Assembly (NCBI RefSeq): GCF_015326965.1 | Contig: NZ_CP017659.1 | Span: 682,001 to 746,000 of the forward strand | DNA from: Paenibacillus sp. JZ16 | Lineage (GTDB): Bacteria > Bacillota > Bacilli > Paenibacillales > Paenibacillaceae | Reading direction: 5' to 3' | Length of the DNA: 64,000 nucleotides | Part shown: in pieces, positions 1-64,000 of the stretch | Numbering within the stretch: position 1 is the stretch's first letter | How the letters are laid out: each line of letters opens with the position of its first letter | Translations under genes and position numbers: made by a program | The notes under the pieces: model-generated | Told to the model about the DNA's origin: nothing | What the model saw: only the letters and a program-made list of their open reading frames with translations | The model's database searches: none

Positions 1-217
1 TATCTAGGAGTAACCATATAAACAATTTTAATTGTAAAAAATAAAAACATTAAAACTACAGGCCATCTCATGATGATGTGTAACTGATCAAAATCAAGAT
101 TGGAATAAGAGATAATACGAAAAAAAGAGTTAGATGCCCGGGGAGTAAACGTAACTCAGGTACGACAATTTGCATTACTTTGTTCCAGTATGGAGCGCAT
201 TTTTCTCGGATCTGCAT
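1..217 (-). pseudogene. YihY/BrkB-family membrane protein remnant, runs off left edge
   Basis: Translation from an ATG at 217 gives a 49-residue start containing RLLPGHLTLFFVLSLIPILI, which resembles the N-terminus of YihY/BrkB membrane proteins, and stops at 68-70. Immediately beyond, another frame reads RWPVVLMFLFFTIKIVYMVTP, resembling a later membrane segment of the same family (a basic residue, then P and a Y..xP end). The pieces lie far apart in intact members, so an internal deletion with a frame change is the simplest reading. The remainder would lie left of the window. Family assignment is by recollection of the sequence pattern and is moderate. Confidence 0.5.
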
Positions 218-416
218 GTAAGTTTCTTTAATTACAAATCATCTCCTTCTTTATCATTTTAAAGTTAGCAAAGTCTTTCTTTAATAAGAAAGGACTTACG
301 ATTTTTTGAACAAAAGCCCCGCCATAGGATTGAATACGGCAGAGCATATACACTCATTAACTCCAGATATTAAATGGAAACCTAGCTTTTCGGATTAAAA
401 CCAATTTTATCATATA

Positions 417-920
417 TCAATATCCCAAGATTTGCATCATTGATAAAACAGGTTCTTTAAAATAAATGCCTAAAGCAAAATAGGTTATTGTCCAGGTCAC
501 AGCACTTGAATACGTAAAGATAGCAAATTTCTTGAAATGAATCTCGCTCATTCCTATCAGTAAGGGCAAGATATAGCGCACCACCGGAATGAACGTTCCT
601 ATGAACATTGCTAAATCGCCCTTTCTCTTCAACATAGATTCCGCTTTTAAGAAATAACGATTGTCTAACCATCTTTTTTTGAATTTATGACCAAAAAATC
701 TTCCTATGGTATAGGAAATTGTGATTGCCGTCAATAAGCCTGTTAGAATGGAGCTGTAAGTTGCCCAATAATTGACGACACCTGTATGGCTTAATATCGA
801 TCCAGATACAATAATAATTTCGTTAGGTACAGGAATGCCAAACGGACCTAGTGAAAAAGCTAGAAAAAAGAATACATATCCATACTGAGTAACAAGTTCT
901 AATAACGTATCACTAAACAT
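417..920 (-). CDS. DedA-family membrane protein
   Basis: A 167-residue polytopic membrane protein of the DedA/SNARE-associated family, whose members act in membrane homeostasis, lipid flipping or proton-dependent transport. Visible family features are the early PFGIPVPNEIIIVSGS segment, which carries the conserved acidic residue of the re-entrant loop, and a later MFIGTFIPVVRYILPLLIG segment. The usual GRFIPxxR motif has lost its first arginine (T instead), and the protein is shorter than the usual ~200 residues, so activity may differ. It lies downstream of the Asp23-family gene on the same strand, separated by an inverted-repeat element. A GAGGAG sequence lies about 14 bases before the ATG. 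Confidence 0.85.
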   Translation of the reverse strand: MFSDTLLELVTQYGYVFFFLAFSLGPFGIPVPNEIIIVSGSILSHTGVVNYWATYSSILTGLLTAITISYTIGRFFGHKFKKRWLDNRYFLKAESMLKRKGDLAMFIGTFIPVVRYILPLLIGMSEIHFKKFAIFTYSSAVTWTITYFALGIYFKEPVLSMMQILGY

Positions 921-977
921 TATACTGTATTCAGCTCCTCATGCTGTCGGAGTAGTTCTCGAAATAACCATGTTTTT

Positions 978-1138
978 AGGACATGTCTCAAAACTCGCTG
1001 AAGTGCATCTTTCACCGCCTTTTCGCCCTCTGCTGCGTCAGTTTCCCTTGACGTGCCCCGGCACGCCTGCAGAAAACTTTCTGGCTTAGAACGAAAATTT
1101 GGCAAAACCGCGTCCTTCAGAGTTTTCAGACACGCCCT
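978..1138. repeat. 161-bp inverted-repeat (MITE-like) element
   Basis: The two ends are imperfect inverted repeats: aggacatgtctcaaaactc at 978 and, on the other strand, agggcgtgtctgaaaactc ending at 1138. The homology continues several bases inward (ctgaag). The interior is GC-rich (ctgcgtcag, cgtgccccggcacg) and unlike its AT-rich flanks. It fills the space between the Asp23-family gene and dedA. The element is open for translation through a 79-codon minus-strand frame (920-1159), but that frame is mostly repeat and I do not call it a gene. No clear target duplication is visible, and only this one copy occurs in the window. A non-autonomous mobile element or a structured-RNA repeat are both possible. 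Confidence 0.7.
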
Positions 1139-1155
1139 AGATTCCAACTGCGTTC

Positions 1156-1512
1156 TCACTGTCTCGTTTCGGCCAGTTTAATTCCCTCAACACGTATGTG
1201 GACTTGATCTGGAGAAATACCCGTCATATTATTCACCGCTTCAAATATGCTGGACTGTAATTCACGGCTGACATATTGGATTTTCACCCCGTAAGGTACA
1301 ACAATTCTAAGCTCGATGATTAATTTTGAGTTTGAGAATGTAACAGATACTCCTTTATGCATTTTTTTCCCACTCACGTGTTTAATCAAGCTATCTACGG
1401 CTCCTGTTGACAACAGTATGATTCCAGATTCTAACCTTGCAACTACGGAAACAATTGTTGTAATCGCCTGCTCTAAAACATTTATCTTCCCTATATCTGT
1501 ATGTATAATCAA
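1156..1512 (-). CDS. Asp23/Gls24-family envelope stress protein
   Basis: A 118-residue protein of the Asp23/Gls24 (DUF322) family, small membrane-associated or cytosolic proteins linked to cell-envelope stress. The GKINVLEQAITTIVSVVARLESGI start, the KLIIELRIVVPYGVKIQYVSRELQSSIFEAVNNMTG core and the PDQVHIRVEGIKL end follow the family pattern. The start is a TTG at 1512, ten bases after an AAAGGAG ribosome site; no ATG fits. It is first in a likely operon with dedA. About 75 bases upstream is a double operator-like box shared with the MMPL and kinase promoters, suggesting co-regulation by the neighbouring two-component system. Confidence 0.85.
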   Translation of the reverse strand: MIIHTDIGKINVLEQAITTIVSVVARLESGIILLSTGAVDSLIKHVSGKKMHKGVSVTFSNSKLIIELRIVVPYGVKIQYVSRELQSSIFEAVNNMTGISPDQVHIRVEGIKLAETRQ

Positions 1513-1557
1513 TTTTTTATGTCTCCTTTAAAACAATTTAGTAGATGGTATGTACCC

Positions 1558-1622
1558 ATTTTATCTTTAATTAGAAATTAGCGTAATGTACCTTGGGGCA
1601 GAGAGCATTGTACCTTTGGGCA
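1558..1622 (-). promoter_or_regulatory. Predicted YdfI-type operator and promoter of asp23-dedA
   Basis: Two direct half-sites, tgtaccttggggca (1587-1600) and tgtacctttgggca (1609-1622), lie 22 bp apart, two helical turns. A -10-like GATAAAAT (minus strand, 1558-1565) lies 21 bp downstream. The half-sites nearly match, on the reverse strand, the tandem GCCCRAAYGTAC element I recall being described for the Bacillus subtilis YdfI regulator. Closely related pairs precede the MMPL gene and the kinase gene here. Confidence 0.65.
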
Positions 1623-1699
1623 TATACTTCAATTGCTGAATATCTCATTACATCCCATTTCATGTCTATTTAAAATTGATACAATAGGTCTATCAACCA

Positions 1700-2045
1700 C
1701 ACAAAGGGCTTAGTTCATTTCAGAGGAACAAACGATGGGAAACATTTGGTATGGAACGTCGCTGTGAAATATCCATTTTCCTTAAGTAAATGTGGTAGAC
1801 TTGGCAGTTGTTTATCCATATATTTTGATGAAGTTGCTGGTTCATTCTTGGTACATAAAAGGATGTATTTACGACGATCTCGGCATCCGAGGTTGTCCCC
1901 TGTCCAGCATTAGAATAGAAATGAGGGAAATACGTATTGTCTTAATTAGCTGATTTAAATTAGGAGTGATCTCTTGACCATCCATTTTGAGGTCAATCAA
2001 AAAAATTGAAAGGATTCCATCTGTACGAGAATTAAATAGAAAAAC
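1700..2045 (-). pseudogene. Lipoteichoic acid synthase (LtaS-like) remnant
   Basis: Minus-strand translation in shifting frames reads YLILVQMESFQ, then LKMDGQEITPNLNQLIK, then DNTYFPHFYSNAGQGTTSDA followed by EIVVNTSFYVP, then KYMDKQLPSLPHLLKENGYF and TATFHT. This is the conserved order around the catalytic threonine of LtaS-type sulfatase-fold enzymes (VQxES..., GQGxTSDAE, LKExGYxTAxFH). At least three frame changes separate the pieces; one lies in a run of T near 2014. Both ends of the gene are missing. It shows that an envelope polymer synthase once sat between the Asp23/DedA and MMPL genes. Confidence 0.82.
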
Positions 2046-2071
2046 AATTTTAACCGCTTGTTAAAAAATTG

Positions 2072-2102
2072 GATGACAGGTTTCATCATGAAACCTGCCA
2101 TC
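2072..2102 (-). terminator. Rho-independent terminator of the MMPL gene
   Basis: On the minus strand a 12-bp stem (gatggcaggttt / aaacctgtcatc, one G-U pair) with a 7-base loop is followed by a run of T (caatttttta). It starts 12 bases after the MMPL stop codon. Confidence 0.8.
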
Positions 2103-2114
2103 TTCAATTTACGT

Positions 2115-4328
2115 CTATCCTCTATTTATGGGTTCTGGAAAGAGATCGTGTGAATTCGTACGTGTTTGGTGCCGTTTTTCAACGATTTCCATTACCTTCT
2201 CACCCTCTACATCCAAGTTCGGCAGAAGTCGATCTAACCATTTCGGCAAGTACCACGCCGATTTACCCATAAGTATCATCACACCTGGGACAATCAATAG
2301 ACGGACAACAAATGCATCAAACAATACCCCAAAGAGAAGTGCAAAACTCATTACCTTGATACTTGGATCATTCGTCATCATAAACCCTGCAAATACGGAT
2401 ATCATGATCAATCCTGCAGCTGTAACTACGCCCCCACTGTTCCGGATTCCCGCCAGTACGGATTGTTTGGCATCACCGTTCTTTTTGAAGTCCTCACGCA
2501 TGCGGCTAACCAGAAATACCTCATAGTCCATAGCCAATCCAAACAGGATCCCAACAACCATTATCGGAAGAAAATTAAGTACAAGTGACTGTCCACTGAA
2601 GCCGAAAAGATTTTGGAAATGTCCGTCCTGGACAACGTAGGTAATAAATCCCATTGTAGCTCCAAGCGAGAGAATAAAACCGAGCACTGCTTTAATTGGA
2701 ACCAAGATAGAACGAAATACCATCATTAATAGGAGAAAAGCCAAACTAACAATTATGACACAGAACTCAGGTAAGGCTTCGTTCAGTTTTTGAGAAATAT
2801 CAATATTGATTGCTGTACTGCCCGTTATTTTAAGTTGCACATGGTTCTGACTTTCGATCTCAGGAATATGACTGCGAATCGTTTTTACTAGTTCTACCGT
2901 TTCCACATCAGCATGACCTGTAGCCGGTATAATGTTAATCAAAGAGACTTTTCCAGATGATCCTTTAACCGGATCGGCAACCATCCCAATGTTTGGATAG
3001 GTTTTAAGTTGTTCTACTGTTTTCGCTAAATTAACATCAGCTTCAGCACTTCCATCCGTTTTTGCAAGAATCATCAGAGGGTTATGGTAACCCACACCGT
3101 ATGCTTCAGACAACAAATCGTATGCTCGTCGTTCCGTCATACTGGTTGACTTTAATCCATCATCCATAGTACCTGTTTCCATGTGTAAGAATGGTACCGA
3201 TAATGTCGAGAGTAGTGCCACTCCGAGAACCACTGTGATCCAAGGTCGTCCTGTCACTAATCTCCCCCACAGATTTCCTCGGGATGTTGTCCGATTCAAT
3301 CTCCCAGAGTTCTTTATCGGCTTAACCTTTATCTTGCTACCCATTGCGTCAAGGACGGCCGGTACTGTGATTATTGCAATTAAAACAGCTACAAAAATAC
3401 AAAGCGCAGCAGCTAACCCCATTGCTGTAAGGAAAGGAATTCCTACGACTGCCATACCTGCAAGACCAATAATTACGGTTACACCTGCAAAAACAACTGC
3501 ACTGCCTGCTGTACCGTTAGCTATTGCAATAGCTTCTCTTTTCTCAAAACCTCGCGCACGCTCTTGACGGTATCTTGAAATAATGAATAGTGCGTAATCA
3601 ATACCTACTGCAAGTCCAATCATACTTGCCAATGATAAGGCAAATGAAGGTGTATCTAAGAAATTAGACCCCAGGATGATCAGCATTACGCCGGTCCCAA
3701 GACCAATGACTGCTGTTAGAATCGGGATGATTCCAGTGAGTAGGGATCCGAAAGCAGTGGAAAGTATAACAAGTGCAATTAGAATACCAATTCCTTCTGT
3801 AGCACCTCCGATCTCCATCTTCACATAACCAGATCCAGTGAGTTCCGCTTGGAGTCCGGCATTCCGTAAAGCTTCTGCGGCATGAATTACGTACTCTTTA
3901 GAAGTTTCTTTAACATCACCATCAGCCTTGTTATAAGAGATTGACGCATAAGCGATTGTGCCATCCGCGTTCAACGATTTGTTATTAAATGGGCCGGAGA
4001 CTTCAGTAACAGCAGGATCTTTTGATATGCTCTGAAGTTGTGTTTCAATCAGTTGTTTTATCTTTTCAGATGATAATGTTTCGTTAGCAGGTGCTTTGAG
4101 AACCAGCTGAATTTCTTTACTGGTATCTATCATAGACGGAAACTCCTGGTACATCTGCCCCATCGTTTCAATGGACTCTAACCCGGGTATCGTAGTTTCT
4201 TCACTAAGTTTCGGTCCCATTCCCATTGCCACCATTGAGGTAATCAACATGACCATAATTGATCCGATGATTACCTTCATGCGGTTCTTGGCAGACCAAA
4301 ACCCCAGTCTGTATAACATTTTTGCCAT
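2115..4328 (-). CDS. ydfJ: MMPL/RND-superfamily transporter (YdfJ-like)
   Basis: A 737-residue membrane exporter of the MMPL branch of the RND superfamily, the size of B. subtilis YdfJ. The protein shows the duplicated architecture: an N-terminal TM helix, an extracytoplasmic domain (about 45-190), five TM segments including the SLASMIGLAVGIDYALFIISRYRQE motif, then a second TM helix, a second outer domain and a second TM block with GILFGLAMDYEVFLVSRMREDF. Both GxxxDY proton-relay motifs are intact. Its substrate is not evident. It has its own promoter with a -10 (TATAAAAT, 4371-4378) and the shared double box upstream, and the kinase/regulator pair is immediately upstream. In B. subtilis YdfHI activates ydfJ, so the three genes probably form one functional unit. 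Confidence 0.92.
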   Translation of the reverse strand: MAKMLYRLGFWSAKNRMKVIIGSIMVMLITSMVAMGMGPKLSEETTIPGLESIETMGQMYQEFPSMIDTSKEIQLVLKAPANETLSSEKIKQLIETQLQSISKDPAVTEVSGPFNNKSLNADGTIAYASISYNKADGDVKETSKEYVIHAAEALRNAGLQAELTGSGYVKMEIGGATEGIGILIALVILSTAFGSLLTGIIPILTAVIGLGTGVMLIILGSNFLDTPSFALSLASMIGLAVGIDYALFIISRYRQERARGFEKREAIAIANGTAGSAVVFAGVTVIIGLAGMAVVGIPFLTAMGLAAALCIFVAVLIAIITVPAVLDAMGSKIKVKPIKNSGRLNRTTSRGNLWGRLVTGRPWITVVLGVALLSTLSVPFLHMETGTMDDGLKSTSMTERRAYDLLSEAYGVGYHNPLMILAKTDGSAEADVNLAKTVEQLKTYPNIGMVADPVKGSSGKVSLINIIPATGHADVETVELVKTIRSHIPEIESQNHVQLKITGSTAINIDISQKLNEALPEFCVIIVSLAFLLLMMVFRSILVPIKAVLGFILSLGATMGFITYVVQDGHFQNLFGFSGQSLVLNFLPIMVVGILFGLAMDYEVFLVSRMREDFKKNGDAKQSVLAGIRNSGGVVTAAGLIMISVFAGFMMTNDPSIKVMSFALLFGVLFDAFVVRLLIVPGVMILMGKSAWYLPKWLDRLLPNLDVEGEKVMEIVEKRHQTRTNSHDLFPEPINRG

Positions 4329-4370
4329 TTCAGTATCGTCTCCTCTGCTCTATATCTTAAATATAATCTT

Positions 4371-4434
4371 ATTTTATAATTAGTTTTAGACAGCAACATC
4401 GTCCCAATGGGCATTTGAATCTGCCCTTTGGGGA
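4371..4434 (-). promoter_or_regulatory. Predicted YdfI-type operator and promoter of the MMPL gene
   Basis: Half-sites cgtcccaatgggca (4400-4413) and ctgccctttgggga (4421-4434) lie 21 bp apart, followed on the minus strand after 21 bp by a TATAAAAT -10 element (4371-4378). Arrangement and distance to the start codon (72 bases) match those of the asp23-dedA promoter. Confidence 0.6.
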
Positions 4435-4509
4435 ATGCTATATCAAGGGAATATTCTCTTTTATGGATCTAATCTACAATATATGTACTGAATGTCATCA
4501 AATCTATAC

Positions 4510-4556
4510 CAACGGAAAAAGCATGCAGGGTACCGACCTGCATGCTTTTTCCGTTG
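4510..4556. terminator. Strong symmetric terminator after the response regulator
   Basis: A perfect 20-bp inverted repeat (caacggaaaaagcatgcagg, 4510-4529, and its complement, 4537-4556) with a 7-base loop. The stem contains A5/T5 runs, so it can act in both directions. It separates the regulator gene (ending 4565) from the MMPL promoter. Confidence 0.75.
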
Positions 4557-4564
4557 ATCAATAA

Positions 4565-5224
4565 TTATAGTTTCAGAATACCTCGATCTAGTGCAGTTGC
4601 TACTGCTTGTGACCGCGAATCTACCCCAAGTTTATTGTATATGTTCGTTAGATGAGCCTTGACTGTTCGTTCTCCGATATTCATGTCAAATGCTATTTCT
4701 TTGCTTTTATACCCTTTAGCCACGCATTGCAAAATGTAGTTTTCTTTATCACTCAAAAGGTTGACATCTTGTTTGACTTCTTGTTTGACTTCTTGTTGCG
4801 ATTTTAATTTAGCAGCCATTACTCGCTCTAGCATCTCCTCAGATAAGAGCATTTCCCCCTGCATTGCAGAATCAATGCTTCTGAACAAGCTTTCTCTGCT
4901 TGTATCTTTTAACAAATACCCTTTGGCTCCCAAAGCCAACCCGTTAATCATCAGTTCATCCTCGTTATACGTGGTCAGGATAATAATAGGGATCGTAAGG
5001 CCTTTCTTCTTGAATTCCTTCATCGTTTCGAGTCCACTCAGAACAGGCATATTCAGATCCATTAGAATTATGTCAGGCTCAAGCTTTTCAACCTTCTCAA
5101 GCGCATCCTGTCCATTTACAGCTTCCCCTACGACTTGATATTTTTCGCTGGTCTCTAATATGAGCTTGAGTCCTTCACGAACTACAAAATGATCGTCCAC
5201 CAACATAATTTTATAAGGGCTCAT
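4565..5224 (-). CDS. ydfI: NarL/FixJ-type response regulator (YdfI-like)
   Basis: A 219-residue regulator. The receiver domain (1-120) has the acidic pair D10/D11, phospho-acceptor D56 (IILMDLNMP), T (ILTT) and K (KGYLLKD). The C-terminal LuxR-type helix-turn-helix has NLLSDKENYILQCVAKGYKS and ERTVKAHLTNIYNKLG. A linker repeats KQEV twice. I place the start at 5224, inside the kinase gene's last codons, because AAGGAGGT lies just upstream; the gene overlaps the kinase by 14 bases, indicating translational coupling. It most likely binds the three double boxes near 1.6, 4.4 and 6.7 kb. Confidence 0.92.
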   Translation of the reverse strand: MSPYKIMLVDDHFVVREGLKLILETSEKYQVVGEAVNGQDALEKVEKLEPDIILMDLNMPVLSGLETMKEFKKKGLTIPIIILTTYNEDELMINGLALGAKGYLLKDTSRESLFRSIDSAMQGEMLLSEEMLERVMAAKLKSQQEVKQEVKQDVNLLSDKENYILQCVAKGYKSKEIAFDMNIGERTVKAHLTNIYNKLGVDSRSQAVATALDRGILKL

Positions 5225-6419
5225 GTTGACCTCCTTCATTAATTGTCACCGACATCGTTATGGTTGTACCTTCTGAGCTGCTATCGATCTTGATGTGTCC
5301 ACCAATCAATCTTGCTCGTTCACGGATTCCAAGTAACCCATAGTGACCAGGTTCCTTTCCGATCGCATCTGGATTAAAACCTTTTCCATTATCTGATATT
5401 TCTATCTGAAGTTGATTGTTCGAGACGATAACACTGACTTTTACTACATTGGCATTGGCATGGCGCGCAACATTCGTCAACACCTCTCTGACGATATGAA
5501 GACTATGTTCCATCACAACTCTTGATAGTAGTTGATTCAGTTGTATATTCCAGTCTACCTGAATACCCGTTGAATGTCTGAAGTGCCTTACTTCATCTTC
5601 GACAGCTTCCTTAAAATCGATATCAGGTGCTGATTTAATTCTAAGGTCATCTATTGCCCTGCGTGCTTCAGCCAGTGTTCTACGTGCTTGCTGCATGGAT
5701 TGAATTATAATGTTATGAGCCTTTTCCGTATTCCCCTGCATAATGTGCGCGTTGGACGCTTCCAATTGCATAATTAAACCTGCGACTCCTTGGGCAAGAG
5801 TATCATGTAAGTCCCTAGCCATTCGCTGCCGTTCATTGGACAATGTAAGTTCTTCGACCTTTTGATGAGCCGCTTGCAGTTCATTCAAAAACTTTTGCAG
5901 CCTGACTCGCTCATGAACTTGATGAAAAAATAGTACTCCATAAGCTATTACGATAATTAGCATCATCACAAAAATCGGAATGAATACCAGCAATTCCTTT
6001 GTACCTCCGACTGTTAAGGAAGAGTCGAAAAATATGATAATACTAATCAAAGCTATAAGTATCACCCTGCTAATCCGAAAAGAAAAACCTAAACTTTGAG
6101 CAATTAATACGGGGAGCAACCCCACCAACACTGCCTGATAACTTCCGGGGAAAAGTATAGCGCACAGGTAAATTAAGATCCCTTGTATTCCAAAGTAAAA
6201 CCAAAAATGTCTTTGGCTAACCCGATATGAAATCCAATGCAACGCGGCGTGGAGAACAAACAGCCCCGTAAATACCAAACTACTGATAACTCTAGGATCA
6301 TCCAAAAACTGAAGTGTAACAGATCCTGCGTATACAAAGATCAACCAAATGAGAATGGGCTTTCTTGTTTCAAATAATTCATGTATAGTCTCAAGTTTAT
6401 TCTTCTTATTAGTCACCAT
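5211..6419 (-). CDS. ydfH: NarL-system sensor histidine kinase (YdfH-like)
   Basis: A 402-residue membrane kinase of the HisKA_3/HATPase subfamily. Six TM segments occupy about residues 18-165 with no large outer domain, a layout typical of intramembrane sensors for cell-envelope stress. A short coiled linker leads to the H-box NERQRMARDLHDTLAQGVAG and the ATPase domain with EVLTNVARHANA (N-box) and DNGKGFNP followed by GHYGLLGIRERA (G-boxes). It is the partner of the overlapping response regulator. A separate promoter with the shared double box lies 290 bases upstream, suggesting autoregulation. Confidence 0.92.
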   Translation of the reverse strand: MVTNKKNKLETIHELFETRKPILIWLIFVYAGSVTLQFLDDPRVISSLVFTGLFVLHAALHWISYRVSQRHFWFYFGIQGILIYLCAILFPGSYQAVLVGLLPVLIAQSLGFSFRISRVILIALISIIIFFDSSLTVGGTKELLVFIPIFVMMLIIVIAYGVLFFHQVHERVRLQKFLNELQAAHQKVEELTLSNERQRMARDLHDTLAQGVAGLIMQLEASNAHIMQGNTEKAHNIIIQSMQQARRTLAEARRAIDDLRIKSAPDIDFKEAVEDEVRHFRHSTGIQVDWNIQLNQLLSRVVMEHSLHIVREVLTNVARHANANVVKVSVIVSNNQLQIEISDNGKGFNPDAIGKEPGHYGLLGIRERARLIGGHIKIDSSSEGTTITMSVTINEGGQHEPL

Positions 6420-6681
6420 AATAACCCCAGTCCAAGTTTTATCATCTTAATCTCTTTACATATATTAGCAAAGATACACTTACTTAATGAAACAATCCAG
6501 TACCCAGTAAGCTTGCCTTCAGTTGCTCGAAGTTATCCAGGACTTGATTGTTAACATTTTCATTATAATGTACAAATTCAATGTTAGGATGGCTTCCTGT
6601 ACATGCTTGATTACTCCTGCGACAAGCTCAAAACCATCATCTAAATTACAAATTTTCTTGGGTAAAGTTGCATGCAATCTA

Positions 6682-6746
6682 ATTATAGTACTATAATCCA
6701 TTCACTACATCGCCTAAATGGGTATGTTTGATTGCCCTTTTGGGCA
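6682..6746 (-). promoter_or_regulatory. Predicted YdfI-type operator and promoter of the kinase/regulator operon
   Basis: Half-sites cgcctaaatgggta (6711-6724) and tgcccttttgggca (6733-6746) are 22 bp apart. On the minus strand a perfect TATAAT (6682-6687) lies 23 bp downstream, the same geometry as the two other boxes. Transcription would begin near 6675, leaving a leader of about 255 bases in which I see no convincing gene. A 60-codon frame (6519-6701) begins upstream of the expected start and is not supported. Confidence 0.6.
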
Positions 6747-7026
6747 AAACCTTAGGTTTCGTGTTAGCCATAGCTTGATGAAAAAACAGAACTATCAGAT
6801 GTAGTGATCAAACATGATCTCGATTTGAAACCTGGAACATTCAATTGTAACTTATATGTATACGAAACTATAACTGTCGTTTAATAGCATTTGTAGAACA
6901 TGCTACACAATAGAGTATAGAGTTGAATGGTGGGGGGCTCTAAAGAATATCCATCGCATATTCGGGCTAAAAAAGCGGATAATTTGGTGATTTGACTCTG
7001 AATTTAACATAGTCTCAATATATTGT

Positions 7027-7239
7027 TTGAACTATGCAACTCATATTTCATATTATAACTTTTATGATTACATCCAGAATAAAAACGAAGACCTAGTAGG
7101 TGCGATGGAAGCACAAGGTACTACACCTCAAAGATTAACAGATCTAATTGGATCATTATCAGATTTGACTTCTGGTAGTGGAGATAAAGGAACACCCATG
7201 GTCTATATCCAATGTTACTTCGATAACTATACAAAATAA
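7027..7239 (+). CDS. Small hypothetical protein, possibly a gene remnant
   Basis: A 70-codon plus-strand frame with a TTG as its only start and no clear ribosome site; not recognised. The C-terminal half (IGSLSDLTSGSGDKGTP followed by MVYIQCYFDNYTK) looks protein-like, and the frame ends 11 bases before a strong plus-strand terminator, which argues that something is or was transcribed in this direction. It may be the tail of a truncated gene, since the frame is open only from 6991. The gap 6747-7026 holds nothing else I can name. Confidence 0.3.
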   Translation: MNYATHISYYNFYDYIQNKNEDLVGAMEAQGTTPQRLTDLIGSLSDLTSGSGDKGTPMVYIQCYFDNYTK

Positions 7240-7250
7240 GATCGGTGCAA

Positions 7251-7283
7251 AAAGGATGTCTCCTAATCGAGACATCCTTTTTT
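7251..7283 (+). terminator. Rho-independent terminator
   Basis: A 12-bp perfect stem (aaaggatgtctc / gagacatccttt) with a 6-base loop and a T6 tail on the plus strand, directly after the 70-codon frame. Confidence 0.85.
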
Positions 7284-7361
7284 GCTTACCTTTATAATTA
7301 TTCAACTATCGGATTCGATCTCCATGACACCATTGATACTCAACAGCAAGATTATCAAGCA

Positions 7362-8234
7362 TCATTCTGACAATACTAGGTCGAGCCAGGATTTCGCCTC
7401 ATGGTACAGAACTGGATTGTTTTCTGGCGTGTAGTAAGCCAGCACTGCCACCGCCTGCGATACGACCCATCCGCGGGCTCTTGCCCAAGTAGCGTCATCC
7501 GTAGGAAGATATTTCCGGAACGCGTCACGTGCTGCCGGCGAGTGTAACTTCCATGCGACCATGACATCGCATGCAGGATCGCCAACGCCCATTGTATCCC
7601 AATCAATCACACCGGTGATTCTTTTATTTCGCACAAGCCAGTTACGCATGTCAAGGTCGCCGTGATGCCAAACAGGTGGGCCGCTCCACTGAGGCGCGGC
7701 AAGTGCCGATTCCCATACATCAGACACCGCAGCAACATCGCCATCGAACTGTGCCAACCAGTATCGGAACCCCTCATCCCTTTGAGCCAATGGAATGCCG
7801 CGTCCCTGCGGCCCACCCGATGAATCGATTTGTTGCAGCGCTGCAACGAACTCCGCAAGATCACGAGCGGCCTGAATCGCGTCAATCTCCTCTATCGGCA
7901 CCGTCTCGCCCTCAACCCATGTGTGTATATACCAAAACCACGGATATTCGCTATTCGGGTGCCCTAGAGCGACTGGTACAGGAGCTTCAAGCGGAACCAA
8001 TGGAGCAAGCTTAGGCAGCCAAGTAAACTCACGACTTTCTGGTGTCGTAGGCCCTTCCCGCCGCGCGAGCCGAACTGAATATTCGTTGCCTAGCCGAAAG
8101 ATGGCGTTCACTGTGCCAGCCGGCTCGATCCGTCGCAGGGATAGATCCGCCCAATGGGGAAACTGTGCAACAAGCAGACGACGAACGAGCGCTTCATCTA
8201 GTTCCTTTTCGTCGACGTGCATTTTCTTAACCAT
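7362..8234 (-). CDS. APH-family phosphotransferase (aminoglycoside kinase-like)
   Basis: A 290-residue protein of the aminoglycoside/homoserine kinase-like (APH) family, which transfers phosphate from ATP to a small hydroxyl-bearing substrate. Visible motifs are the nucleotide-binding N-lobe (AGTVNAIFRLGNEYSVRLAR), the hinge (WYIHTWVEGE), the catalytic Brenner motif WHHGDLDMRNWLV near residues 184-197, and the metal-binding IDWDTMGVGDPACD near 208-221. The ATG at 8234 follows GAGGAGG. Many relatives are not resistance enzymes, so the substrate is open. Its base composition is richer in G+C than its AT-rich flanks, compatible with separate origin. Transcribed alone. Confidence 0.85.
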   Translation of the reverse strand: MVKKMHVDEKELDEALVRRLLVAQFPHWADLSLRRIEPAGTVNAIFRLGNEYSVRLARREGPTTPESREFTWLPKLAPLVPLEAPVPVALGHPNSEYPWFWYIHTWVEGETVPIEEIDAIQAARDLAEFVAALQQIDSSGGPQGRGIPLAQRDEGFRYWLAQFDGDVAAVSDVWESALAAPQWSGPPVWHHGDLDMRNWLVRNKRITGVIDWDTMGVGDPACDVMVAWKLHSPAARDAFRKYLPTDDATWARARGWVVSQAVAVLAYYTPENNPVLYHEAKSWLDLVLSE

Positions 8235-8432
8235 GAGTCGCTACCTCCTCGGTGTTACCATCACATATTTAACAGGGTATCAAAGAAATAATGGAATAGA
8301 CAGATAATACCTAATTATAGTTAAAGTATACCGCTAATCAGCGGTATCATTGGCACGTAAACCAGCTAGTTCTACTACTTCAATCAACATTTTATAGAAT
8401 ATTATCATATCGCCTCTAATCTCTTTATGCCA

Positions 8433-8864
8433 TCAGAGTCTGCGGCTTTTCGGACGCAACGCCCAGGAAGCGATGCCAAGCGCAGCATAGACAAGCGGAA
8501 GAATGATATGGAATCCGTAATCGCCGTAATCATTAGCAAACGCATGAGATAAAGCCGCACCCGTCATGAGAAAAAAGATACCGCTATAGGCCCATTCCTT
8601 AAGCCGGGGCAAACCTGGCATTATAATCGCAATGACTCCAAGCAACTTCCAAGCTCCAAGAATGTTCGTGACATATAACGGGAAACCAATATTGGTCACT
8701 AAATCAACATTTCCCCCATAGCGCATCAGCTGTCCGATCCCGCTTAATGCCATTGAGAATGCAAGAATAATGGTAACAGTCCAATAAGCGGCCTTCCGTC
8801 CAATTGAGCGGGATTCTACCTTCTTGTTTTTTTCATTTCCAATGGTCGCACTCATTTTCATCAT
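8433..8864 (-). CDS. DoxX-family membrane protein
   Basis: A protein of about 143 residues with four TM helices, typical of DoxX/DoxD-like small membrane proteins (AAYWTVTIILAFSMALSGIG start, LGAWKLLGVIAIIMPGLPRL middle, EWAYSGIFFLMTGAALSHAF). The family is linked to redox and stress functions without a settled reaction. An AAAAAGGAG site precedes the ATG at 8864. A fragment of a second copy of this gene's last codons and flank lies at 11351-11498, so the locus was once duplicated. Confidence 0.85.
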   Translation of the reverse strand: MMKMSATIGNEKNKKVESRSIGRKAAYWTVTIILAFSMALSGIGQLMRYGGNVDLVTNIGFPLYVTNILGAWKLLGVIAIIMPGLPRLKEWAYSGIFFLMTGAALSHAFANDYGDYGFHIILPLVYAALGIASWALRPKSRRL

Positions 8865-9089
8865 AAACACTCCTTTTTTGATTTGGTCAAATGCCTCTTC
8901 CTATTTGATGTGTTTATCATAATCACTAATCATGTCAATTTATGATACTGTTTTAGGAAAACAATACCATCACAAAAAATCCCCCTAGAATCCATCTCTA
9001 AGGGGATAAATATATACGGTATCTTTCTCCGCTATCCGAACAATTCTCTCACCTCTCAAGCAGGCTCAATCCGTCAGCATTGCCCTCGT

Positions 9090-9485
9090 TCATTCGTTCG
9101 TGTGAGCGACAGCGCTGATTTCAATCAATTGCTCAGGGGACGCCAGCGCTGTCACGCCAATGAGACTGCCGGCGGTGCGGTGCTGTCCCATATATTCTTT
9201 AAACAACTGGATGCAAGGCTCGAAATGCTCCTTTACGTCTGTCAGGTAAATCTCAACAAATGCAAGGTTTGACTTCGTGACACCGAACCCCGCCAGTACG
9301 CGATCTAGATTTTCAAGCATCTACCCAGTTTGCGCCTCGATGTCTCCCGCACCGACGATTGTGTTCTGCATATCGAGGGAAAATTGACCCGAGACATAGA
9401 TCGTGCCGTTAATCGAATAACCCTGGGATATGCCGCTCCCTTCCTCCCTTGCAACACCGTGATCAAACGTTTTTGCTACCCTCAT
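9090..9485 (-). pseudogene. ridA: RidA-family protein interrupted by an in-frame amber codon
   Basis: From the ATG at 9485 a single frame encodes a 130-residue RidA/YjgF/UK114 protein (imine/enamine deaminase family): start MRVAKTFDHGVARE, then SINGTIYVSGQFSLD, and a C-terminal half with MLENLDRVLAGFG, VEIYLTD and SAVAHTNE. Codon 55 is TAG (9321-9323) where relatives carry a residue such as Q, so only the frame splits, with no shift. An ATG follows directly after the stop, but a restart would give only the C-terminal half of the fold. I call it a nonsense-mutated pseudogene; a sequencing error would be the alternative. Confidence 0.85.
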
Positions 9486-9536
9486 TTTTATTCTCCTTTC
9501 AAAATATGGTTAGTATAAGATAATGGCAAACAATAA

Positions 9537-9685
9537 AGGGTCGAACGGAAAGAATATCCCCAAATCCCCCTAAGGTTGAGTACCGACTTACAGATAAAGC
9601 TAAAGCCTTACTCCCTATTCTAGAAGGATTATGTGAGTGGGGAGCGCAACACCGATCTCCCAATATAATAAAAGAAGACATATGA
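9537..9685 (+). pseudogene. HxlR-family regulator, C-terminal remnant
   Basis: Plus-strand translation gives RVERKEYPQIP and, after a one-base shift in a run of five C near 9569, PPKVEYRLTDKAKALLPILE followed by GLCEWGAQHR and a stop at 9683-9685. This is the C-terminal wing and dimer helix of HxlR-type winged-helix regulators (VxRxxYPxxPPKVEYxLT). The DNA-recognition part upstream is gone. It is oriented toward the MerR gene's end. Neighbouring broken ridA suggests that the segment was cut and rejoined. Confidence 0.75.
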
Positions 9686-9779
9686 CAATGGTCTGTCATA
9701 CATCTTCATTTCAATCAGGTCAGATGAGCACCTGTCCGTTATACATGTTCCTTCTACTCCATCACCCATTGTATTTCCC

Positions 9780-10229
9780 TCAAACTTTCCGAATAGATGG
9801 CGAATAAAATACGTCACTATGCATATGCAGAATTCTGTCCCAGTTGCCGGGATTCGTTGTGTCTTGAGAGCGGTGTTCTAGAATGTCCTGATATAGGGTT
9901 GTTTTTTCCTCCAAATGGGCAACGTGCAGTTTCGCTTCCTCGAGCTTAGCAAGCGCCGCCTCTTTATGCTCCATCATGAGTTTGTAGCGCTGAGGAATGG
10001 TCGAATCCCCTTCGAGGCATAAATCGACGTACCTTTTAATGAGTTCAATTGGCATTCCGGATTGCTTGAGGCATTTAATGCCATGCAGCCAGTTGATCGA
10101 TTCTTCATCGAACATCCGGATATTATTCTGATTGCGCTGTACGCTTGGCACCAGACCTTTATCTGTGTAAAAGCGCACGGCATGCTCGGTAAGTCCTGTT
10201 ATCTGGGCGGCTTCTTTAACCGTATGCAT
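9780..10229 (-). CDS. MerR-family transcriptional regulator
   Basis: A 149-residue regulator. The N-terminal winged helix-turn-helix reads MHTVKEAAQITGLTEHAVRF and YTDKGLVP, followed by the R.F...DI-like second motif (NNIRMFDEESINWLHGIKCL) and a coiled-coil dimer helix with KLEEAKLHVAHLEEKTTLYQ. No cysteine metal site is visible at the C-terminus. The start at 10229 is set by AGGAGG six bases upstream, although the frame stays open further. It is divergent from the aldo-keto reductase gene, whose promoter it probably controls through the palindrome at 10273-10289. Confidence 0.88.
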   Translation of the reverse strand: MHTVKEAAQITGLTEHAVRFYTDKGLVPSVQRNQNNIRMFDEESINWLHGIKCLKQSGMPIELIKRYVDLCLEGDSTIPQRYKLMMEHKEAALAKLEEAKLHVAHLEEKTTLYQDILEHRSQDTTNPGNWDRILHMHSDVFYSPSIRKV

Positions 10230-10268
10230 GTGAAATCCTCCTAGAAATACAATTGTTAAAAAGACAGC

Positions 10269-10297
10269 TTGACTTCGTGTAACACGAAGGTTATAAG
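10269..10297 (+). promoter_or_regulatory. Promoter with MerR-type palindrome for the aldo-keto reductase
   Basis: A -35 TTGACT (10269-10274) and -10 TATAAG (10292-10297) flank a perfect odd palindrome cttcgtgt-a-acacgaag (10273-10289). An operator lying between -35 and -10 is the usual MerR layout, but the spacer here is 17 bp instead of the 19-20 bp typical of distorted MerR promoters. Confidence 0.6.
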
Positions 10298-10404
10298 CTG
10301 ATTGTAATGCAATTCGGCTATAAACGGAATCTCCGTTCTGCAGTACCGTCCCCGGGATTCGCAGCCATTTGCTGTTATTCATTTGAACAATAGGAGGAAT
10401 CACA

Positions 10405-11256
10405 ATGCAAACCGTAACGTTGAACAACGGAGTGAAAATGCCGATCATCGGCTTTGGTGTCTACCAGATTCCTGATGCCGAGGAATGCGAGCGCGCAGTA
10501 TATGAAGCACTAATGAACGGTTACCGCCTGATCGACACGGCCGCCGGTTATCTGAACGAGGAAGCGGTCGGACGCGCGATTAAGCGCAGCGACGTACCGC
10601 GTGAGGAGCTGTTCATCACGACCAAACTTTGGGTTCAGGATGCCAGCTACGAGAGTGCCAAGCTGGCGTTTGCTAAATCCTTGAAGAAGCTGCAACTCGA
10701 CTATCTCGATCTGTACCTTATTCATCAGCCGTTCGGCGATTACTATGGTGCTTGGCGCGCAATGGAAGAGCTGTACCGCGAAGGCAAAATTAAAGCTATC
10801 GGGGTCAGCAACTTCCTGCCCGACCGTCTGATGGACCTCATCGTGCATAATGAAATCGTGCCCGCCGTCAACCAGATTGAAACGCACCCATTCTACCAGC
10901 AGATGGAGACCACCGCTTTTATGAAAGAGCAGGGAGTTCAACACCAGTCGTGGGCGCCGTTCGCTGAAGGACGGGGCAACATGTTCGACAACAAACTGCT
11001 GACCTCAATTGCTGTTAAACATAACAAGTCCGTCGCCCAAGTCGTGTTGCGCTGGCTTGTTCAGCGCGAAGTCGTTGTCATTCCAAAATCGGTACGCAAA
11101 GAGCGGATCGTAGAAAACTTCGATATTTTCGACTTTGAGTTAAGCACGGACGACATGGAACAAATTTCGACCCTCGATACTCGGGAAAGTCTCTTCTTAT
11201 CGTACCGCGACCCAGAAGTCGCCAAGATGATGGGCAACTGGAGAGTCGATCTGTAA
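10405..11256 (+). CDS. Aldo/keto reductase
   Basis: A 283-residue NADPH-dependent oxidoreductase of the AKR fold, close in pattern to 2,5-diketogluconate and glyoxal-type reductases. The catalytic tetrad is complete: D44, Y49, K74 (TTKLW) and H107 (LIHQP). The cofactor-binding end reads [20 protein letters not shown]. It is led by AGGAGG, transcribed divergently from the MerR gene, and likely induced by the MerR ligand, perhaps a reactive aldehyde (inference). It is one of few plus-strand genes in the window. Confidence 0.93.
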
Positions 11257-11300
11257 ACCTCCGCTGAAACACAATCATTAGGCGTATATCTCCATCTATT

Positions 11301-11334
11301 AAGAAAGTATAGGGCTGACGCCCTGTACTTTCTT
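11301..11334 (+). terminator. Stem-loop after the aldo-keto reductase
   Basis: A 15-bp stem (aagaaagtatagggc / gccctgtactttctt, one G-U) with a tgac loop, 45 bases after the stop codon. The trailing T-run is poor, so termination is likely but not certain. Confidence 0.55.
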
Positions 11335-11350
11335 GGATTATATAACGAAT

Positions 11351-11498
11351 TAGCTCTACTACTTCAATCAACGATATAGAACATTTTCATCTCGCCTCTC
11401 GTCCATTAGAGTCTGTGGCTTTTCGGACGTAACGCCATGGAAAATCCCCCTAGAATCCATCTCTAGGGGATAATCATTTGCAGTATCTTTGTCCGCCT
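11351..11498 (-). pseudogene. Second doxX copy reduced to its tail and flank
   Basis: 11351-11439 closely matches the region around the doxX stop (8366-8465), including the last codons, which still read ALRPKSHRL before a stop (ALRPKSRRL in the intact gene). At about 11440 the match jumps to sequence found upstream of doxX (8975-9040: aaaatccccctagaatccat...). The remnant is thus a duplicate of the doxX locus from which nearly the whole gene was deleted. Confidence 0.75.
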
Positions 11499-11503
11499 GC
11501 TAA

Positions 11504-11581
11504 CAGAAAAACTTCGCCCTATCACTTACAGTAGCAGAAGCCGTCGTGATCCTGGTTCGCATGCTGCAAGACAAACCATAA
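11504..11581 (+). pseudogene. SLH-domain protein, C-terminal fragment
   Basis: The frame QKNFALSLTVAEAVVILVRM followed by LQDKP and a stop resembles the last SLH motif of surface-layer-anchored proteins (F.P...TRAEAVVIL.RML). The rest of the gene is absent, and the codon before the fragment is a stop. A terminator follows 22 bases later, as expected for a former gene end. Confidence 0.5.
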
Positions 11582-11603
11582 AACCATATCAAAATAGAAA
11601 GCT

Positions 11604-11653
11604 AAACGCCCCGGGGCTATCTAACTTTTAAAGGTTAGCCCTGAGGCGTTTTT
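11604..11653. terminator. Bidirectional terminator
   Basis: Outer stem aaacgcc/ggcgttt with an inner ctaac..gttag stem and a T5 run on the plus strand. It serves the plus-strand SLH remnant and possibly, in the other direction, the sigma-factor gene ending at 11695. Confidence 0.65.
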
Positions 11654-11694
11654 ATGCGTTATTCTCTTTTAGCATCAATTGCCTTGAAGATCGA

Positions 11695-12574
11695 TTACTT
11701 CATCCTATTATAATGCGACAGCTTTTCCGGATTCATCACGACATAAACGTTTGAAAGCTGATTCTGCAAATAATCAAAAGTAACCACTGCAAAAGTCATT
11801 TCACCTATTATTAGCCGTATTCCAGGCATACCGTTGATTTCACAAGTTACACATCGATATCCAGGCGGAAATTCGGGTGCAACGGCGACAAAAAAACGGA
11901 TAATTAAGTCTGAACCCTTTATTGGCCGGAGTGCAGCTTTTACTTTGCCGCCTCCATCCTGGTATAGTACAGTTTCCGACGATAAAAGTTCAATAAGCAA
12001 TTCAATATTTGCGGTCATGAGCGCCTCGGCAAATCGTTCAGCTAGTGCCGCTTTTTTCTCAATAAGTTCCGGGCTTCGTTCAGGCAAATTGCCGAGGCTC
12101 TTCTTCGCTCGGTGAAAAATTTGACGGCAATTCACCGTACTTTTGTCGACGATCTCGGCTATTTCATCAAAACGGTAATGAAACACTTCATGAAGCAGGA
12201 ATACAATCCGCTCAGTCGCGGAGAGCTGCTGCAGTAATAACAAGCCAGCTGTTGAAAGGGATTCTTTCCATACGATACTCTCCATTGAATCGTACTCTTG
12301 AACATAGGTTGTATCAATGGGCTCGGGCAGCCATAAGTCCGACGTATCTTTCCCTGTCTCTACGGAGCGATCGAATATAATCAACACAGCGATTATGAAC
12401 CATCTTGCACAAATAGGCTTTGGCATCGCATACTTGATGCGGCGGTTTCTCTTCCCACGAGAGGAACACATCGTGAACAATATCTTCCGCTTCAGCGATG
12501 CTTCCCATCGTATGATATGCTAATGACACAAGCAAAGGTTTCAATTCGTTATATAACGTTCCCCTGTCCAACAT
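11695..12574 (-). pseudogene. ECF41/SigJ-type sigma factor, frameshifted and fused in frame to the oxidoreductase
   Basis: Region 2 (LYNELKPLLVSLAYHTMGSI, EAEDIVHDVFLSWEE and CVDYIRSLRRDRERYVG) is followed, in the next frame, by WLPEPIDTTYV, region 4 (LSATERIVFLLHEVFHYRFD, EIAEIVDKSTVNCRQIFHRA) and a SnoaL-like C-terminal domain ending NPEKLSHYN, the ECF41 signature. The shift is a four-base CTTA (12334-12337) where three bases are expected between YVG and WLPEP. Region 2 is in frame with the FAD oxidoreductase without an intervening stop; a possible separate start is the ATG at 12574 with AAGGGGAG abutting it. Unless the extra base is a sequencing error, no intact sigma factor is made. Confidence 0.85.
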
Positions 12575-13864
12575 TCTCCCCTTAAACGAATATTGCTTGG
12601 ATATGATCGCTTGCGCCGCTCGCTTGGCGCTGGCAAATGCAGCATCAGCTAATAATTCGCCATGTCCCGTCCAATCTCCCGCTACATAAAGTCCTTTTAT
12701 TCCCTGAACCGAGGGGCTGGGGAATTTGCCACTTTTGTCCACCGTGATAAAATCATGTGCGACGGTCAAGTTAGGTAAAAACTGTCTGGCTATTTCCTCT
12801 TTCCGCCAGCCGGGTTGAACGAGATCCATTGCTTTTTCCAACTGCAACAGATCCGTCTCGGGGCGACTTTCATTCATTCCTAGGTGTTTGACCAGATGAA
12901 TGACGACAGAGCCATCTTCACTGAGCTTTGTTACAGTGGACGGTGAGTTATAGAAGATCGGTTGATCCAGCCAAAATCCTGCAATGAAATTGGAGCCGCC
13001 ATCAGGAAGTCGGCGCAGGATGAGATCAAGACACGCTGCGTGAATCGGTTTTATGTTATCTTTCCATTTTTCAAGAGATGTGCTATCCAAATTCTTGACC
13101 AGATCGTATGCTTCTTTCGGACCCGCAGCGATAACAACATTAGGAGCGTCAATAAGCTCGCCATCTTTAAGGCGGATACGTCGAACCGTTCCGTCATGTA
13201 CGATTTCGACTGCTTTTTTCTGATTCATTATCGTGACGCCTGCGCGAATAGCCTGATCCCTTAAATCGTCGATTAGCCTGCCCCATCCCCCCTCGATGTA
13301 GAAGGCTTTTCCGCTAAATGTTCTTTGAAGCTGCCGTACTGCCGGACCCGCAAGATGAAGCTCTGGGTGAGGAACGAAAGAATTCGCTCGGCTCACCGAA
13401 TATATCACGTGTCTAAGCATCGGATGGCGAATTTCCAGCTCTGCCCACTCCTTTAAACTGATTCGTTCGATTCGATTGGGGTCGATCTTGCCCAGATTGA
13501 GCATGAACCGGGTAAGCTCCATCTTTTCCGAAAATGAAAACAGTTTGGATGCGATCAGCTGAAATGGTTTTGTCGGCAGCGTATAAATCCGGTCATTCCA
13601 CATCACACCTGCCGAGGCAGGCGGGTTAGCGCCTTTCGGCCTCACGCCCAATTCGCGCAAAATTCCCTCCGCTGCCCCGTCTTGATAAAACGCATGTACA
13701 CCCAGATTGAGTGATACTCCCTTTTTGTTAACAGACTGCGCACGACCGCCAAGTTGATTTGCCTTATCCAATACAATGACCGATAGGCCTGCTCTTGCCA
13801 AATAAATCGACGCGGTTAATCCGGTAAGTCCGCCGCCGATGATGGCGACATCGTAATGTCCCAT
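12314..13864 (-). CDS. FAD-dependent oxidoreductase (phytoene desaturase/amine oxidase-like), reading into the sigma factor
   Basis: The first ~430 residues form an NAD(P)/FAD-dependent oxidoreductase: dinucleotide-binding IIGGGLTGLTASIYLARAGL, then VLDKANQLGGRAQSV, the substrate-side AFYIEGGWGRLIDDL, and the C-terminal FAD contact GLYVAGDWTGHGELLADAAF. The start is the ATG at 13864, preceded by GAGGTGG. The frame then continues without a stop into region 2 of an ECF41 sigma factor. Genes for oxidoreductases are classical neighbours and targets of ECF41 factors, so the pair is functionally linked. The fusion itself may come from loss of the stop codon. Confidence 0.85.
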   Translation of the reverse strand: MGHYDVAIIGGGLTGLTASIYLARAGLSVIVLDKANQLGGRAQSVNKKGVSLNLGVHAFYQDGAAEGILRELGVRPKGANPPASAGVMWNDRIYTLPTKPFQLIASKLFSFSEKMELTRFMLNLGKIDPNRIERISLKEWAELEIRHPMLRHVIYSVSRANSFVPHPELHLAGPAVRQLQRTFSGKAFYIEGGWGRLIDDLRDQAIRAGVTIMNQKKAVEIVHDGTVRRIRLKDGELIDAPNVVIAAGPKEAYDLVKNLDSTSLEKWKDNIKPIHAACLDLILRRLPDGGSNFIAGFWLDQPIFYNSPSTVTKLSEDGSVVIHLVKHLGMNESRPETDLLQLEKAMDLVQPGWRKEEIARQFLPNLTVAHDFITVDKSGKFPSPSVQGIKGLYVAGDWTGHGELLADAAFASAKRAAQAIISKQYSFKGRMLDRGTLYNELKPLLVSLAYHTMGSIAEAEDIVHDVFLSWEEKPPHQVCDAKAYLCKMVHNRCVDYIRSLRRDRERYVGLMAARAH

Positions 13865-13949
13865 GTTAGCCACCTCACCTCATGTTATTTACGAACAAGA
13901 CGTTTTCGGAGCGTAAAACGTGACACTTTAACATCTATAGAGAGAAATC

Positions 13950-13973
13950 AAAAAGGCACCCCCATCAGGTGCC
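13950..13973 (-). terminator. Terminator of the ABC permease operon
   Basis: On the minus strand ggcacctgatgggggtgcc is followed by TTTTT, about 60 bases after the second permease gene. Confidence 0.75.
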
Positions 13974-14035
13974 ATTCTTCTTTGGTGCATCTTTACTCGC
14001 TTAAGATTATATGTTTGAATTGATGAAACCTAAAC

Positions 14036-14794
14036 TTAGGCATCTCGTTTACGGTAAAATACAATAGCTACTGTAATAAAAATCAGTGTCCATATCATTA
14101 TAATCCCTGTCCCTTGCATTGGTGTAAGGACAGTTATTTCATCAGAGGAAGGCGGCGTATACATATAATATCCTGCCGTATCGGGAAAATAATTTTTAAT
14201 ACCAGGTAGAAAATCTCTCGACAATGGACTGACAATGAAATAATAACCAAGCAGTACCACTAAAGCAGGAGTGGTTCGTCTTAATAAAGCACCTATAGCT
14301 GCACTCAGCAGTGTGGTTAACGCTAGATAGCCTGTTGCACCTGCTAATGCTTCTATCGTTGTGTCTATATCAATCACTGCTGCTGTGTCTCTCATCATCA
14401 TAAAAGTATATAGGACACCGGATGCAGCAATAATAAAGGCCGCGGGAACGGTTATGATTGCCAATGCCAAATGCTTCATGGATAATTGAATCCCACGCCA
14501 AGGTATCGTAGCTAACGTCGTTCGAATCTGTCCACCGGTATACTCCGAACAAGTAGCTATGATCCCAAGAATAATGAATCCTGCTTGAAGATATCCCATA
14601 GAAGCTAGCCCTATATTCAGTATACTTTGGTTCCCTGCTGCCCCTTGTAGACCAATAGAAGTAAAAGCTGCTGCTAATAGTAAATTAAGAATGATTGTAC
14701 CCATAAGAGTGAGCCATATCAATGGTAATGTAACTAATTTATCCAGTTCAGCACGAATGATTTGTGTAATCTGTCTACTAGAAGGGACACTCAT
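14036..14794 (-). CDS. ABC-2 type transporter permease 2
   Basis: A 252-residue membrane protein with six predicted TM helices (for example LITLPLIWLTLMGTIILNLL-like helix near 20-45 and TGIIMIWTLIFITVAIVFYR at the end). It overlaps the preceding permease gene by four bases (ATGA), so it is translationally coupled. It resembles the permeases of lantibiotic-immunity or bacitracin-type ABC exporters. The last gene of the five-gene operon, followed by a terminator. Confidence 0.85.
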   Translation of the reverse strand: MSVPSSRQITQIIRAELDKLVTLPLIWLTLMGTIILNLLLAAAFTSIGLQGAAGNQSILNIGLASMGYLQAGFIILGIIATCSEYTGGQIRTTLATIPWRGIQLSMKHLALAIITVPAAFIIAASGVLYTFMMMRDTAAVIDIDTTIEALAGATGYLALTTLLSAAIGALLRRTTPALVVLLGYYFIVSPLSRDFLPGIKNYFPDTAGYYMYTPPSSDEITVLTPMQGTGIIMIWTLIFITVAIVFYRKRDA

Positions 14795-15540
14795 CCTGCA
14801 ACATCCCTCCTATGGAATACAATAGCTGCAGCAATGAAAGAAACGACTACCCAGGCAGACATGACTAAGCCGCCTGTGAACGGGGTGAGAAATCTGTCGC
14901 CCAGAAACATAAACATTTCAAGGCCAGCCCGATCCGGTAAGTATAACGCTAACTTTGTAACCTTAGAAAGCAAGAAACTAAATGATACAACGGATGTATT
15001 TATGATGAGCACGGCAAGCGGAATAGTGCCATTCTTAGTTAGAACAGTAATCCCAAATGCTAAAAGAGCAGTGAATGTCCAGTAACAAACTGCACCGAGC
15101 AGTTTAGACCATTCAAATGCAGGGGTATACTGACCAAGAACAAGATGCGTGGCTGACACAGTTGTCATTATAGCAACAATACAAAGCAGTATACTGATTA
15201 CTGTCACAGCGCCTGCTTTTGCCAGCAAAAAATGCAGCCTTGATGAAATAACCGTTAAACTTGTTGTAATCTGTTGTCCTCCACCAGATTCACTGCTCTC
15301 TGTCAAATACTCGCTACTGACAGCAAGCACACCAAGAATGATGACACCTTGTACACCAAGAGCTAATCCAATATAGCCAACTTCCAATAGCCGTGTGCTA
15401 ATTCCAGCTATAATATCCTCTTTTTGTGCTATGCTGTCTAAGGCAGCTATGACCGCAGGGGCAAATGCTCCAATAAGAAAGGCAAGCCAAATGCCCGGCA
15501 GGGAGAACAATTTAGATAGTTCCGCGTTGAATGCTCTCAT
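14791..15540 (-). CDS. ABC-2 type transporter permease 1
   Basis: A 249-residue permease with six TM helices, starting MRAFNAELSKLFSLPGIWLA, the pattern of immunity-type ABC-2 permeases that begin with a short amphipathic stretch. It forms a pair with the next permease and overlaps both neighbours by four bases. The two permeases share layout but little sequence, as in two-permease lantibiotic-immunity (FEG-type) exporters. Confidence 0.85.
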   Translation of the reverse strand: MRAFNAELSKLFSLPGIWLAFLIGAFAPAVIAALDSIAQKEDIIAGISTRLLEVGYIGLALGVQGVIILGVLAVSSEYLTESSESGGGQQITTSLTVISSRLHFLLAKAGAVTVISILLCIVAIMTTVSATHLVLGQYTPAFEWSKLLGAVCYWTFTALLAFGITVLTKNGTIPLAVLIINTSVVSFSFLLSKVTKLALYLPDRAGLEMFMFLGDRFLTPFTGGLVMSAWVVVSFIAAAIVFHRRDVAG

Positions 15541-16250
15541 ACAACATCACCTGCATGTTCAGATGTCCGGGCAAAAAAAGCTTTCTCCAGCGTGGAATGG
15601 TTACCTATTACTTCATCCAATGTTCCATCTGCAACGATTGTTCCATGCTTAATAATGACCACATCATCAACCGTCTCTGCAAGCTCTCCTATTAGATGAC
15701 TGGATAGTAACACCGTGTTACCTGACTCAGCACGTTCACGTAAAAATGTCCGGATCCAACGAATTCCTTCGGGGTCGAGCCCATTTACGGGTTCATCTAG
15801 AACCAATATTGGGGGATTACCCAGTAGTGCAGCCGCCATTCCAAGTCTTCTCCCCATACCAAGCGAATAATTCCCAACTCTTTTGTCAGCTGCATTACTA
15901 AGACCTACGATTTCCAGAACTTCCTCAACACGTGAACGAGGCAATCCTGCGGCACGAGCAATCCAACGTAAATGGGCCCTTCCTGTTCGCCTGCGATGAG
16001 CTCCAGATCCATCCAGTGCGGCACCTACTGTTGCTAGAGGATTATGTAATTCTGCGAATGGCTTGCCATTAATGAGTGCACTCCCTGAGGTGGCACGATC
16101 TAATCCAAGCAGGATGCGTAGTGTAGAACTTTTCCCAGCCCCATTCGGACCTAAAAAACCAGTCACTCTACCAGGTCTTGCTTTAAAACTGATACCTGAT
16201 AAGATTTGTTGAGTTCCGCGATATTTGACTAAGTTATTAATGGTAAGCAA
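15537..16250 (-). CDS. ABC transporter ATP-binding protein
   Basis: A 237-residue ATPase with Walker A GPNGAGKSS, Q-loop region, signature NYSLGMGRRLGMAAAL (a variant of LSGGQ, common in this subfamily), Walker B ILVLDEPVNGLDP and the switch histidine in LLSSHLIGEL. I set the start at a TTG (16250), eight bases after AAGGAAG, giving MLTINNLVKYRG; upstream in-frame codons lack a ribosome site. It powers the two permeases encoded after it and likely exports or removes a membrane-active peptide (inference). Confidence 0.93.
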   Translation of the reverse strand: MLTINNLVKYRGTQQILSGISFKARPGRVTGFLGPNGAGKSSTLRILLGLDRATSGSALINGKPFAELHNPLATVGAALDGSGAHRRRTGRAHLRWIARAAGLPRSRVEEVLEIVGLSNAADKRVGNYSLGMGRRLGMAAALLGNPPILVLDEPVNGLDPEGIRWIRTFLRERAESGNTVLLSSHLIGELAETVDDVVIIKHGTIVADGTLDEVIGNHSTLEKAFFARTSEHAGDVV

Positions 16251-16342
16251 CCATAACACTTCCTTTCTGTTATGGTTCCAATTATATAGAAGCAAAGTTA
16301 CATCACAGATATCATGTGGTTTAATTCTGGATTACCTTTAGG

Positions 16343-17353
16343 TTAAGCCCTAGCAATAGCTACTCTTGTGCCATTTTCATTTGATGTAAAGTTCGCTTTC
16401 AGATTCATTTTTTTCAACATATAATGACAAGTCGATAAACCAATCCCCGCCCCACGCTCATAGGAAGAGTGATCCAAACCGGGACCTCTGTCTGCAACAA
16501 TGATCTGTTCTTTTTCTACATCAACTACAATGTTTGCATATTTCCCCTCTGCTGCATGGCGAAGAATATTCTGAAATAAATTATCCAAAACCCGTGTTAT
16601 CCAATTAGGATCTGCTTGCCAATAAAAAGTCTCCTCTGCCGGTAAATCAACATCGAGCTGAATTTCTTTTTCTTCAAACACAGGATACCACGCAGCAACA
16701 GATGCTCTTACTAAACGTACAATATCTGTTGAAACGGGCCCAAAAGGATGTTTCCCTGATGTAAGCAATGTATAGGACAGTAAATCATCCATTAGATCTC
16801 CGACTCTTGTAATCGTATGGTTGATCTCTGTTAACGAGTGTTGTCCTTCTAAACTCATGGACTCTTTATTTAAACGGGTGACATGTCCTCTCAAAATGGT
16901 AAGTGGCGTTCGTAAGTCGTGTGATAAATTCGCAATGAGTCGATGTCGTAATAACTCTTCTTCAAATGCTCGCTTGCGACTGTCTTCAAGCTGCTGAATC
17001 ATCCAATTAAAAGACATTCCTAACTGGTCTATCTCATCCATACGATCCGATTGAACAGATATGGGTTTAGGAAATGAATTATTTTTAGCTGAAAATGACA
17101 TGGCTTCCTGTAAGCGGGCGAGACGTTTTTGAAGTTTCAAGAAGAACAGCCAAGATAAAATAACAAATGCGACAATAATAAACCCAAACAATAGCACGGT
17201 AACGTAAAACAGATTTAACGTATTCAGATTTTTTCCATTGTTATCTGAAATCCCAAAAAACGCGCTGACGAAAACAAGCACAATGGGAGGTAAAAAGATA
17301 AATAGAAAATGCACTTTTAGAAAACGACGAAATAATGACCTAGTCTGCTTCAT
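16343..17353 (-). CDS. Sensor histidine kinase (two TM, EnvZ/OmpR type)
   Basis: A 336-residue kinase with two TM helices (about 14-33 and 50-75) enclosing a short loop, a HAMP-like linker, the H-box LIANLSHDLRTPLTILRGH and the ATPase domain with N-box (NLFQNILRHA) and ADRGPGLDHSSYERGAGIGL. The short sensor loop fits kinases that watch antimicrobial peptides at the membrane or act with a transporter. It overlaps its regulator by four bases and precedes the ABC genes by 92 bases. Confidence 0.92.
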   Translation of the reverse strand: MKQTRSLFRRFLKVHFLFIFLPPIVLVFVSAFFGISDNNGKNLNTLNLFYVTVLLFGFIIVAFVILSWLFFLKLQKRLARLQEAMSFSAKNNSFPKPISVQSDRMDEIDQLGMSFNWMIQQLEDSRKRAFEEELLRHRLIANLSHDLRTPLTILRGHVTRLNKESMSLEGQHSLTEINHTITRVGDLMDDLLSYTLLTSGKHPFGPVSTDIVRLVRASVAAWYPVFEEKEIQLDVDLPAEETFYWQADPNWITRVLDNLFQNILRHAAEGKYANIVVDVEKEQIIVADRGPGLDHSSYERGAGIGLSTCHYMLKKMNLKANFTSNENGTRVAIARA

Positions 17354-18027
17354 AGTTTCACCCGATAGCCTATTCCCTTCAACGTTTCAATAATCTCTGG
17401 GGAATCCGGATGACGTTCCAGCTTTTGACGCAGTCGATGGATATGCACCATTAATGTTTTATCACCTGTTATATAAGCTTCTTCCCAAATAGCTTCATAA
17501 ATTTGTTCTTTTGGTAAAACTTGATTAGGGTGGCGTAAGAAGTACATTAAGATTTGATGCTGTTTCCCTGTTAATATAATTTCTTCTCCTGTGCGTTTGT
17601 CAAATATCATTTGACCTTCTGGATCTACTTCAATCTGATTTCCTAATGAAATGCGTTCGGATTTTGTTCCACCATTACGACGGAATAATACTTCTAATCT
17701 TGCAACTAATTCATCCGTATGGAATGGTTTCGTTAAGTAGTCATCAGCAAATTGTAAACCATCTACTTTATCATCTATCGATGTTCGAGCAGTTAACAGC
17801 AAAATAGGAATAGCAGGAGCTGCCTTCTTTAATCGTCTTCCCACAGTAAATCCGTCTAAACCGGGTAACATGATATCCAAAATAACGATTTCATGCTGAT
17901 TCACTTCTCTTTCGGCTCCTTCACCAGTTAGCAGCCACTGAACTGAAAACCCTCGCTGTTCCAATTCTTCTTTTACCCAACTGCCAATTTTCTCATTGTC
18001 TTCAATGTAGAGTACGTTTCTTTTCAA
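17350..18027 (-). CDS. OmpR-family response regulator
   Basis: A 225-residue regulator. The receiver domain has YIEDNEKIG at the acidic pocket, phospho-acceptor in VILDIMLPGLDG (about D50), LLTART and KPF. The C-terminal winged helix shows LTGKQHQILMYFLRHPNQVL and a final IETLKGIGYRVKL. First gene of the operon with the kinase and an ABC exporter, which is probably its target. Confidence 0.93.
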   Translation of the reverse strand: MKRNVLYIEDNEKIGSWVKEELEQRGFSVQWLLTGEGAEREVNQHEIVILDIMLPGLDGFTVGRRLKKAAPAIPILLLTARTSIDDKVDGLQFADDYLTKPFHTDELVARLEVLFRRNGGTKSERISLGNQIEVDPEGQMIFDKRTGEEIILTGKQHQILMYFLRHPNQVLPKEQIYEAIWEEAYITGDKTLMVHIHRLRQKLERHPDSPEIIETLKGIGYRVKL

Positions 18028-18350
18028 GTAACATCCCTCTCTCTAAATGGAGTCCACTATTAGACAGATTAACACAATATAAAAATTAGTTTCCAATTAA
18101 TACAATTTTATCGTTCGTAAATAGAGTTTTATATAAAAGAGGCTGGTCTAACTGATTGGCTCTTTCTGTTCCTAAATAAATTAATCATGAATACCTCCTA
18201 ACACTGAGAAACCAATATACACCGAAAGCAAATAAACTCCCTCCTACTTCGCTTCAGGATATTCCCCTTCTCAAGAAATAAACCGTCTTCCAGCTCATTC
18301 GAAAAAAGGTAACTAAACAACAAACAAATAATATCAGGTTTCGCTGCATG
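18028..18350. other. Intergenic region with no clear gene
   Basis: Upstream of the response regulator. Apart from promoter sequence, the minus strand shows a protein-like tail, GVYLLSVYIGFSVLGGIHD then stop, followed by AGGAGG and a 19-codon frame. I do not recognise it and see no other structure. Confidence 0.3.
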
Positions 18351-18516
18351 CTGCCCGTTAGCTTAATGAAATTGTATGAAAATCTAATTAGATACTTATC
18401 TAATTGGTAATCGGTACAAGTTCTTGTCCTCTTCTCGGGACAAGAACTTGTACCGATAAAACAAAAAAGCCGCTAAATTAGCGACATTCTATGGGACATG
18501 ATCTTGTCCCTCGACA
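18351..18516 (+). repeat. Family-1 intergenic repeat, copy A (complete)
   Basis: Modules in order: left end ctgcccgttagcttaatgaa (18351-18370), a gatacttatctaattggtaa segment, stem-loop 1 with 19-bp perfect arms (tcggtacaagttcttgtcc, 18411-18429; complement 18438-18456), an A-run, stem-loop 2 (gccgct aaatt agcgac, 18470-18486), and a tail with a further ttgtccctcgaca ending at 18516. It lies 70 bases downstream of the nucleotidyltransferase stop codon. Confidence 0.85.
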
Positions 18517-18586
18517 GATGTCCCCCATTTGGTAAAAAAGAGACAGCTTTTATGCTGTCTCCGATATTCAACTAACGTACCTGGTG

Positions 18587-19357
18587 TTAGCCGGAGGAAG
18601 TTCTGGAAGCAGCCATTGCATTTAAGGTGTTCTCAAAATAGCTATATACTTCATCTGCAATTCCCAGAAACTCTTCAACAAGTACATTATTACCATCCAA
18701 GTAACAAGCATACAGATAATCAACTAAAGCGGAGTCAATCTCACAATAGTTTAATATGGCATTCTTCATCTTAATAATGTCATCTTGCCATACACCTGTA
18801 TCTTCTAAAACCAAAGAGTATAATGCACGAATTAATCTCTTAGAGTAACCTTTAATATATCTAGTTTTCATTGTGTTATCACTAGCATTAGAAAGTAAAC
18901 GATATATACGATCTACTTCCTCCTTGGTCTCTGTATTTAAGTCTAAAATGAACGCTGGAGAAATAATTATCGGTGGTACTTTTTCACCAACGTCATCACC
19001 ATATATGCAAACACAAATTATCTTAACCCAAAAACCCCACTCATTTGGTTTACTTAATACATCGTCAATCGAGCAAATTGTCGTATCAATCTTAGTTAAT
19101 ACTGGATATTCTTTTAAAAGCCTGTCTTTAATATTTGACAATCTTTCGTAATCAATATCTTTGGGATTTACACATACAATAGTAAAGTCTGCATCTGACT
19201 TAAAAGGTTTAGCCGTTCCTTTTGGAATCGAGCCACACATATAAATGCTATGAATCTTACCTTTAAATTCGGTAAGTATATTATCTATATACTTATCAAC
19301 AAAATCCTTATATTCACTTTGTATTACAATTCTATTTATAACTTTTTCTAATATCAT
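18587..19357 (-). CDS. Nucleotidyltransferase (aminoglycoside adenylyltransferase-like)
   Basis: A 256-residue protein with the polymerase-beta-type nucleotidyltransferase motif YMCGSIPKGTAKPFKSDADF (GS...KG...SDxD, about residues 40-59), the metal site that transfers a nucleotide to a hydroxyl, and a helical C-terminal region like that of ANT-type resistance enzymes. AGGAGGAG precedes the ATG. It sits alone between two same-direction family-1 repeats (A and B), a cassette-like setting. Its upstream region shares sequence with that of the acetyltransferase at 38.1 kb. Substrate unknown; antibiotic modification is an inference. Confidence 0.8.
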   Translation of the reverse strand: MILEKVINRIVIQSEYKDFVDKYIDNILTEFKGKIHSIYMCGSIPKGTAKPFKSDADFTIVCVNPKDIDYERLSNIKDRLLKEYPVLTKIDTTICSIDDVLSKPNEWGFWVKIICVCIYGDDVGEKVPPIIISPAFILDLNTETKEEVDRIYRLLSNASDNTMKTRYIKGYSKRLIRALYSLVLEDTGVWQDDIIKMKNAILNYCEIDSALVDYLYACYLDGNNVLVEEFLGIADEVYSYFENTLNAMAASRTSSG

Positions 19358-19394
19358 TTAGACTCCTCCTAAACTAAGAACTTCTTTCGACTGA

Positions 19395-19445
19395 GGTCTT
19401 ATCTACGAACTTCGTAAATAACTTCATTTGTAGAGTATTCGCGAA
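19395..19445 (-). repeat. Segment shared with the region upstream of the acetyltransferase gene
   Basis: About 51 bp (gtcttatctacgaacttcgt... to gagtattcgcgaa) match 38691-38742 with scattered differences. In both places it lies between a resistance-like gene's start and a repeat left end. In the minus-strand reading here it gives NTLQMKLFTKFVDKT, in the other NTLHIE*FAKYVNKT, so it may descend from a coding sequence that I do not recognise. Confidence 0.5.
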
Positions 19446-19459
19446 ATCAATAAACTCCC

Positions 19460-19621
19460 CTGCCTGTTAGCTTAATAAATTTAATTAATAGTTCAATACT
19501 TATCTAATCGGTAATCGGTACAAGTTCTTGTCCTCGACTCGGTACAAGAACTTGTACCGATAAAACAAAAAAGCCGCTAAATTAGCGACTTTCTATGGGG
19601 CCGAGTTCTTGTCCCTCGACA
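19460..19621 (+). repeat. Family-1 intergenic repeat, copy B (complete)
   Basis: Same modules as copy A: ctgcctgttagcttaat, ttatctaatcggtaatcgg, stem-loop 1 with 17-bp arms (19515-19531/19544-19560), stem-loop 2 (19572-19590) and the tail gttcttgtccctcgaca. It lies upstream of the nucleotidyltransferase, in the same orientation as copy A. Confidence 0.85.
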
Positions 19622-19724
19622 CAAATTGCTCCATCTATTGCCTCTTACATTCTCATATACTTTTCGTATGTATACTAGATATTTATAGTATTTTAATGGT
19701 ATTTCATTTGCTCGCCTACATGAA

Positions 19725-19765
19725 AAGAAATAGACCGCCCGCACTAAGGTAACGGTCTTATTTCT
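19725..19765 (-). terminator. Terminator after the YesS-like regulator
   Basis: Arms agaaatagaccg and cggtcttatttct (one bulged base) enclose a 15-base loop about 80 bases after the stop codon of the regulator gene; on the minus strand the stem is followed by ttttcatg. Confidence 0.6.
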
Positions 19766-19841
19766 CGTACTAACTTCTGTGGCCGACTGCTCTTTATGCA
19801 GTTATTCTGCTTAGGAGTCGTGTTCCAGCACGACGCTTTAC

Positions 19842-22433
19842 TTATCCGTTTTTCTTCATTCGGTATTGCCCGGGCGTCATGCCTTTCTGCTTGCGGAATA
19901 GCCGGATAAAATACGAGGGATGATAACCGACCGACTCGGCGATCTCGTTCACTTTGAGATCGGTCGTGCACAGCAGCTCACAGCCCCGTTCAAGACGAAG
20001 TTCCATGACATAATCGACGAAGTTTTTCCCGTGGGCTTGCTTGAATGAGCGGCTGAGCGTATAAGAACTGACGCCAAAACGTTCCGCACAGCTCTCCAGA
20101 GAGAAATCTGCCGTATAATCACGTTCGATCTCCTCCTTGACTCTTTCGGCGAGACGATCAGTATACAGCCGATCGCTACCATCGATCTCGCGGCCATAAG
20201 GTTCCAATACCTGTGTACGCATAAAGGCGGCCATTGCTTTGGGCTGGCGTATAGTGGCAAGACGTTCATACAGACCCATAAAGTCGACGTGCTCGGATGG
20301 AGCACCGTTCTCCATCATCGTGTGGAGCAGACTGCCGAGCAGATGCAAAGTCAGATTACGCATTTCTGGCTTCGAGGCCGCTCGGCGTGCCAGCTCATCG
20401 ATAAATTCATCCGTCAGCCGGGCCGCTTCCTCGATTTGGCCAAGCTTGACACTGCGGAGAAGCTCACGTTCGAGCTCGAATGGATAAGTGCTCTGCTCAT
20501 CAAGATCCGGCATCCATTCATCCAGATGCAGAACCCGACAATCTTCGTCATGCTGAATATGACGCAGCGCAGCTCGCAGAGAATGAAGCAGCTCCGGCAC
20601 TTCCAGAATTCCGGAAGCACTGCCTGTGCACACTAGGGTCTGCAGCCGCAGCACAGAGCGTATCGTACCTGCCAACTCTCCCGCCAGCGCTTTCCCCAGT
20701 ACGTTCAACCGCTGTACATCGCCCTCTTCATTTGCAGTATCACCTTGGATCTTATCGGCTGAACTTTGCAAATCGTACGTATGTTCTCGATCCGTCTCGG
20801 CTGTCACGCCGCTTTCACCCATGGAATAAGGAATCAGCACGGCAGCGGTCGAATCCTGAAAATTTACAACGATTGCACGTTTTGTACGCTGCTCCACAAA
20901 TTCACGGGCTACGTTGGCGGCAGCGAACGTCATCAGAAGTTCATCTTCTTCGCGGAACTTCGATTCCGGCGGCGATAGCACGCCGACCTGCAGCAAGAAA
21001 ACTAACATCCGCTCGTCGGGATGGATCGACCATCCGAATCTTTCCATTCGCGACAGCAGTTCTCGCTCGCTCAATGTCTGATAATGTCCCTGCATCAGCT
21101 GCATCAAAAAGGCCGATCTCAATTCGGGATACGTGTGTTCGAGCCGGGCTTCGGCTTCTCTTTTGGCATCGGATAGACCGCGCCAACTCGTCTCGATATA
21201 GTCCAGCTCGTCGTAGGGATGCATATTGTTCTCTATTCCGGTACCGTCAGGTCCGTTTTTGGAACGCTGGCTTATGCTGATTTTCCGCAGCAGTCCGCTC
21301 AGGCCTTTTTCTTGTTCAGGTGTTTCTGCCGTCCCGACGGCCCTGTCCCCTGAAGGCTGACCGAGCGCCGGTGAAAACTGGCTGTTAAGGATTTGTACCA
21401 ATCGACCTATCGGCCGGTGCAATCGATGCGAAGCCAACCAGGCGATCAGCAGCGCCAGCAGCATACCGGCAAAACTCACGGCGAGCAGCGAACGCGAGAG
21501 CAGCACGACAGGACGAGTTAGCGTTTCTAAAGGCGACACCGTCACATAAGTCCATTCGACCCCCGGACGATGTAATTGGCTATGGGAAACGGAGTAGGTT
21601 TTGCCCTGCCATTTGAACAGATAAGAGTCCGGTGTGTCCGAGACCTGAGTTCGAAGCTCCTCACGCAGCGCGGATTCGAAAGTCGGGGTTCGCATCGGAT
21701 CATCCGACGGCACATCCGACATGCGGATTATGGGTGGTCCGGAACTTGCATATAGAAACGAAGCGCCTTTATCATCGAACGATACCTGGCGCATCCGTTC
21801 TTCAATTTTATCTCTGTCCATGTTCAATAGAAGAGCTCCATAAGGATCTCCGTAAGCAGGCAGCTTCCGGACTAATACAACCTCTCCGTTCTCGGAAGCC
21901 GTCCACCGAAAATTATCCAGCCAATACAAAGCGGACGGGGCATCAACAATACTCTGAAACCGCTTACTATCTTCTGCGATCGAGATTTTCCTTAACCCTT
22001 CCGTATCCGACAGCAAAAGCGGTTCGTTACGAGCAAGCAGCAGCTTTGCGTCTTTCAGCTCCGGATAAGACGCTTTCATCAGTCCCAGAAAGCGATACAG
22101 CTCCTGGGTTCTCTGGTATTCCATACGAAGATTTGCTCTTCTAAGATCACCGTCAAGTCTCGGATCTAGCGCCCAACGGGCCGCAGACTGTTCCACCTGC
22201 ACGAACAGTTCGTCCATGCTTTCTGCCGAGCGTTTAACGAGTGCCCGGTGGCTGCTCATCACCTCGCGTTCGATGTGCTGCGTACCGAGCACATAAGACG
22301 AGAAGCCGATAACCGCTGTTGGAATACTCGACATGCACAGTGCCAGGATCAGGCTGTAACGATAAAAGCGTCCTCTTCCTTCCCGGCTTCGACTCGTCCA
22401 CCGAAAATTTAGCCAGCTTCGAACATCAGTCAC
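19842..22433 (-). CDS. YesS-like AraC-family regulator with extracytoplasmic sensor
   Basis: An 863-residue membrane-bound regulator. One TM helix near the N-terminus (LILALCMSSIPTAVIGFSSY) leads to a large outer sensor region (about 50-300), a second TM (LLAVSFAGMLLALLIAWLAS), a HAMP-like and helical cytoplasmic region, and a C-terminal AraC helix-turn-helix pair (CAERFGVSSYTLSRSFKQAH; VNEIAESVGYHPSYFIRLFR; MTPGQYRMKK). This architecture controls neighbouring sugar ABC importers in Bacillus and Paenibacillus. A GTG start follows GGGGGAGCAGGA. It is encoded 145 bases after the binding protein and presumably senses the sugar or a loaded binding protein outside the cell. Confidence 0.92.
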   Translation of the reverse strand: MTDVRSWLNFRWTSRSREGRGRFYRYSLILALCMSSIPTAVIGFSSYVLGTQHIEREVMSSHRALVKRSAESMDELFVQVEQSAARWALDPRLDGDLRRANLRMEYQRTQELYRFLGLMKASYPELKDAKLLLARNEPLLLSDTEGLRKISIAEDSKRFQSIVDAPSALYWLDNFRWTASENGEVVLVRKLPAYGDPYGALLLNMDRDKIEERMRQVSFDDKGASFLYASSGPPIIRMSDVPSDDPMRTPTFESALREELRTQVSDTPDSYLFKWQGKTYSVSHSQLHRPGVEWTYVTVSPLETLTRPVVLLSRSLLAVSFAGMLLALLIAWLASHRLHRPIGRLVQILNSQFSPALGQPSGDRAVGTAETPEQEKGLSGLLRKISISQRSKNGPDGTGIENNMHPYDELDYIETSWRGLSDAKREAEARLEHTYPELRSAFLMQLMQGHYQTLSERELLSRMERFGWSIHPDERMLVFLLQVGVLSPPESKFREEDELLMTFAAANVAREFVEQRTKRAIVVNFQDSTAAVLIPYSMGESGVTAETDREHTYDLQSSADKIQGDTANEEGDVQRLNVLGKALAGELAGTIRSVLRLQTLVCTGSASGILEVPELLHSLRAALRHIQHDEDCRVLHLDEWMPDLDEQSTYPFELERELLRSVKLGQIEEAARLTDEFIDELARRAASKPEMRNLTLHLLGSLLHTMMENGAPSEHVDFMGLYERLATIRQPKAMAAFMRTQVLEPYGREIDGSDRLYTDRLAERVKEEIERDYTADFSLESCAERFGVSSYTLSRSFKQAHGKNFVDYVMELRLERGCELLCTTDLKVNEIAESVGYHPSYFIRLFRKQKGMTPGQYRMKKNG

Positions 22434-22577
22434 TCCTGCTCCCCCTTTTCTCTATACACTATTAACAGTCTACATACTACATCATTTTATAAGAAAGGGA
22501 ACATATACAATAGAGCCCCCGCTTCCGGAGACTCCCCTGTTTACATGCACCTTTTTCGGAACAATTCAGCCAGCCGC

Positions 22578-24092
22578 TTATTGCTCCGCTTGACGGTCGG
22601 CATAAGCCTGATTCAGCTCGTCCGTAATTTTTTGCAGATCTGAATCATTTTTCAATTTCTCAACAAATTTGTCCCAGTCCGACAGCGACAGCTTGCCGAG
22701 TATAATCTTGGTTTTCATATCCTGAATATTCTTCGCCAGCTCAGGTCCCACCGAAATATTCGTTTCCGAATACAATCCAATCGCTCTGTCAGGAACACTT
22801 ATTTCTGCACGCTCGTCGATGATCTTTTTGTTCCGCTCAAAAATCTCCAGTGGCATACCGCCCCGATACGCGCGCATATATTTGTCATAATTCATGAAGA
22901 TTTGACCAAGCGCCTGCGAGCCGACGATATCGGTCTTGGCCTTATCCGTCGCCATCTTGATTCCGTTCTCTTCAGTATAATGAACACCTTCCAGACCGTA
23001 GCTGGCCAGCGTTCCGCCTTCTTCCGACGCGCCATAGTCCATCAGTTCAAGCAGTTTTTTCATTTTTTCTTCCGATACCGTTTTGGGAATCACAAACATC
23101 CCGAAGAATCCGCCGTCTTTGTTGGTCCAGCCGTTCATGGAGACAAGCGGCAGAAAATCCGCGTCCGGGTTGCTCTTCAGATTCGCTTCCATTGGCTCCC
23201 ACGCCGCTTCGACCGTGTTAACGGCGGCGCCTGCACGGCCCGCATTCAGCTGATCCTTGGTCTGGCTCTCTTTCAGAACAGCGAGATCTTCCGAGATCAA
23301 CCCTTCAGCATAAGCTTTGCTTAACCATTCCAGAGCATCGCGCATTTCCGGCAACAGGTTAACGTTGACCAGCTTGCCGTCGACATCTTTCCAATCTCCG
23401 GTATTTTGCGTGAATGCGCTGACGATTGCCCCATAGCTGCCCATATTACTTTGATTGACCAATCCTGTGAATCCCATCGTATCGTCTTTACCATTGCCGT
23501 CCGGGTCGTTTTTCGTAAATGCTTTGAGCACTTCGTAAAATTCGTCTGTCGTTTCCGGAATCTCCATGCCCAGATTGTCTAGCCAGTCTTTACGTAGGAA
23601 CAGGAATGGGCCTCCTTCGACCGGACGCACCCGAGGAATCCCATAATTTTTGCCGTCGGCCTGCTTGGTGTTGATCCAGGACTCTTTCGGAAACCCAGAG
23701 AGGTTAGGGTAGTCTTGAAGATAAGGCGTCAGATCCCAGAACGCACCCTGCTTCACCATAGTACGTACCTGAGCCGAGAAAGGATCATCGACCAGCATCA
23801 GATCGGGAATCTCACCCGACGCCAGCGTAACGTTTACCTTGTCGCCATAGCTGTTTGGTGATACCCACGTGATATTGAGATCGGTATTCGTTCTCTTCTC
23901 GATCTCTTGAATGATCACATTGTCTTCTCCGGGCGGTTCAGGTGTAAAATACATCGACATGATACTGACCGGCATCGGCTTTCCATCTTCCGGCACGCCG
24001 TTTTCCGCGTTTTGACTGCTGCAGGCCGCTGTAACCAGAGACAGAGCCATAATGGATGCAAACCCCAATTTCGCTCCTATTTTTTTTCTCAC
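22578..24092 (-). CDS. Extracellular sugar-binding lipoprotein (LipO-like)
   Basis: A 504-residue family-1 solute-binding protein. A signal peptide ends in the lipobox SLVTAACSS, so the protein is tethered to the membrane. The PEPPGEDNVIIQEIEKRTNT start, RKDWLDNLGMEIPETTDEFY core, and FGMFVIPKTV region are typical of the LipO/YtcQ group found with LplB/YtcP permeases. A GTG start follows AAAAGGGGAG. It is the third gene of the importer operon. The ATPase is not in the operon; such systems usually share an MsmX-type ATPase encoded elsewhere (established for B. subtilis). Confidence 0.92.
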   Translation of the reverse strand: MRKKIGAKLGFASIMALSLVTAACSSQNAENGVPEDGKPMPVSIMSMYFTPEPPGEDNVIIQEIEKRTNTDLNITWVSPNSYGDKVNVTLASGEIPDLMLVDDPFSAQVRTMVKQGAFWDLTPYLQDYPNLSGFPKESWINTKQADGKNYGIPRVRPVEGGPFLFLRKDWLDNLGMEIPETTDEFYEVLKAFTKNDPDGNGKDDTMGFTGLVNQSNMGSYGAIVSAFTQNTGDWKDVDGKLVNVNLLPEMRDALEWLSKAYAEGLISEDLAVLKESQTKDQLNAGRAGAAVNTVEAAWEPMEANLKSNPDADFLPLVSMNGWTNKDGGFFGMFVIPKTVSEEKMKKLLELMDYGASEEGGTLASYGLEGVHYTEENGIKMATDKAKTDIVGSQALGQIFMNYDKYMRAYRGGMPLEIFERNKKIIDERAEISVPDRAIGLYSETNISVGPELAKNIQDMKTKIILGKLSLSDWDKFVEKLKNDSDLQKITDELNQAYADRQAEQ

Positions 24093-24144
24093 TTGAATCT
24101 CCCCTTTTATTCGGATATATAAATCAGCTTGCCTGTACCTGCGC

Positions 24145-25023
24145 TTACTCTTTCACCGAACCGACCATCGCGCCTTTTGCGAAATGTTTTTGCAAAAATG
24201 GATATACCATAAGGATCGGAACAGTTGCGATTACAACGGCGGCCATTTTCAATGTTTCCGACGGAATCTGCTGCTCCGCGGTTATCTCGACCGCTGCGGT
24301 TCCTCCTGAAGCCGTCGACGAGTCGATCAGCATGTTTTGCAGTAGGACTTGAAGAGGCTGCTTGTTGAAGTCGTTGATATAGAGCAGCGCGGTGAAGAAG
24401 GTGTTCCAGTACGCTACAGCGTAAAACAGGCCAAATGCCGCCAGCGACGGCAGTGACAGCGGCAAAATGATACGCCACCAGACTCCGATATCGTTGCAGC
24501 CGTCAATACGGGCCGCTTCTTCCAGGCTGGACGGGATACTGTCAAAGAAACCTTTCATCAATAATACATACCACCCGCTCGTTAGCACCGGCAGAATCAA
24601 CGACCAGGTACTGTTGATCAAATGGAGATCGCGGATTAACAGGTACGGTGGAATAATACCGGGATTGAAGAGCGTTGTCAGCAGAATCAGCAGCAGCATC
24701 ACCCGCCGTCCCTGCAGTCGTCTCCGAGACAGGGCATAAGAAAGACAGGATGTTACAAATAAGCTGAGCATCGTGCCGACGGTAGCCAGAAACGCACTGT
24801 TGCCCATTGCATGCATAAAAGAATTGGTGGACAACAAATACCGGTAAGAATCGAGACTCCACTTTTTCGGGAAAAGCGTCGCTTTGTTGCGAATGAATTC
24901 TGCCGGGTCGCTGAACGACACGACCAGCACGTAATACAAAGGAAACAACGTGACCAGACCGATTACAGTTAGAAAAAACAGATTAGTTGCATTGAATAGA
25001 CGATCCATTTTGGACTGGAGCAT
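24145..25023 (-). CDS. Carbohydrate ABC transporter permease (YtcP-like)
   Basis: A 292-residue MalG-type permease with six TM helices and the cytoplasmic EAA loop EEAARIDGCNDIGVWWRIILP near residues 190-210, the docking site for the ATPase. The end FLQKHFAKGAMVGSVKE is typical of this group. It is preceded by AGGAGGG. The second gene of the importer operon, 57 bases after the first permease. Confidence 0.93.
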   Translation of the reverse strand: MLQSKMDRLFNATNLFFLTVIGLVTLFPLYYVLVVSFSDPAEFIRNKATLFPKKWSLDSYRYLLSTNSFMHAMGNSAFLATVGTMLSLFVTSCLSYALSRRRLQGRRVMLLLILLTTLFNPGIIPPYLLIRDLHLINSTWSLILPVLTSGWYVLLMKGFFDSIPSSLEEAARIDGCNDIGVWWRIILPLSLPSLAAFGLFYAVAYWNTFFTALLYINDFNKQPLQVLLQNMLIDSSTASGGTAAVEITAEQQIPSETLKMAAVVIATVPILMVYPFLQKHFAKGAMVGSVKE

Positions 25024-25080
25024 AGGAAACCCGCCCTCCTTTCTTTTCTTTACTCCGGTTGGAACCTATGAACCTTCCTT

Positions 25081-26061
25081 TTAATAAACACCGTCTTCGC
25101 CGAATTTCTTGGCTAGCTTGTTCGCTCCGATAACGAGGATCAGGCCTACCAACGATTTGAACACGCCGACAGCAGTACTGAAACTGAGTTGTCCCTGCTT
25201 GATACCTAGCCTATACACATAAGTATCGAATACATCTGCGACTTCGGATACGGCACCGTTCATCATCAGGAAGACTTGCTCGAAGCCGACGTCCATAATA
25301 TGTCCAATCCGCAGAATAAGAAGGATGATGACGACCGAACGGATGCCCGGCAGAGTAATATGCCAGATCTGCCGCAAGCGTCCCGCTCCGTCCATCTTCG
25401 CTGCTTCGTTCAACTGCGGATCGATCCCGGCCATCGCAGCAAGGAACAATACCGTACCCCAGCCTGCATCTTTCCATATCGACTGGACGGTCAACAGAAC
25501 CCAGAAGTAATTGGGATTGGTCAAAAAGTCGATCTTGTTCAGACCGGCTGCCACTAGAAGCTGATTGACGATGCCTTCGCCGGTAGACAGAAGAAGAAAC
25601 GTAATACCGACGATAATGACCCAAGACAGAAAATGCGGCAGATAAACAATCGACTGAATCGTTTTGCGGAACTTGTTGCCGCGCAGCTCATTCATCATGA
25701 CCGATAACAAAATGGGCAGCGGGAAGAAAAAGATGAGTGACAGCAAATTGATCGCCATCGTGTTTCGGAACAAGATCAGAAAGTCGGGATTCGAAAAGAA
25801 ACGGATGTAATGTTCGAAACCGATCCACGGACTTGCCCACATCCCCTGATAAGGCGAATAATCTTGAAACGAGATCAAGATTCCCCACATTGGCACATAC
25901 TTAAATAGGATAAAGAACACGATGCCCGGTAGCGCAAGCAGATACAAAAAGCGATCGCGCTTTACGCCTTTCCAGATACTTCGTCTTCGTTCCGTAGCCT
26001 GGCTCATCTTGTAATCGCTTTCTATTTTTCTATGGCCGGCTGTGTCCATTCGGGAAGCCAT
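25081..26061 (-). CDS. Carbohydrate ABC transporter permease (LplB-like)
   Basis: A 326-residue MalF-type permease with six TM helices and the EAA loop NEAAKMDGAGRLRQIWHITL. The start at 26061 is chosen because GGAGG lies eight bases upstream; in-frame upstream codons exist. The FDTYVYRLGIKQGQLSFSTA segment near the end is characteristic of the LplB group. First gene of the importer operon. Confidence 0.93.
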   Translation of the reverse strand: MASRMDTAGHRKIESDYKMSQATERRRSIWKGVKRDRFLYLLALPGIVFFILFKYVPMWGILISFQDYSPYQGMWASPWIGFEHYIRFFSNPDFLILFRNTMAINLLSLIFFFPLPILLSVMMNELRGNKFRKTIQSIVYLPHFLSWVIIVGITFLLLSTGEGIVNQLLVAAGLNKIDFLTNPNYFWVLLTVQSIWKDAGWGTVLFLAAMAGIDPQLNEAAKMDGAGRLRQIWHITLPGIRSVVIILLILRIGHIMDVGFEQVFLMMNGAVSEVADVFDTYVYRLGIKQGQLSFSTAVGVFKSLVGLILVIGANKLAKKFGEDGVY

Positions 26062-26671
26062 CCCCCACACCTCCATCTGCTGGTTTACCGTTCACCCGGA
26101 TCATCCGTGTTCCGGTCTGCTCGGGAGCGGTTAATGTCAGCATAGGGGCTGGGGCAATTTCCGGCAATCAACGCTTTTTGCAGCAATCTATTTAACGAAG
26201 TAAAGGCGTATCATATGTTGTGTGCGCTAAAGAAAACCAAGAAGGAAAAGTTCAAAAAATAAGCTGACCTGATAAGAATTTCCGGGAATTGACTTTTCTT
26301 GCAAGCGCAATCAATTCGCTCAACGACGCGGATTACGGCATCTTTTCACCTCTAAGGTGCCCATATAAAGCTTTTGGCTTTCTTCATTTAAGTGACAGCA
26401 CGAAGCCAGTACTCATTGACGCGGTAAACGTTACGACAGGCATCGGAAATAAAATTCTAGCATTATCTTTCATCATGTAAGCCAGTCTGAAATCCACAGC
26501 AGATTCTTCCGCGGCCATACGAATGGCCGGCTGCATTTGACTAACGGCATGAACAGTAGCGTCATTACGAGATGCTCAGGAACAACAACAGGAGCGAAAG
26601 CGCCGGTAGTTAGAGGTGCGGCCTTAACGGGCCAGTAGAACGGGAACTTCTCGATGATCGAAAATGAGCAA
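26062..26671. other. Intergenic region with possible coding remnants
   Basis: Holds the promoter region of the importer operon. On the minus strand a 31-codon frame from about 26478 reads MKDNARILFPMPVVTFTASM and stops, faintly like the start of flavin-reductase-type proteins. Around 26500-26630 the plus strand has a 40-codon frame (GHTNGRLHLTNGMNSSVITR...) of unknown origin. Neither is supported as a gene. Confidence 0.25.
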
Positions 26672-26717
26672 TAAAAAAACTCATGTTGGCTTTGCTTCTC
26701 AGCAGAAACCAACACAA
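26672..26717 (-). terminator. Terminator of the GH88/DUF2264 operon
   Basis: On the minus strand tgttggtttctgct... pairs with agcaaagccaaca, followed by a T7 run, 16 bases after the GH88 stop codon. Confidence 0.8.
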
Positions 26718-26732
26718 GCCTATTTATTTGCT

Positions 26733-27848
26733 TTACCAGAAGCGATCTCGGTTACCCATCAATAAGGAGATTCCTTCCGTAAAGTAATAATCCCCGTAAA
26801 TCAATGGGACATCGACATTTTGTTTTTCGGGGTAATGACTCGTTCCGTGTAAAATAAGCCCTTCCTCCGTTTCCGATTCCCAGGCTCCATAATTTGTATA
26901 CAATGAATGAAGTATTTTTTTCGCGCTTTCCCTATAGATCCTTGCCTCATCTCCGTCAACCTGTTCTGCTAAAAGCAGAAGCCCACAAGCTGCGCAGGCT
27001 CCAGCCGATGAGTCACGGACCGTACGGCCCTCTTCAGACGAACGGAAATCCCAAACAGGAACATAATCTTGTGGTAGATTGGCTAAGAAAAATTGAGCTG
27101 TTTTTTTGGCGCCATTCAAGTATTGTTGGTTGCCTGTGTAATGGTAGCTCAGGCTCATTCCATAGATCGCCCATGCTGCTCCACGTGACCATGCTGATTC
27201 AGGTGAGTAGCCTTGTCCTCCCTTCACTTCAAGCTTTTCTCCGGTTTCAGGGTCAAAAGATACAATATGGGCAACCGATCCATCAGTCCGATAAAAATGC
27301 TTTAACACGGTATCCGCATGATTGGTTGCGACGTGCTTGTATCGCGGATCTCGTGTTGTGTTTGACGCCCAATACAGCAGTGGCAGATTCATCAGACAGT
27401 CGATAATGGCCCAACCTGCAACATCTTTACCATTCCACGCACGGATGAATTTCCCTTGGACGTTAAAACGCGCAGCGAGAAGGTTGGCGGCAAGTAAAGC
27501 CCTTCGTTTCGAATCATCTGATCCTAAAATTTTATATCTTGCTACGCTTGTTAAAGTCCACATGAAACCAATATCGTGATCTATTTTATTCGAATCGGTT
27601 AATAATACATCCAGCTGGCGTTCGCATGATTCTGCGGATGCTTTCAAATCCTCATCTTGCGTATCCTGATAAATAAGCCACAGCAATCCAGGCCAGAAGC
27701 CAGCAGTCCACCAGGAGGCTGGTTCCAATCGGTATTCTCCATTTTGACTTGCATGTGGGAATCCATCTCCGATACGCTGATGAACATGCTTCACTTTTGC
27801 CTTCGTTTGATTCCATGCTTCTTGCACCCAATTTGATTCGACCGTCAT
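26733..27848 (-). CDS. Glycoside hydrolase family 88 (unsaturated glucuronyl hydrolase)
   Basis: A 371-residue (alpha/alpha)6-barrel hydrolase that removes the unsaturated uronic acid left at the end of oligosaccharides by polysaccharide lyases. The catalytic-site regions are visible: DHDIGFMW (first Asp) and IIDCLMNLPLLYWAS (second Asp). No signal peptide, so it works in the cytosol on imported oligosaccharides. It is translationally close to the DUF2264 gene (30-base gap). The divergent AraC regulator likely controls the pair. Substrate class (glycosaminoglycan, ulvan or rhamnogalacturonan fragments) cannot be set from sequence. Confidence 0.93.
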   Translation of the reverse strand: MTVESNWVQEAWNQTKAKVKHVHQRIGDGFPHASQNGEYRLEPASWWTAGFWPGLLWLIYQDTQDEDLKASAESCERQLDVLLTDSNKIDHDIGFMWTLTSVARYKILGSDDSKRRALLAANLLAARFNVQGKFIRAWNGKDVAGWAIIDCLMNLPLLYWASNTTRDPRYKHVATNHADTVLKHFYRTDGSVAHIVSFDPETGEKLEVKGGQGYSPESAWSRGAAWAIYGMSLSYHYTGNQQYLNGAKKTAQFFLANLPQDYVPVWDFRSSEEGRTVRDSSAGACAACGLLLLAEQVDGDEARIYRESAKKILHSLYTNYGAWESETEEGLILHGTSHYPEKQNVDVPLIYGDYYFTEGISLLMGNRDRFW

Positions 27849-27878
27849 CCTTAATCTCTCCCCTCCTATTGTAAACGC

Positions 27879-29024
27879 CTACATTTCTCCCGAGATTGCT
27901 TTATCTATTTGAATTGTTCCACCAGACCATGCTTTCAGCGCAGTCCACTCTGCCTCTCCTTGCCAGAATTCAGCTTCCGGTGATAGCCCCAACGCTAGAA
28001 ATACCGTCGTACACAGATATAAACTGCCTGTCGAAATATACCCTTCTCCAATTTCAGGTTGACTGCCGGCAAAGCCAATGCGAAGCCAGCCGGAATCATC
28101 GAATGTACCCGGCATCTGAATCTGCTTCCTGATGACGGCCGTAAGTGCGCAACGGACTTGAGCTGGTAACAGTCCTTCCGGGAGCTCCTCCCTAAGAGAC
28201 ATTAAAGACAGATGCTGGAATGCCCCGAAACGATAAGCAAGTGATCTGCCCAGTGGCGGGAAGGTCCCTTCAGGTGATATTAACCGTTCCAAAATGGCTG
28301 CATAACGTACTGCTCTTTTCAACACCTTGACTTGTAGTGCAGCCCAATCTTCAAATTGATCTCCTATTGCATCCAATATATCGACCAACATGGGTTGAAT
28401 GACAAAGCTGTTGTAATAATCCCAGTGGAACGAAGGCCCATCTCCGTACATACCGTCCCCTTTGTACCATTGCTGATGTTGTCTTAAAGCATAATCTACA
28501 CGCATACGATCCCAATCTTCTACGCCCATTCGGAACAGAGCGGCTTCAATCATGGCACTAAATAAGAGCCAATTGCTAAAAACCGGACGGATCACACGCG
28601 TAGATCTCAAAGCTGAAATCAGATTTGCTTTCACTTTATCATCAAGCACTGCATACAGTTCGTTTGGAGCACGGAGAACGGCGTTGGCAAGGAAGGCTGC
28701 GTCAACTAAAGGCTGTCCACCTTTTGTGAAATTCATATAATCCGGGGAAGTTGGATCAGTAGCCGCCTCGATGGCTTGCCTCGCCATAACGGCCATGTTA
28801 GATCGAATTTCTCCTTCCTCTCCAGAACGTGTTCCACGTTCGAGCCATGGTGCCATTCCGGCTAAGGTACGTCCTAATGCTTCCAAGTATGTGTAATTGG
28901 ACCGATCACCTTCTCTCGCTTCGATAGGCATATCCAACACCATCCGACGTTCCGATAATGAATGTAGAACAGGCTGCGTAATTCGAACTAAGGTATCCAC
29001 CCAATACTTCCTATCGTCCCCCAT
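27879..29024 (-). CDS. DUF2264 protein (putative polysaccharide-degrading enzyme)
   Basis: A 381-residue protein of the DUF2264 family, with DRKYWVDTLVRITQPVLHSL at the start, YNSFVIQPMLVDIL in the middle and PPLGRSLAYRFGAFQHLSLM with the YISTGSLYLCTTVFLALGL segment near the end. The predicted fold is an alpha-toroid like those of polysaccharide lyases and GH88/GH105 enzymes. The start at 29024 (AAAGGGG upstream) is preferred over an upstream frame start. Its pairing with GH88 suggests linked action on uronic-acid-containing oligosaccharides. Confidence 0.9.
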   Translation of the reverse strand: MGDDRKYWVDTLVRITQPVLHSLSERRMVLDMPIEAREGDRSNYTYLEALGRTLAGMAPWLERGTRSGEEGEIRSNMAVMARQAIEAATDPTSPDYMNFTKGGQPLVDAAFLANAVLRAPNELYAVLDDKVKANLISALRSTRVIRPVFSNWLLFSAMIEAALFRMGVEDWDRMRVDYALRQHQQWYKGDGMYGDGPSFHWDYYNSFVIQPMLVDILDAIGDQFEDWAALQVKVLKRAVRYAAILERLISPEGTFPPLGRSLAYRFGAFQHLSLMSLREELPEGLLPAQVRCALTAVIRKQIQMPGTFDDSGWLRIGFAGSQPEIGEGYISTGSLYLCTTVFLALGLSPEAEFWQGEAEWTALKAWSGGTIQIDKAISGEM

Positions 29025-29135
29025 GTGTTCCCCTTTCATCAAGATGTAGTTTATATTAGTATAGGTCGTTGTATAATCCCCCACAATAAACTATAATCAT
29101 CAAAAACTGACCTATTGTGCTGGGAGCGTGAACGG

Positions 29136-29924
29136 ATGCTGAAATTAATTTCATGCGGTTTTCATACCATCCACCATGAAGGAATTATTAGAAATCGTCC
29201 GAAAGGTTCTGGTCATTACACTTTTGTATTCTTTAATAGCAATGCAGAGTTGAAGTTGAATGGGCAAACGATGATCGTCGAAAAGAATACTTTTGTCTTT
29301 TTTCAACCCGAGACTCCCCATGCTTACTGCGAAATAAAGAGCCCATTCATTAATGACTGGTTTCATTGTTATGGCGAAAATATGAATGAATTTCTTACAG
29401 AACTAAACTTCCCTCTGGACACTCCAATTGAAGCATCTGATCCGCTACTGATTTCCAGGTCCATCAAGGAACTACAGAATGTGAACCGGCTTAACGGAAC
29501 GTTGCGTGAGCGTATCATAGACTGCGATCTTCGGTCCTTTTTCATGAAATTAAGTGATTTGCGGGAACGAACGGCTCCTCATCAACTGAATCATTATTAC
29601 ATCCGATTTAACGAATTACGTAATGAACTCTATCGCTCTCCTCACCAGAACGTTTCTGTAACTGAACTGGCTGCACGTTTAAGTTTGAGTAAATCTTATT
29701 TCCAACATATCTACAAGCAGTTATTTGGTTGCTCTGTAATGACCGATATGATTAACGGGAGGCTAGAGCACGCCAAATATCTTTTAGATCACAGCGAGAT
29801 GTCAATAAATCAAATTGCTAGTACCTGTGGTTACGAAAATGACACTCACTTCATGCGCCAATTCAAAAAGTTTGTTGGCATGACACCAAGGCAATATCGA
29901 TTTAGAGATGTCCCTGTCAAGTAG
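29136..29924 (+). CDS. AraC-family regulator (cupin plus HTH)
   Basis: A 262-residue regulator with an N-terminal cupin-like sugar-binding half (GHYTFVFFNSNAELKLNG; VFFQPETPHAYCEI) and C-terminal twin helix-turn-helix (VTELAARLSLSKSYFQHIYK; INQIASTCGYENDTHFMRQF; MTPRQYRF). The start is at 29136 with GGGAG nine bases upstream. It is divergent from the DUF2264-GH88 operon across a 111-bp AT-rich region, so it most likely switches that operon. Confidence 0.92.
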   Translation: MLKLISCGFHTIHHEGIIRNRPKGSGHYTFVFFNSNAELKLNGQTMIVEKNTFVFFQPETPHAYCEIKSPFINDWFHCYGENMNEFLTELNFPLDTPIEASDPLLISRSIKELQNVNRLNGTLRERIIDCDLRSFFMKLSDLRERTAPHQLNHYYIRFNELRNELYRSPHQNVSVTELAARLSLSKSYFQHIYKQLFGCSVMTDMINGRLEHAKYLLDHSEMSINQIASTCGYENDTHFMRQFKKFVGMTPRQYRFRDVPVK

Positions 29925-29958
29925 ATTCTCAAACTCTGTAACTGGGCCTGGCGTACCG

Positions 29959-30014
29959 GCCCTGACACATCGTTTGCAATATACGATTTGCTTGGTGCCA
30001 AGTATGTGCAGGGC
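29959..30014. other. Imperfect inverted repeat after the AraC gene
   Basis: gccctgacacat (29959-29970) and atgtgcagggc (30004-30014) can pair around a 33-base loop. It lies 35 bases after the AraC stop; without a T-run it is a weak terminator candidate. Confidence 0.35.
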
Positions 30015-30068
30015 TCGATTAACATTTACTACTATGTTTAAAGACTGCTATCTTTAACATTTGTTCAG

Positions 30069-30310
30069 TCATATACTGTGCTGAGTACATAAAGTTAGAT
30101 TAATCCAATAAGATATAAGTCCTATTACCGAAAATGCATTTTCATAAAGAATGATTTCTCTATTGATTTGCACAGGCACTTCATGAAACAGCAAATCAAA
30201 ATTTTGTGTATAAACTTTTGCAATTTCTTCTGTTGATTTTTCCTTAAATTCCATATTTTGTATTTTCAATAACGTGCTAAACGTATTTGAGTTATCGCTA
30301 ACTATTTAGC
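30069..30310 (-). pseudogene. Probable TetR-family regulator, C-terminal remnant
   Basis: An open minus-strand frame, without a proper start, reads IVSDNSNTFSTLLKIQNMEF onward and ends ILYENAFSVIGLISYWINLT. The spacing and the F..G.I.YWI pattern resemble the ligand/dimer domain of TetR regulators; the helix-turn-helix is missing. The assignment is tentative. It lies next to a truncated flavoprotein fragment. Confidence 0.4.
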
Positions 30311-30345
30311 CCCCTAGCAAGTTGGGCAGTACACCCCTTATTGCG

Positions 30346-30657
30346 CTAGACTGAAAGAGGTACAGTGTCCAGTTTTCGGGGGTTTAACCAATCCTGTATT
30401 ATAATTGTTTTAGAGTGTAATTTTATTTTCCTAGCATCAATGAGTGGTTTTAATGTATTTCGGTAAACCCTCTCTGGTTGTTTATACAACCATTTCCCTA
30501 GAATACTATATCGTTTAGCTGTAATAACTCCAAATGCGTTAAAATACCAAAACATACTCCGACCCATAATATGCAAAGGTTTATAGTTAATTTTGTGACT
30601 TGCTGACAAATGAATCTCAAATGTTTCAGCTAATTCACATGCAATCTGAGCACCAAC
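30346..30657 (-). pseudogene. CzcO-like flavin monooxygenase, fragment cut by repeat C
   Basis: The frame reads FVGAQIACELAETFEIHLSA, SHKINYKPLHIMGRSMFWYF and IDARKIKLHS. It matches the middle of CzcO/YhjX-type NAD(P)/FAD oxidoreductases just after their second GxGxSG motif (GAQIAVELA...S.K..Y.PL...GRS.FWW). Everything N-terminal is missing, and the break at about 30657 coincides with the left border of repeat C. The C-terminal catalytic end is also incomplete. Confidence 0.65.
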
Positions 30658-30664
30658 AAATGTA

Positions 30665-30782
30665 TATAATCGGTAATCGGATCAAGTTCTTGTCCATGGC
30701 TCGGGACAAGAACTTATACCGATAAAATAAAAAAGTCGCTAAAATAGCGACTTTCAATGGGATAAACTTCTTGTCCTTGACA
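30665..30782 (+). repeat. Family-1 intergenic repeat, copy C (left end missing)
   Basis: Begins at ataatcggtaatcgg, with stem-loop 1 (atcaagttcttgtcc / gggacaagaacttat), stem-loop 2 with perfect arms gtcgcta/tagcgac, and the tail acttcttgtccttgaca. The cccgttag left module is absent. A CzcO-like gene fragment abuts its left border and an Acb2-like fragment its right border. Confidence 0.8.
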
Positions 30783-30784
30783 TC

Positions 30785-30929
30785 ATTGCGTCTTCTCCCG
30801 GCTGTCTGGTGCCTTCTAATCAAGCGGGTATGTCAACTCCTTGGCCTTCTTGCGGATCTCATGATAAATTTCCGGTTGTCCGGGCTTTGGTGCGTGGTAA
30901 CTGAAATTGTTTTCGATTTACTCGTTCAT
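30785..30929 (-). pseudogene. Acb2/Tad1-type hairpin-domain protein remnant (phage-derived)
   Basis: From an ATG at 30929 the single frame reads MNE*IENNFSYHAPKPGQPE, then IYHEIRKKAKELTYPLD*, then KAPDSREKT before running into repeat C. This is the signature order of the small Acb2/Tad1 hairpin-domain family (FxYHAPxxGQPxxYxxIRxxA and PxSREKS), phage proteins that soak up cyclic nucleotides to block CBASS or Thoeris defence. Codon 4 is TAA and codon 35 TAG, and the C-terminal helix is lost. It is a dead phage-derived gene. Confidence 0.7.
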
Positions 30930-30952
30930 TTCTATTTATTATTCAATGACCG

Positions 30953-31037
30953 GCTGCCCGTTTAGCGAGGTTGCCGTTCAATTATGCTGCAGCCTCATGG
31001 TTCCTTTTATTTGAGCTATCGTTTCCCGTTAGTTCAA
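30953..31037 (+). repeat. Family-2 intergenic repeat (degenerate copy)
   Basis: Left end ctgcccgtttagcg, a diverged middle with gctgcagc, and right end gagctatcgtttcccgttagttcaatga. The right end overlaps the last codons and stop of the 31029-31412 gene on the opposite strand. Confidence 0.6.
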
Positions 31038-31412
31038 TGAATGATTAACAACATGAAAACCACTCACTTTGTATCCGTCAAAATTAGCTTTAAAAGTAAT
31101 TTGAACTATATCCGAGTAAGAATTTGTAGTAACTCGTCCTTCTAGTATGAACTCATGTTGAGGATAAGAGTTCGATTTCCTCAATGGTAAGATATGCTGT
31201 CTATCGATGAGAAAGTTACTAGCATACTCTTTCCTAAGTACGTCCATGATCTTTGGACGAAGTTCAAAAATAAGAACTTCTTCCAATCTCTTATGTTGAA
31301 TATCGACATTATTCATAGTTGGCGACTCATCGCTGTATGCATCAACACCATCCAATATTGTAAAGTTGATAACCCCTATGGCCCAAATCAAAATAATACA
31401 TCTCCCCCACAT
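31029..31412 (-). CDS. Small secreted protein, hypothetical (possibly DUF3888-like)
   Basis: A 127-residue protein with an N-terminal hydrophobic signal segment (RCIILIWAIGVINFTIL), then a short conserved-looking body (LEEVLIFELRPKIMDVLRKE; EFILEGRVTTNSYSDIVQIT). The pattern is reminiscent of DUF3888-type secreted proteins of Bacilli, with low certainty. Its last codons (HSLN-stop) are formed by the family-2 repeat end, so the natural C-terminus may have been replaced. It is bracketed by a family-2 repeat and family-1 copy D. Confidence 0.55.
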   Translation of the reverse strand: MWGRCIILIWAIGVINFTILDGVDAYSDESPTMNNVDIQHKRLEEVLIFELRPKIMDVLRKEYASNFLIDRQHILPLRKSNSYPQHEFILEGRVTTNSYSDIVQITFKANFDGYKVSGFHVVNHSLN

Positions 31413-31467
31413 GAGAAATATCCTCCATTATTTTTGGCTATTTTGCCCTTACAGTTATCAAACTATA

Positions 31468-31719
31468 CTGCCCGTTAGCTTAATGAAATTGCATGTAAAA
31501 CATAGTTAGATACTTATCTAATCGGTAATCGGCTTATGTTCTTGTCCTTTACGGCAGTCGGTACAAGTTCTTATCCTCGACTCGGGACAAGAACTTGTAC
31601 CGATAAAAAAAGAGCCGCTAAAATAGCGGCTTTATATGGGATCATGTTTTTGTCCCTCGACATAAAAAAGCCGCTAAACTAGCGACTATCTATGGGAGCA
31701 TGTTCTTGTCCCACGTCAG
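31468..31719 (+). repeat. Family-1 intergenic repeat, copy D (expanded, with tandem modules)
   Basis: A long copy: left end ctgcccgttagcttaatgaa, gatacttatctaatcggtaa, an extra half unit ttatgttcttgtcctttacg, stem-loop 1 (31558-31606), stem-loop 2 with perfect arms agccgct/agcggct, tail gtccctcgacat, and then a second stem-loop-2 unit plus tail (aaaaaagccgctaaactagc... gttcttgtccca). The ~55-bp stem-loop-2/tail unit is thus tandemly duplicated. Confidence 0.85.
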
Positions 31720-31748
31720 TTTCGTATCCCAAAGCTGTTTGCGGTACA

Positions 31749-32549
31749 CTACAAAGTAAATGAACTTAACTTCTTAACTTCATTGACAAATCCCAGTTTC
31801 GTCATTTCATCAATCAAAAAGTCTAGTAGGTCAACTCCATGCTCAAGTGAGAACTGTTCCTGAATATTACGAATACATGCGAGTTTGCTTTCCAAGCTTG
31901 CATCTTCAAAAAAACGTTTAATTTCATCTAATGGATTATCCCATTCCTCTAAGTTCAAAGATTTTGTGGGGACCATCATCACTAATTGGCATGACTCCGA
32001 TTCCATTTTTAGTCATAACCCCAACTTCTCGTGCTCGACTTTCCATTGTTTCTTGCTTATACTGTTGAACACTTTCGAATGGCTCTACATCAAATTTCTC
32101 TATGATCTTTCTATAGAAGTAGTCTTCATCAGGAGTCTGGCCTTCATGCTTTTCATCGTCTTCCTGATCGAGGCTGAATATGTTTTAACCGTGATCAGCA
32201 ATCTTAGAAAATCCCGAATGTTATTGGCAATAATTTTAACGCTGTAATCGGAATCACAAAAGCCCAGTCGTTCGAAAAGTGCAATAGGAGCGTATTCAAG
32301 ATCTTCTATCGTGCTAAACTCTGTAATAAATCCACAATAGCTGTCTACTCTTGTGAACGTCAATAACACCATATCAATTGGCGCATTTGCATAGGTAAAG
32401 AAATCATTTTCTTCGTGAGAATAGGAAAAGCTTAGGCCTACTAAGTCCGCAAATTCTTTACCTCTTTCTTCTCTAATTTCTTCTTCCAATTCACGGAGCA
32501 TAATCAGTGTTTTGGGTAGTTCATAATTACCCCTTCGAATCAATTTCAT
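31749..32549 (-). pseudogene. SUKH/SMI1-KNR4-like protein with two frameshifts
   Basis: The gene starts at 32549 (MKLIRRGNYELPKTLIMLRE) with a body typical of SUKH-like proteins (GFITEFSTIEDLEYAPIALF; VKIIANNIRDFLRLLITVK). Near 32185-32192 (ttaaaac on the minus strand) the frame changes to IFSLDQEDDEKHEGQTPDED, followed by YFYRKIIEKFDVEPFESVQQ and GVMTKNGIGVMPISDDGPHK. Near 31945-31960 it changes again to LEEWDNPLDEIKRFFEDASL and runs to a stop at 31749. All three pieces read as one ~265-residue protein. SUKH proteins are often immunity partners of contact-dependent toxins; no toxin is adjacent. Confidence 0.75.
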
Positions 32550-32737
32550 ATGATTATCAGTCCTTTTAATGCAGTATTCGATTATATTTCGACTTGTTAT
32601 TATTGTTTTCCTTTTCCTGGTCTTCCAAGGAGTTATGTTTTGGATTTACTTGGCGATCAAACTTTAATTACATTGATATACACATTCAATCTGTAGTACC
32701 AATGCTTGCTAAAAGAAAAGCAGGATCAAAACGTAAT

Positions 32738-32767
32738 AAAACACCGCCAGTAATACTGACGGTGTTT
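32738..32767 (-). terminator. Terminator of the lipoprotein gene
   Basis: A 13-bp stem (aaacaccg.cagt / actg.cggtgttt, one mismatch) beginning a few bases after the lipoprotein stop, with TTTTATT following on the minus strand. Confidence 0.75.
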
Positions 32768-32772
32768 AAATA

Positions 32773-33489
32773 TTAGTCCAGAAGGCTGTAGATCTGAATG
32801 CTCTCCACCTTGGCATCCTTGATATGAAACGACATCACATCCACATAATTGGATGGCTCGTAACGGAAGTCATCCTCCTCATTAGGGGCTCCATCACCAA
32901 GCAGTTTCCCCTCAGGGTAGGCGTTTTTGAGTGTATCCAGGCTATCTCCTGCTTTAATGTTTCGCACTGTCGCGTACTTAGGATCTGTAATTTCGATATG
33001 AAAGATGGAGTCTTGTTTCCCCTCCGGTATACTGATTGTTTTAATCTCCAGACCAGGATACGTATAAACCTTTTCTGTAAAACCGATTAACGTATCCATG
33101 TTTGTTCCATCGCCGGCACTGTACGTATGAGATTTCAGCTTATCCGGTTTGCCCAGCATCTGTTCCATCTGATCTTCATTCGCTGTATCCGAAATCGCAA
33201 TGGTGTGCTCATTATAGACAAAAGCAAGTTCCTTCAGCACCACATTGCCTTCCTTCTCCATCGAACCTTCCTTAATAGCTTCAGCACTCTGTCCTTCTGA
33301 ATTTTCTGAAGCAGGCGCAGTAGGATTTGATGCTCCTTCGCCTTTGGCCTGTTCGTCGGGCGTGTTTTTTTCAGCCGAGTTCTGCGCCGCTTCTGGCGTC
33401 TTGGCACCATTAGACTGACAGCCCGTCAGTGCCATCGTGAGTAAAATACTCAGCAGGATAACAGCTGTCGCTTTGTTAATCAATTTCAT
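32773..33489 (-). CDS. Hypothetical lipoprotein
   Basis: A 238-residue lipoprotein with signal peptide and lipobox MALTGCQS, a low-complexity A/E/S/P linker (about 28-80) and a C-terminal domain of about 155 residues (NEDQMEQMLGKPDKL; TVRNIKAGDSLDTLKNAYPE). The domain twice shows the G.P/G.S...L...YP pattern seen in small repeat-type sensor or binding lipoproteins. It is encoded 115 bases downstream of a two-component kinase, so it may be that kinase's accessory protein. I do not recognise a named family. Confidence 0.75.
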   Translation of the reverse strand: MKLINKATAVILLSILLTMALTGCQSNGAKTPEAAQNSAEKNTPDEQAKGEGASNPTAPASENSEGQSAEAIKEGSMEKEGNVVLKELAFVYNEHTIAISDTANEDQMEQMLGKPDKLKSHTYSAGDGTNMDTLIGFTEKVYTYPGLEIKTISIPEGKQDSIFHIEITDPKYATVRNIKAGDSLDTLKNAYPEGKLLGDGAPNEEDDFRYEPSNYVDVMSFHIKDAKVESIQIYSLLD

Positions 33490-33604
33490 CGTGATCCCTC
33501 CATAAATGTGTGATTTCTTCTTATGAAGTGATTATAAAAAAAGCATTTGTTAGTCTCATAACAGAATTGTATTAATCTTGTAACGTAACTATTTACGCGC
33601 GTGT

Positions 33605-35032
33605 TTACGCACGGGGTAACACAATCGTAACGGTCGTTCCTTCCCCGATTTGACTTTCCATGTCGATATATCCATTGAACCGCTCTACAATCTCTTTGCA
33701 AATAGAAAGTCCAAGACCTGAACCGTTCGCTGTGCTTGCATTTTTCGCCCGGTAAAAGCGTTCCTGCACTCTCTCCAGCTCATCGCCCGCGATACCGATA
33801 CCTTGATCACGTATCCGTATAACTACCTCGCTTGGCGTATGTGTAAGCTTCAATTCGATTAGCGATGGACTGCCTGAATATTTGATGGCATTGTCCACAA
33901 GGTTGGCGATCGCATGGGACATCAGCATTGGATTCACGTTGGCGTGGACTCTCGTCAGAAGCTTATCCTCCGGTTCCGCTTCCGCCTCCCTGAACATAAT
34001 CTCGATTCCTTTATCTTTGGCCTTGCCACCCATACTCGTTGCGACTTGCTGAATCAGTTCGTTCATTTCCGTCTTCCGGACTTCCAGTTCGTTAGAATCA
34101 GCCTTGTCGAATCGGGATAGCAACAACAGTTCATTAATCAAGCGCGTCAGCCGGTCCGATTCCTGCAGCAGATGAGCATAGATTTTTTGCAGCTCCTTGT
34201 TCTCGTTCTCCCCTTCATACAAGTATTGAGAGAAACCACGAATTGCTGCCAGTGGTGTTTTTAACTCATGAGATACGTTGGAGACGAATTGTTTCTGGTA
34301 CTGAATGTAATCATGAAGCTGCCGCCCCATGGAATCCAGCCCATCTGCCAGCATGCCCAGCTCATCCTTCCGGTTTAGATGAACTCTCCGAAACTCCTGT
34401 CTAGAGAAACTTTGCGCAGCCCCAAGCAACAGCTTAATCGGCTTGGTTGTGTTGCGGGCAATCCACAGACTGGATAACGTAATCAGTACAATAAATCCGC
34501 CTGCACCCGCAAACAGGATATAACGAATTTGATCCATAATCGCATAAAAGTAGGAAATGTCCTCCACGAACTCATACACATAAGCGTTTTGGTAGTATTG
34601 ATCCTGAATGGGAGTGGCAAAATAAAGCAGATGATCTTCCGTTACGGTGTAGGCATAACTGCCGCTCAGGGCTTTCTCAATATTCTTTTCAAAAATAAGA
34701 GGTTTGCCATCATTAATGATGATGCCATCCGCAGCCAAGCCCAGCAACTGCTTGGAGCTATCATAGATACGTACTTCCTTGCCTGAAGCTTTCAGCTTCT
34801 CCAGAGCAAGTCTGACGATTTCTTTTGTCTGCGGCTCTCCTGTCGATGATCTATGCTGTGCCAACACCTCACGGAAGGACAACTCGGACAGATCCGCCTT
34901 CTCCCTCATCTGTTTTTCAATGGTAATGAAGCTGTAGTAATCGATGGCTTTATTCACCGCAAAAATAATGATGCCAAAGGACAGCACGGAGAAAAATAAA
35001 TAATTCAGCAGTAACCGGGTTGAATACTTCAG
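33605..35032 (-). CDS. Sensor histidine kinase with apparent CTG start
   Basis: A 475-residue kinase with an N-terminal TM, an outer sensor domain (about 35-165), a second TM (YILFAGAGGFIVLITLSSLW), HAMP, H-box FVSNVSHELKTPLAAIRGFS, and the ATPase domain with NLVDNAIKYSG and ERFYRAKNASTANGSGLGLS. Frame comparison shows homologous-looking sequence (KYSTRLLLNYLFFSVLSFG) upstream of the first ATG/GTG/TTG. The only start candidate there is CTG at 35032, nine bases after GGAGG and overlapping the regulator's TGA as CTGA, where ATGA would be usual. GTG at 34987 is the conventional alternative. Confidence 0.9.
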   Translation of the reverse strand: MKYSTRLLLNYLFFSVLSFGIIIFAVNKAIDYYSFITIEKQMREKADLSELSFREVLAQHRSSTGEPQTKEIVRLALEKLKASGKEVRIYDSSKQLLGLAADGIIINDGKPLIFEKNIEKALSGSYAYTVTEDHLLYFATPIQDQYYQNAYVYEFVEDISYFYAIMDQIRYILFAGAGGFIVLITLSSLWIARNTTKPIKLLLGAAQSFSRQEFRRVHLNRKDELGMLADGLDSMGRQLHDYIQYQKQFVSNVSHELKTPLAAIRGFSQYLYEGENENKELQKIYAHLLQESDRLTRLINELLLLSRFDKADSNELEVRKTEMNELIQQVATSMGGKAKDKGIEIMFREAEAEPEDKLLTRVHANVNPMLMSHAIANLVDNAIKYSGSPSLIELKLTHTPSEVVIRIRDQGIGIAGDELERVQERFYRAKNASTANGSGLGLSICKEIVERFNGYIDMESQIGEGTTVTIVLPRA

Positions 35033-35736
35033 GCCTCGCCACCTCCAAGTTGATAGCCAAATCCATAGATCGTCCTGACATACTTCGGTTCGTCCGCGTT
35101 ATCCTCCAGCTTCTTCCGTAATCGCATGATGGTCATATCCACACTGCGACTGTCTCCCATAAAGTCATATCCCCATCCGATCTGCAGCAGCTCATCCCGG
35201 GTGAAGATTTTGTCTGGCCTTTTGAGTAACGTTTCCAGAATTTTAAACTCTTTGGCCGTTAAAGACACGGGTACATCGTTTTTCAGCACCCTTCGGCTTT
35301 CCAGATCAAATGTCAGCTCTTCATGAATGATGCGTGTAGATTTCACTTCTGTTCCTTCACTTGATTCCTCCTTGCTCTCGTTTCTTCTCAGAATCACCTT
35401 GATCCGAGCGAGCAATTCACGATTGTCAAAGGGTTTGGTCATGTAATCTTCCGCCCCTAGCTCTAGTCCCAACACCTTGTCGATTACCTCATTTTTGGCA
35501 GAGAGCATGATCACAGGAACGGCACGTTTCCCGGTGATTTCCTTGCACAGGTCATATCCGGAGCAGTCAGGCAGCATCAAGTCAAGCACCACCAGGTCCG
35601 GCCCAAAAGCATCCAGCAGCTGCAGGGCTATTTTACCGTTTTCAGCCGTTTGAACGACGTAGTTTTCTCTTCTCAGTACGAGCTCAATTAAATCTCTGAT
35701 TGCGACTTCATCGTCAATGACAAGTATTTTCTTCAA
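35029..35736 (-). CDS. OmpR-family response regulator
   Basis: A 235-residue regulator. The receiver has DDE near residue 8, phospho-acceptor in VVLDLMLPDCSG (about D52), VIMLSAKNE and KPF; a charged linker (ESKEESSEGTE) joins it to a winged helix with SLTAKEFKILETLLKRPDKI and YVRTIYGFGYQLG. A TTG start after AGAAGGGG. It overlaps its kinase by four bases, and a lipoprotein completes the operon. Confidence 0.93.
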   Translation of the reverse strand: MKKILVIDDEVAIRDLIELVLRRENYVVQTAENGKIALQLLDAFGPDLVVLDLMLPDCSGYDLCKEITGKRAVPVIMLSAKNEVIDKVLGLELGAEDYMTKPFDNRELLARIKVILRRNESKEESSEGTEVKSTRIIHEELTFDLESRRVLKNDVPVSLTAKEFKILETLLKRPDKIFTRDELLQIGWGYDFMGDSRSVDMTIMRLRKKLEDNADEPKYVRTIYGFGYQLGGGEA

Positions 35737-35856
35737 TGTGCACCCCTTCTAGCCTTGTTCCCCAGCTTGAATCATCATTTACCCTCATCTTAGCACAGAC
35801 ACTTGAGATTCCTCCACCAACTGGAAGATGAGGTTTTTTCCACTGAGCCCAACGTT

Positions 35857-35908
35857 TCTTGTACCGATAAAACAAAAAAGCCGCTAAATTAGCGACTTTC
35901 AATGGTTC
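35857..35908 (+). repeat. Family-1 intergenic repeat, copy E (right half only)
   Basis: Starts inside the right arm of stem-loop 1 (tcttgtaccgataaaac) and contains stem-loop 2 (gccgctaaattagcgac) and tcaatgg; the left module, left arm and tail are missing. It lies 80 bases downstream of the S41 peptidase gene. Confidence 0.75.
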
Positions 35909-35988
35909 CATCAAACCGGGTTTAAAAATTCAATTTTTTAACTTATAGTTCAAACGATAAATTTCTTGTCTATGTAGGAGAAAAGTGT

Positions 35989-37746
35989 TTAATAACCATT
36001 TTTAATTATTTCAACGGCTTTCTCAACATACTCGTCCCTACCTTCCGTAATTCCTTCAATGGTTGGATCAAGACGAATATCAGGCTGCACTCCTATTCTT
36101 TGCGTTGGTTTTTTATCTGGATAAAATATACCGATTCCACTTATGCCAGTTTTTATATTTCCTGGGAGAGTAATTCTAAATAAATTGCCATCCGCTCCAG
36201 CAGTTGGCCTCCCAAGAACTATTGAATTTTCTGTTTTTCTCAGCAACATCGTTGTAAACTCACCGTTACTCATAGTATGTTCATTGATTAAAATCACAAC
36301 TTTCCCTTTATAAACCTCGTCATCTGTCCGTAGAGGCTCCCCTGAGGTAAGTGGTTCAAAATAATATTCACCTGGTACTGCACGATTAGGAAGTGACGCT
36401 TTGGCAAACTCTTCCTCAGAAGGGATCAGATATTGGGCCAATTTATAGTCAACTGAGCTAGAAGGGTAGTTTCTAAGATCAACAATCAGACCTTTAGTGT
36501 CCCACCATCTTTTCATGATGCTATCAATCTCGCCATCTACCAACAGACCGGCATTAATATAGTAGATCTCTCCGTTCTCCATTGCTTGTGATTTCGTATA
36601 AACAAAGTAATTAATCTCTTGTAGGCTGCTCGTCGCACTTATGTTCATCGTTTTTCCCTGTCGAATTACAGTAACGTCCATATTCTTTTGATGAGTTCGG
36701 AATAATGCATTAAAGAAATGACCTGACGTGTCTTCTCGTGATTGTGAGATGTATTTTCTTCTATCTTCTAATAATTCATCAATATTATTGTCACCTACTT
36801 TTAATACTATGTCTCCGACCTCAAGTCCACATTTGTTATAGACTGTACTTATAACAATCTGATTGTTAATTTCGACAAAGTTTACGGGAAGCCGATATAT
36901 TCCAAAATACTCAGTAATGGATTCTCTATTTTTGCCACCCAAATAAACATGAGAATCATGTACTCTAGTTGTTAGTTCTGCTAAGGTCATGAAATAGGAA
37001 TCATAATCAGACCCATCTATCATTTTAGGAATAAACTCTAGAAGCACTTGATCCCATTCCTCTCCTATGACATCTTTATAAGGAAAATAGTATTCGATAA
37101 TATTCCAATAGCGGAATAAACCAAGCAACCTGTAGCCGGTGTCATCAAATTTCATATTAGTATAAGCGTTTTCATTATGCATAATCCCTAAGGGTGATTC
37201 ATCATTAAAGCTAACGTATGCATTTTTCCGTTCTGAAATGTTAGAATCTAAAATCTTTGATAATTCAAGACTCAGATCTGTTCCAAGATATTCCTCATCC
37301 TTGGACCAATCTGTGGTTGGACTGAGTTGTATGGAATCTTCGGAAAACTGGTATTGGTGTTCAAGATCCCCGGTAATGCTCTCATTACCTAGCGTATGAA
37401 CCCAATCATAGAGAATTGAATTCACATCCGAATTTTCTTCTAAAATAGAAGGCATCACCCGAAATAGCTCATAGTCCCAATTTAGATCCCCAGATACAAC
37501 CTTAGGATGGTAATATTTCACCACTCCCCATACCTTACTGAGCTTAGCAAAATCCTCGATCTTCTGTTCAGAAAGGCTGGAAAATTTCATTCCACTTCCT
37601 TGGTCATACTCCTGCTTCTGCTCCTGCTCTTTCACTTGTTCAAGCTGGTGAGTCTCCTGTGATGCAAAACAACCTGCAGTAGTGAGGATAAACAATACAC
37701 TGATAAATACAAAGAACATACGGTTTCTTCTTTTTTTTAGTCTCAC
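35989..37746 (-). CDS. S41-family peptidase lipoprotein (C-terminal processing type)
   Basis: A 585-residue secreted peptidase with a lipobox-like signal peptide (ILTTAGCFAS). The N-terminal part (about 60-270) contains KLSKVWGVVKYYHPKVVSGD, typical of tricorn-like S41 proteins. A PDZ-like region (CGLEVGDIVLKVGDNNIDEL) and the peptidase core with INEHTMSNGEFTTMLLRKTE (nucleophile Ser about residue 494) and VLGRPTAGADGN follow. A GTG start lies after AAAGGTGG. Transcribed alone; substrate unknown. Confidence 0.9.
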   Translation of the reverse strand: MRLKKRRNRMFFVFISVLFILTTAGCFASQETHQLEQVKEQEQKQEYDQGSGMKFSSLSEQKIEDFAKLSKVWGVVKYYHPKVVSGDLNWDYELFRVMPSILEENSDVNSILYDWVHTLGNESITGDLEHQYQFSEDSIQLSPTTDWSKDEEYLGTDLSLELSKILDSNISERKNAYVSFNDESPLGIMHNENAYTNMKFDDTGYRLLGLFRYWNIIEYYFPYKDVIGEEWDQVLLEFIPKMIDGSDYDSYFMTLAELTTRVHDSHVYLGGKNRESITEYFGIYRLPVNFVEINNQIVISTVYNKCGLEVGDIVLKVGDNNIDELLEDRRKYISQSREDTSGHFFNALFRTHQKNMDVTVIRQGKTMNISATSSLQEINYFVYTKSQAMENGEIYYINAGLLVDGEIDSIMKRWWDTKGLIVDLRNYPSSSVDYKLAQYLIPSEEEFAKASLPNRAVPGEYYFEPLTSGEPLRTDDEVYKGKVVILINEHTMSNGEFTTMLLRKTENSIVLGRPTAGADGNLFRITLPGNIKTGISGIGIFYPDKKPTQRIGVQPDIRLDPTIEGITEGRDEYVEKAVEIIKNGY

Positions 37747-37884
37747 CGTTTTCCACCTTTCAGCTCAATAATTTATCTTTTTTCTTGTAAATCTTTTAGA
37801 GTACATTCTCACTCTTTACTCCGTAACCGTTTGTCCGGTCCTTTTCGTTCATATAATACACCAAATAATGGAAAGTGTACAATT

Positions 37885-37974
37885 CTGCCCGTTACTTCAA
37901 CAAAAGCAGCTGATCACATTGATCAGCTGCTTTCTTATTTTGATCGTGCTATCGTTTCCGCTAGTTTAATTGAA
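37885..37974 (+). repeat. Family-2 intergenic repeat
   Basis: Left end ctgcccgttacttcaac, a strong palindrome aagcagctgatcacattgatcagctgctt (12-bp arms, 37904-37932), then gtgctatcgtttccgctagtttaattgaa. It lies between the acetyltransferase gene end (38127) and the S41 gene start. Confidence 0.75.
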
Positions 37975-38126
37975 AATTCAATTTGCCTTCACTGCTTTGT
38001 TTTAATTAAGCATTTCTTAATAGGGCATTATACTACAATAATTGATACCCCGACTTCTTTCGAAATCACTCATAATATTTACACGAAAACCCATTTCCTG
38101 AAATATTTAATAGCACAATTTAGGTT

Positions 38127-38588
38127 TCAGTAATTTGAAGTGTCAAACGAAAAATGAAATGTTTTAGTTTGTTCTCCTCCGATTTTTTTATAGAATTTTA
38201 TAGCATGTTGATCAACGCTATCCGCTTGAACAAACAATTCCTTAATGGATTTTGATTTGCAATATTCAATCATTTCATATACTAACCTACTACCAATTCC
38301 TTTTCTTTGACATTTATTAATGACCGCTAGATCATAAATATACATCGAAGATCCCTCACGGTCATACATCTCTAATTCGAATCCAGTTAATCCTCCTACA
38401 ACTTTGCCATCGATGGTTGCCACAAAGCAGACAAAGTTTGGATTTTTCAATAGTTTTTCAATATTATCTAAATTTACATAATTCGGATTCGGCGATTCAA
38501 ACTCTACATTAAACAACAATACTAGCTCATAAAACTTTGAATTGTCTCTAATTTTCAATTTTGTGTACTCTACAACACTCTTATTCAT
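38127..38588 (-). CDS. GNAT acetyltransferase, AAC(3)-I-like
   Basis: A 153-residue GNAT enzyme. The acetyl-CoA loop is IYDLAVINKCQRKGIGSRLV (RKGIGS, about residues 89-106), with the family's GGLTGFELEMYDREGSSMYI upstream and ELFVQADSVDQHAIKFYKKI downstream. The combination closely follows the gentamicin 3-N-acetyltransferase AAC(3)-I group, but the substrate is unproven. GGGGAG precedes the ATG. Like the nucleotidyltransferase, it stands alone between same-direction repeats and shares an upstream segment. Confidence 0.85.
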   Translation of the reverse strand: MNKSVVEYTKLKIRDNSKFYELVLLFNVEFESPNPNYVNLDNIEKLLKNPNFVCFVATIDGKVVGGLTGFELEMYDREGSSMYIYDLAVINKCQRKGIGSRLVYEMIEYCKSKSIKELFVQADSVDQHAIKFYKKIGGEQTKTFHFSFDTSNY

Positions 38589-38690
38589 TGAAATTCTCCC
38601 CTATCCTTGTGGTTGCTTAAAGTACTCTACTATAAATACTTTATTAATTTGTATTTCACATTGCTCTTGAACTCTCGGGGATTTCTGTTA

Positions 38691-38742
38691 ACGTCTTATT
38701 CACGTACTTCGCAAATCATTCTATATGTAGGGTATTCTCTAA
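38691..38742 (-). repeat. Segment shared with the region upstream of the nucleotidyltransferase gene
   Basis: Matches 19395-19445 (acgtcttattcacgtacttc..., ctatatgtagggtattctct) with scattered changes and lies in the equivalent place, about 100 bases upstream of a resistance-like gene and just before a ctgcccc-type repeat left end. Confidence 0.5.
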
Positions 38743-38756
38743 GCTTTTGAACTATC

Positions 38757-38844
38757 CTGCCCCGTTAGCTTAAAGAGACAACTGATCGCTCTGACCAGCT
38801 GCCTTCTCTTCTTTATTCAACTATCGTTTCCAGTTTGTTTAATG
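38757..38844 (+). repeat. Family-2 intergenic repeat
   Basis: ctgccccgttagcttaaag, a palindrome caactgatcgctctgaccagctg with diverged arms, and right end aactatcgtttccagtttgtttaatgc. Confidence 0.7.
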
Positions 38845-38986
38845 CACTTGCAATAACTAAATGTCTTCGCTTATCGCCTTTAATTCGCTCAACGCTATCT
38901 ATCCTTGGACACATTATAAAATCAGGAAAATCCTTCTCGATTACAGAAAAGTATCTTGTAAACAATGTTTCCTCCAGAAGTTCTTC

Positions 38987-39245
38987 TTAAGTTGGTCCAA
39001 CAGGTTCATACTTCCAGCCTACATTGATCCAATCATAAAGCTCTTGCGAGGTAAATCGGATTTTATTTTTGTTCTTTGTAAGTACAATTTCACCATCAAC
39101 GGGAGTGCATGTCTTGATAAGACGACCCTTACAGTTATACGCTGGTTCTAAAGTTATTAGATTACCGTTGATCATGTTTATTTTTAAAAGCAATGGAACT
39201 TTATCAGCCTCTAACTCGGTTGCCTGTTCGCTTGGACTTGAAAAA
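38987..39245 (-). pseudogene. Hypothetical protein, 5' end cut by repeat F
   Basis: The frame from the repeat border reads SSPSEQATELEADKVPLLLK, INMINGNLITLEPAYNCKGR, TCTPVDGEIVLTKNKNKIRF and ELYDWINVGWKYEPVGPT before a stop. It is protein-like but I do not recognise it. The open frame extends upstream only through repeat F, so the natural start is lost. Similar to the truncations at repeats C and H. Confidence 0.5.
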
Positions 39246-39316
39246 CTTGTACGATAAAACAAAAAAGCCGCTAATAAAGCGACTTTCAATGGGTCTATGT
39301 TCTTGTCTACCGACAG
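39244..39316 (+). repeat. Family-1 intergenic repeat, copy F (right half)
   Basis: Starts at aacttgtacgataaaac (inside the right arm of stem-loop 1), then stem-loop 2 (gccgctaataaagcgac) and the tail tatgttcttgtctaccgaca. Confidence 0.8.
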
Positions 39317-39366
39317 AAGTTACTAGTAAGATCCGTCCATTTACGTAGTTTTATTCTGTATCGTCG

Positions 39367-39412
39367 AAAAAGCACATCCCGGGCGCGTTGCCGCGCTAAT
39401 CGGAATGTGCTT
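39367..39412 (-). terminator. Terminator of the surface-protein genes
   Basis: On the minus strand aagcacattccgatt pairs with gggatgtgctt around a GC-rich centre (gcgcg..cgcgc) and is followed by TTTTTC, 22 bases after the stop. Confidence 0.8.
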
Positions 39413-39433
39413 AAATCAATTGTTCCGCGTCTA

Positions 39434-42400
39434 CTACTGCTGCTGCCCCTCGATTAATTGTAGAACGCGATACAAGAACGTCGCCGTTTCAGCCCTGCTG
39501 GTCGTACTCTTCGGCTTCATGTAGCCGTTAGAGCCCGTAACCAGCCCGTACTCGAACATCGTTGCCACGCTGTCCGCAGCATATGGCGCAATCTGGCTCG
39601 CATCACGGAAGCCCTCAAGCGTTGAACCGGATGCGGACGGCTTTATTGTTCCTGTCGTTTGCAGCGCTCGGGTCAGCATAACCATAGCATCCTGGCGGCT
39701 GATTGAATCACGAGGAGCGAAGTTAACTTCGTTCACTCCCGAAGCGATTCCCAATTGCTTGGCGATGGACACCGCATCGTAGTAATAATCACTCGGCTTC
39801 ACATCGGCGAACGTCGAGGCGATTTCGGCACGCAGGTCAAGCATGTTCACCAGCATCAAGATAAAATCAGCTCGCGTTACCTGATTTGCTGGGCTGAAAG
39901 TGCCCTTTTCGATCGAGGTGCCTTTGACGATGCCTCTTTCGGCCAGCATCTCGATCGCCTCGCGCGCCCATTCATGCTTGCTAAGGTCGGTAAATGCAGC
40001 CGGTTTCTTGCCGCCGATCGCATAGACGCCGACATGGTCGATGGAGAATCGCAGCATATCCTTGTCTTTGTCATACGACGCGCCATTAATTGCCGCCGCG
40101 CTGTCTCCCCTCAGTTCGAGAGCTTGCAGATCAACAGCTTGCTCTCCCGCTTGAAGCGAATACGGAATCGCAATCGAAATCGGTGCCTTCGCATTTTTCC
40201 AAGACAGAGCTTCACCGTCCAGTTGCAATGCAACTTCCACGATTGGCCTGTTGCCGATCCGCCCGACCGCTTCGTTACTGCGATACTCGCCCGCATAATC
40301 GCTTACGATTACGAGCAGCTTTCCGGCATTCTCCTTGACTCCTGCCAGCATGTCGCCAGTCAAAACAAGCTGAGCGTACGGCGTGGAGATATGCAGAATC
40401 AGATTAGAATGGTTCGTCAGTTTAGCCGCCGGAAGCTCCAAAGCATAGCTCCCAGCCGCATTCCACGACTTCAATTCAAGATGGACATGTTTATTACCTT
40501 TGCTGTCGGCCACTGCCCTCTGAATGGCGGCATTCAGATCCGACGTCCCCACCGCAGCGGCAGCCTGCTGACCGTTCATCGTCGGGACAAGCACGGCTTT
40601 GACTGAACCGTCCGCCTGCAACGAATACGGATTATGCGCCGGACCGCCTCCACCGTTGCCTCCGCCGTTGCTACCACCGCTGCCACCAGCGTTACCTCCG
40701 CCGCTGCCACCACTGTTGCCACCACCGCCGCCTCCATTGCCTCCACCACTCGTAGGCGGCTTGCGGTATTCGAAGGTGACCAGCTCGGGAGTCGTCATGT
40801 GATCCGTTTCAAGCTCGACCGTATACTTCCCTTGCTCTTCTCCGGACAACGTAAAGTCGATGTGGAAGCTTCCATCTTCCTCAGTGCCCGTCTGACCGGT
40901 ATATTGAATGTTGCCTTTTGGGTCTAGCACTTTCACATACAAATGTTCTTTCTTGCCGTTCATGACCAGGCCGTCAATCGTGACTTTCTTCGTGGAAGCG
41001 TCCACAGCGGCTTGTATGCCTTCCAACGTCTTTAGCTCTTGCTGCAGGGCAAGATCGTACACGCCGAATTCATAGAAGGAATAACCGTAAAACGTTGCCC
41101 GATTCAATCCCTCAAACTTGATGTATCTTGCCGTCGTTGCCGGGAATACCAGGGTGTTCTTGCCGTCAGCAGCTTTAACCACGCCGTTGTTGCCGACTTT
41201 CAAGGGCTCCCACGTTTGCTCATCATCCGAGACGCTCAGACGGTATTGGTCCGCGCGCGCATATTCCCAATCGATGCGGATCGTATCGAAGGTTTGCTGG
41301 CTGTCCAGATCAACCTGGAACCAAGCCGTATCGCGCACTTCGCTCGCCCAACGCGTGGCCGGTGCGCCGTCCAACGCCTTCGCAGGCTCCAGACCTGCGG
41401 CCTCCGTCGAGGATGCCTCTGCTTCTTTGTCTTGTGAGATGCTGCCAGCCTCGTAATACACGCCTTCCTTCAGCGCCGTATAAGCGCCTTCCGTTACAAA
41501 CTCAAGGCCTTTAGCTTCTTCCAGCTTCGCATTGAACGCCAGCAAATAGTCCCTGGCTTGCTCAGGGTCGCTCTCTTGCGTACGCTCCATCATGATCAAG
41601 GCGTTGCGCAACGCGCGTACCGTATCGGCATTGCTTAGCTGCTTGTTGTCCGCGTACTTATCAACAAGAGCCAATAGCCCTTCAGCGCCCAAACGAGCTT
41701 CTATTACGAATTTAACCGTCTTGGATTTGGCAGCGGCCACCGTCAGCTCCAGCACATGCTTACCCGGCTTACCCGTCAGATCTACAACAGTTCCTTCCGT
41801 ATAAGGCTTGCCGTCATACTTGGCCGTAACTTTAACGATCCCGCTCCCGTCATCTCCCGGAATGGTCCAGGTGAATGCGGCCTGTGTCGTATCAGGCACG
41901 ATCGTATGCTCCGAGATCGGCTGCCCGTTCATGAGCGCTACAACATCAGGCGGAGCAGCGTCTTGCTTCTGATAAGTGCCTTTCGAGAATTGATACAGCC
42001 AATCGTAAAGCACGCGGGTAGCAGGGTCTGCGCTTTTCGCCGCGTTGTATATAGCGTTGTTGCCTTGATAGTAAGCTTTATATCCTTGCTGCATCAGACC
42101 GGTATCCACGCCGCTGTTCAAGTACTCGATGAACCGCTCGCGGAAGACGGCGTCGTTGATCATCCGGTCGTCGAATTCCAGCTCCAGCGACATGCCGTAC
42201 CGCTTCGCCATATCCGCTGTATCCTCCAGACGCGAAGGGTCCAGTTTCTCGAAGAAATAGTTCGGCTGCAAAGATACGGCATCCATGCCGACATCCTTCC
42301 ACATGAATGCCTTATAGGCCATAAAATGAGGAATCCAGAACAGCTTTAGGCCTGCGTTATGAACGATGTCGCTCGCTCTCTTGACCATCTCCGGTCCGGT

Positions 42401-43636
42401 CGCATGCGTGCTGATTTGTTCCTCCAACCAATACATGCCGACGAGCTCCAGGTTCGAGTAGCCCGCAGCCGTCCATCTGTCTTGCACTTCATCGACCCAC
42501 CACTGAATCGCTTTGGCCCGGTTATCCAGCGAGGCGGCATCGCCGACCGCACCTGCATCGAAGTTCAGATCCTCGCCGTCAATGCTGCCGAAGTCGGACT
42601 GATACTCGCCCGGTTCTGGAATCATCAGAACAACCTTCGTCTTATGGTCAGGCTCGCCAAGCTTCACGCCTGCCCAGGCCGTCGCCTCGTTCAACGCGCT
42701 CATATCGCCGCCAGCGTTAAACGTTTTATCCAAATACCATTCCCATTCCTGTTTTCTGGCTTTGCCGGCCGCTTCTGTCGCTCCGAAGCCTCTGCCGTTA
42801 TCCGATGTCAAGCCCAGATACAGCACGCCGTCAAACAGCCAATCGGCAGGCTCTCCCTGCTCGTTCACATAACTGATATTAGGGATAATCCGTTCCTTCG
42901 TCCAATTTCCTGTGCCGTCCGCGTAGTGACCGTTATACAGCAAGCCCAGGTTTTGAATCCAGCCAGTAGCATCTCCAGGCTGCAGGAGGGCGTAAGGCTC
43001 AGGCTGTACCGGCTGCGCTCCGGCGATCAAGCCATCCGCACCGGTAATCGTCACCTCGTCAATCATGCTCCATGCCCTCGGATGCATGGAGAACACTACT
43101 TTCACATACCGAGCGTATACGAGACCTTCGGTATAATCGCCACGCTTGACAGCTCCAGTTTCAGGGCTGCCGTCCCATGCAAATGTCTCGATATTGGTCT
43201 GGTCGCCCCATAACAACTGAGTTGCATTATGAGACAATACGCCCCAGCTCACCCCATCGTCCGACGCATAGAACGAAACGGTGAGCGGCACAAGCGTTTC
43301 GTTGTTCGGCCAATCGTGCAGGAAACGCGCGCTCACCTCCTGAACCGACTTTTGCTCGCCTAGATCAAACACAACCGAACGGGATTTCTTGCTGCGGTGG
43401 CCCACCCAGTTGCCGCTGTCACGCGAGGTGTCGGCGGCATTGCCGTCCGTCAGCTTCGTCCCGTCATCCGGGAAAGCGCCCTCCGGCTGCTCAGACCATG
43501 TGTACGTTTTCCCTTGGGCCAGATTATAAAAGCCGGCGCTTTCACTGCCCGCCTCCTCCGCATTCACAGACGATATTAACGATAACAGCATGACCGGGAC
43601 AAGCAGCAAAGCAGTCAAACTTCGTCTAGTTTTCAC
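39434..43636 (-). CDS. DUF4855/discoidin/SLH surface protein
   Basis: A 1400-residue secreted protein anchored to the cell wall by SLH motifs. Order: signal peptide (LLLVPVMLLSLISSVNAEEA), an N-terminal discoidin-like domain (about 40-195), a DUF4855 domain (about 215-545, with KVVLMIPEPGEYQSDFGSID and LFWIPHFMAYKAFMWKDVG), a second F5/8-type C domain (about 735-865), a carbohydrate-style beta domain, a 35-residue Gly/Ser/Asn linker (964-998), and two to three SLH motifs at the end (SKHEWAREAIEMLAERGIVK; RAETATFLYRVLQLIEG). A GTG start. DUF4855 is suspected to be a glycosidase-like barrel. It is adjacent to the GH20 protein, probably co-transcribed (29-base gap). Confidence 0.92.
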   Translation of the reverse strand: MKTRRSLTALLLVPVMLLSLISSVNAEEAGSESAGFYNLAQGKTYTWSEQPEGAFPDDGTKLTDGNAADTSRDSGNWVGHRSKKSRSVVFDLGEQKSVQEVSARFLHDWPNNETLVPLTVSFYASDDGVSWGVLSHNATQLLWGDQTNIETFAWDGSPETGAVKRGDYTEGLVYARYVKVVFSMHPRAWSMIDEVTITGADGLIAGAQPVQPEPYALLQPGDATGWIQNLGLLYNGHYADGTGNWTKERIIPNISYVNEQGEPADWLFDGVLYLGLTSDNGRGFGATEAAGKARKQEWEWYLDKTFNAGGDMSALNEATAWAGVKLGEPDHKTKVVLMIPEPGEYQSDFGSIDGEDLNFDAGAVGDAASLDNRAKAIQWWVDEVQDRWTAAGYSNLELVGMYWLEEQISTHATGPEMVKRASDIVHNAGLKLFWIPHFMAYKAFMWKDVGMDAVSLQPNYFFEKLDPSRLEDTADMAKRYGMSLELEFDDRMINDAVFRERFIEYLNSGVDTGLMQQGYKAYYQGNNAIYNAAKSADPATRVLYDWLYQFSKGTYQKQDAAPPDVVALMNGQPISEHTIVPDTTQAAFTWTIPGDDGSGIVKVTAKYDGKPYTEGTVVDLTGKPGKHVLELTVAAAKSKTVKFVIEARLGAEGLLALVDKYADNKQLSNADTVRALRNALIMMERTQESDPEQARDYLLAFNAKLEEAKGLEFVTEGAYTALKEGVYYEAGSISQDKEAEASSTEAAGLEPAKALDGAPATRWASEVRDTAWFQVDLDSQQTFDTIRIDWEYARADQYRLSVSDDEQTWEPLKVGNNGVVKAADGKNTLVFPATTARYIKFEGLNRATFYGYSFYEFGVYDLALQQELKTLEGIQAAVDASTKKVTIDGLVMNGKKEHLYVKVLDPKGNIQYTGQTGTEEDGSFHIDFTLSGEEQGKYTVELETDHMTTPELVTFEYRKPPTSGGGNGGGGGGNSGGSGGGNAGGSGGSNGGGNGGGGPAHNPYSLQADGSVKAVLVPTMNGQQAAAAVGTSDLNAAIQRAVADSKGNKHVHLELKSWNAAGSYALELPAAKLTNHSNLILHISTPYAQLVLTGDMLAGVKENAGKLLVIVSDYAGEYRSNEAVGRIGNRPIVEVALQLDGEALSWKNAKAPISIAIPYSLQAGEQAVDLQALELRGDSAAAINGASYDKDKDMLRFSIDHVGVYAIGGKKPAAFTDLSKHEWAREAIEMLAERGIVKGTSIEKGTFSPANQVTRADFILMLVNMLDLRAEIASTFADVKPSDYYYDAVSIAKQLGIASGVNEVNFAPRDSISRQDAMVMLTRALQTTGTIKPSASGSTLEGFRDASQIAPYAADSVATMFEYGLVTGSNGYMKPKSTTSRAETATFLYRVLQLIEGQQQ

Positions 43637-43665
43637 CTAATCTCACGCTCTCTTTCTATGCATAA

Positions 43666-46600
43666 TTAGTTCTGCTTCTGTTCCTTCAACTCCGCAAGCG
43701 CATCAAGCATATTCAGAATAACGGTCACTGCTTCAGCTCTCGTCGTCGAGGCGGCCGGCGCGAACCGGTTGTCCCCGCGACCGTTCATCACTCCCGCCTC
43801 CTGGGCTGCTGCCACGTAAGGCTTCGCCCAAGCCGGGATTTGATCCGCGTCTGCGTAAGAGAGCTCATGCCCTTCCGCAGTCTTCAGACCCAAGCCGCGA
43901 ACAATCATTGCTGCCAGTTCTGCTCGACTGATCGAAGCCTTCGGTCGGAATGTCCCATCCGCATAGCCGCTGATCAGGCCGGATTCCAAGGCTTGCGCAA
44001 TATAAGGCTTCGCCCAGGTTTGAATCGAACCTGCGTCCGCGAAGTCTAGCGAACTGTTCGCACCTTGCAGCTTCAACGCTTTGACCAGCATGACGACGAA
44101 TTCGTCTCTGCTGACCGTCTTATTCGGCTTGAACGTCTTGTCGGTGTAGCCCGCTACGAATCCAAGCTCAACCGCCCGTTTGATGGACGCTTCTGCCCAA
44201 TGGCTCGCAATATCGTTAAGCCGAACGGTTGTCGATCTGCCGGACTCCCCGCCATTGCCGCTGCCGTTCTCATTGCCGCTCCCGTTCTCATTGCCATTGC
44301 CTGGATCTCCGCCACCCGGATTTGAACCGCCGTTTTGGCCTTTTTCCGGACCTGGAGTTACTGGAGTCGGAACCCATCCTCCACCACCGGAGCTAGGCAG
44401 CGCTTTGATTTTGATCTTGAACGTTTTCTCCGCGGATGCAGCTCCCTTGCTGATCGTCGCGGTAAGCACGACCTCCATGTCGCCTGACCCGCTTGACGGA
44501 CGTTTCAACAACTGTCCATTCGCATTCAGGTAGTCGGGTTTTGAACTGCTCCAGACGATGCGCGTACCGAGCTGCCCTTTCTGCGGGAGGTAAAGGTTGG
44601 ATGCGATACTTCCGTTTACATTAAGCTCGATCAGACCCATTACGTCTTCGATCGTTAGACGATCACGCGCAACGCTCAGCGTTGCATACGCCTGTTCGGC
44701 CTCAGGACGAGACAGCTGGGCGGTTTGAATAGCCGCAGTCGCTTGCCCAATCGCTTGCTGAAGCTGTGCCCAGCCCTCGGGAGAGTAATTGTCCTCCACA
44801 AGCTTGTCGGCCTCGATAGCCGTCAACAGGTCGATAATCGGCCGTAGATTGCCGAGTTTATTTTCCTCGCCGTACACTTCAAATTCCTCAAAGGAATAGC
44901 CGAACATAGTAGCTCTGGACACGCCTTCGAACTTCACGTATCTGGCTGGCGTGCTCTGGAAGGTACTCACGACTCGTCCCGGCTTTCCGTTAATCTCCCC
45001 GTTGTTGTCTTTCACAACGTTCGTCCAGTTCTCCTTGTCCTCGGACACGAGAATGCGGTACTTCGAACCATAAGCCGTTTGCCACAAAATAGATACAGCA
45101 TCAATGTACTTCACTTCACCTAGATCCACCATGAACCAGGTATCGTCCACCCAGTCGCTGGACCATCTGGTATCCCCTCTGCCGTCCACCGCTTTATCCG
45201 CCGTGTAGGACGAGGATTCCGGCTCTGAGGATTCAGCTTGCTTATGCAAAGCCAGATTTCCATGCAGGTCCAAGTAGGTGTTCCTTACGATGAGTTCGTC
45301 AATCAAGCCTTTAAAAGCATTCGTTTCGCTGCCGATTTTGGCTACCGGCAGAACGAATGTTTCCAGCTTGGAGCCGTCTTTGAGAGTCGCCGTATATTCA
45401 CTGCCGTTAATGAAGATGGAGGTCCCCGTGTCGTCGCCGATCATAATGACATGGGTCCAGCGATCGGTCGGCAGCTTATAATTGAATTCGCTGACGTAAT
45501 TTTCTTTTGTGATGGCGATTTTGCCGCTGCCCCCAATGTTGTATTTCAGCTGTCCGTCCGGAGATTCCAGCAGCACAACTCCTTGCGGGTTGTCAGCGTC
45601 CGGTTTGATCCACATGGACATCGTCCAGCCGAAACCAAGCGTGCGAAGCGGGGTTTCCACGTAGCTGGCCCCGCCGTTTAGCCTCACGGCTTGACCGAAG
45701 ATTCCCTTCTCTGTGCCTGCATTCACCGCGTTGCCGTCAAAGCCGTTCCCCGAACGGTCCGCGAAGCCTTCGTCGAAGGTATAATCCAGCACGAGATGCC
45801 GCTCATTGTCAATTTGAAGCTTGTGTGACTGATGAACTCCCGGCGGGTCCACGTACCTTGCGGCATCCGCCTGGAAGCTTGCGAAGTTCCGATCGATGCG
45901 ATTGCCTCTCCACAGCTTCTCCGCCAGCACTTGCATGGAAGGCAAGATCCGCTGATGTGAGTCCGCCATGGATACGCCTTTCTCTACGGATACATCGTTC
46001 CAGAGCGCGAACATGCCGCCTTTGACCTGCGGATGCGCATAAGGAAGCCTCGTCTCCAGCCAATCGTTAGGCTCCCACTCGTTGTAAATAAAATCGTAAT
46101 TCAAATAGCTGCGGTACAGCTGCGGAACGATGTAGAGCAAATTCGTATTGGTATTGATAATATCGTAGCCTAGCTCCACGGCCTGCTGAGCGCTTCCGTA
46201 CGGCTCATACCAGATGTCCATCGTCGCATGGTTGCTGACCGGCGTCGTGCCGTCGTATGCGGACAGACTGCCCCATAGACGGGCGCGTTTGCCTTTGCTG
46301 TTAATGTGGTTAAGGAGCATATCCACGTACCTGCGGAACGCCTCCTTGTCGTCGCCGAAATATTCATCCGTGCCGACATGCACATCCGGGCCGACGAAGG
46401 TCGGATTGCTGCCGTCGAGATACTCGTCAAAGAGTGTTTTAATGAAGTCGAGCGTCTCAGGACGATTGATATCCAGCTGATTGTTGCTGCCCAGTCGGGA
46501 ATCGTAGGCGATGAACGCGCCGGAGTGGCCCGGCGTATCAATTTCCGGCACGACGTTTACGCCGAATTCCATCCCAAGCAGCTGCAGGTCTCTGAATTGC

Positions 46601-47994
46601 TGCTTCGTATAATAGCCGTCCTTGCTCGTCACTCCCGGAAATTTCTCGCTCTCCAGACGGAAGTAACCGACATCGCCGACATCATCGTTCAGGTGAATCT
46701 GAAACCGGTTCATCTTATAGTAGGACATCAGCTTGACATAGTCCTGCAAAAACTCGATCGTATAAAACTTGCGGCCCACATCGAGCATAAAGCCCCGATC
46801 CGGGTATTTCGGATAATCTCGCGATTGCCCCTTAGGCATCGCCTTATGATCGGCAGCGTGGCCGAGCAGCTGCAAGATCGTTCTCGTGCCGAACATGACT
46901 CCCGTCTGCTCGGACGCAGCAACAGAAGCATACTCGCCGATATTCAGCTCATATCCCTCTTTCCCTAATCCCGCTTGCGCGGCATCCAGCATCAAATAGA
47001 TATCTCCCTCTTGAGGAAAACCAACCTTAACGGTCAGTGACAACTTCGTTAAATCCAATAAGTCCTGCTGCAAAATGTCAGCTGTCCCCCGCAGAGCCGC
47101 TTCATCACCTGCGCGAATGACGATTTTGGATTTGTCCGACAAGCGGAACTCGCCGGCTGCGCCCAGCCACTCACGCAAAGAAGGAATGACGCGCGGCTCC
47201 GGGTTCCGATCGCTCGTCTGCTCGTAGAGACCGGGTACGGTGACGAGCGCATTATCCGTTAAGAGATATGTCGGATCGCTGTCGCTCTGGATTTGCAGCA
47301 GCAGCTGAACCTGAGTATCGACAAGCGGCGCATGAATATTGCCCTGCACGTCGATCACCGGCAAGCTGTCCGTGTTCACCAGCGTCAGCGTATAACCTTC
47401 CGGTACAGCGGGCAGATTCAGCAGGGTATCCCCTTCGGAGACGACGATGCTGTTTTTCACCGCGTCCATGATTGGCTGCAGTTGCGGTCTGCCTTTGTAT
47501 ACCTCGAATTCCCAGAAGGAGTATCCGTAATAAATGCCCTCAATAGGACGTCGCGTCTCCCCTTGAAACTTGACGTATTGCGCCACTGTCGGCTCGAAAT
47601 CGATCGTATCTTCACCCGGCCCGGACGCGGCGAGCACGCGGTTGTCCGCGAATACGTTCCGCCAGGATACCGCATCGTCGGATACGAGAATTTGATATTG
47701 CTCCGCCGGAGTCTGCCAGTTGATGATGACTCTTCCGATTTCAACAGGATCGCCCAGATCAACGTAAAACCACTGATCGTCCGTTCTTTCCGAAGACCAG
47801 CGGCTTGCATTTTCGGTGCCCCCATCGACCGCTTTCTCAGGCCCGAAATAATCCACTTCGTTCGACGACGAATAAGCCGTTTTCCCTAGAGCCAAATTCC
47901 CTGTTGCGGCATTGGACATCTCCCAAAGGGTGGTCACCATTATGAAAGCGGTAACAAAAATGACTAAAAAAATAACCCTCTGCCGTAAACCCAC
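43666..47994 (-). CDS. GH20 beta-N-acetylhexosaminidase with discoidin, LamG and SLH domains
   Basis: A 1442-residue cell-wall-anchored enzyme. Order: signal peptide, discoidin domain (about 35-170), GH20 N-terminal domain, the GH20 barrel (about 395-720) with PEIDTPGHSGAFIAYDSRLG and the catalytic D-E pair in HVGTDEYFGDD (about 543-544), a LamG/concanavalin-like domain (about 760-930), a second discoidin domain (985-1120), FIVAR-like helices, a Gly/Asn linker and three SLH motifs (1255-1435). It removes terminal N-acetyl-hexosamines from host or microbial glycans outside the cell. A GTG start follows GGGAGGG. Confidence 0.95.
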   Translation of the reverse strand: MGLRQRVIFLVIFVTAFIMVTTLWEMSNAATGNLALGKTAYSSSNEVDYFGPEKAVDGGTENASRWSSERTDDQWFYVDLGDPVEIGRVIINWQTPAEQYQILVSDDAVSWRNVFADNRVLAASGPGEDTIDFEPTVAQYVKFQGETRRPIEGIYYGYSFWEFEVYKGRPQLQPIMDAVKNSIVVSEGDTLLNLPAVPEGYTLTLVNTDSLPVIDVQGNIHAPLVDTQVQLLLQIQSDSDPTYLLTDNALVTVPGLYEQTSDRNPEPRVIPSLREWLGAAGEFRLSDKSKIVIRAGDEAALRGTADILQQDLLDLTKLSLTVKVGFPQEGDIYLMLDAAQAGLGKEGYELNIGEYASVAASEQTGVMFGTRTILQLLGHAADHKAMPKGQSRDYPKYPDRGFMLDVGRKFYTIEFLQDYVKLMSYYKMNRFQIHLNDDVGDVGYFRLESEKFPGVTSKDGYYTKQQFRDLQLLGMEFGVNVVPEIDTPGHSGAFIAYDSRLGSNNQLDINRPETLDFIKTLFDEYLDGSNPTFVGPDVHVGTDEYFGDDKEAFRRYVDMLLNHINSKGKRARLWGSLSAYDGTTPVSNHATMDIWYEPYGSAQQAVELGYDIINTNTNLLYIVPQLYRSYLNYDFIYNEWEPNDWLETRLPYAHPQVKGGMFALWNDVSVEKGVSMADSHQRILPSMQVLAEKLWRGNRIDRNFASFQADAARYVDPPGVHQSHKLQIDNERHLVLDYTFDEGFADRSGNGFDGNAVNAGTEKGIFGQAVRLNGGASYVETPLRTLGFGWTMSMWIKPDADNPQGVVLLESPDGQLKYNIGGSGKIAITKENYVSEFNYKLPTDRWTHVIMIGDDTGTSIFINGSEYTATLKDGSKLETFVLPVAKIGSETNAFKGLIDELIVRNTYLDLHGNLALHKQAESSEPESSSYTADKAVDGRGDTRWSSDWVDDTWFMVDLGEVKYIDAVSILWQTAYGSKYRILVSEDKENWTNVVKDNNGEINGKPGRVVSTFQSTPARYVKFEGVSRATMFGYSFEEFEVYGEENKLGNLRPIIDLLTAIEADKLVEDNYSPEGWAQLQQAIGQATAAIQTAQLSRPEAEQAYATLSVARDRLTIEDVMGLIELNVNGSIASNLYLPQKGQLGTRIVWSSSKPDYLNANGQLLKRPSSGSGDMEVVLTATISKGAASAEKTFKIKIKALPSSGGGGWVPTPVTPGPEKGQNGGSNPGGGDPGNGNENGSGNENGSGNGGESGRSTTVRLNDIASHWAEASIKRAVELGFVAGYTDKTFKPNKTVSRDEFVVMLVKALKLQGANSSLDFADAGSIQTWAKPYIAQALESGLISGYADGTFRPKASISRAELAAMIVRGLGLKTAEGHELSYADADQIPAWAKPYVAAAQEAGVMNGRGDNRFAPAASTTRAEAVTVILNMLDALAELKEQKQN

Positions 47995-48234
47995 GAATAT
48001 CCCTCCCGTTTAATTTGCACGAATTACCACATGCAACCCGCATGACCTTCCATGCTATTTGCTGCGGCAACTTCATTATAAGTAGAGGGCAATGAAGCAT
48101 CGATATACATGTGTTTACATTCCATATACAAATGTGGACATTTGGCCTTCTACGGTGAATCAAGGCTAAGCATGCCAGCATTTCGATCATATCTGGTGCC
48201 GTCAGCATTTGAGCAGCTAAAGGGATATAGAAAC
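47995..48234. other. Upstream region of the GH20 gene
   Basis: Presumably the GH20 promoter. I see no gene or strong structure apart from the terminator of the neighbouring operon at its far end. Confidence 0.4.
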
Positions 48235-48272
48235 AGCGGCATTGTAGGACACAAATATCCTAAAATGCCGCT
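48235..48272 (-). terminator. Terminator of the MFS-UspA operon
   Basis: A 15-bp stem (agcggcattgtagga / tcctaaaatgccgct, one mismatch) with an 8-base loop, 52 bases after the uspA-like stop codon; on the minus strand it is followed by gtttctat. Confidence 0.65.
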
Positions 48273-48323
48273 GCACGTATCCCGTTATTATAACAATGCA
48301 TCATCTCTGCAGTTCCGAAGGAG

Positions 48324-48764
48324 TTAATGTACAATGAGGACTGGGCAACTTGATAGCTGTGAAACCTTGTGGCTGACACTACCAAGCATCATTTCTTTTA
48401 TGCCCGTTAGCCCACGACTTCCGATAATAATAAGTTGCTGTTCGGCATCCCTTGCATACTTTAATATTTCATGTGCAGGATCTCCCTTAAGATGAACTGT
48501 TTCCGAGTTAATCCCTGCAGATTGTAATTTAGATTTGGCTTGTCGCAATTGTTCCAAACTAGCTTTCTCCATTTCGTTCAATATATCTTCCAAGAAATTC
48601 TCTGGTACATATGTCATGCCATTCAGCACATATTCCTGGATGACATTAACCAAGGTAACTTGAGTTTGTTTGTTTCGGACTATTTCAACGGTTGCATCGA
48701 GGAGTTTGGTTGTTATTTCAGCTTTATCAATGGCCACCATAATTTTGTCAAACATATTTATCAT
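48324..48764 (-). CDS. Universal stress protein (UspA family)
   Basis: A 146-residue protein of the nucleotide-binding UspA fold: FDKIMVAIDKAEITTKLLDA start and the ATP-type motif GDPAHEILKYARDAEQQLII, GSRGLTGIKEMMLGSVSHKV, ending CPVLIVH. Its ATG overlaps the MFS transporter stop by four bases, so the two are translationally coupled, which suggests that the Usp tunes or responds to the transporter. Confidence 0.92.
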   Translation of the reverse strand: MINMFDKIMVAIDKAEITTKLLDATVEIVRNKQTQVTLVNVIQEYVLNGMTYVPENFLEDILNEMEKASLEQLRQAKSKLQSAGINSETVHLKGDPAHEILKYARDAEQQLIIIGSRGLTGIKEMMLGSVSHKVSQLSSCPVLIVH

Positions 48765-49993
48765 CCTTTCCGTGGCAGCTCGTAACTAGTGCGGCTACCT
48801 ACAAAACGGTTTCTTGCTGCTCCTATACCAACTAAAAAGAGTAAGACCGAAGCGCCAAGCAGAATGAAAAGTGGCAGATTCCAACTATTTGTCGCATCAT
48901 GCAGATATCCTATAAGGGCAGGACCGATTGCGGCAAGAAGATATCCGATCGATTGGGCCATGCCAGATAGTTCCGCTGCTTGATGCGCATTTTCAGTACG
49001 TAACCCGAAAAACATCATCGACAAACTAAAGGCGAAACCTCCACCAATTCCAAGTAGGATGATCCACAACAGAATGATATTGGAGCTTCCGTAAAGAAGT
49101 CCGAGCGTTCCCGTCAATAGCAAAATGGTTGTGATGACCACTAACAAACGTTGACTAGACATGCGCCCGGCAATAACGGGAACAATAAAGGTAAATGGAA
49201 GCATCGCTAACTGCATGATCGAGAGGTACCATCCTGATTGGTTGGAGTCAATTCCTTGCTGCTTTAAAATTTCAGGCAACCAAGCGATCAACACATAGAA
49301 AACCATGGACTGTATACCCATAAACAAGGTTACTTGCCAGGCAAGCGGGGATCGCCAAACATTCACATCGTAGCTGACCATCCTTTGACTTGTCGTGGCT
49401 GTTTCCTTCGCTTGATTTCTTAATTGGGGTAGCCAACAGAGGATCGATACAAAGCTTAAAATCCCCCATATTCCCAATGCTCCCTGCCATTTTAGACCTG
49501 CGTTCACGGCTAGAGGAACACTGATTCCCGATGCGATTGCTCCACATAAATTCATTGAAATGGAGTAAACACCTGTCATGGAGCCAATTTTATCTGGGAA
49601 GTCCCTTTTGATTATACTTGGCAATAATACATTACATACGGCAATTGCGAATCCAAGAACTGCTGTCCCAATAAACAGATTAACTGCGCCAGATAATGAA
49701 CGTATTACAATACCTGCAGTCAGAAAGATTAGGGCAATCAAAATGATACGCTCTACCCCATATCTTCGTCCTAATTTTGGTACAAGAGACGATAATAAAG
49801 CAAAGGCGAGCAAGGGTACCGTTGTGATCAGGCCTGCTAATGTATTTGAAATATGAACGTCATCCCTTATAAGACTCACTAAAGGACCGACTGAGGTTAA
49901 GGGAGTACGTAAATTAGCTGCAATAACAATAATGCCGAGAATGATCAGCCCTATAGAGGATTGCACGAATTTTTTATTATGTTTTTTCGGCAT
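48761..49993 (-). CDS. MFS transporter, CynX/NimT family
   Basis: A 410-residue, 12-TM major facilitator transporter. LRTPLTSVGPLVSLIRDDVH near the start and LAFALLSSLVPKLGRRYGVE match the CynX/NimT group (cyanate- or 2-nitroimidazole-type exporters). Substrate unknown. It is followed by the coupled uspA-like gene and preceded by the XRE-cupin regulator on the same strand across a terminator, so the regulator is a likely controller. Confidence 0.9.
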   Translation of the reverse strand: MPKKHNKKFVQSSIGLIILGIIVIAANLRTPLTSVGPLVSLIRDDVHISNTLAGLITTVPLLAFALLSSLVPKLGRRYGVERIILIALIFLTAGIVIRSLSGAVNLFIGTAVLGFAIAVCNVLLPSIIKRDFPDKIGSMTGVYSISMNLCGAIASGISVPLAVNAGLKWQGALGIWGILSFVSILCWLPQLRNQAKETATTSQRMVSYDVNVWRSPLAWQVTLFMGIQSMVFYVLIAWLPEILKQQGIDSNQSGWYLSIMQLAMLPFTFIVPVIAGRMSSQRLLVVITTILLLTGTLGLLYGSSNIILLWIILLGIGGGFAFSLSMMFFGLRTENAHQAAELSGMAQSIGYLLAAIGPALIGYLHDATNSWNLPLFILLGASVLLFLVGIGAARNRFVGSRTSYELPRKG

Positions 49994-50136
49994 TCTTCTT
50001 TTCTCCTTCCAGAATTCATACTAATGATTTGTTTCTATATGAGAATAACATCCGCGCGAACAATAAAAGTATATTATAATATATTAAATTTAACAATAAA
50101 TATTTTAAAATATACTAAGTATCGTCTAAACAATAA

Positions 50137-50181
50137 AAATACAACTCTGAATTCCCGCCATGGATTCGGAGTTGTATTTAT
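50137..50181 (-). terminator. Terminator of the XRE-cupin regulator gene
   Basis: aaatacaactctgaatt and ggattcggagttgtattt form a 17-bp stem (G-U pairs) with an 8-base loop, 20 bases after the stop; the T-run follows within the arm. Confidence 0.75.
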
Positions 50182-50200
50182 TAAGTGGATTTTTCGACTG

Positions 50201-50761
50201 TTAGAAACCATATTTTAAGGATATATGGAGCACTGTTTCGCTATTCGTACGATTGGTATAAGAGTGAGGACAATCTGCACGAAAACTGATCGTATCATAT
50301 TGATTCAATGTATAAATCTCTTCATTGACTTGAATTTCAATGGAGCCAGTCATTACTGTCGCGATTTCAGTTGTATTCACATGATGACCTTCGGGGTGAT
50401 ACGAACTATTTGGCTGTAGGTATGCCCGACACATTTCAATATCGTTGCTTTTAAAGACTGGTTCAATGACCCAATTTTTTTCATCATTAGAAAACCGTAA
50501 TCCTTCGCTTGCTCGATACAAACTAACAGGGTTATCTGATCTGAACAAAGCCAATAGCGGTAAAGATATGCCTTTTGAAATTTTCCATATAATTGCCAAA
50601 GTCGGATTTGTCTCGCCACGTTCGATATTTCCCAGCGTAAGTTTGCTTACACCAGTTAATTCCGCTAAGTCGTCTAAGGTCATGTTTTTTTCTTTTCTGT
50701 ACTTTTTCAAGGCACCGCCGATTTGTAATACCATTTGTTTTGATTCATCGACTTCATCCAT
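50201..50761 (-). CDS. XRE-family regulator with C-terminal cupin
   Basis: A 186-residue regulator with an N-terminal helix-turn-helix (LKKYRKEKNMTLDDLAELTG; LTLGNIERGETNPTLAIIWK) and a C-terminal cupin with YHPEGHHVNTTEIATVMTGS and DTISFRADCPHSYTNRTNS. Such proteins sense small metabolites. GAGGTG precedes the ATG. It is the upstream neighbour of the MFS-UspA pair, which it probably regulates. Confidence 0.9.
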   Translation of the reverse strand: MDEVDESKQMVLQIGGALKKYRKEKNMTLDDLAELTGVSKLTLGNIERGETNPTLAIIWKISKGISLPLLALFRSDNPVSLYRASEGLRFSNDEKNWVIEPVFKSNDIEMCRAYLQPNSSYHPEGHHVNTTEIATVMTGSIEIQVNEEIYTLNQYDTISFRADCPHSYTNRTNSETVLHISLKYGF

Positions 50762-50881
50762 TTAAAATTCACCTCAACTAATACTTTATAGCTAGTATAT
50801 TGTTTATTTAGACTCTTTTCCATATGATTAGTATTTGATGGTAGTCTACACTCCTATGCAAAATTCTGACGTCTATGTAAT

Positions 50882-50899
50882 CTGCCCGTTAGTTTAATA
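50882..50899 (+). repeat. Isolated repeat left end (cccgttag)
   Basis: ctgcccgttagtttaataaa matches the left end of both repeat families but nothing of either follows. It abuts the stop of an unrecognised minus-strand membrane-protein-like frame (50897-51060, ending LLKPPFY) that could be a gene tail. Confidence 0.45.
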
Positions 50900-51068
50900 A
50901 AAGGGCGGTTTCAACAATGATATAGATAAAGCCATCATCGATAGTGAAATAATATATTTTTGTGAACTTTTGAACATTAGAGTAAGTAATACGCCAATCC
51001 AAACATATTGATCATCCCGAATCAAGCAAAGCACTATGATGCTTGCGGTTGCATACCCTTCCTCCCCT

Positions 51069-51110
51069 ACTTATCTAATCGGTAATCGGATATGTTCTTG
51101 TCCCTCGGCA
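51069..51110 (+). repeat. Family-1 intergenic repeat, copy G (minimal)
   Basis: Only ttatctaatcggtaatcgg joined directly to tatgttcttgtccctcgg remain; both stem-loops are deleted. It forms the end of a 28-codon transposase-like frame on the other strand. Confidence 0.65.
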
Positions 51111-51157
51111 TCTGTCACAATAGCGTGTTTGCCACAATCGATTCCTATCATAATCAT
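51071..51157 (-). pseudogene. Possible IS110-type transposase N-terminal fragment
   Basis: The frame MIMIGIDCGKHAIVTDAEGQ then EHIRLPIR-stop begins like IS110-family recombinases (xGIDxxKxxHxxxxxDxxG, first catalytic Asp of the DEDD site) and runs out inside repeat copy G. Only this start is present. The short length makes the assignment weak. Confidence 0.35.
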
Positions 51158-51171
51158 ACTCTTAAATGAAT

Positions 51172-51205
51172 AAACCTCCGTCATAAAAACATGACGGGGG
51201 TTTTA
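51172..51205 (-). terminator. Terminator of the VanRS-like operon
   Basis: aaacctccgtcat and atgacgggggttt (one G-U) with a 6-base loop, 60 bases after the stalk-domain gene; A/T-rich ends allow action on either strand. Confidence 0.7.
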
Positions 51206-51263
51206 GACTTTTAATTTTGAAACATAACTCTCCGACGTATTGGCTGAAGTTTCTTGTTCGAGA

Positions 51264-51977
51264 TTAATCGCCTAGATCATCGCGGTCAGTAATATGTATA
51301 ACAAAAGCATACGAGGTATATCCTGTCTCCCAGTCCGAATTAACCAAGATGGTATATACCCCCAGTTCCGTTGGCAGCTGTACTCGATGATTAACCATCA
51401 TCATTTCAACATACTGCTCTGTGCCGTTGCCCGAATCTAAGACGTTGAATATTTTCAATCCGTCAGGCTCCAATCCAGCCGGATAAGTTATGACAATATT
51501 TGAGCCAGGCTTCACGCTAACGGGCGGATACCGGGCTTCAGACACCCATTGATCTACCGGATCGTTTACTTCCAGGCATCCATTCCAGCAAGAGCTTCCC
51601 TGCAGCAGCGGTATCTCCTGCATCCATACGGTACCATCCTTGTACTCGTTCTCATAAGCAATGGACGGAACGGGTGCCTCTATTTGTTCATCGAATGCTA
51701 AGCTTTGCTGCTTGATCGAGATTAATTCCTTGTTCTCATCATAATAAACTTCGGAATGCATTTCTTCCCCTACCAGGCGAAGCGGGACGTAGATGTTTCC
51801 GTTGTAGTTAATTACAGGAAGCCGGACGGTTTTACCGTTAATCTCAAATTTCCCGGATGACAGGAAGTCAATCGAGGAGCTTGCGCCGTAAGCGGCCAAA
51901 CCGATCACAGCTAACAAACCGAACCATATCCATACCCATACATATTTTCGCAAATCGCCCTCTATGCCCCCTTCCAT
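51264..51977 (-). CDS. Membrane protein with copper amine oxidase N-terminal-like domain
   Basis: A 237-residue protein with one N-terminal TM helix (VWVWIWFGLLAVIGLAAYGA) and a stalk domain of the copper-amine-oxidase-N type (FEINGKTVRLPVINYNGNIY followed by VPLRLVGEEM), common in Paenibacillus surface proteins. The rest (SVKPGSNIVITYPAGLEPDG; YTILVNSDWETGYTSYAFVI) looks like an extracellular beta domain. It is the third gene after a VanRS-like pair and may be its target or accessory sensor. The start is uncertain: ATG at 51977 or TTG at 51953 (MRKYVWVW). Confidence 0.75.
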   Translation of the reverse strand: MEGGIEGDLRKYVWVWIWFGLLAVIGLAAYGASSSIDFLSSGKFEINGKTVRLPVINYNGNIYVPLRLVGEEMHSEVYYDENKELISIKQQSLAFDEQIEAPVPSIAYENEYKDGTVWMQEIPLLQGSSCWNGCLEVNDPVDQWVSEARYPPVSVKPGSNIVITYPAGLEPDGLKIFNVLDSGNGTEQYVEMMMVNHRVQLPTELGVYTILVNSDWETGYTSYAFVIHITDRDDLGD

Positions 51978-51995
51978 AGTCGGTCATACCATTTT

Positions 51996-53102
51996 TTATT
52001 CAGGTATTTGCATGCCTCGCGGCAGTCGTACTTCAAAAACTGTACGAATCAAGCTGCTGTCTGCCGTGATCGTTCCATGATGCTGCATCACGATATTTTT
52101 CGAGATAAATAAGCCAAGGCCTGTGCTGCCCTCCCGATGAATCCGGGATTTATCGCCGGTATAAAACATGTCGAATAGATGCGGCAGTTCGTTCGGATGG
52201 ATGCGGTCGCCAAAGTTGATCACCTGAACTACCGCTACTTCAGCTTCAAGGAAAGCATGAATATCTACAAATTGACCGTCGTTGCCGTAACGAATCGCAT
52301 TGGTCAGCAAATTCTCAAACACGCGTGCCAGCAAGTCGCCATCGCCCGAAATGATCAGATGCGGAGTAACGTGCAATCGGGCCTTCAGTTTGTTTTTCTC
52401 AAAAACCGGAAGTAATTCTTCGCTTAACTGCGTCAGCAGCTCGCTTAAATCGATGGGTCGTTTTTCGACTGGCAGCATACCGTAATTCATTCTCGTGATT
52501 TCGAACAATTCGTCGATCAGCTTCTCCAGGCGCTTCGACTTCGCGAAAGCAATGCCCGTATAATGCCGAACCTGTTCTTTGGTCAATAACTCGTCCCTAA
52601 GAATGAAATCCAGATAACCGATAACGGAAGTGAGCGGCGTACGCAAATCATGGGCCAAATTCAGTATCAGTTGATCTTTGCTGCTCTCGGCAAAATCTCC
52701 CCTCGCCACCGCTTGCTTGAGCATCTCCCCGGTCAGATTGATATCCGCTGCGATATCCCCGAATTCGTCCCGGGTCGCAATCGAAACCCGCTTGTCAAAA
52801 TCGCCGTTGGCGAGATGCCGAATCCCCGCAGAAATTTCATTAAAATAAGCCACATAAGGCTTCGTAAGCAGAAAGAAAAAAAAGACCGCCAACGGGATAA
52901 AAAATATCAGGAAAAAATTAATGTCCCCGACCGTTCTTATGAACAAACGGACATAAGCCAGCGGATCCTCGAATTTAACCTGAGTTCGGTAATAATATTG
53001 CAGAATTTTGTATAGTGCGAACATGATGATGCCGGATAAGAGCATGCTTAAGCCAAAGAGCGCAATCATTTTGGAGCGGAAGCTTTGTATCAAATTAGCC
53101 AT
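51996..53102 (-). CDS. Sensor histidine kinase (VanS-like)
   Basis: A 368-residue kinase with two TM helices (about 12-32 and 60-82), HAMP (NEISAGIRHLANGDFDKRVS), H-box LILNLAHDLRTPLTSVIGY, and ATPase domain motifs NLLTNAIRYG and DKSRIHREGSTGLGLFISKN. The outer loop is short (about 28 residues), as in VanS and related cell-wall sensors. Its start codon overlaps the point where the intact regulator gene would end. Confidence 0.92.
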   Translation of the reverse strand: MANLIQSFRSKMIALFGLSMLLSGIIMFALYKILQYYYRTQVKFEDPLAYVRLFIRTVGDINFFLIFFIPLAVFFFFLLTKPYVAYFNEISAGIRHLANGDFDKRVSIATRDEFGDIAADINLTGEMLKQAVARGDFAESSKDQLILNLAHDLRTPLTSVIGYLDFILRDELLTKEQVRHYTGIAFAKSKRLEKLIDELFEITRMNYGMLPVEKRPIDLSELLTQLSEELLPVFEKNKLKARLHVTPHLIISGDGDLLARVFENLLTNAIRYGNDGQFVDIHAFLEAEVAVVQVINFGDRIHPNELPHLFDMFYTGDKSRIHREGSTGLGLFISKNIVMQHHGTITADSSLIRTVFEVRLPRGMQIPE

Positions 53103-53798
53103 TAAACGTATAGCCTACCCCCAAACCGTTTTGATCAGCTTGTTTTTGTTCGTATCTTCATGCAGCTTTTTCCGCAAGGTCCGAATATGCACCATAACCG
53201 TATTGCTTGTTTCAAAGTAGGCCTCGCCCCATACGTGCTGGAATATATTTTCCGTACTAAACACCTTTTTTGGGTAACTGGCCAGTAAGAGCAATATGTC
53301 AAATTCTTTGGGCGTCAGCTCGATCGTTTCGCCGTACAGGGTCACCATCCGCTGATCGGGGTAAATGACCACCCCTCCCGCTTCCAGCGCGGGTTTGCCG
53401 GAAATCATCGGTTGGCTCATTTGCATATAACGGCGAAGGTGGGCATTCACGCGCGCGATCAGCTCCATCGGGTTGAAGGGCTTGGTCATATAATCGTCTG
53501 CGCCTCTCACCAGCCCGGCAATTTTATCAAGATCGGACGTTTTGGCGCTCAAAAATATAATCGGCATGTGATTCTGTTCCCGAATTTGCCTGATGACTTC
53601 ATAACCATCCAGCTTGGGCATCATAATATCCAGTATCGCCAGATCGATGGAATGCGTTTGAGCTGCTTGTACCGCCTCCTGCCCGTCCGCCGCTTTAAGG
53701 ACATCATAGCCTTCTTTTTTTAAGTGAAGCTCAATCAGGTCCGCAATTTCCGGCTCATCGTCCGCAATAAGAATTGTAATCCGCTTCATGGTATCCAT
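53095..53798 (-). CDS. OmpR-family response regulator (VanR-like), last residues frameshifted
   Basis: A receiver with ADDEPEIADLIELHLKKEGY, phospho-acceptor in LAILDIMMPKLDG (about D55), IIFLSAKTS and KPFNP, followed by a winged helix (LTPKEFDILLLLASYPKKVF; AYFETSNTVMVHIRTLRKKL). As written, translation stops at TAG (53115) after KTVWG. In the +1 frame the sequence continues VGYTFNG-stop, the usual end of VanR-type regulators, with TAA overlapping the kinase ATG. A run of five C (53118-53122) instead of six explains the shift. Loss of the final beta-hairpin would harm DNA binding, so this is either a mutation or a sequencing error. Confidence 0.88.
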
Positions 53799-53987
53799 CC
53801 TCTTCGTTCACTTTGCAACATTATTGAAACTTGAGACTACAAGCAAGAGGGTTCAGTAATTCAATCCAACAGCTTGTAAAGCACCTCCCGACTATACCAG
53901 TCTAAGCGGAATATCTTAAGAATCCTTTTAGAATTCTTAAAGAGTTATTAAAGTTACAGTTGCAAACTGAAAGAAAGGGTTCAAAAA

Positions 53988-54021
53988 CACCCCCGAATAT
54001 AGACTTCCTTCTTCAGGGGTG
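53988..54021 (-). terminator. Terminator of the importer/secreted-protein operon
   Basis: On the minus strand cacccctgaag... and ...ttcgggggtg pair around a long loop and are followed by TTTTTG, 33 bases after the stop of the 974-residue protein gene. Confidence 0.7.
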
Positions 54022-54053
54022 CTACCCTCTATCTACCTGTGTCTAGATCGTAT

Positions 54054-56978
54054 TTAATCGCTATCCGACTTGTTCGCCTGATTCTCTTCATAAATAATCG
54101 GATACGACTGGCTTCCGATCAGCATTCTCCGCCCTTGGAACTCATCATACAGATTGATGCGAACTCCCCCTCCGCTTACATTTTTACGGAAATTGTTATT
54201 CACTGTAATGGAGTATGATTTATTGCTGCCGATGGACAAATCGGTGCCGAGTGTTAATGTCTTCTCCGTAGATTGTCCGGTCGGGTCAATCATCTCCATA
54301 ATGAGTTTATGTTCATATTCACCTGTCTCGTAATCGCCATTCCTTATGAGATTATAATGAATAACGGTATTGAGCATGTCTTTTCCTTCACTAAGTCTAG
54401 CTTCTCCTCTCGTAATGGAGAGTTTATAAGGAAACAATTCCACATTCCCTAGATTCGTTGCTGGTTGGATAGCTCTAGGGCTAAGCGCTAATCCCACTGT
54501 ATTGATCGATCCAATAACTTCCGTTGATACTTCCTCCAGATCGGTCAGCTTTCCGCCTGATACACCTTCGCCGACATACAATACAAGCTGTGAAGTATTC
54601 ACATTCAGCGGAAGCTTGCTCCAAACGGTCACCAGATTTTTTCCTTTCGGGCTTGTCTTGACGGACGATTGATTGACCTCTGCCTCATAATACTCGTTGT
54701 CCGATGTTTTGTAATAAGCCACCAGCTGCGCCTGCATGGATTGACGTGTTTCCTGACTGGCCATCTCCAGTTCCGTGTATAACAAATTGGAGCTGCTGTC
54801 CTGATACACGGTACTCATTCGTTCACGGACCTCCGCTTTCTTGCCCGGCGTATGGATCAGATAAGAATCACCTGCAGCAACCTGGTTCACCACATTGTTG
54901 ACCGCTCGGGTATTTAGCGACAGAAATCTCGTGACGTCCTCTCCTGAACTTTCTTGAAGCTCAATGCGTAATTGATTGAAATTATAGGAATAGGGCACAT
55001 TGGCAAGTACATACAGCTCTACGGTTTCATTAGGCGCCAGCGTCGTCTGATCATTCGGTATCACGATTTGAGCTGTACTGCTGAGGTCTCGCATATCAGC
55101 CTTAACTTGGGCTTTGAGTTCCGGCAGCTGTACGGTTAACGCTTTGGTGTTACGAATGCTGATTCGAGCTGCAATCTGATCCCCATCTCCCCAAGGCAGC
55201 CGCTGGTATGAACTCAGCTTTACACCGAATGTGCCATGATCGTTCTCGATGATATTCTCTGAACCCAGATGGCTTCTGCCTTCCTGAGCATAGGGGATAT
55301 TATAGCGGGCTGTCGGGAAGCTGATCTTCCCCTCCACCGCAGGCTCCGTTAATTGCAGCTGCAACATATTCTGTTTCATGTGCAATGGTACATCTGCACG
55401 GAGATCAATCAGCTTTTCTTCTAACGGCTTCAGCGTAACATTGGCAAGTGCCTTCGCATTCACCGGGATGCTGTAGCCTTCATTCGTCTGGATGGAAAGC
55501 TCATAAGCCGGCAGCTTCAATGATTTTTCGCCAAGATTTTTAACTCGGAATTGTAGGCTCCATTTCCCGGTATCGTTCTCAGCATATACGGAAGCACTTT
55601 TCAACTGCGTTTCAATCATAAGGTGATTAACGGATATTTTTTTGACGGCATAATCCGCCGCAGGCACATCAGCCGTAACGAAAGGCAGCTTGAAGGTTTT
55701 TACTGGCAGCGTCATTTTTAAAGCTTCATCTTCCTGCATGAATTGCATCGTCATATTGTCGGTTTTGAGTTTGGACGGAACCTCTGCCAGATAATAAATG
55801 GTTCGCTTCTGCCCTGGCTGAATCTTGAAGCTGACTCCTGTTTCGTCCTCAGGCACAAGGTCGAATACCGAGCCGCCGGCAGACTTCAGTTGCACTTTAT
55901 ATCCAGGATCACTTAGCACCTTCTTACCTCCGTTTGCATAATTGACCCCCACTCTTAAATACACTTTCCCATTATGTTTCATTTGCTGCATTTTTTCTGC
56001 CTTGACCGTAACAAGCTGCTGTTTCATCATCCATCTTGCGCTTTTGCCCTTAGCCACGGCGATATCCGAAGCTGCCGCAGGAAGTTTGAACGATTGCACC
56101 GGAAGATGCATTTTCAAGGTTTCGTCTTCCTGAGCCAGCTGCAGCGTCATGCCACGGGTCTTCATCGTGGAAGGAATTTCCGTCCAGTAGTAGATGGTTC
56201 TGCTTTCCTGAGGCTGGAGCTTGTAGCCAGTGCTAGACGATTCAGGCAAGAGTTCAAATATCGAGCCGCCAGCCGATTTTAGATATGCTTTATATCCTGG
56301 ATCGCTAAGCACCTTGGTTCCTCCATTCGAGAGCTTCATGCCCAACTTTATATATACTTTTCCGTTGATTTTATACCTCTGTACCGTATCTGCCTTGGCC
56401 GTAACTGAAATATTATTCATCTTCATCTTCTTGCTCTTGCCTACAGGGACTACAGATGAGTACTGAGCCGGAATCGTGAAACCTCCCAGCTTCTTCTCAT
56501 AAGTGACGCTGCTAAAATCCCATCCGAACATGGAAACCTTCATTCCGTTTACCTGTGCCGATCGTCCAATGTTCACATAGTACGTCACGGATTGACTGCT
56601 ATTCGCAGGCAACGTTCTTTTACCAGCATCACTCGTAACAACTTTTCCTTTTATGATGGCGCCACTCGGGGTTGAAAGCTTGGAAAAATAATCGAATAGA
56701 TCTACTCTACTGCCACTATTATTACTGTAACGAAGTGTATACGTGAGAATATTCCCGTCAGGATGAACAGAAATATTCATATCCGTCAGCTTCACACTAA
56801 CGCTCTGCTTCAATGTGACCGAGCCGAGTTTATCCAGTGTGAACATAGATGCGCCTGAAGCTGATTTGGAAACAGACGAATCAGCTGCGGATGTCCCGTA
56901 TGCGTCAAAGACAAACGATTGACTTAACATCGCAGCGCATAGCATCATTGCTATGCATGTCTTTTTTTGCCTGTGCAT
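54054..56978 (-). CDS. Large secreted beta-repeat protein, hypothetical
   Basis: A 974-residue exported protein. The start at 56978 follows GGGAGGT and gives a signal peptide (KKTCIAMMLCAAMLSQSFVF). The body is a series of ~125-residue beta-rich modules: two adjacent modules are near copies (GKVYIKLGMKLSNGGTKVLS against GKVYLRVGVNYANGGKKVLS, each followed by DPGYK and SAGGS). The first module and the later ones are diverged. No catalytic or anchoring motif is seen. It is the last gene of an operon with a sugar importer and an HlyD-type adaptor; it may bind or present the imported glycan, or be the exported cargo. Family not recognised. Confidence 0.75.
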   Translation of the reverse strand: MHRQKKTCIAMMLCAAMLSQSFVFDAYGTSAADSSVSKSASGASMFTLDKLGSVTLKQSVSVKLTDMNISVHPDGNILTYTLRYSNNSGSRVDLFDYFSKLSTPSGAIIKGKVVTSDAGKRTLPANSSQSVTYYVNIGRSAQVNGMKVSMFGWDFSSVTYEKKLGGFTIPAQYSSVVPVGKSKKMKMNNISVTAKADTVQRYKINGKVYIKLGMKLSNGGTKVLSDPGYKAYLKSAGGSIFELLPESSSTGYKLQPQESRTIYYWTEIPSTMKTRGMTLQLAQEDETLKMHLPVQSFKLPAAASDIAVAKGKSARWMMKQQLVTVKAEKMQQMKHNGKVYLRVGVNYANGGKKVLSDPGYKVQLKSAGGSVFDLVPEDETGVSFKIQPGQKRTIYYLAEVPSKLKTDNMTMQFMQEDEALKMTLPVKTFKLPFVTADVPAADYAVKKISVNHLMIETQLKSASVYAENDTGKWSLQFRVKNLGEKSLKLPAYELSIQTNEGYSIPVNAKALANVTLKPLEEKLIDLRADVPLHMKQNMLQLQLTEPAVEGKISFPTARYNIPYAQEGRSHLGSENIIENDHGTFGVKLSSYQRLPWGDGDQIAARISIRNTKALTVQLPELKAQVKADMRDLSSTAQIVIPNDQTTLAPNETVELYVLANVPYSYNFNQLRIELQESSGEDVTRFLSLNTRAVNNVVNQVAAGDSYLIHTPGKKAEVRERMSTVYQDSSSNLLYTELEMASQETRQSMQAQLVAYYKTSDNEYYEAEVNQSSVKTSPKGKNLVTVWSKLPLNVNTSQLVLYVGEGVSGGKLTDLEEVSTEVIGSINTVGLALSPRAIQPATNLGNVELFPYKLSITRGEARLSEGKDMLNTVIHYNLIRNGDYETGEYEHKLIMEMIDPTGQSTEKTLTLGTDLSIGSNKSYSITVNNNFRKNVSGGGVRINLYDEFQGRRMLIGSQSYPIIYEENQANKSDSD

Positions 56979-57064
56979 AAATGTACCTCCCTGTATTTGG
57001 CTTTCTCTCTTTCTGTGAAATAGGAAGCAGCGCACAAAAGTGAGCTGCTTCCTGGATGATCTAC

Positions 57065-58405
57065 CTATTCGTTTAAATAGGTGGTGACTCGGTTCTGGAT
57101 CAGCTTTGCCACTTCTTCTGCAGTTTTCTGCCCGCTGAAGTACGCCATGGACTCTTCACCCGCAATCGATATCACTTTACTGTCCAGATCCACGTATTGA
57201 TCCGCGGACTGAACCATTTGTTTAAACACGTTGAATTGTTCGTCGGGTACTTTGGCCGGCTGCCCATTCGGAAGCTTATAGTCGCCGCTCCCCACCTTTT
57301 CCTGAAGGTCACTGATCAGCTTTTCATTCACGGATTTAAGCATCGAGAACCCTTCTCTTTCCTGCAGTAATTGTGCTTCTTCAGACAATAGGAAGGAAAT
57401 AAACTTCCAAGCTTCTTCTTGTGCTGGCGATTTGGCATGGATAGCGAACCCGGATGATGTAAATACTCTCGCACCTTTTTGACCTGCGGTTTCTCCCGCT
57501 CTAGGTAACAGCATGATCTTTGGATGATCAAACAACATATAAGGGCCTTCGACAAAATGAAGCGGCGACATAATCGGTGTGGAGCTGAACAATTGATTGC
57601 CCGGCTTTGCCTCGTCGGACGTGATGATCTTCTCATCATTCATTTTCATCGCTTGCTGAAGCAAATCTACAAATTCCGGAGAATCGAACAATGCCTTTTT
57701 GGCGGAAGTTTCAACAAATGCAGCGTAGTTTTCATAGAGCATCTCTTGGAAGAGGTATTCCGGCGGATAGGATGCTAATGCATACATCTCGTCGGCGCCG
57801 CTCTCCTTAGCCTTCCGGATCACTTCTTTCGAAACCTTCTGGAACTCCTTCCAATCCCAGGTTTTATCATCGAACGTCACATTAGCTTTGCCCAGCATGT
57901 CCCCATTACCAACCAATACTCTCAAGGAGTATCCCAAAGGGATGGTATACACCCCGTCATTCAGTTTCAGACCGTCCAAAATATTCATTTGCAAATCATC
58001 TTTATGGAGTGTCTGATCTTGCTCCAGCAAACCATTCATATTGAGTAGGAAGCCTTTGCTCACATATTCTTTAACAGGCAAGCCGCCAACTTCAATGATA
58101 TCCATCCCGTTTCCTGATAACATGGCTGTATTCGTTGCAGTACGATACTTCTCGAATTCCCCAGGTCCCCATTGTTCACCCATGCTTTTATATGCATGGA
58201 TCTGCAGGTCGATATCCGGGTATTTCTCTTCGAACTTTTTTTCCAGCGTTTGATAGAACGGAGTCGACTCTGTCAGTGACAGGGTAAGCACCGTTTTTCC
58301 CTCTTTCGTTGCGGGCTTATCCGCGTTCCCGCCTTCTCCTGACCCGCAAGCGGTTAAACTCGCGATTAAAGCTCCCATAGAAATAAGTAAATGCCATTTT
58401 TTCAT
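57065..58405 (-). CDS. Extracellular solute-binding lipoprotein (family 1)
   Basis: A 446-residue sugar-binding protein with the lipobox SLTACGSG after a short signal peptide. The body has NTAMLSGNGMDIIEVGGLPV, SFLLSEEAQLLQEREGFSML and FSGQKTAEEVAKLIQNRV, typical of MalE-type binding proteins. The start at 58405 is set by AGGAGG. It serves the two permeases encoded upstream; the ATPase is again absent from the operon. Confidence 0.92.
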   Translation of the reverse strand: MKKWHLLISMGALIASLTACGSGEGGNADKPATKEGKTVLTLSLTESTPFYQTLEKKFEEKYPDIDLQIHAYKSMGEQWGPGEFEKYRTATNTAMLSGNGMDIIEVGGLPVKEYVSKGFLLNMNGLLEQDQTLHKDDLQMNILDGLKLNDGVYTIPLGYSLRVLVGNGDMLGKANVTFDDKTWDWKEFQKVSKEVIRKAKESGADEMYALASYPPEYLFQEMLYENYAAFVETSAKKALFDSPEFVDLLQQAMKMNDEKIITSDEAKPGNQLFSSTPIMSPLHFVEGPYMLFDHPKIMLLPRAGETAGQKGARVFTSSGFAIHAKSPAQEEAWKFISFLLSEEAQLLQEREGFSMLKSVNEKLISDLQEKVGSGDYKLPNGQPAKVPDEQFNVFKQMVQSADQYVDLDSKVISIAGEESMAYFSGQKTAEEVAKLIQNRVTTYLNE

Positions 58406-58442
58406 CGTATAATTTCCTCCTGATATGTTCTGTTTACAACGC

Positions 58443-59597
58443 CTATTCCAAGCGAACTCGGTTGCCATCCTGCAGAGGCTCGCTGCTCTTCAGAATGATC
58501 TTATCTTGTTCATAAATGCTATCCGTTTGGATCATCGTTTCTTTGTCATTCCGCTCGCTGAACTTGATGTTGACTTTTCGGGCAACAAAAACGTTACCGA
58601 GTGCACCCGGCTGCTCTTCGACTACAAAAACGTACATGCCTTCCCGGTCCTGATGAACAGCTTCATTAGAAACAAGCAGCCCATGATCGAGAGAGCTTTT
58701 CTCGATGTTAATACGAGCCTGCTCACCTCCCTTCAGCTTGGCATCGATGAGTTTAATACGAATTCTCTTTTGAGGGACGGTTAGCGATCCCGTTCCTTCG
58801 GTTGCCCCCTCAATTATCGGTTCCGCATTGGTGATTTCTTCAATTACACCTTCTATGACACTGGTTTGCTGCTCTTTATCTGTGTGGACCTCTACCTCGA
58901 TCCGCTCTCCAACGGATATCCCAATACTAGACAATCGTTCTGCATCCGCATCAACGTCAAACCTATAACCCTGACTGCTATTCGCGACAATGACATCCGG
59001 CTCGCCCGCAGATGCAAGTCCTTCAACCGCATTCAGCTTCGTTACAATACCGTTAAAGGGAGCGGTAAGCATCTGTTCTTTTGCCAGTCGTTCTTTCATC
59101 TCGTTGATCTTGCGTTCTTGCGCAGCGATATCGAGTTTCCCTTTTTCAATTTCACGTTTCGCGCTGCGCAGTTTAAGCTCATCTTCCTCAATGGAAGATT
59201 GAATAAACTGATCCTGAAGATTTTGCTGCTCAATCCTCTGCTTTTCCAAATTCGTTACTTCAAGTTCGATTTCTTGTCTTGCCGCTACGTTGTCATAAGC
59301 GATAAGTTTCTGTCCCTTCTTAACACGTTCACCTTCTTTTACGTAAATCTGCTGAGCCTTCCAGTCGTTTGAACTGGATAGTTTGGCTTCGGCGATCGGC
59401 TGAAGTATTCCGCTTCCCGCGATCGATAGCTCAATGCCTCCCTGTTTCGGCTGTTCCGTGGTCACCTTGGGCAAGGTCAACGACTGCAGCGTGTTACTGA
59501 ACAATGTAAACAGCAGCAGCACCCCCATAAAACCCATGAACACGATTTGAAGGATTCGCTTTCGTCTTTGGTCAGCTAACCCTTTTCCAAGCTCCAT
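58443..59597 (-). CDS. HlyD/MacA-type efflux adaptor in a sugar-importer operon
   Basis: A 384-residue membrane-fusion adaptor with one N-terminal TM helix (ILQIVFMGFMGVLLLFTLFS), a lipoyl/barrel-sandwich half motif (GSGILQPIAEAKLSS; VKEGERVKKGQKLIAYDN), a coiled-coil hairpin (about residues 105-165, NLEKQRIEQQNLQDQFIQSS) and a second half motif (TAPFNGIVTKLNAVEGLASA) plus beta-barrel. The start at 59597 follows AGGAGG and AAAGG. Adaptors of this class usually work with MacB-type or RND exporters, none of which is adjacent; instead it sits between importer permeases and binding protein. Confidence 0.88.
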   Translation of the reverse strand: MELGKGLADQRRKRILQIVFMGFMGVLLLFTLFSNTLQSLTLPKVTTEQPKQGGIELSIAGSGILQPIAEAKLSSSNDWKAQQIYVKEGERVKKGQKLIAYDNVAARQEIELEVTNLEKQRIEQQNLQDQFIQSSIEEDELKLRSAKREIEKGKLDIAAQERKINEMKERLAKEQMLTAPFNGIVTKLNAVEGLASAGEPDVIVANSSQGYRFDVDADAERLSSIGISVGERIEVEVHTDKEQQTSVIEGVIEEITNAEPIIEGATEGTGSLTVPQKRIRIKLIDAKLKGGEQARINIEKSSLDHGLLVSNEAVHQDREGMYVFVVEEQPGALGNVFVARKVNIKFSERNDKETMIQTDSIYEQDKIILKSSEPLQDGNRVRLE

Positions 59598-59634
59598 ATC
59601 CTTTCTTCTCCTCCTAAAAAAACGTCCTAATAAG

Positions 59635-60513
59635 CTAACCCTTAACACCTGACAATTGAATGCCCTCTATGAAATACGACTCCGCATACAGAAATAACAT
59701 TACCATCGGGGCCATATAGAGCATGGATGCTGCAAAGGCAATCCCCCGGTCGCTATCATTAATCCTGGATAAAAAGACGGACAGCGGCTGCTTGAACGGG
59801 TCGTCCAAAAAAATAAGCGGCTGCTCCACCATGTTCCAATAATCAACGAACAGCAAGATCACAAGTGCGGCCAATCCCGGCATGATCATCGGAACAATCA
59901 TCGTTATAAAAATCCGCAAATGTCCGGCACCGTCTATTTTGGCAGCTTCAATGTAGGCATAGGGAATGTCCAGCATGAACTGTCTGAGCATAAATACGCC
60001 AAAAGCTGCGAAAATACCAGGAACAATGATGGCGCCCGTACTATTCAGCATGCCAAGCTTATCGACCATAATATAATTGGGTACCAGCGTGACTTGGAAT
60101 GGCATGAGCATCGTCATGACATAGACCAAAAACATCGTATCCCTGCCGCGGAATTTCAGCTTGGAGAATGCATAAGCAGCCAGTGCTGCGACGAGTGTCT
60201 GACCCACAATAATCGGCATCACCATGAACACGGAGTTCCAGAACATCGTCAGATACTTCGGGTTGTCAATGAAAACCTTCCCATACTGTGCAAAAGACAC
60301 CTTGTCCGGAATCAGTTTCAGATTTGCAAAAGAACCATCTCTACCAGGAATCATTTCTTTCATTTGACCGATGAGACCGTAATTGATCTGGATCTCCAGT
60401 TCTGTCATCAATGAATTTGTGAATGTAATCACAATAGGAGATATTAAGATCATGGCGATAACACCCATGACAAACGTTAAAGCACTTTTTTTCAATATGT
60501 AGGCTACTCGCAC
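59635..60513 (-). CDS. Carbohydrate ABC transporter permease (MalG-type)
   Basis: A 292-residue permease with six TM helices and the EAA loop YIEAAKIDGAGHLRIFITMI. The periplasmic-side segment between TM1 and TM2 is long (MTELEIQINYGLIGQMKEMI, GRDGSFANLKLIPDKVSFAQ). Second gene of the operon, 17 bases after the first permease. Confidence 0.93.
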   Translation of the reverse strand: MRVAYILKKSALTFVMGVIAMILISPIVITFTNSLMTELEIQINYGLIGQMKEMIPGRDGSFANLKLIPDKVSFAQYGKVFIDNPKYLTMFWNSVFMVMPIIVGQTLVAALAAYAFSKLKFRGRDTMFLVYVMTMLMPFQVTLVPNYIMVDKLGMLNSTGAIIVPGIFAAFGVFMLRQFMLDIPYAYIEAAKIDGAGHLRIFITMIVPMIMPGLAALVILLFVDYWNMVEQPLIFLDDPFKQPLSVFLSRINDSDRGIAFAASMLYMAPMVMLFLYAESYFIEGIQLSGVKG

Positions 60514-60530
60514 AGACTTCTCTCCACCTC

Positions 60531-61397
60531 CTATTCCATGTACTGCCGATGCCGGCGCTCAATCGCAAACAGCACTAGTACAATCAGTAAAATACAGAGA
60601 AACATCAGGGTTGCCGCCGCAGTCAGCTTCTGAATGTCGAGTGACACGAACATATTGTTCATATAATGCTGCATCATATAAATACTGTCATGGGGGTAAT
60701 CACCTGCGATCAGATACGTCTCACGAAACACTTTGAATGAATTGATAATGGACATGATCACAACAAAAAACATTGTGGAAGTCAGATAGACCAGAGTAAT
60801 ACTTCGGAATTGCCGTAAACGACCAGCCCCCTCAATCCGGGCCGTTTCGTAGTAACCCTTCGGAATTTGCTGTAGTCCCGCCAGGAATAAAATGACGTTG
60901 TAACCGATGTTCTTCCATAGGTACACAATGATTACGACCCAACGTGCCGATTCCGTCTTCATCCAGTCCACCCGTTCATATCCGAAGCTGTTCAGCCAGG
61001 CATTCAGGGAGCCGTTCCAATCAAACAGCAGCTGCCAGATCATGATGATGGAGGCGACGGGCACAACAAGCGGCATAACATAAGCTGTACGTAGCCATTT
61101 TTGAATATATGTATTTTTATTCAGCAGCATCGCTAACCCGAGTGACAGCATGACCATAAGCGGAACACTGACCGCACTGAAGTAAGACGTGTTGGATACC
61201 GCCTTGCGGAAGGAACTACTTTCAAGCAGTTCCAGGTAATTATCGAATCCCACAAATTCGCCGCCCACCGATTGGCTCATAAAGGAATAATACATACCCA
61301 TGGCAAACGGGATAAGATAAAAGAGTGTAAATCCGATACCGCTTGGCACGAGAAAAAACATGGCCGCCGAAGCATCCTGACGGAGCCATTTTTTCAT
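60531..61397 (-). CDS. Sugar ABC transporter permease (MalF-type)
   Basis: A 288-residue permease with six TM helices and the EAA loop YETARIEGAGRLRQFRSITL. First gene of the operon (permease, permease, HlyD adaptor, binding protein, secreted repeat protein). No adjacent sugar-specific regulator is seen; the VanRS-like system lies downstream past a terminator. Confidence 0.93.
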   Translation of the reverse strand: MKKWLRQDASAAMFFLVPSGIGFTLFYLIPFAMGMYYSFMSQSVGGEFVGFDNYLELLESSSFRKAVSNTSYFSAVSVPLMVMLSLGLAMLLNKNTYIQKWLRTAYVMPLVVPVASIIMIWQLLFDWNGSLNAWLNSFGYERVDWMKTESARWVVIIVYLWKNIGYNVILFLAGLQQIPKGYYETARIEGAGRLRQFRSITLVYLTSTMFFVVIMSIINSFKVFRETYLIAGDYPHDSIYMMQHYMNNMFVSLDIQKLTAAATLMFLCILLIVLVLFAIERRHRQYME

Positions 61398-61571
61398 GAT
61401 TGACTGATCCTTCCTTTCTCAGTAAAGTTTAAACCTCCATCCTGGCCTGTTACGCTTCCCAATGCATTTAGAATAGATGAGATTGCTTAAGAAAAAAGTG
61501 GGGAAATATTAAAAATACCTAAAATATTGAAGTGACTAGGCGATTTCGTTACAAACAAAAAGTGGTACAAC

Positions 61572-61602
61572 AAAAAGCACCTGAAAGTATCAGGTGCTTT
61601 TT
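61572..61602. terminator. Bidirectional terminator
   Basis: A perfect 13-bp stem (aaaaagcacctga / tcaggtgcttttt) with a 5-base loop and T6 on the plus strand, A5 on the left for the other direction. It insulates the permease promoter from the decayed region to the right. Confidence 0.8.
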
Positions 61603-61632
61603 TCGTGTACTTCAAAGTACTGTTGATTATCA

Positions 61633-61717
61633 AGCCCGTTAGTTGAAAAAAACAGCCGATCACGTTGGTCAGCTGCTTTGTTAATTTTCTTGAGCTGTCA
61701 TTTCCCGTTAGTTCAAT
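61633..61717 (+). repeat. Family-2 intergenic repeat (best-preserved copy)
   Basis: aagcccgttagttgaaaaaa, palindrome acagccgatcacgttggtcagctgc (diverged arms), tttgttaattttcttgagct, and right end gtcatttcccgttagttcaat. The right end sits four bases after the stop codon of a minus-strand coding remnant. Confidence 0.75.
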
Positions 61718-61720
61718 ATT

Positions 61721-61905
61721 TCATTTTCCCGATTTGGCTACCTCAATCATATCCTTCTTGCACAATTGGGTGCTTTCCTTCTCACGTGCTTCCATTCCGC
61801 TAAATTTAATAATTTCGCCAATTGTCCTTGTAGTTATGTTATTACGGTTATCAATATCTATTTTTCCTTTATACCCGAAGCGTGTATTGTGTTATTGGAA
61901 GTCCC
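61721..61905 (-). pseudogene. Unrecognised coding remnant
   Basis: The minus-strand frame RFGYKGKIDIDNRNNITTRT followed by IGEIIKFSGMEAREKESTQL and CKKDMIEVAKSGK ends in TGA at 61721; an upstream stop (EARDFQ-stop-HNT) breaks the same frame. The composition is protein-like. I do not recognise the family. The remainder, 61906-62109, holds nothing I can identify. Confidence 0.4.
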
Positions 61906-62109
61906 TGGCTTCCTGAATCATCTCTTACATGATCTTTTTCATTAGTAAAGTACATAGAAATCTTTCAACACCAGTAGCTCTTTCAGTATGAAATAGACGG
62001 AAGCGTAAGGGATTATTATCAGGATGGCGTTAATCGCAGATAACAGATCGGAGACGATAATCACTCCGCGCTTCTCTCCGGCAAGCTCGAACAGTCGTAC
62101 CATCCTGTT

Positions 62110-63035
62110 TTATTGGACAAAACCTTTGCCAGCTCGATTCGTGATCAAATCAACGATTCGTTCCATTGCTTTCTTCGCTTCCGGTAACGGAAACAAAGTG
62201 AAGATATGTATCATCTTCGGATATTCGTAGTAATCGATTGTGACGCCTTCCTTCCGGGCTTTGTTTCTGAGCTTCCGTGCGTCTGCGGCCATGAGGTCAT
62301 GAGTGCCGAAGAACAGGGAAACTTTGCCCAACCCTCGTAGGTTACCGTTAATCGGACTTAATCGATAGTCATTCAGGTCCGTATCGCCGGCATACAATTT
62401 TCCGACATAGGCGATCCGAGGAGGGGGTCTTTTTTCTCGAATGCCGGGATATCCGGATTAGACAACGTGATGTCTAGCCAAGGCGAGATAAGAATGATCC
62501 GACTCGGCTGGGGCATTGCTTTTTCCTTCAGTAATTGAGCGAGCCCTAACGCAAACCCGCCTCCTGCCGATTCTCCCATCAATACGATGTGCTGCGATGA
62601 AGTTTTCTTCAACAGCTGTTCATAAACGAAGAGCACCTGTTCATAGGATTCATGATGCTGATGATGAGGTGCTTTAGGGTAGACGGGTACGATAACTTGA
62701 TAACCGGTCATATCCGCTATTTTTCTAACAAATTTCCAGTTCATAGGCAGCGGCCGGTTAATATGCCCTCCACCTAACAAATAAATGATATATTTATGTC
62801 CTGCATGCTGATTGCCGCTTAGAACGTAGCAATCTTTCCCATAAGAGGGATCCATCACAATATCCCATTTCTGTTTGAGTTCTTCAGGCAACCTATAAGG
62901 TTCCGCATTCGCTATTCGTTTTTGATCAAGAAATTTCGCAAACCTCGCTTTGTCTGCAAAATTCTGTTTTCTACCGCTCATGTGCAGCATGGTTTCGATA
63001 AGCTTGCTTCGGATGCTTTGCTTCACTTCCATCAA
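62110..63035 (-). pseudogene. Alpha/beta hydrolase (HSL-type) with a frameshift
   Basis: The first part (63035-62400) has the hormone-sensitive-lipase-like layout: oxyanion LLGGGHINR (GG before H), nucleophile elbow LMGESAGGGFALGLAQLL (Ser), and SRIILISPWLDITLSNPDIP then KKDPLL. Near 62400 the frame breaks; a second frame continues AYVGKLYAGDTDLNDYRLSP with the catalytic Asp region FFGTHDLM and His region YYEYPKMIHIFTLFPLPEAK, ending at 62110. Between DPLL and AYVG only a few bases remain, so a small deletion is likely. Serine and Asp/His are on different frames, so no active enzyme results. Confidence 0.85.
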
Positions 63036-63082
63036 CCTCCTCAGTGGATTTCACGATGCAATATGCAATCGATACTACATGC

Positions 63083-63328
63083 TCAATATGAACAGAACAT
63101 GAAGCGAATGGGAAAAAGTGGTGGATCAGCAAGCAAAAAAGAGATGAACGGAATCGTCCACCTCTTAACCACACGAATAATTGAATTACGCGGCGATACG
63201 GCCTGTAAAATGACGGCCACCTTCATTCCTTTTTCTGCTGCGCTGTCAATCTCGACCGAACCGTTGTATAATTCAACCACACGTTTAACGATCGCAAGTC
63301 CGAGCCCGCTTCCGCCCGCTGCGCGGTA
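63083..63328 (-). pseudogene. Histidine kinase C-terminal remnant cut by repeat H
   Basis: The frame from the border of repeat H reads YRAAGGSGLGLAIVKRVVEL then YNGSVEIDSAAEKGMKVAVI, the G2 box and last strands of a HisKA-type kinase ATPase domain. All upstream parts are missing and the break at 63328-63330 coincides with the ctgcccgttag left end of the repeat. The C-terminal extension beyond VILQA looks non-native. Confidence 0.75.
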
Positions 63329-63330
63329 TT

Positions 63331-63500
63331 ACTGCCCGTTAGCTTAATAAATTGCATGGAAACTTAGTTAGATATCTATCTAATCGGTAATCGGCTCATG
63401 TTCTTGTCCGTCGACTCGGGACAAGGACTTGTACCGATAAAACGAAAAAGCCGCTTAAACAGCGACTTTCATTGGGAAGATGTTCTTGTCCTTTTCGGCA
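63331..63500 (+). repeat. Family-1 intergenic repeat, copy H (complete)
   Basis: actgcccgttagcttaataa, gatatctatctaatcggtaa, stem-loop 1 with a diverged left arm (ctcatgttcttgtcc / ggacaaggacttgta), stem-loop 2 (gccgcttaaacagcgac), tail gatgttcttgtccttttcgg. Directly abuts a truncated kinase gene on its left. Confidence 0.85.
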
Positions 63501-63619
63501 ATAGTACAATGTTCTTCTTACTCTCTAACGGAAAGACAGGCCGTAAGTACGGCCCTGTAAGTGCTTTAACACTTCCCGACATCACTCTTCACGATATATC
63601 ACACGGCTTGCAGCAGTGA

Positions 63620-64000
63620 CTATGATTGAATAAGCCAATCTGTCTCTAACGCATTCCAGTTTGGCGTAGGCACTTCCGACCTTGCCCTCCATTCGGCAAA
63701 GCCCTCATTCAAGGCTGCGAGCTCAACTGCTGTCCCATCAATCAACCCGCTAACCGGAAGCATGAAGAAAATCTTCAACGCCCAGCGGATTAAGTTTGGA
63801 TAGCCGGTAATCCAAGACGCCTGCTTCGCAGGGGTTAACGGGTACCCCATTGATTCAAGTACACGGAAGCCCTCTCCCATCGCCGCCACTAACTGACGCA
63901 TTCGCCTATCGTCACGGACAACCTGTTTCATCTGGAAGCTGTGGAACAGAATGACCATGTTCATAGGCACGACCAGCACCATGTGGTTTTTTAGCCAGGC
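63620..64000 (-). CDS. Ketopantoate reductase-like protein, C-terminal part (runs off right edge)
   Basis: The frame is open at the window edge (AWLKNHMVLVVPMNMVILFH) and continues through VRDDRRMRQLVAAMGEGFRV, LESMGYPLTPAKQASWITGY and ends NWNALETDWLIQS. The W..NH..L..P start and the helical layout resemble the C-terminal domain of PanE/ApbA-type reductases as found in Bacilli. The NADP-binding N-terminal domain would lie beyond 64000, so the assignment is provisional. Confidence 0.5.
   Translation of the reverse strand, partial: AWLKNHMVLVVPMNMVILFHSFQMKQVVRDDRRMRQLVAAMGEGFRVLESMGYPLTPAKQASWITGYPNLIRWALKIFFMLPVSGLIDGTAVELAALNEGFAEWRARSEVPTPNWNALETDWLIQS

What the first reader, a model, noticed from the sequence alone, without database searches (positions are those of the whole stretch)
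18351..63500. Family-1 dispersed intergenic element: eight co-oriented copies with two stem-loops and three ttcttgtcc motifs
Copies lie at 18351-18516, 19460-19621, 30665-30782, 31468-31719, 35857-35908, 39244-39316, 51069-51110 and 63331-63500, all in the same direction. Complete copies share a left end (ctgcccgttagcttaatgaa), a near-perfect 17-19 bp stem (tcggtacaagttcttgtcc), a terminator-like stem (gccgct..agcgac) and a tail ending ttcttgtccctcgaca. Partial copies keep discrete modules (E and F only the right half, G only the outer parts, D a tandem duplicate), as expected for a modular, recombining element rather than a simple terminator. Arms covary or stay complementary in several copies. 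I know of no named family with this sequence.
Basis: seen in the sequence. Interest (0 to 1): 0.75.

Follow-up and report, generated by a model that had tools for sequence, protein, structure and literature searches.

The report
Integron-like gene-cassette array in Paenibacillus
The repeated element is one type of joint in a very large array of exchangeable gene cassettes in a Gram-positive soil bacterium, built like an integron but apparently run by a different recombination enzyme.

Summary
In detail: all eight copies are present, co-oriented and far above chance. Genome-wide, the left-end 16-mer occurs 29 times forward and 0 reverse, all within a 0.6-Mb stretch of a 7.42-Mb chromosome. The interpretation changes. 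The left end, CTGCCC|GTTAGCTTAA, is a core shared with many short hairpin sites that have the layout of integron attC sites (74 distinct). DNA blocks shared between loci end at cores: 88 of 208 ends, against 13 by chance and 7 for the wrong strand. The window's nucleotidyltransferase cassette (18587-19357) is in 44 of 100 genus genomes. In 30 of these loci it ends at a core on the right in 15 and on the left in 12, with unrelated DNA further out. A Xer-like tyrosine recombinase, not IntI by the curated cut-off, sits inside the arrays in fixed orientation to the cores (265 versus 4). Core strand follows GC skew in 66 of 66 decidable loci. Family 1 is a cassette joint fused to a terminator. Best reading: a distinct integron-like system of Bacillales. 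The searches made found no description. Recombination is inferred, not shown.

The parts
18351..18516 (+). Family-1 element (core plus stem plus terminator; middle part missing)
18567..19473 (.). Exchangeable gene cassette between two family-1 elements; ends on the right at the core CTGCCTGTTAGC; its left core is not recognisable in this copy
   Evidence: Same block in 44 of 100 genus genomes, 42 of them with 580 bp or more at 92-100% identity; ends at cores in part of them, unrelated outer flanks
18587..19357 (-). Cassette gene, 256-aa protein with a weak nucleotidyltransferase-domain match (PF01909)
19460..19621 (+). Family-1 element
30670..30778 (+). Family-1 right half (B), core part missing
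31013..31038 (+). Core of type 2 (GAGCTATCGTTTCCCGTTAGTTCAAT)
31468..31662 (+). Longest family-1 element in the window (halves A and B)
31662..31717 (+). Extra terminator and tail in tandem
35858..35909 (+). Family-1 right-half remnant
38747..38805 (+). Core of type 1 followed by a hairpin (attC-like remnant)
39236..39315 (+). Family-1 right-half remnant
50877..50905 (+). Core of type 1 followed by other sequence
51068..51120 (+). Remnant of family-1 left half A (without its core)
61617..61723 (+). Complete attC-like site: core 1, hairpin (ACAGCCGATCACGTTGGTCAGCTGCT), core 2
63332..63493 (+). Family-1 element

Best explanation
The copies are joints in a chromosomal gene-cassette array that works like an integron. 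Each joint carries a core made of two inverted arms around a 6-7 bp spacer (about TTCAACTAnC-CTGCCC or GTTTCCC-GTTAGYTNAA). A linked Xer-like tyrosine recombinase is proposed to exchange gene segments between cores. The ordinary joint is an attC-like pair of cores around a variable hairpin. Family 1 is a variant joint: one core (half A) fused to a minus-strand terminator (half B) that would end transcription of the gene on its right. Shown here by comparison: the sites, their strand lock, block ends at cores, the same cassette in many contexts, and the linkage and fixed orientation of the recombinase. Inferred: that this recombinase is the enzyme, that one folded DNA strand is the substrate, and that replication direction (or selection for genes co-directional with it) keeps the joints in one orientation.
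For: Block ends (recombinase-containing blocks removed): 88 of 208 within 30 bp of a core-like site, against 13.1 (sd 3.3) at random and 7 of 208 for the core on the opposite strand. The window's cassette: 44 of 100 genus genomes, own included; in the 30 loci returned, a right core at the same place in 15 and a left core in 12, both in 8; outer flanks share 150 bp or more in 0 of 435 right pairs and 1 of 406 left pairs. Two segments duplicated inside the own array break at cores on both sides in at least one comparison. Site layout: 74 distinct sites, longest hairpin stems 7.5 bp on average against 4.2 shuffled. Recombinase: strict cores in its flanks 265 in one orientation against 4 in the other; its module lies between cores, with outer flanks that look unrelated. 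A 5.6-kb segment lies between the recombinase-side core and the nucleotidyltransferase cassette in one species, while in another that cassette directly follows the recombinase-side core, with a 16-bp overlap at the core. Strand lock: 29 to 0; skew agreement 66 of 66 decidable loci, 1 undecidable. Related cores in a second bacterial family, Sporosarcina, alternating in type around a 50%-identical recombinase.
Against: No recombination was observed. The recombinase at E 1e-40 is absent from several genomes rich in cores (G001, G004, G005), so their arrays have lost it or use another enzyme. Only 39 of 78 recombinase genes have a core-like site 30-160 bp upstream and 41 of 76 one downstream. Both core types serve as break points, whereas in integrons crossover is at one box. 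41 of 104 shared blocks have neither end at a recognisable core. Of 30 nucleotidyltransferase loci 13 have no core on the right and 2 have one only 69 bp further out; 18 have none on the left, the window's own copy included. Of 39 insertion-like gaps listed only 5 have cores at both ends (20 of the other 34 rows are one insertion in L213). Replication orientation judged by chromosome midpoint fits 34 of 41 sites, not all. On the Sporosarcina plasmid 2 of 7 CCCGTTAGYT matches are on the other strand. The strand lock can also arise from gene direction, which follows replication in these bacteria.
Confidence: 0.82

Rival explanations
1. A circularising transposon with a Xer-like recombinase and small hairpin relatives (MITE-like) that inserts beside genes; the genes between copies do not move.
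For: The recombinase module is itself bounded by cores and its flanks look unrelated from genome to genome; some genomes hold several copies; short hairpin units look like minimal non-autonomous forms.
Against: A gene between copies is found at 92-100% identity in 42 genomes, with ends at cores in part of them, different joints beside it and unrelated outer DNA; block ends are at cores even after removing blocks with the recombinase.
Confidence: 0.12
2. Ordinary intrinsic terminators amplified as a repeat, co-oriented only because the genes of the region are.
For: Half B contains a terminator on the gene strand; 53 of 56 copies have a minus-strand ORF as right-hand neighbour, in a region where most ORFs are on that strand; half B occurs near a gene end without a core on a Paenibacillus plasmid.
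Against: Half A and the core are shared with recombinase modules and hairpin sites that lack half B; block ends lie at the core end of family 1 (17 of 208, null 0.3), less at its terminator end (5 of 208, null 0.4).
Confidence: 0.04
3. True integrons (IntI, attI, attC), only overlooked in these bacteria.
For: Same site architecture and a core close to GTTRRRY; cassette arrays. Integrons are reported from Firmicutes in general terms (PMC8618304, passage).
Against: The recombinase scores 84 bits against the integron-integrase cut-off of 265 and matches XerC, XerD and XerA models better; its best solved relatives are XerC-like, XerD and XerA; the commonest core GTTAGYT does not fit GTTRRRY at position 6.
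Confidence: 0.05

Closest known systems
Integrons (IntI / attI / attC), in particular sedentary chromosomal integrons and CALINs
   Same: Large arrays of single unrelated genes; recombination sites of inverted boxes, spacers and a variable hairpin; core close to GTTRRRY; linked tyrosine recombinase, in half of the loci with a core upstream of its start; arrays without a close recombinase in some genomes
   Different: Recombinase is Xer-like, not IntI by curated cut-off; core GTTAGYT with CCC before it; both cores act as break points; in the loci read (G000, G011) cassette genes point toward the recombinase; the recombinase gene itself sits between cores; joints can double as terminators; found here in Paenibacillus and relatives
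Xer-recombined dif modules (pdif) of plasmids and elements that use XerCD (recalled, not tested)
   Same: Xer-type recombinase, gene modules between short inverted-arm sites
   Different: Own dedicated recombinase; hairpin paired sites; no dif-like match at the cores
Dispersed palindromic repeats of Bacillales such as bcr elements (recalled, not tested)
   Same: Short intergenic repeats with stem-loops
   Different: Here the repeat bears a recombination core and marks ends of mobile gene segments

Membership tests
Integron | Integrase of the IntI family | tested here: not met
   NCBIfam integron integrase 84 bits, cut-off 265; XerC model 184 bits, itself below its cut-off of 335; IntI4 structure 51 bits against 109 for XerD
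Integron | attC sites: R''-spacer-L''-variable hairpin-L'-spacer-R' (layout recalled) | tested here: met
   74 distinct sites with that layout; inner boxes only partly complementary (mean 0.66 of 14 positions at the best of nine offsets, 0.33-0.54 at the others), with a T-T mismatch in 43 of 74
Integron | Core box GTTRRRY (PMC8876359, passage) | tested here: not met
   Commonest core GTTAGYT; position 6 is C or T
Integron | Gene cassettes exchanged at the cores | tested here: met
   by comparison only
Integron | attI beside the integrase gene where new cassettes enter | tested here: inconclusive
   39 of 78 loci have a core-like site 30-160 bp upstream of the recombinase; 35 of the 42 positions lie at 74-98 bp. 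One 5.6-kb difference between species at that site
Integron | Recombination of a single folded strand | not testable with these tools
   Needs an assay
Xer/dif modules | Site resembling dif | tested here: not met
Known RNA element | Match to an Rfam family | tested here: not met
   0 matches at gathering score in the window
Insertion sequence / MITE | Copies move alone, flanking genes stay | tested here: inconclusive
   Genes between cores are shared across contexts, which this does not explain; that copies also move alone is not excluded

The most novel reading that the evidence does not exclude
An independently evolved integron: a gene-capture platform of Bacillales run by a dedicated Xer-family recombinase on folded hairpin sites locked to the direction of replication. 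Its joints also serve as transcription terminators, its recombinase gene is itself a cassette with a sequestered ribosome site, and in the window's genome it forms an array of hundreds of kilobases beside the replication terminus.
Probability: 0.5. Interest if true: 0.93.

Novelty: new variant of a known kind. Interest (0 to 1): 0.83.

Why it matters
Integrons are the best-known machines that collect and reshuffle genes, and they are chiefly studied in Gram-negative bacteria. A comparable system with a different recombinase in Paenibacillus and relatives would show that the design arose or diversified more than once. It would explain part of the accessory gene flow in these soil and plant bacteria, and it would make testable which parts of an integron are essential (IntI insertion, single-strand folding, replication orientation). 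It also gives a simple way to find movable genes: look between the cores.

Tried and rejected
Rfam search of the window: nothing. Phage records: no match to the element. Search for dif near the arrays: no convincing dif; two weak matches, a palindromic one at 436,269 outside the array and one at 541,950. Integron attC by the GTTRRRY letter rule: does not fit. A first count of block ends demanded a strict core in both copies and gave 31 of 174. A second count of 269 of 540 was inflated by the recombinase module and duplicate records. It was replaced, in which 6 duplicate loci and 123 blocks with the recombinase were dropped. One search scored minus-strand loci without turning them and is superseded. 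(69 of 69 decidable loci) still held the 6 duplicates; without them gives 66 of 66. The exact two-core pattern is in 39 of 100 genus genomes (own included), with 4 hits of the reversed control pattern, but in only 3 of 398 genomes drawn from the phylum, one of them the own genome, so the exact core is narrow. The Sporosarcina plasmid shows that related cores exist outside it. Peribacillus and G051 recombinases: no clear matching cores, apart from one core-1-like stretch beside a Peribacillus recombinase. Nine literature searches listed no paper on cassette arrays in Paenibacillus. Passages only were read of six papers. PMC3382206: one Paenibacillus isolate, scored 0 in the table of class 1 integron components that was shown; [quoted passage not shown] PMC8618304 lists Firmicutes among phyla with integrons without detail. 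The others are PMC8138268, PMC8876359, PMC11089894 and PMC12690207. Most papers of subscription journals are missing from that library, and it holds no bioRxiv preprints.
Full report
What was checked. All eight copies are in the window at the stated places. A profile from 11 long copies finds 56 copies on the plus strand in 420-1160 kb of the host chromosome, while each of 28 minus-strand hits overlaps a plus hit because the stem is a palindrome. Over the whole 7.42-Mb chromosome the left-end 16-mer (up to 1 mismatch) occurs 29 times forward and 0 times reverse, all between 482,720 and 1,089,553. The terminator module (up to 3 mismatches) occurs 36 times forward and 2 reverse between 482,865 and 1,126,421; one of the two reverse matches overlaps a forward one.

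Where it lies. GC skew and gene strand flip at about 482 kb: skew is positive before it and genes are mostly plus just before it; after it skew is negative and genes are mostly minus. dnaA is at 4.37 Mb, so 482 kb is near the replication terminus. The first family-1 copy starts about 1.1 kb after the plus-strand gene that ends at 481,625. Copies are densest, and on average most complete, in the first 50 kb and thin out over 640 kb.

What the left end is. Duplicated segments inside the array break at one short sequence, about AACTAnC-spacer-CCCGTTAG. A 1.17-kb segment (two copies) starts at such a core and stops at another. A DUF218 gene has three copies: the third differs from the others outside a core on each side, while the first two share more on the left and part at a core on the right. 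A NIPSNAP-domain gene (two copies) breaks at the core on the left, but on the right the match runs on through a whole family-1 element. The core CCCGTTAG[CT][TG] occurs 65 times on the plus strand and once on the minus strand in 420-1160 kb, and not between 420 and 482 kb. It comes in two forms: core 1 (CTGCCC before GTTAG) and core 2 (GTTTCCC before GTTAG). Pairs of core 1 and core 2 about 70 bp apart enclose a hairpin of varying sequence. From 121 loci of own and related genomes 74 distinct such sites were collected. Consensus: TTnAACTATC CTGCCC GTTAGCTTAA ... hairpin ... TTTATTnAACTATC GTTTCCC GTTAGCTnAAT; longest hairpin stem 7.5 bp on average against 4.2 in shuffles; the inner boxes are only partly complementary. 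This is the box order of integron attC sites. Family 1 starts with core 1, so it is a joint of the same array with a different body.

What family 1 is made of. Half A (87 bp, with the core) and half B (109 bp, stem plus terminator). In the 115 loci kept, half A has 61 plus and 0 minus hits. Half B has 113 plus and 52 minus hits; 49 of the minus hits overlap or adjoin a plus hit (palindrome) and three do not. Two of those three are in G010 stretches that had not been turned because they hold no strict cores. 49 of 61 A hits are directly followed by B. Shared blocks end at the core end of A (17 of 208; null 0.3) and less at the right end of B (5 of 208; null 0.4). On a Paenibacillus urinalis plasmid half B lies 125 bp from the 3' end of a CopD-family gene with no core beside it. 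So B looks like a terminator cargo and A carries the joint.

Do genes move between the cores? Blocks of 300-5000 bp at 88% identity or more were compared among the 115 loci, with recombinase-containing blocks removed: 88 of 208 ends lie within 30 bp of a core-like site. Chance gives 13.1 (sd 3.3) within the blocks and 12.9 (sd 3.6) anywhere in the loci, and the core on the other strand gives 7 of 208. Both ends are at cores in 25 of 104 blocks, one end in 38 and neither in 41. The window itself holds the best case. The gene at 18587-19357, between the first two family-1 copies, is found in 44 of 100 genomes of the genus, own included: 42 with 580 bp or more at 92-100% identity and two with short fragments only. 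The tool returned 30 loci (the best 30 genomes among 46 places). A core stands at the same place on the right (22 bp after the query, 27 in one) in 15; two more have a core only 69 bp further out, three show a near-miss at the usual place, and 13 have no core by the rule used (the three near-misses among them). On the left 12 have a core at 150-151 bp and 18 do not, the window's own copy among them, though several show a near-miss there. Both ends: 8. Beyond the joints (from 250 bp on the right and 200 bp on the left) the flanks share 150 bp or more in 0 of 435 right-hand pairs and 1 of 406 left-hand pairs. The joint to its right is family 1 in some species and one of several attC-like hairpins in others. 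Eight loci show a different, shared left end, so part of the set is old or moves otherwise.

The recombinase. The own genome has 6 matches to the tyrosine-recombinase family, 2 of them inside the array: a 289-aa gene at 511858-512727 and a 98%-identical fragment at 609568-609981. At E 1e-40 relatives of it, fragments and distant ones included, are in 17 of 60 genomes, own included. In the species collection 185 stretches encode a relative; the best 80 were kept, nearly all Paenibacillus, with Brevibacillus, Cohnella, some labelled Bacillus and one unnamed Bacilli bin. In the flanks of these 80 loci strict cores lie 265 times in one orientation relative to the gene and 4 times in the other. Thirteen loci were laid out and compared by eye. 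The usual order is a core-1 variant (CTGCCCTTTAGTTGAA, exact in 6 of 13, altered in most others), a GC hairpin, the gene, a leader in which AAAACCTCC can pair with GGAGGTTTT over the ribosome site (this or a like inverted repeat in 11 of 13; the other two are truncated), and core 2, which is degraded in several. The DNA outside looks unrelated. By curated models it is not an integron integrase (84 bits, cut-off 265), and it scores best with XerC, XerA and XerD models without reaching their cut-offs; the nearest solved structures are a XerC-like enzyme, XerD and XerA. In Paenibacillus sp. H1-7 the window's nucleotidyltransferase cassette directly follows the recombinase-side core. In Paenibacillus sp. 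PL91 a 5.6-kb segment lies between that core and the same cassette, and the alignments overlap by 16 bp at the core. That is what entry of cassettes at a recombinase-side site would look like; independent arrival of the cassette in both is not excluded. One search listed 39 such gaps in all: 5 have cores within 10 bp at both ends (four in the own array and this one), 34 do not, and 20 of those 34 are one insertion in L213.

Strand lock. Among the named loci of 8 kb or more and the fetched stretches, those with at least two strict cores have them on the strand with negative GC skew in 66 of 66 decidable loci; one more is undecidable. By sites it is 369 to 13 (the 6 duplicate records removed; some genomes are represented by several loci). 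A rougher test places dnaA in 16 genomes and asks whether sites have opposite orientation on the two halves of the chromosome. Counted by hand from the places listed for nine of them: G001 8 of 8, G014 4 of 4, G030 3 of 3, G083 2 of 2, G087 2 of 2, G093 7 of 7, G094 4 of 5, G097 4 of 5, G078 0 of 3; together 34 of 41. The three G078 sites and the G094 miss lie within about 0.12 Mb of the midpoint, so the true terminus may explain them; the G097 miss does not. Seven genomes were left out because their places were not all listed or lie on several contigs; the cores read in G012 fit the skew but not the midpoint. Gene direction follows replication in these bacteria, so the two causes are not separated here.

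Spread. The exact two-core pattern is in 39 of 100 genus genomes; the reversed-pattern control gave 4 hits in the same 100. It is in 3 of 398 phylum genomes, one of them the own genome. A recombinase 50% identical on a Sporosarcina psychrophila plasmid is surrounded, within 12.8 kb, by eight core-like sites of both types in alternation on one strand, between a mercury-resistance operon, a peptidase gene, an acetyltransferase gene and others. Over the whole plasmid CCCGTTAGYT is found 5 times forward and 2 reverse, against 0 and 2 for the control. So the system seems to reach beyond Paenibacillaceae, with variant sites.

Mechanism, and how sure. Shown by comparison: cores, box layout, break points at cores, cassettes in many contexts, linked recombinase, strand lock. 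Inferred: that the linked recombinase is the enzyme (arrays without it at this cut-off exist, e.g. G005), that single-stranded hairpins are the substrate, and that family 1's half B insulates cassettes by ending transcription of the gene to its right. Compared with integrons the working principle is the same. Membership is not claimed, because the integrase family and the core-box letters were tested and not met.

In print? Nine searches of the open library listed no account of such arrays in Paenibacillus. The one paper that one search listed, joining Paenibacillus and integrons, tested a single isolate by PCR for class 1 components and scored it 0 in the table shown (PMC3382206, passages). 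Most subscription papers and all bioRxiv preprints were not covered.

Noticed in passing
G000 near 482 kb (outside the window): Sharp flip of GC skew and gene strand, with a drop in GC content, where the array begins, next to the presumed replication terminus.
   Followed up: partly
Recombinase leaders, 11 of 13 loci: The ribosome site of the recombinase is enclosed in an inverted repeat (AAAACCTCC...GGAGGTTTT or like it), suggesting translational control.
   Followed up: no
L248 (Sporosarcina psychrophila plasmid): Mercury-resistance operon, peptidase, recombinase and acetyltransferase genes separated by alternating core 1 and core 2 sites on one strand; there the recombinase gene faces the other way relative to the cores than in Paenibacillus.
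   Followed up: partly
G000 506505-507784 and 513390-514669 (L063): Two inverted copies of a transposase-bearing sequence (99.9% identical over 1280 bp, IS3-like by eye) in the array near the recombinase gene; the transposase ORF called is shorter in one.
   Followed up: no
L247 (Paenibacillus urinalis plasmid) 6001-6111: Family-1 half B stands near the end of a CopD-family gene with no core beside it.
   Followed up: partly
L251, L254, L271-L273, L276-L278: The nucleotidyltransferase cassette has a second, shared left end (about TAACGTTTTGTATTGACGACGTCCTGGCCCCTT) in these loci, unrelated to the cores; its origin is unexplained.
   Followed up: no
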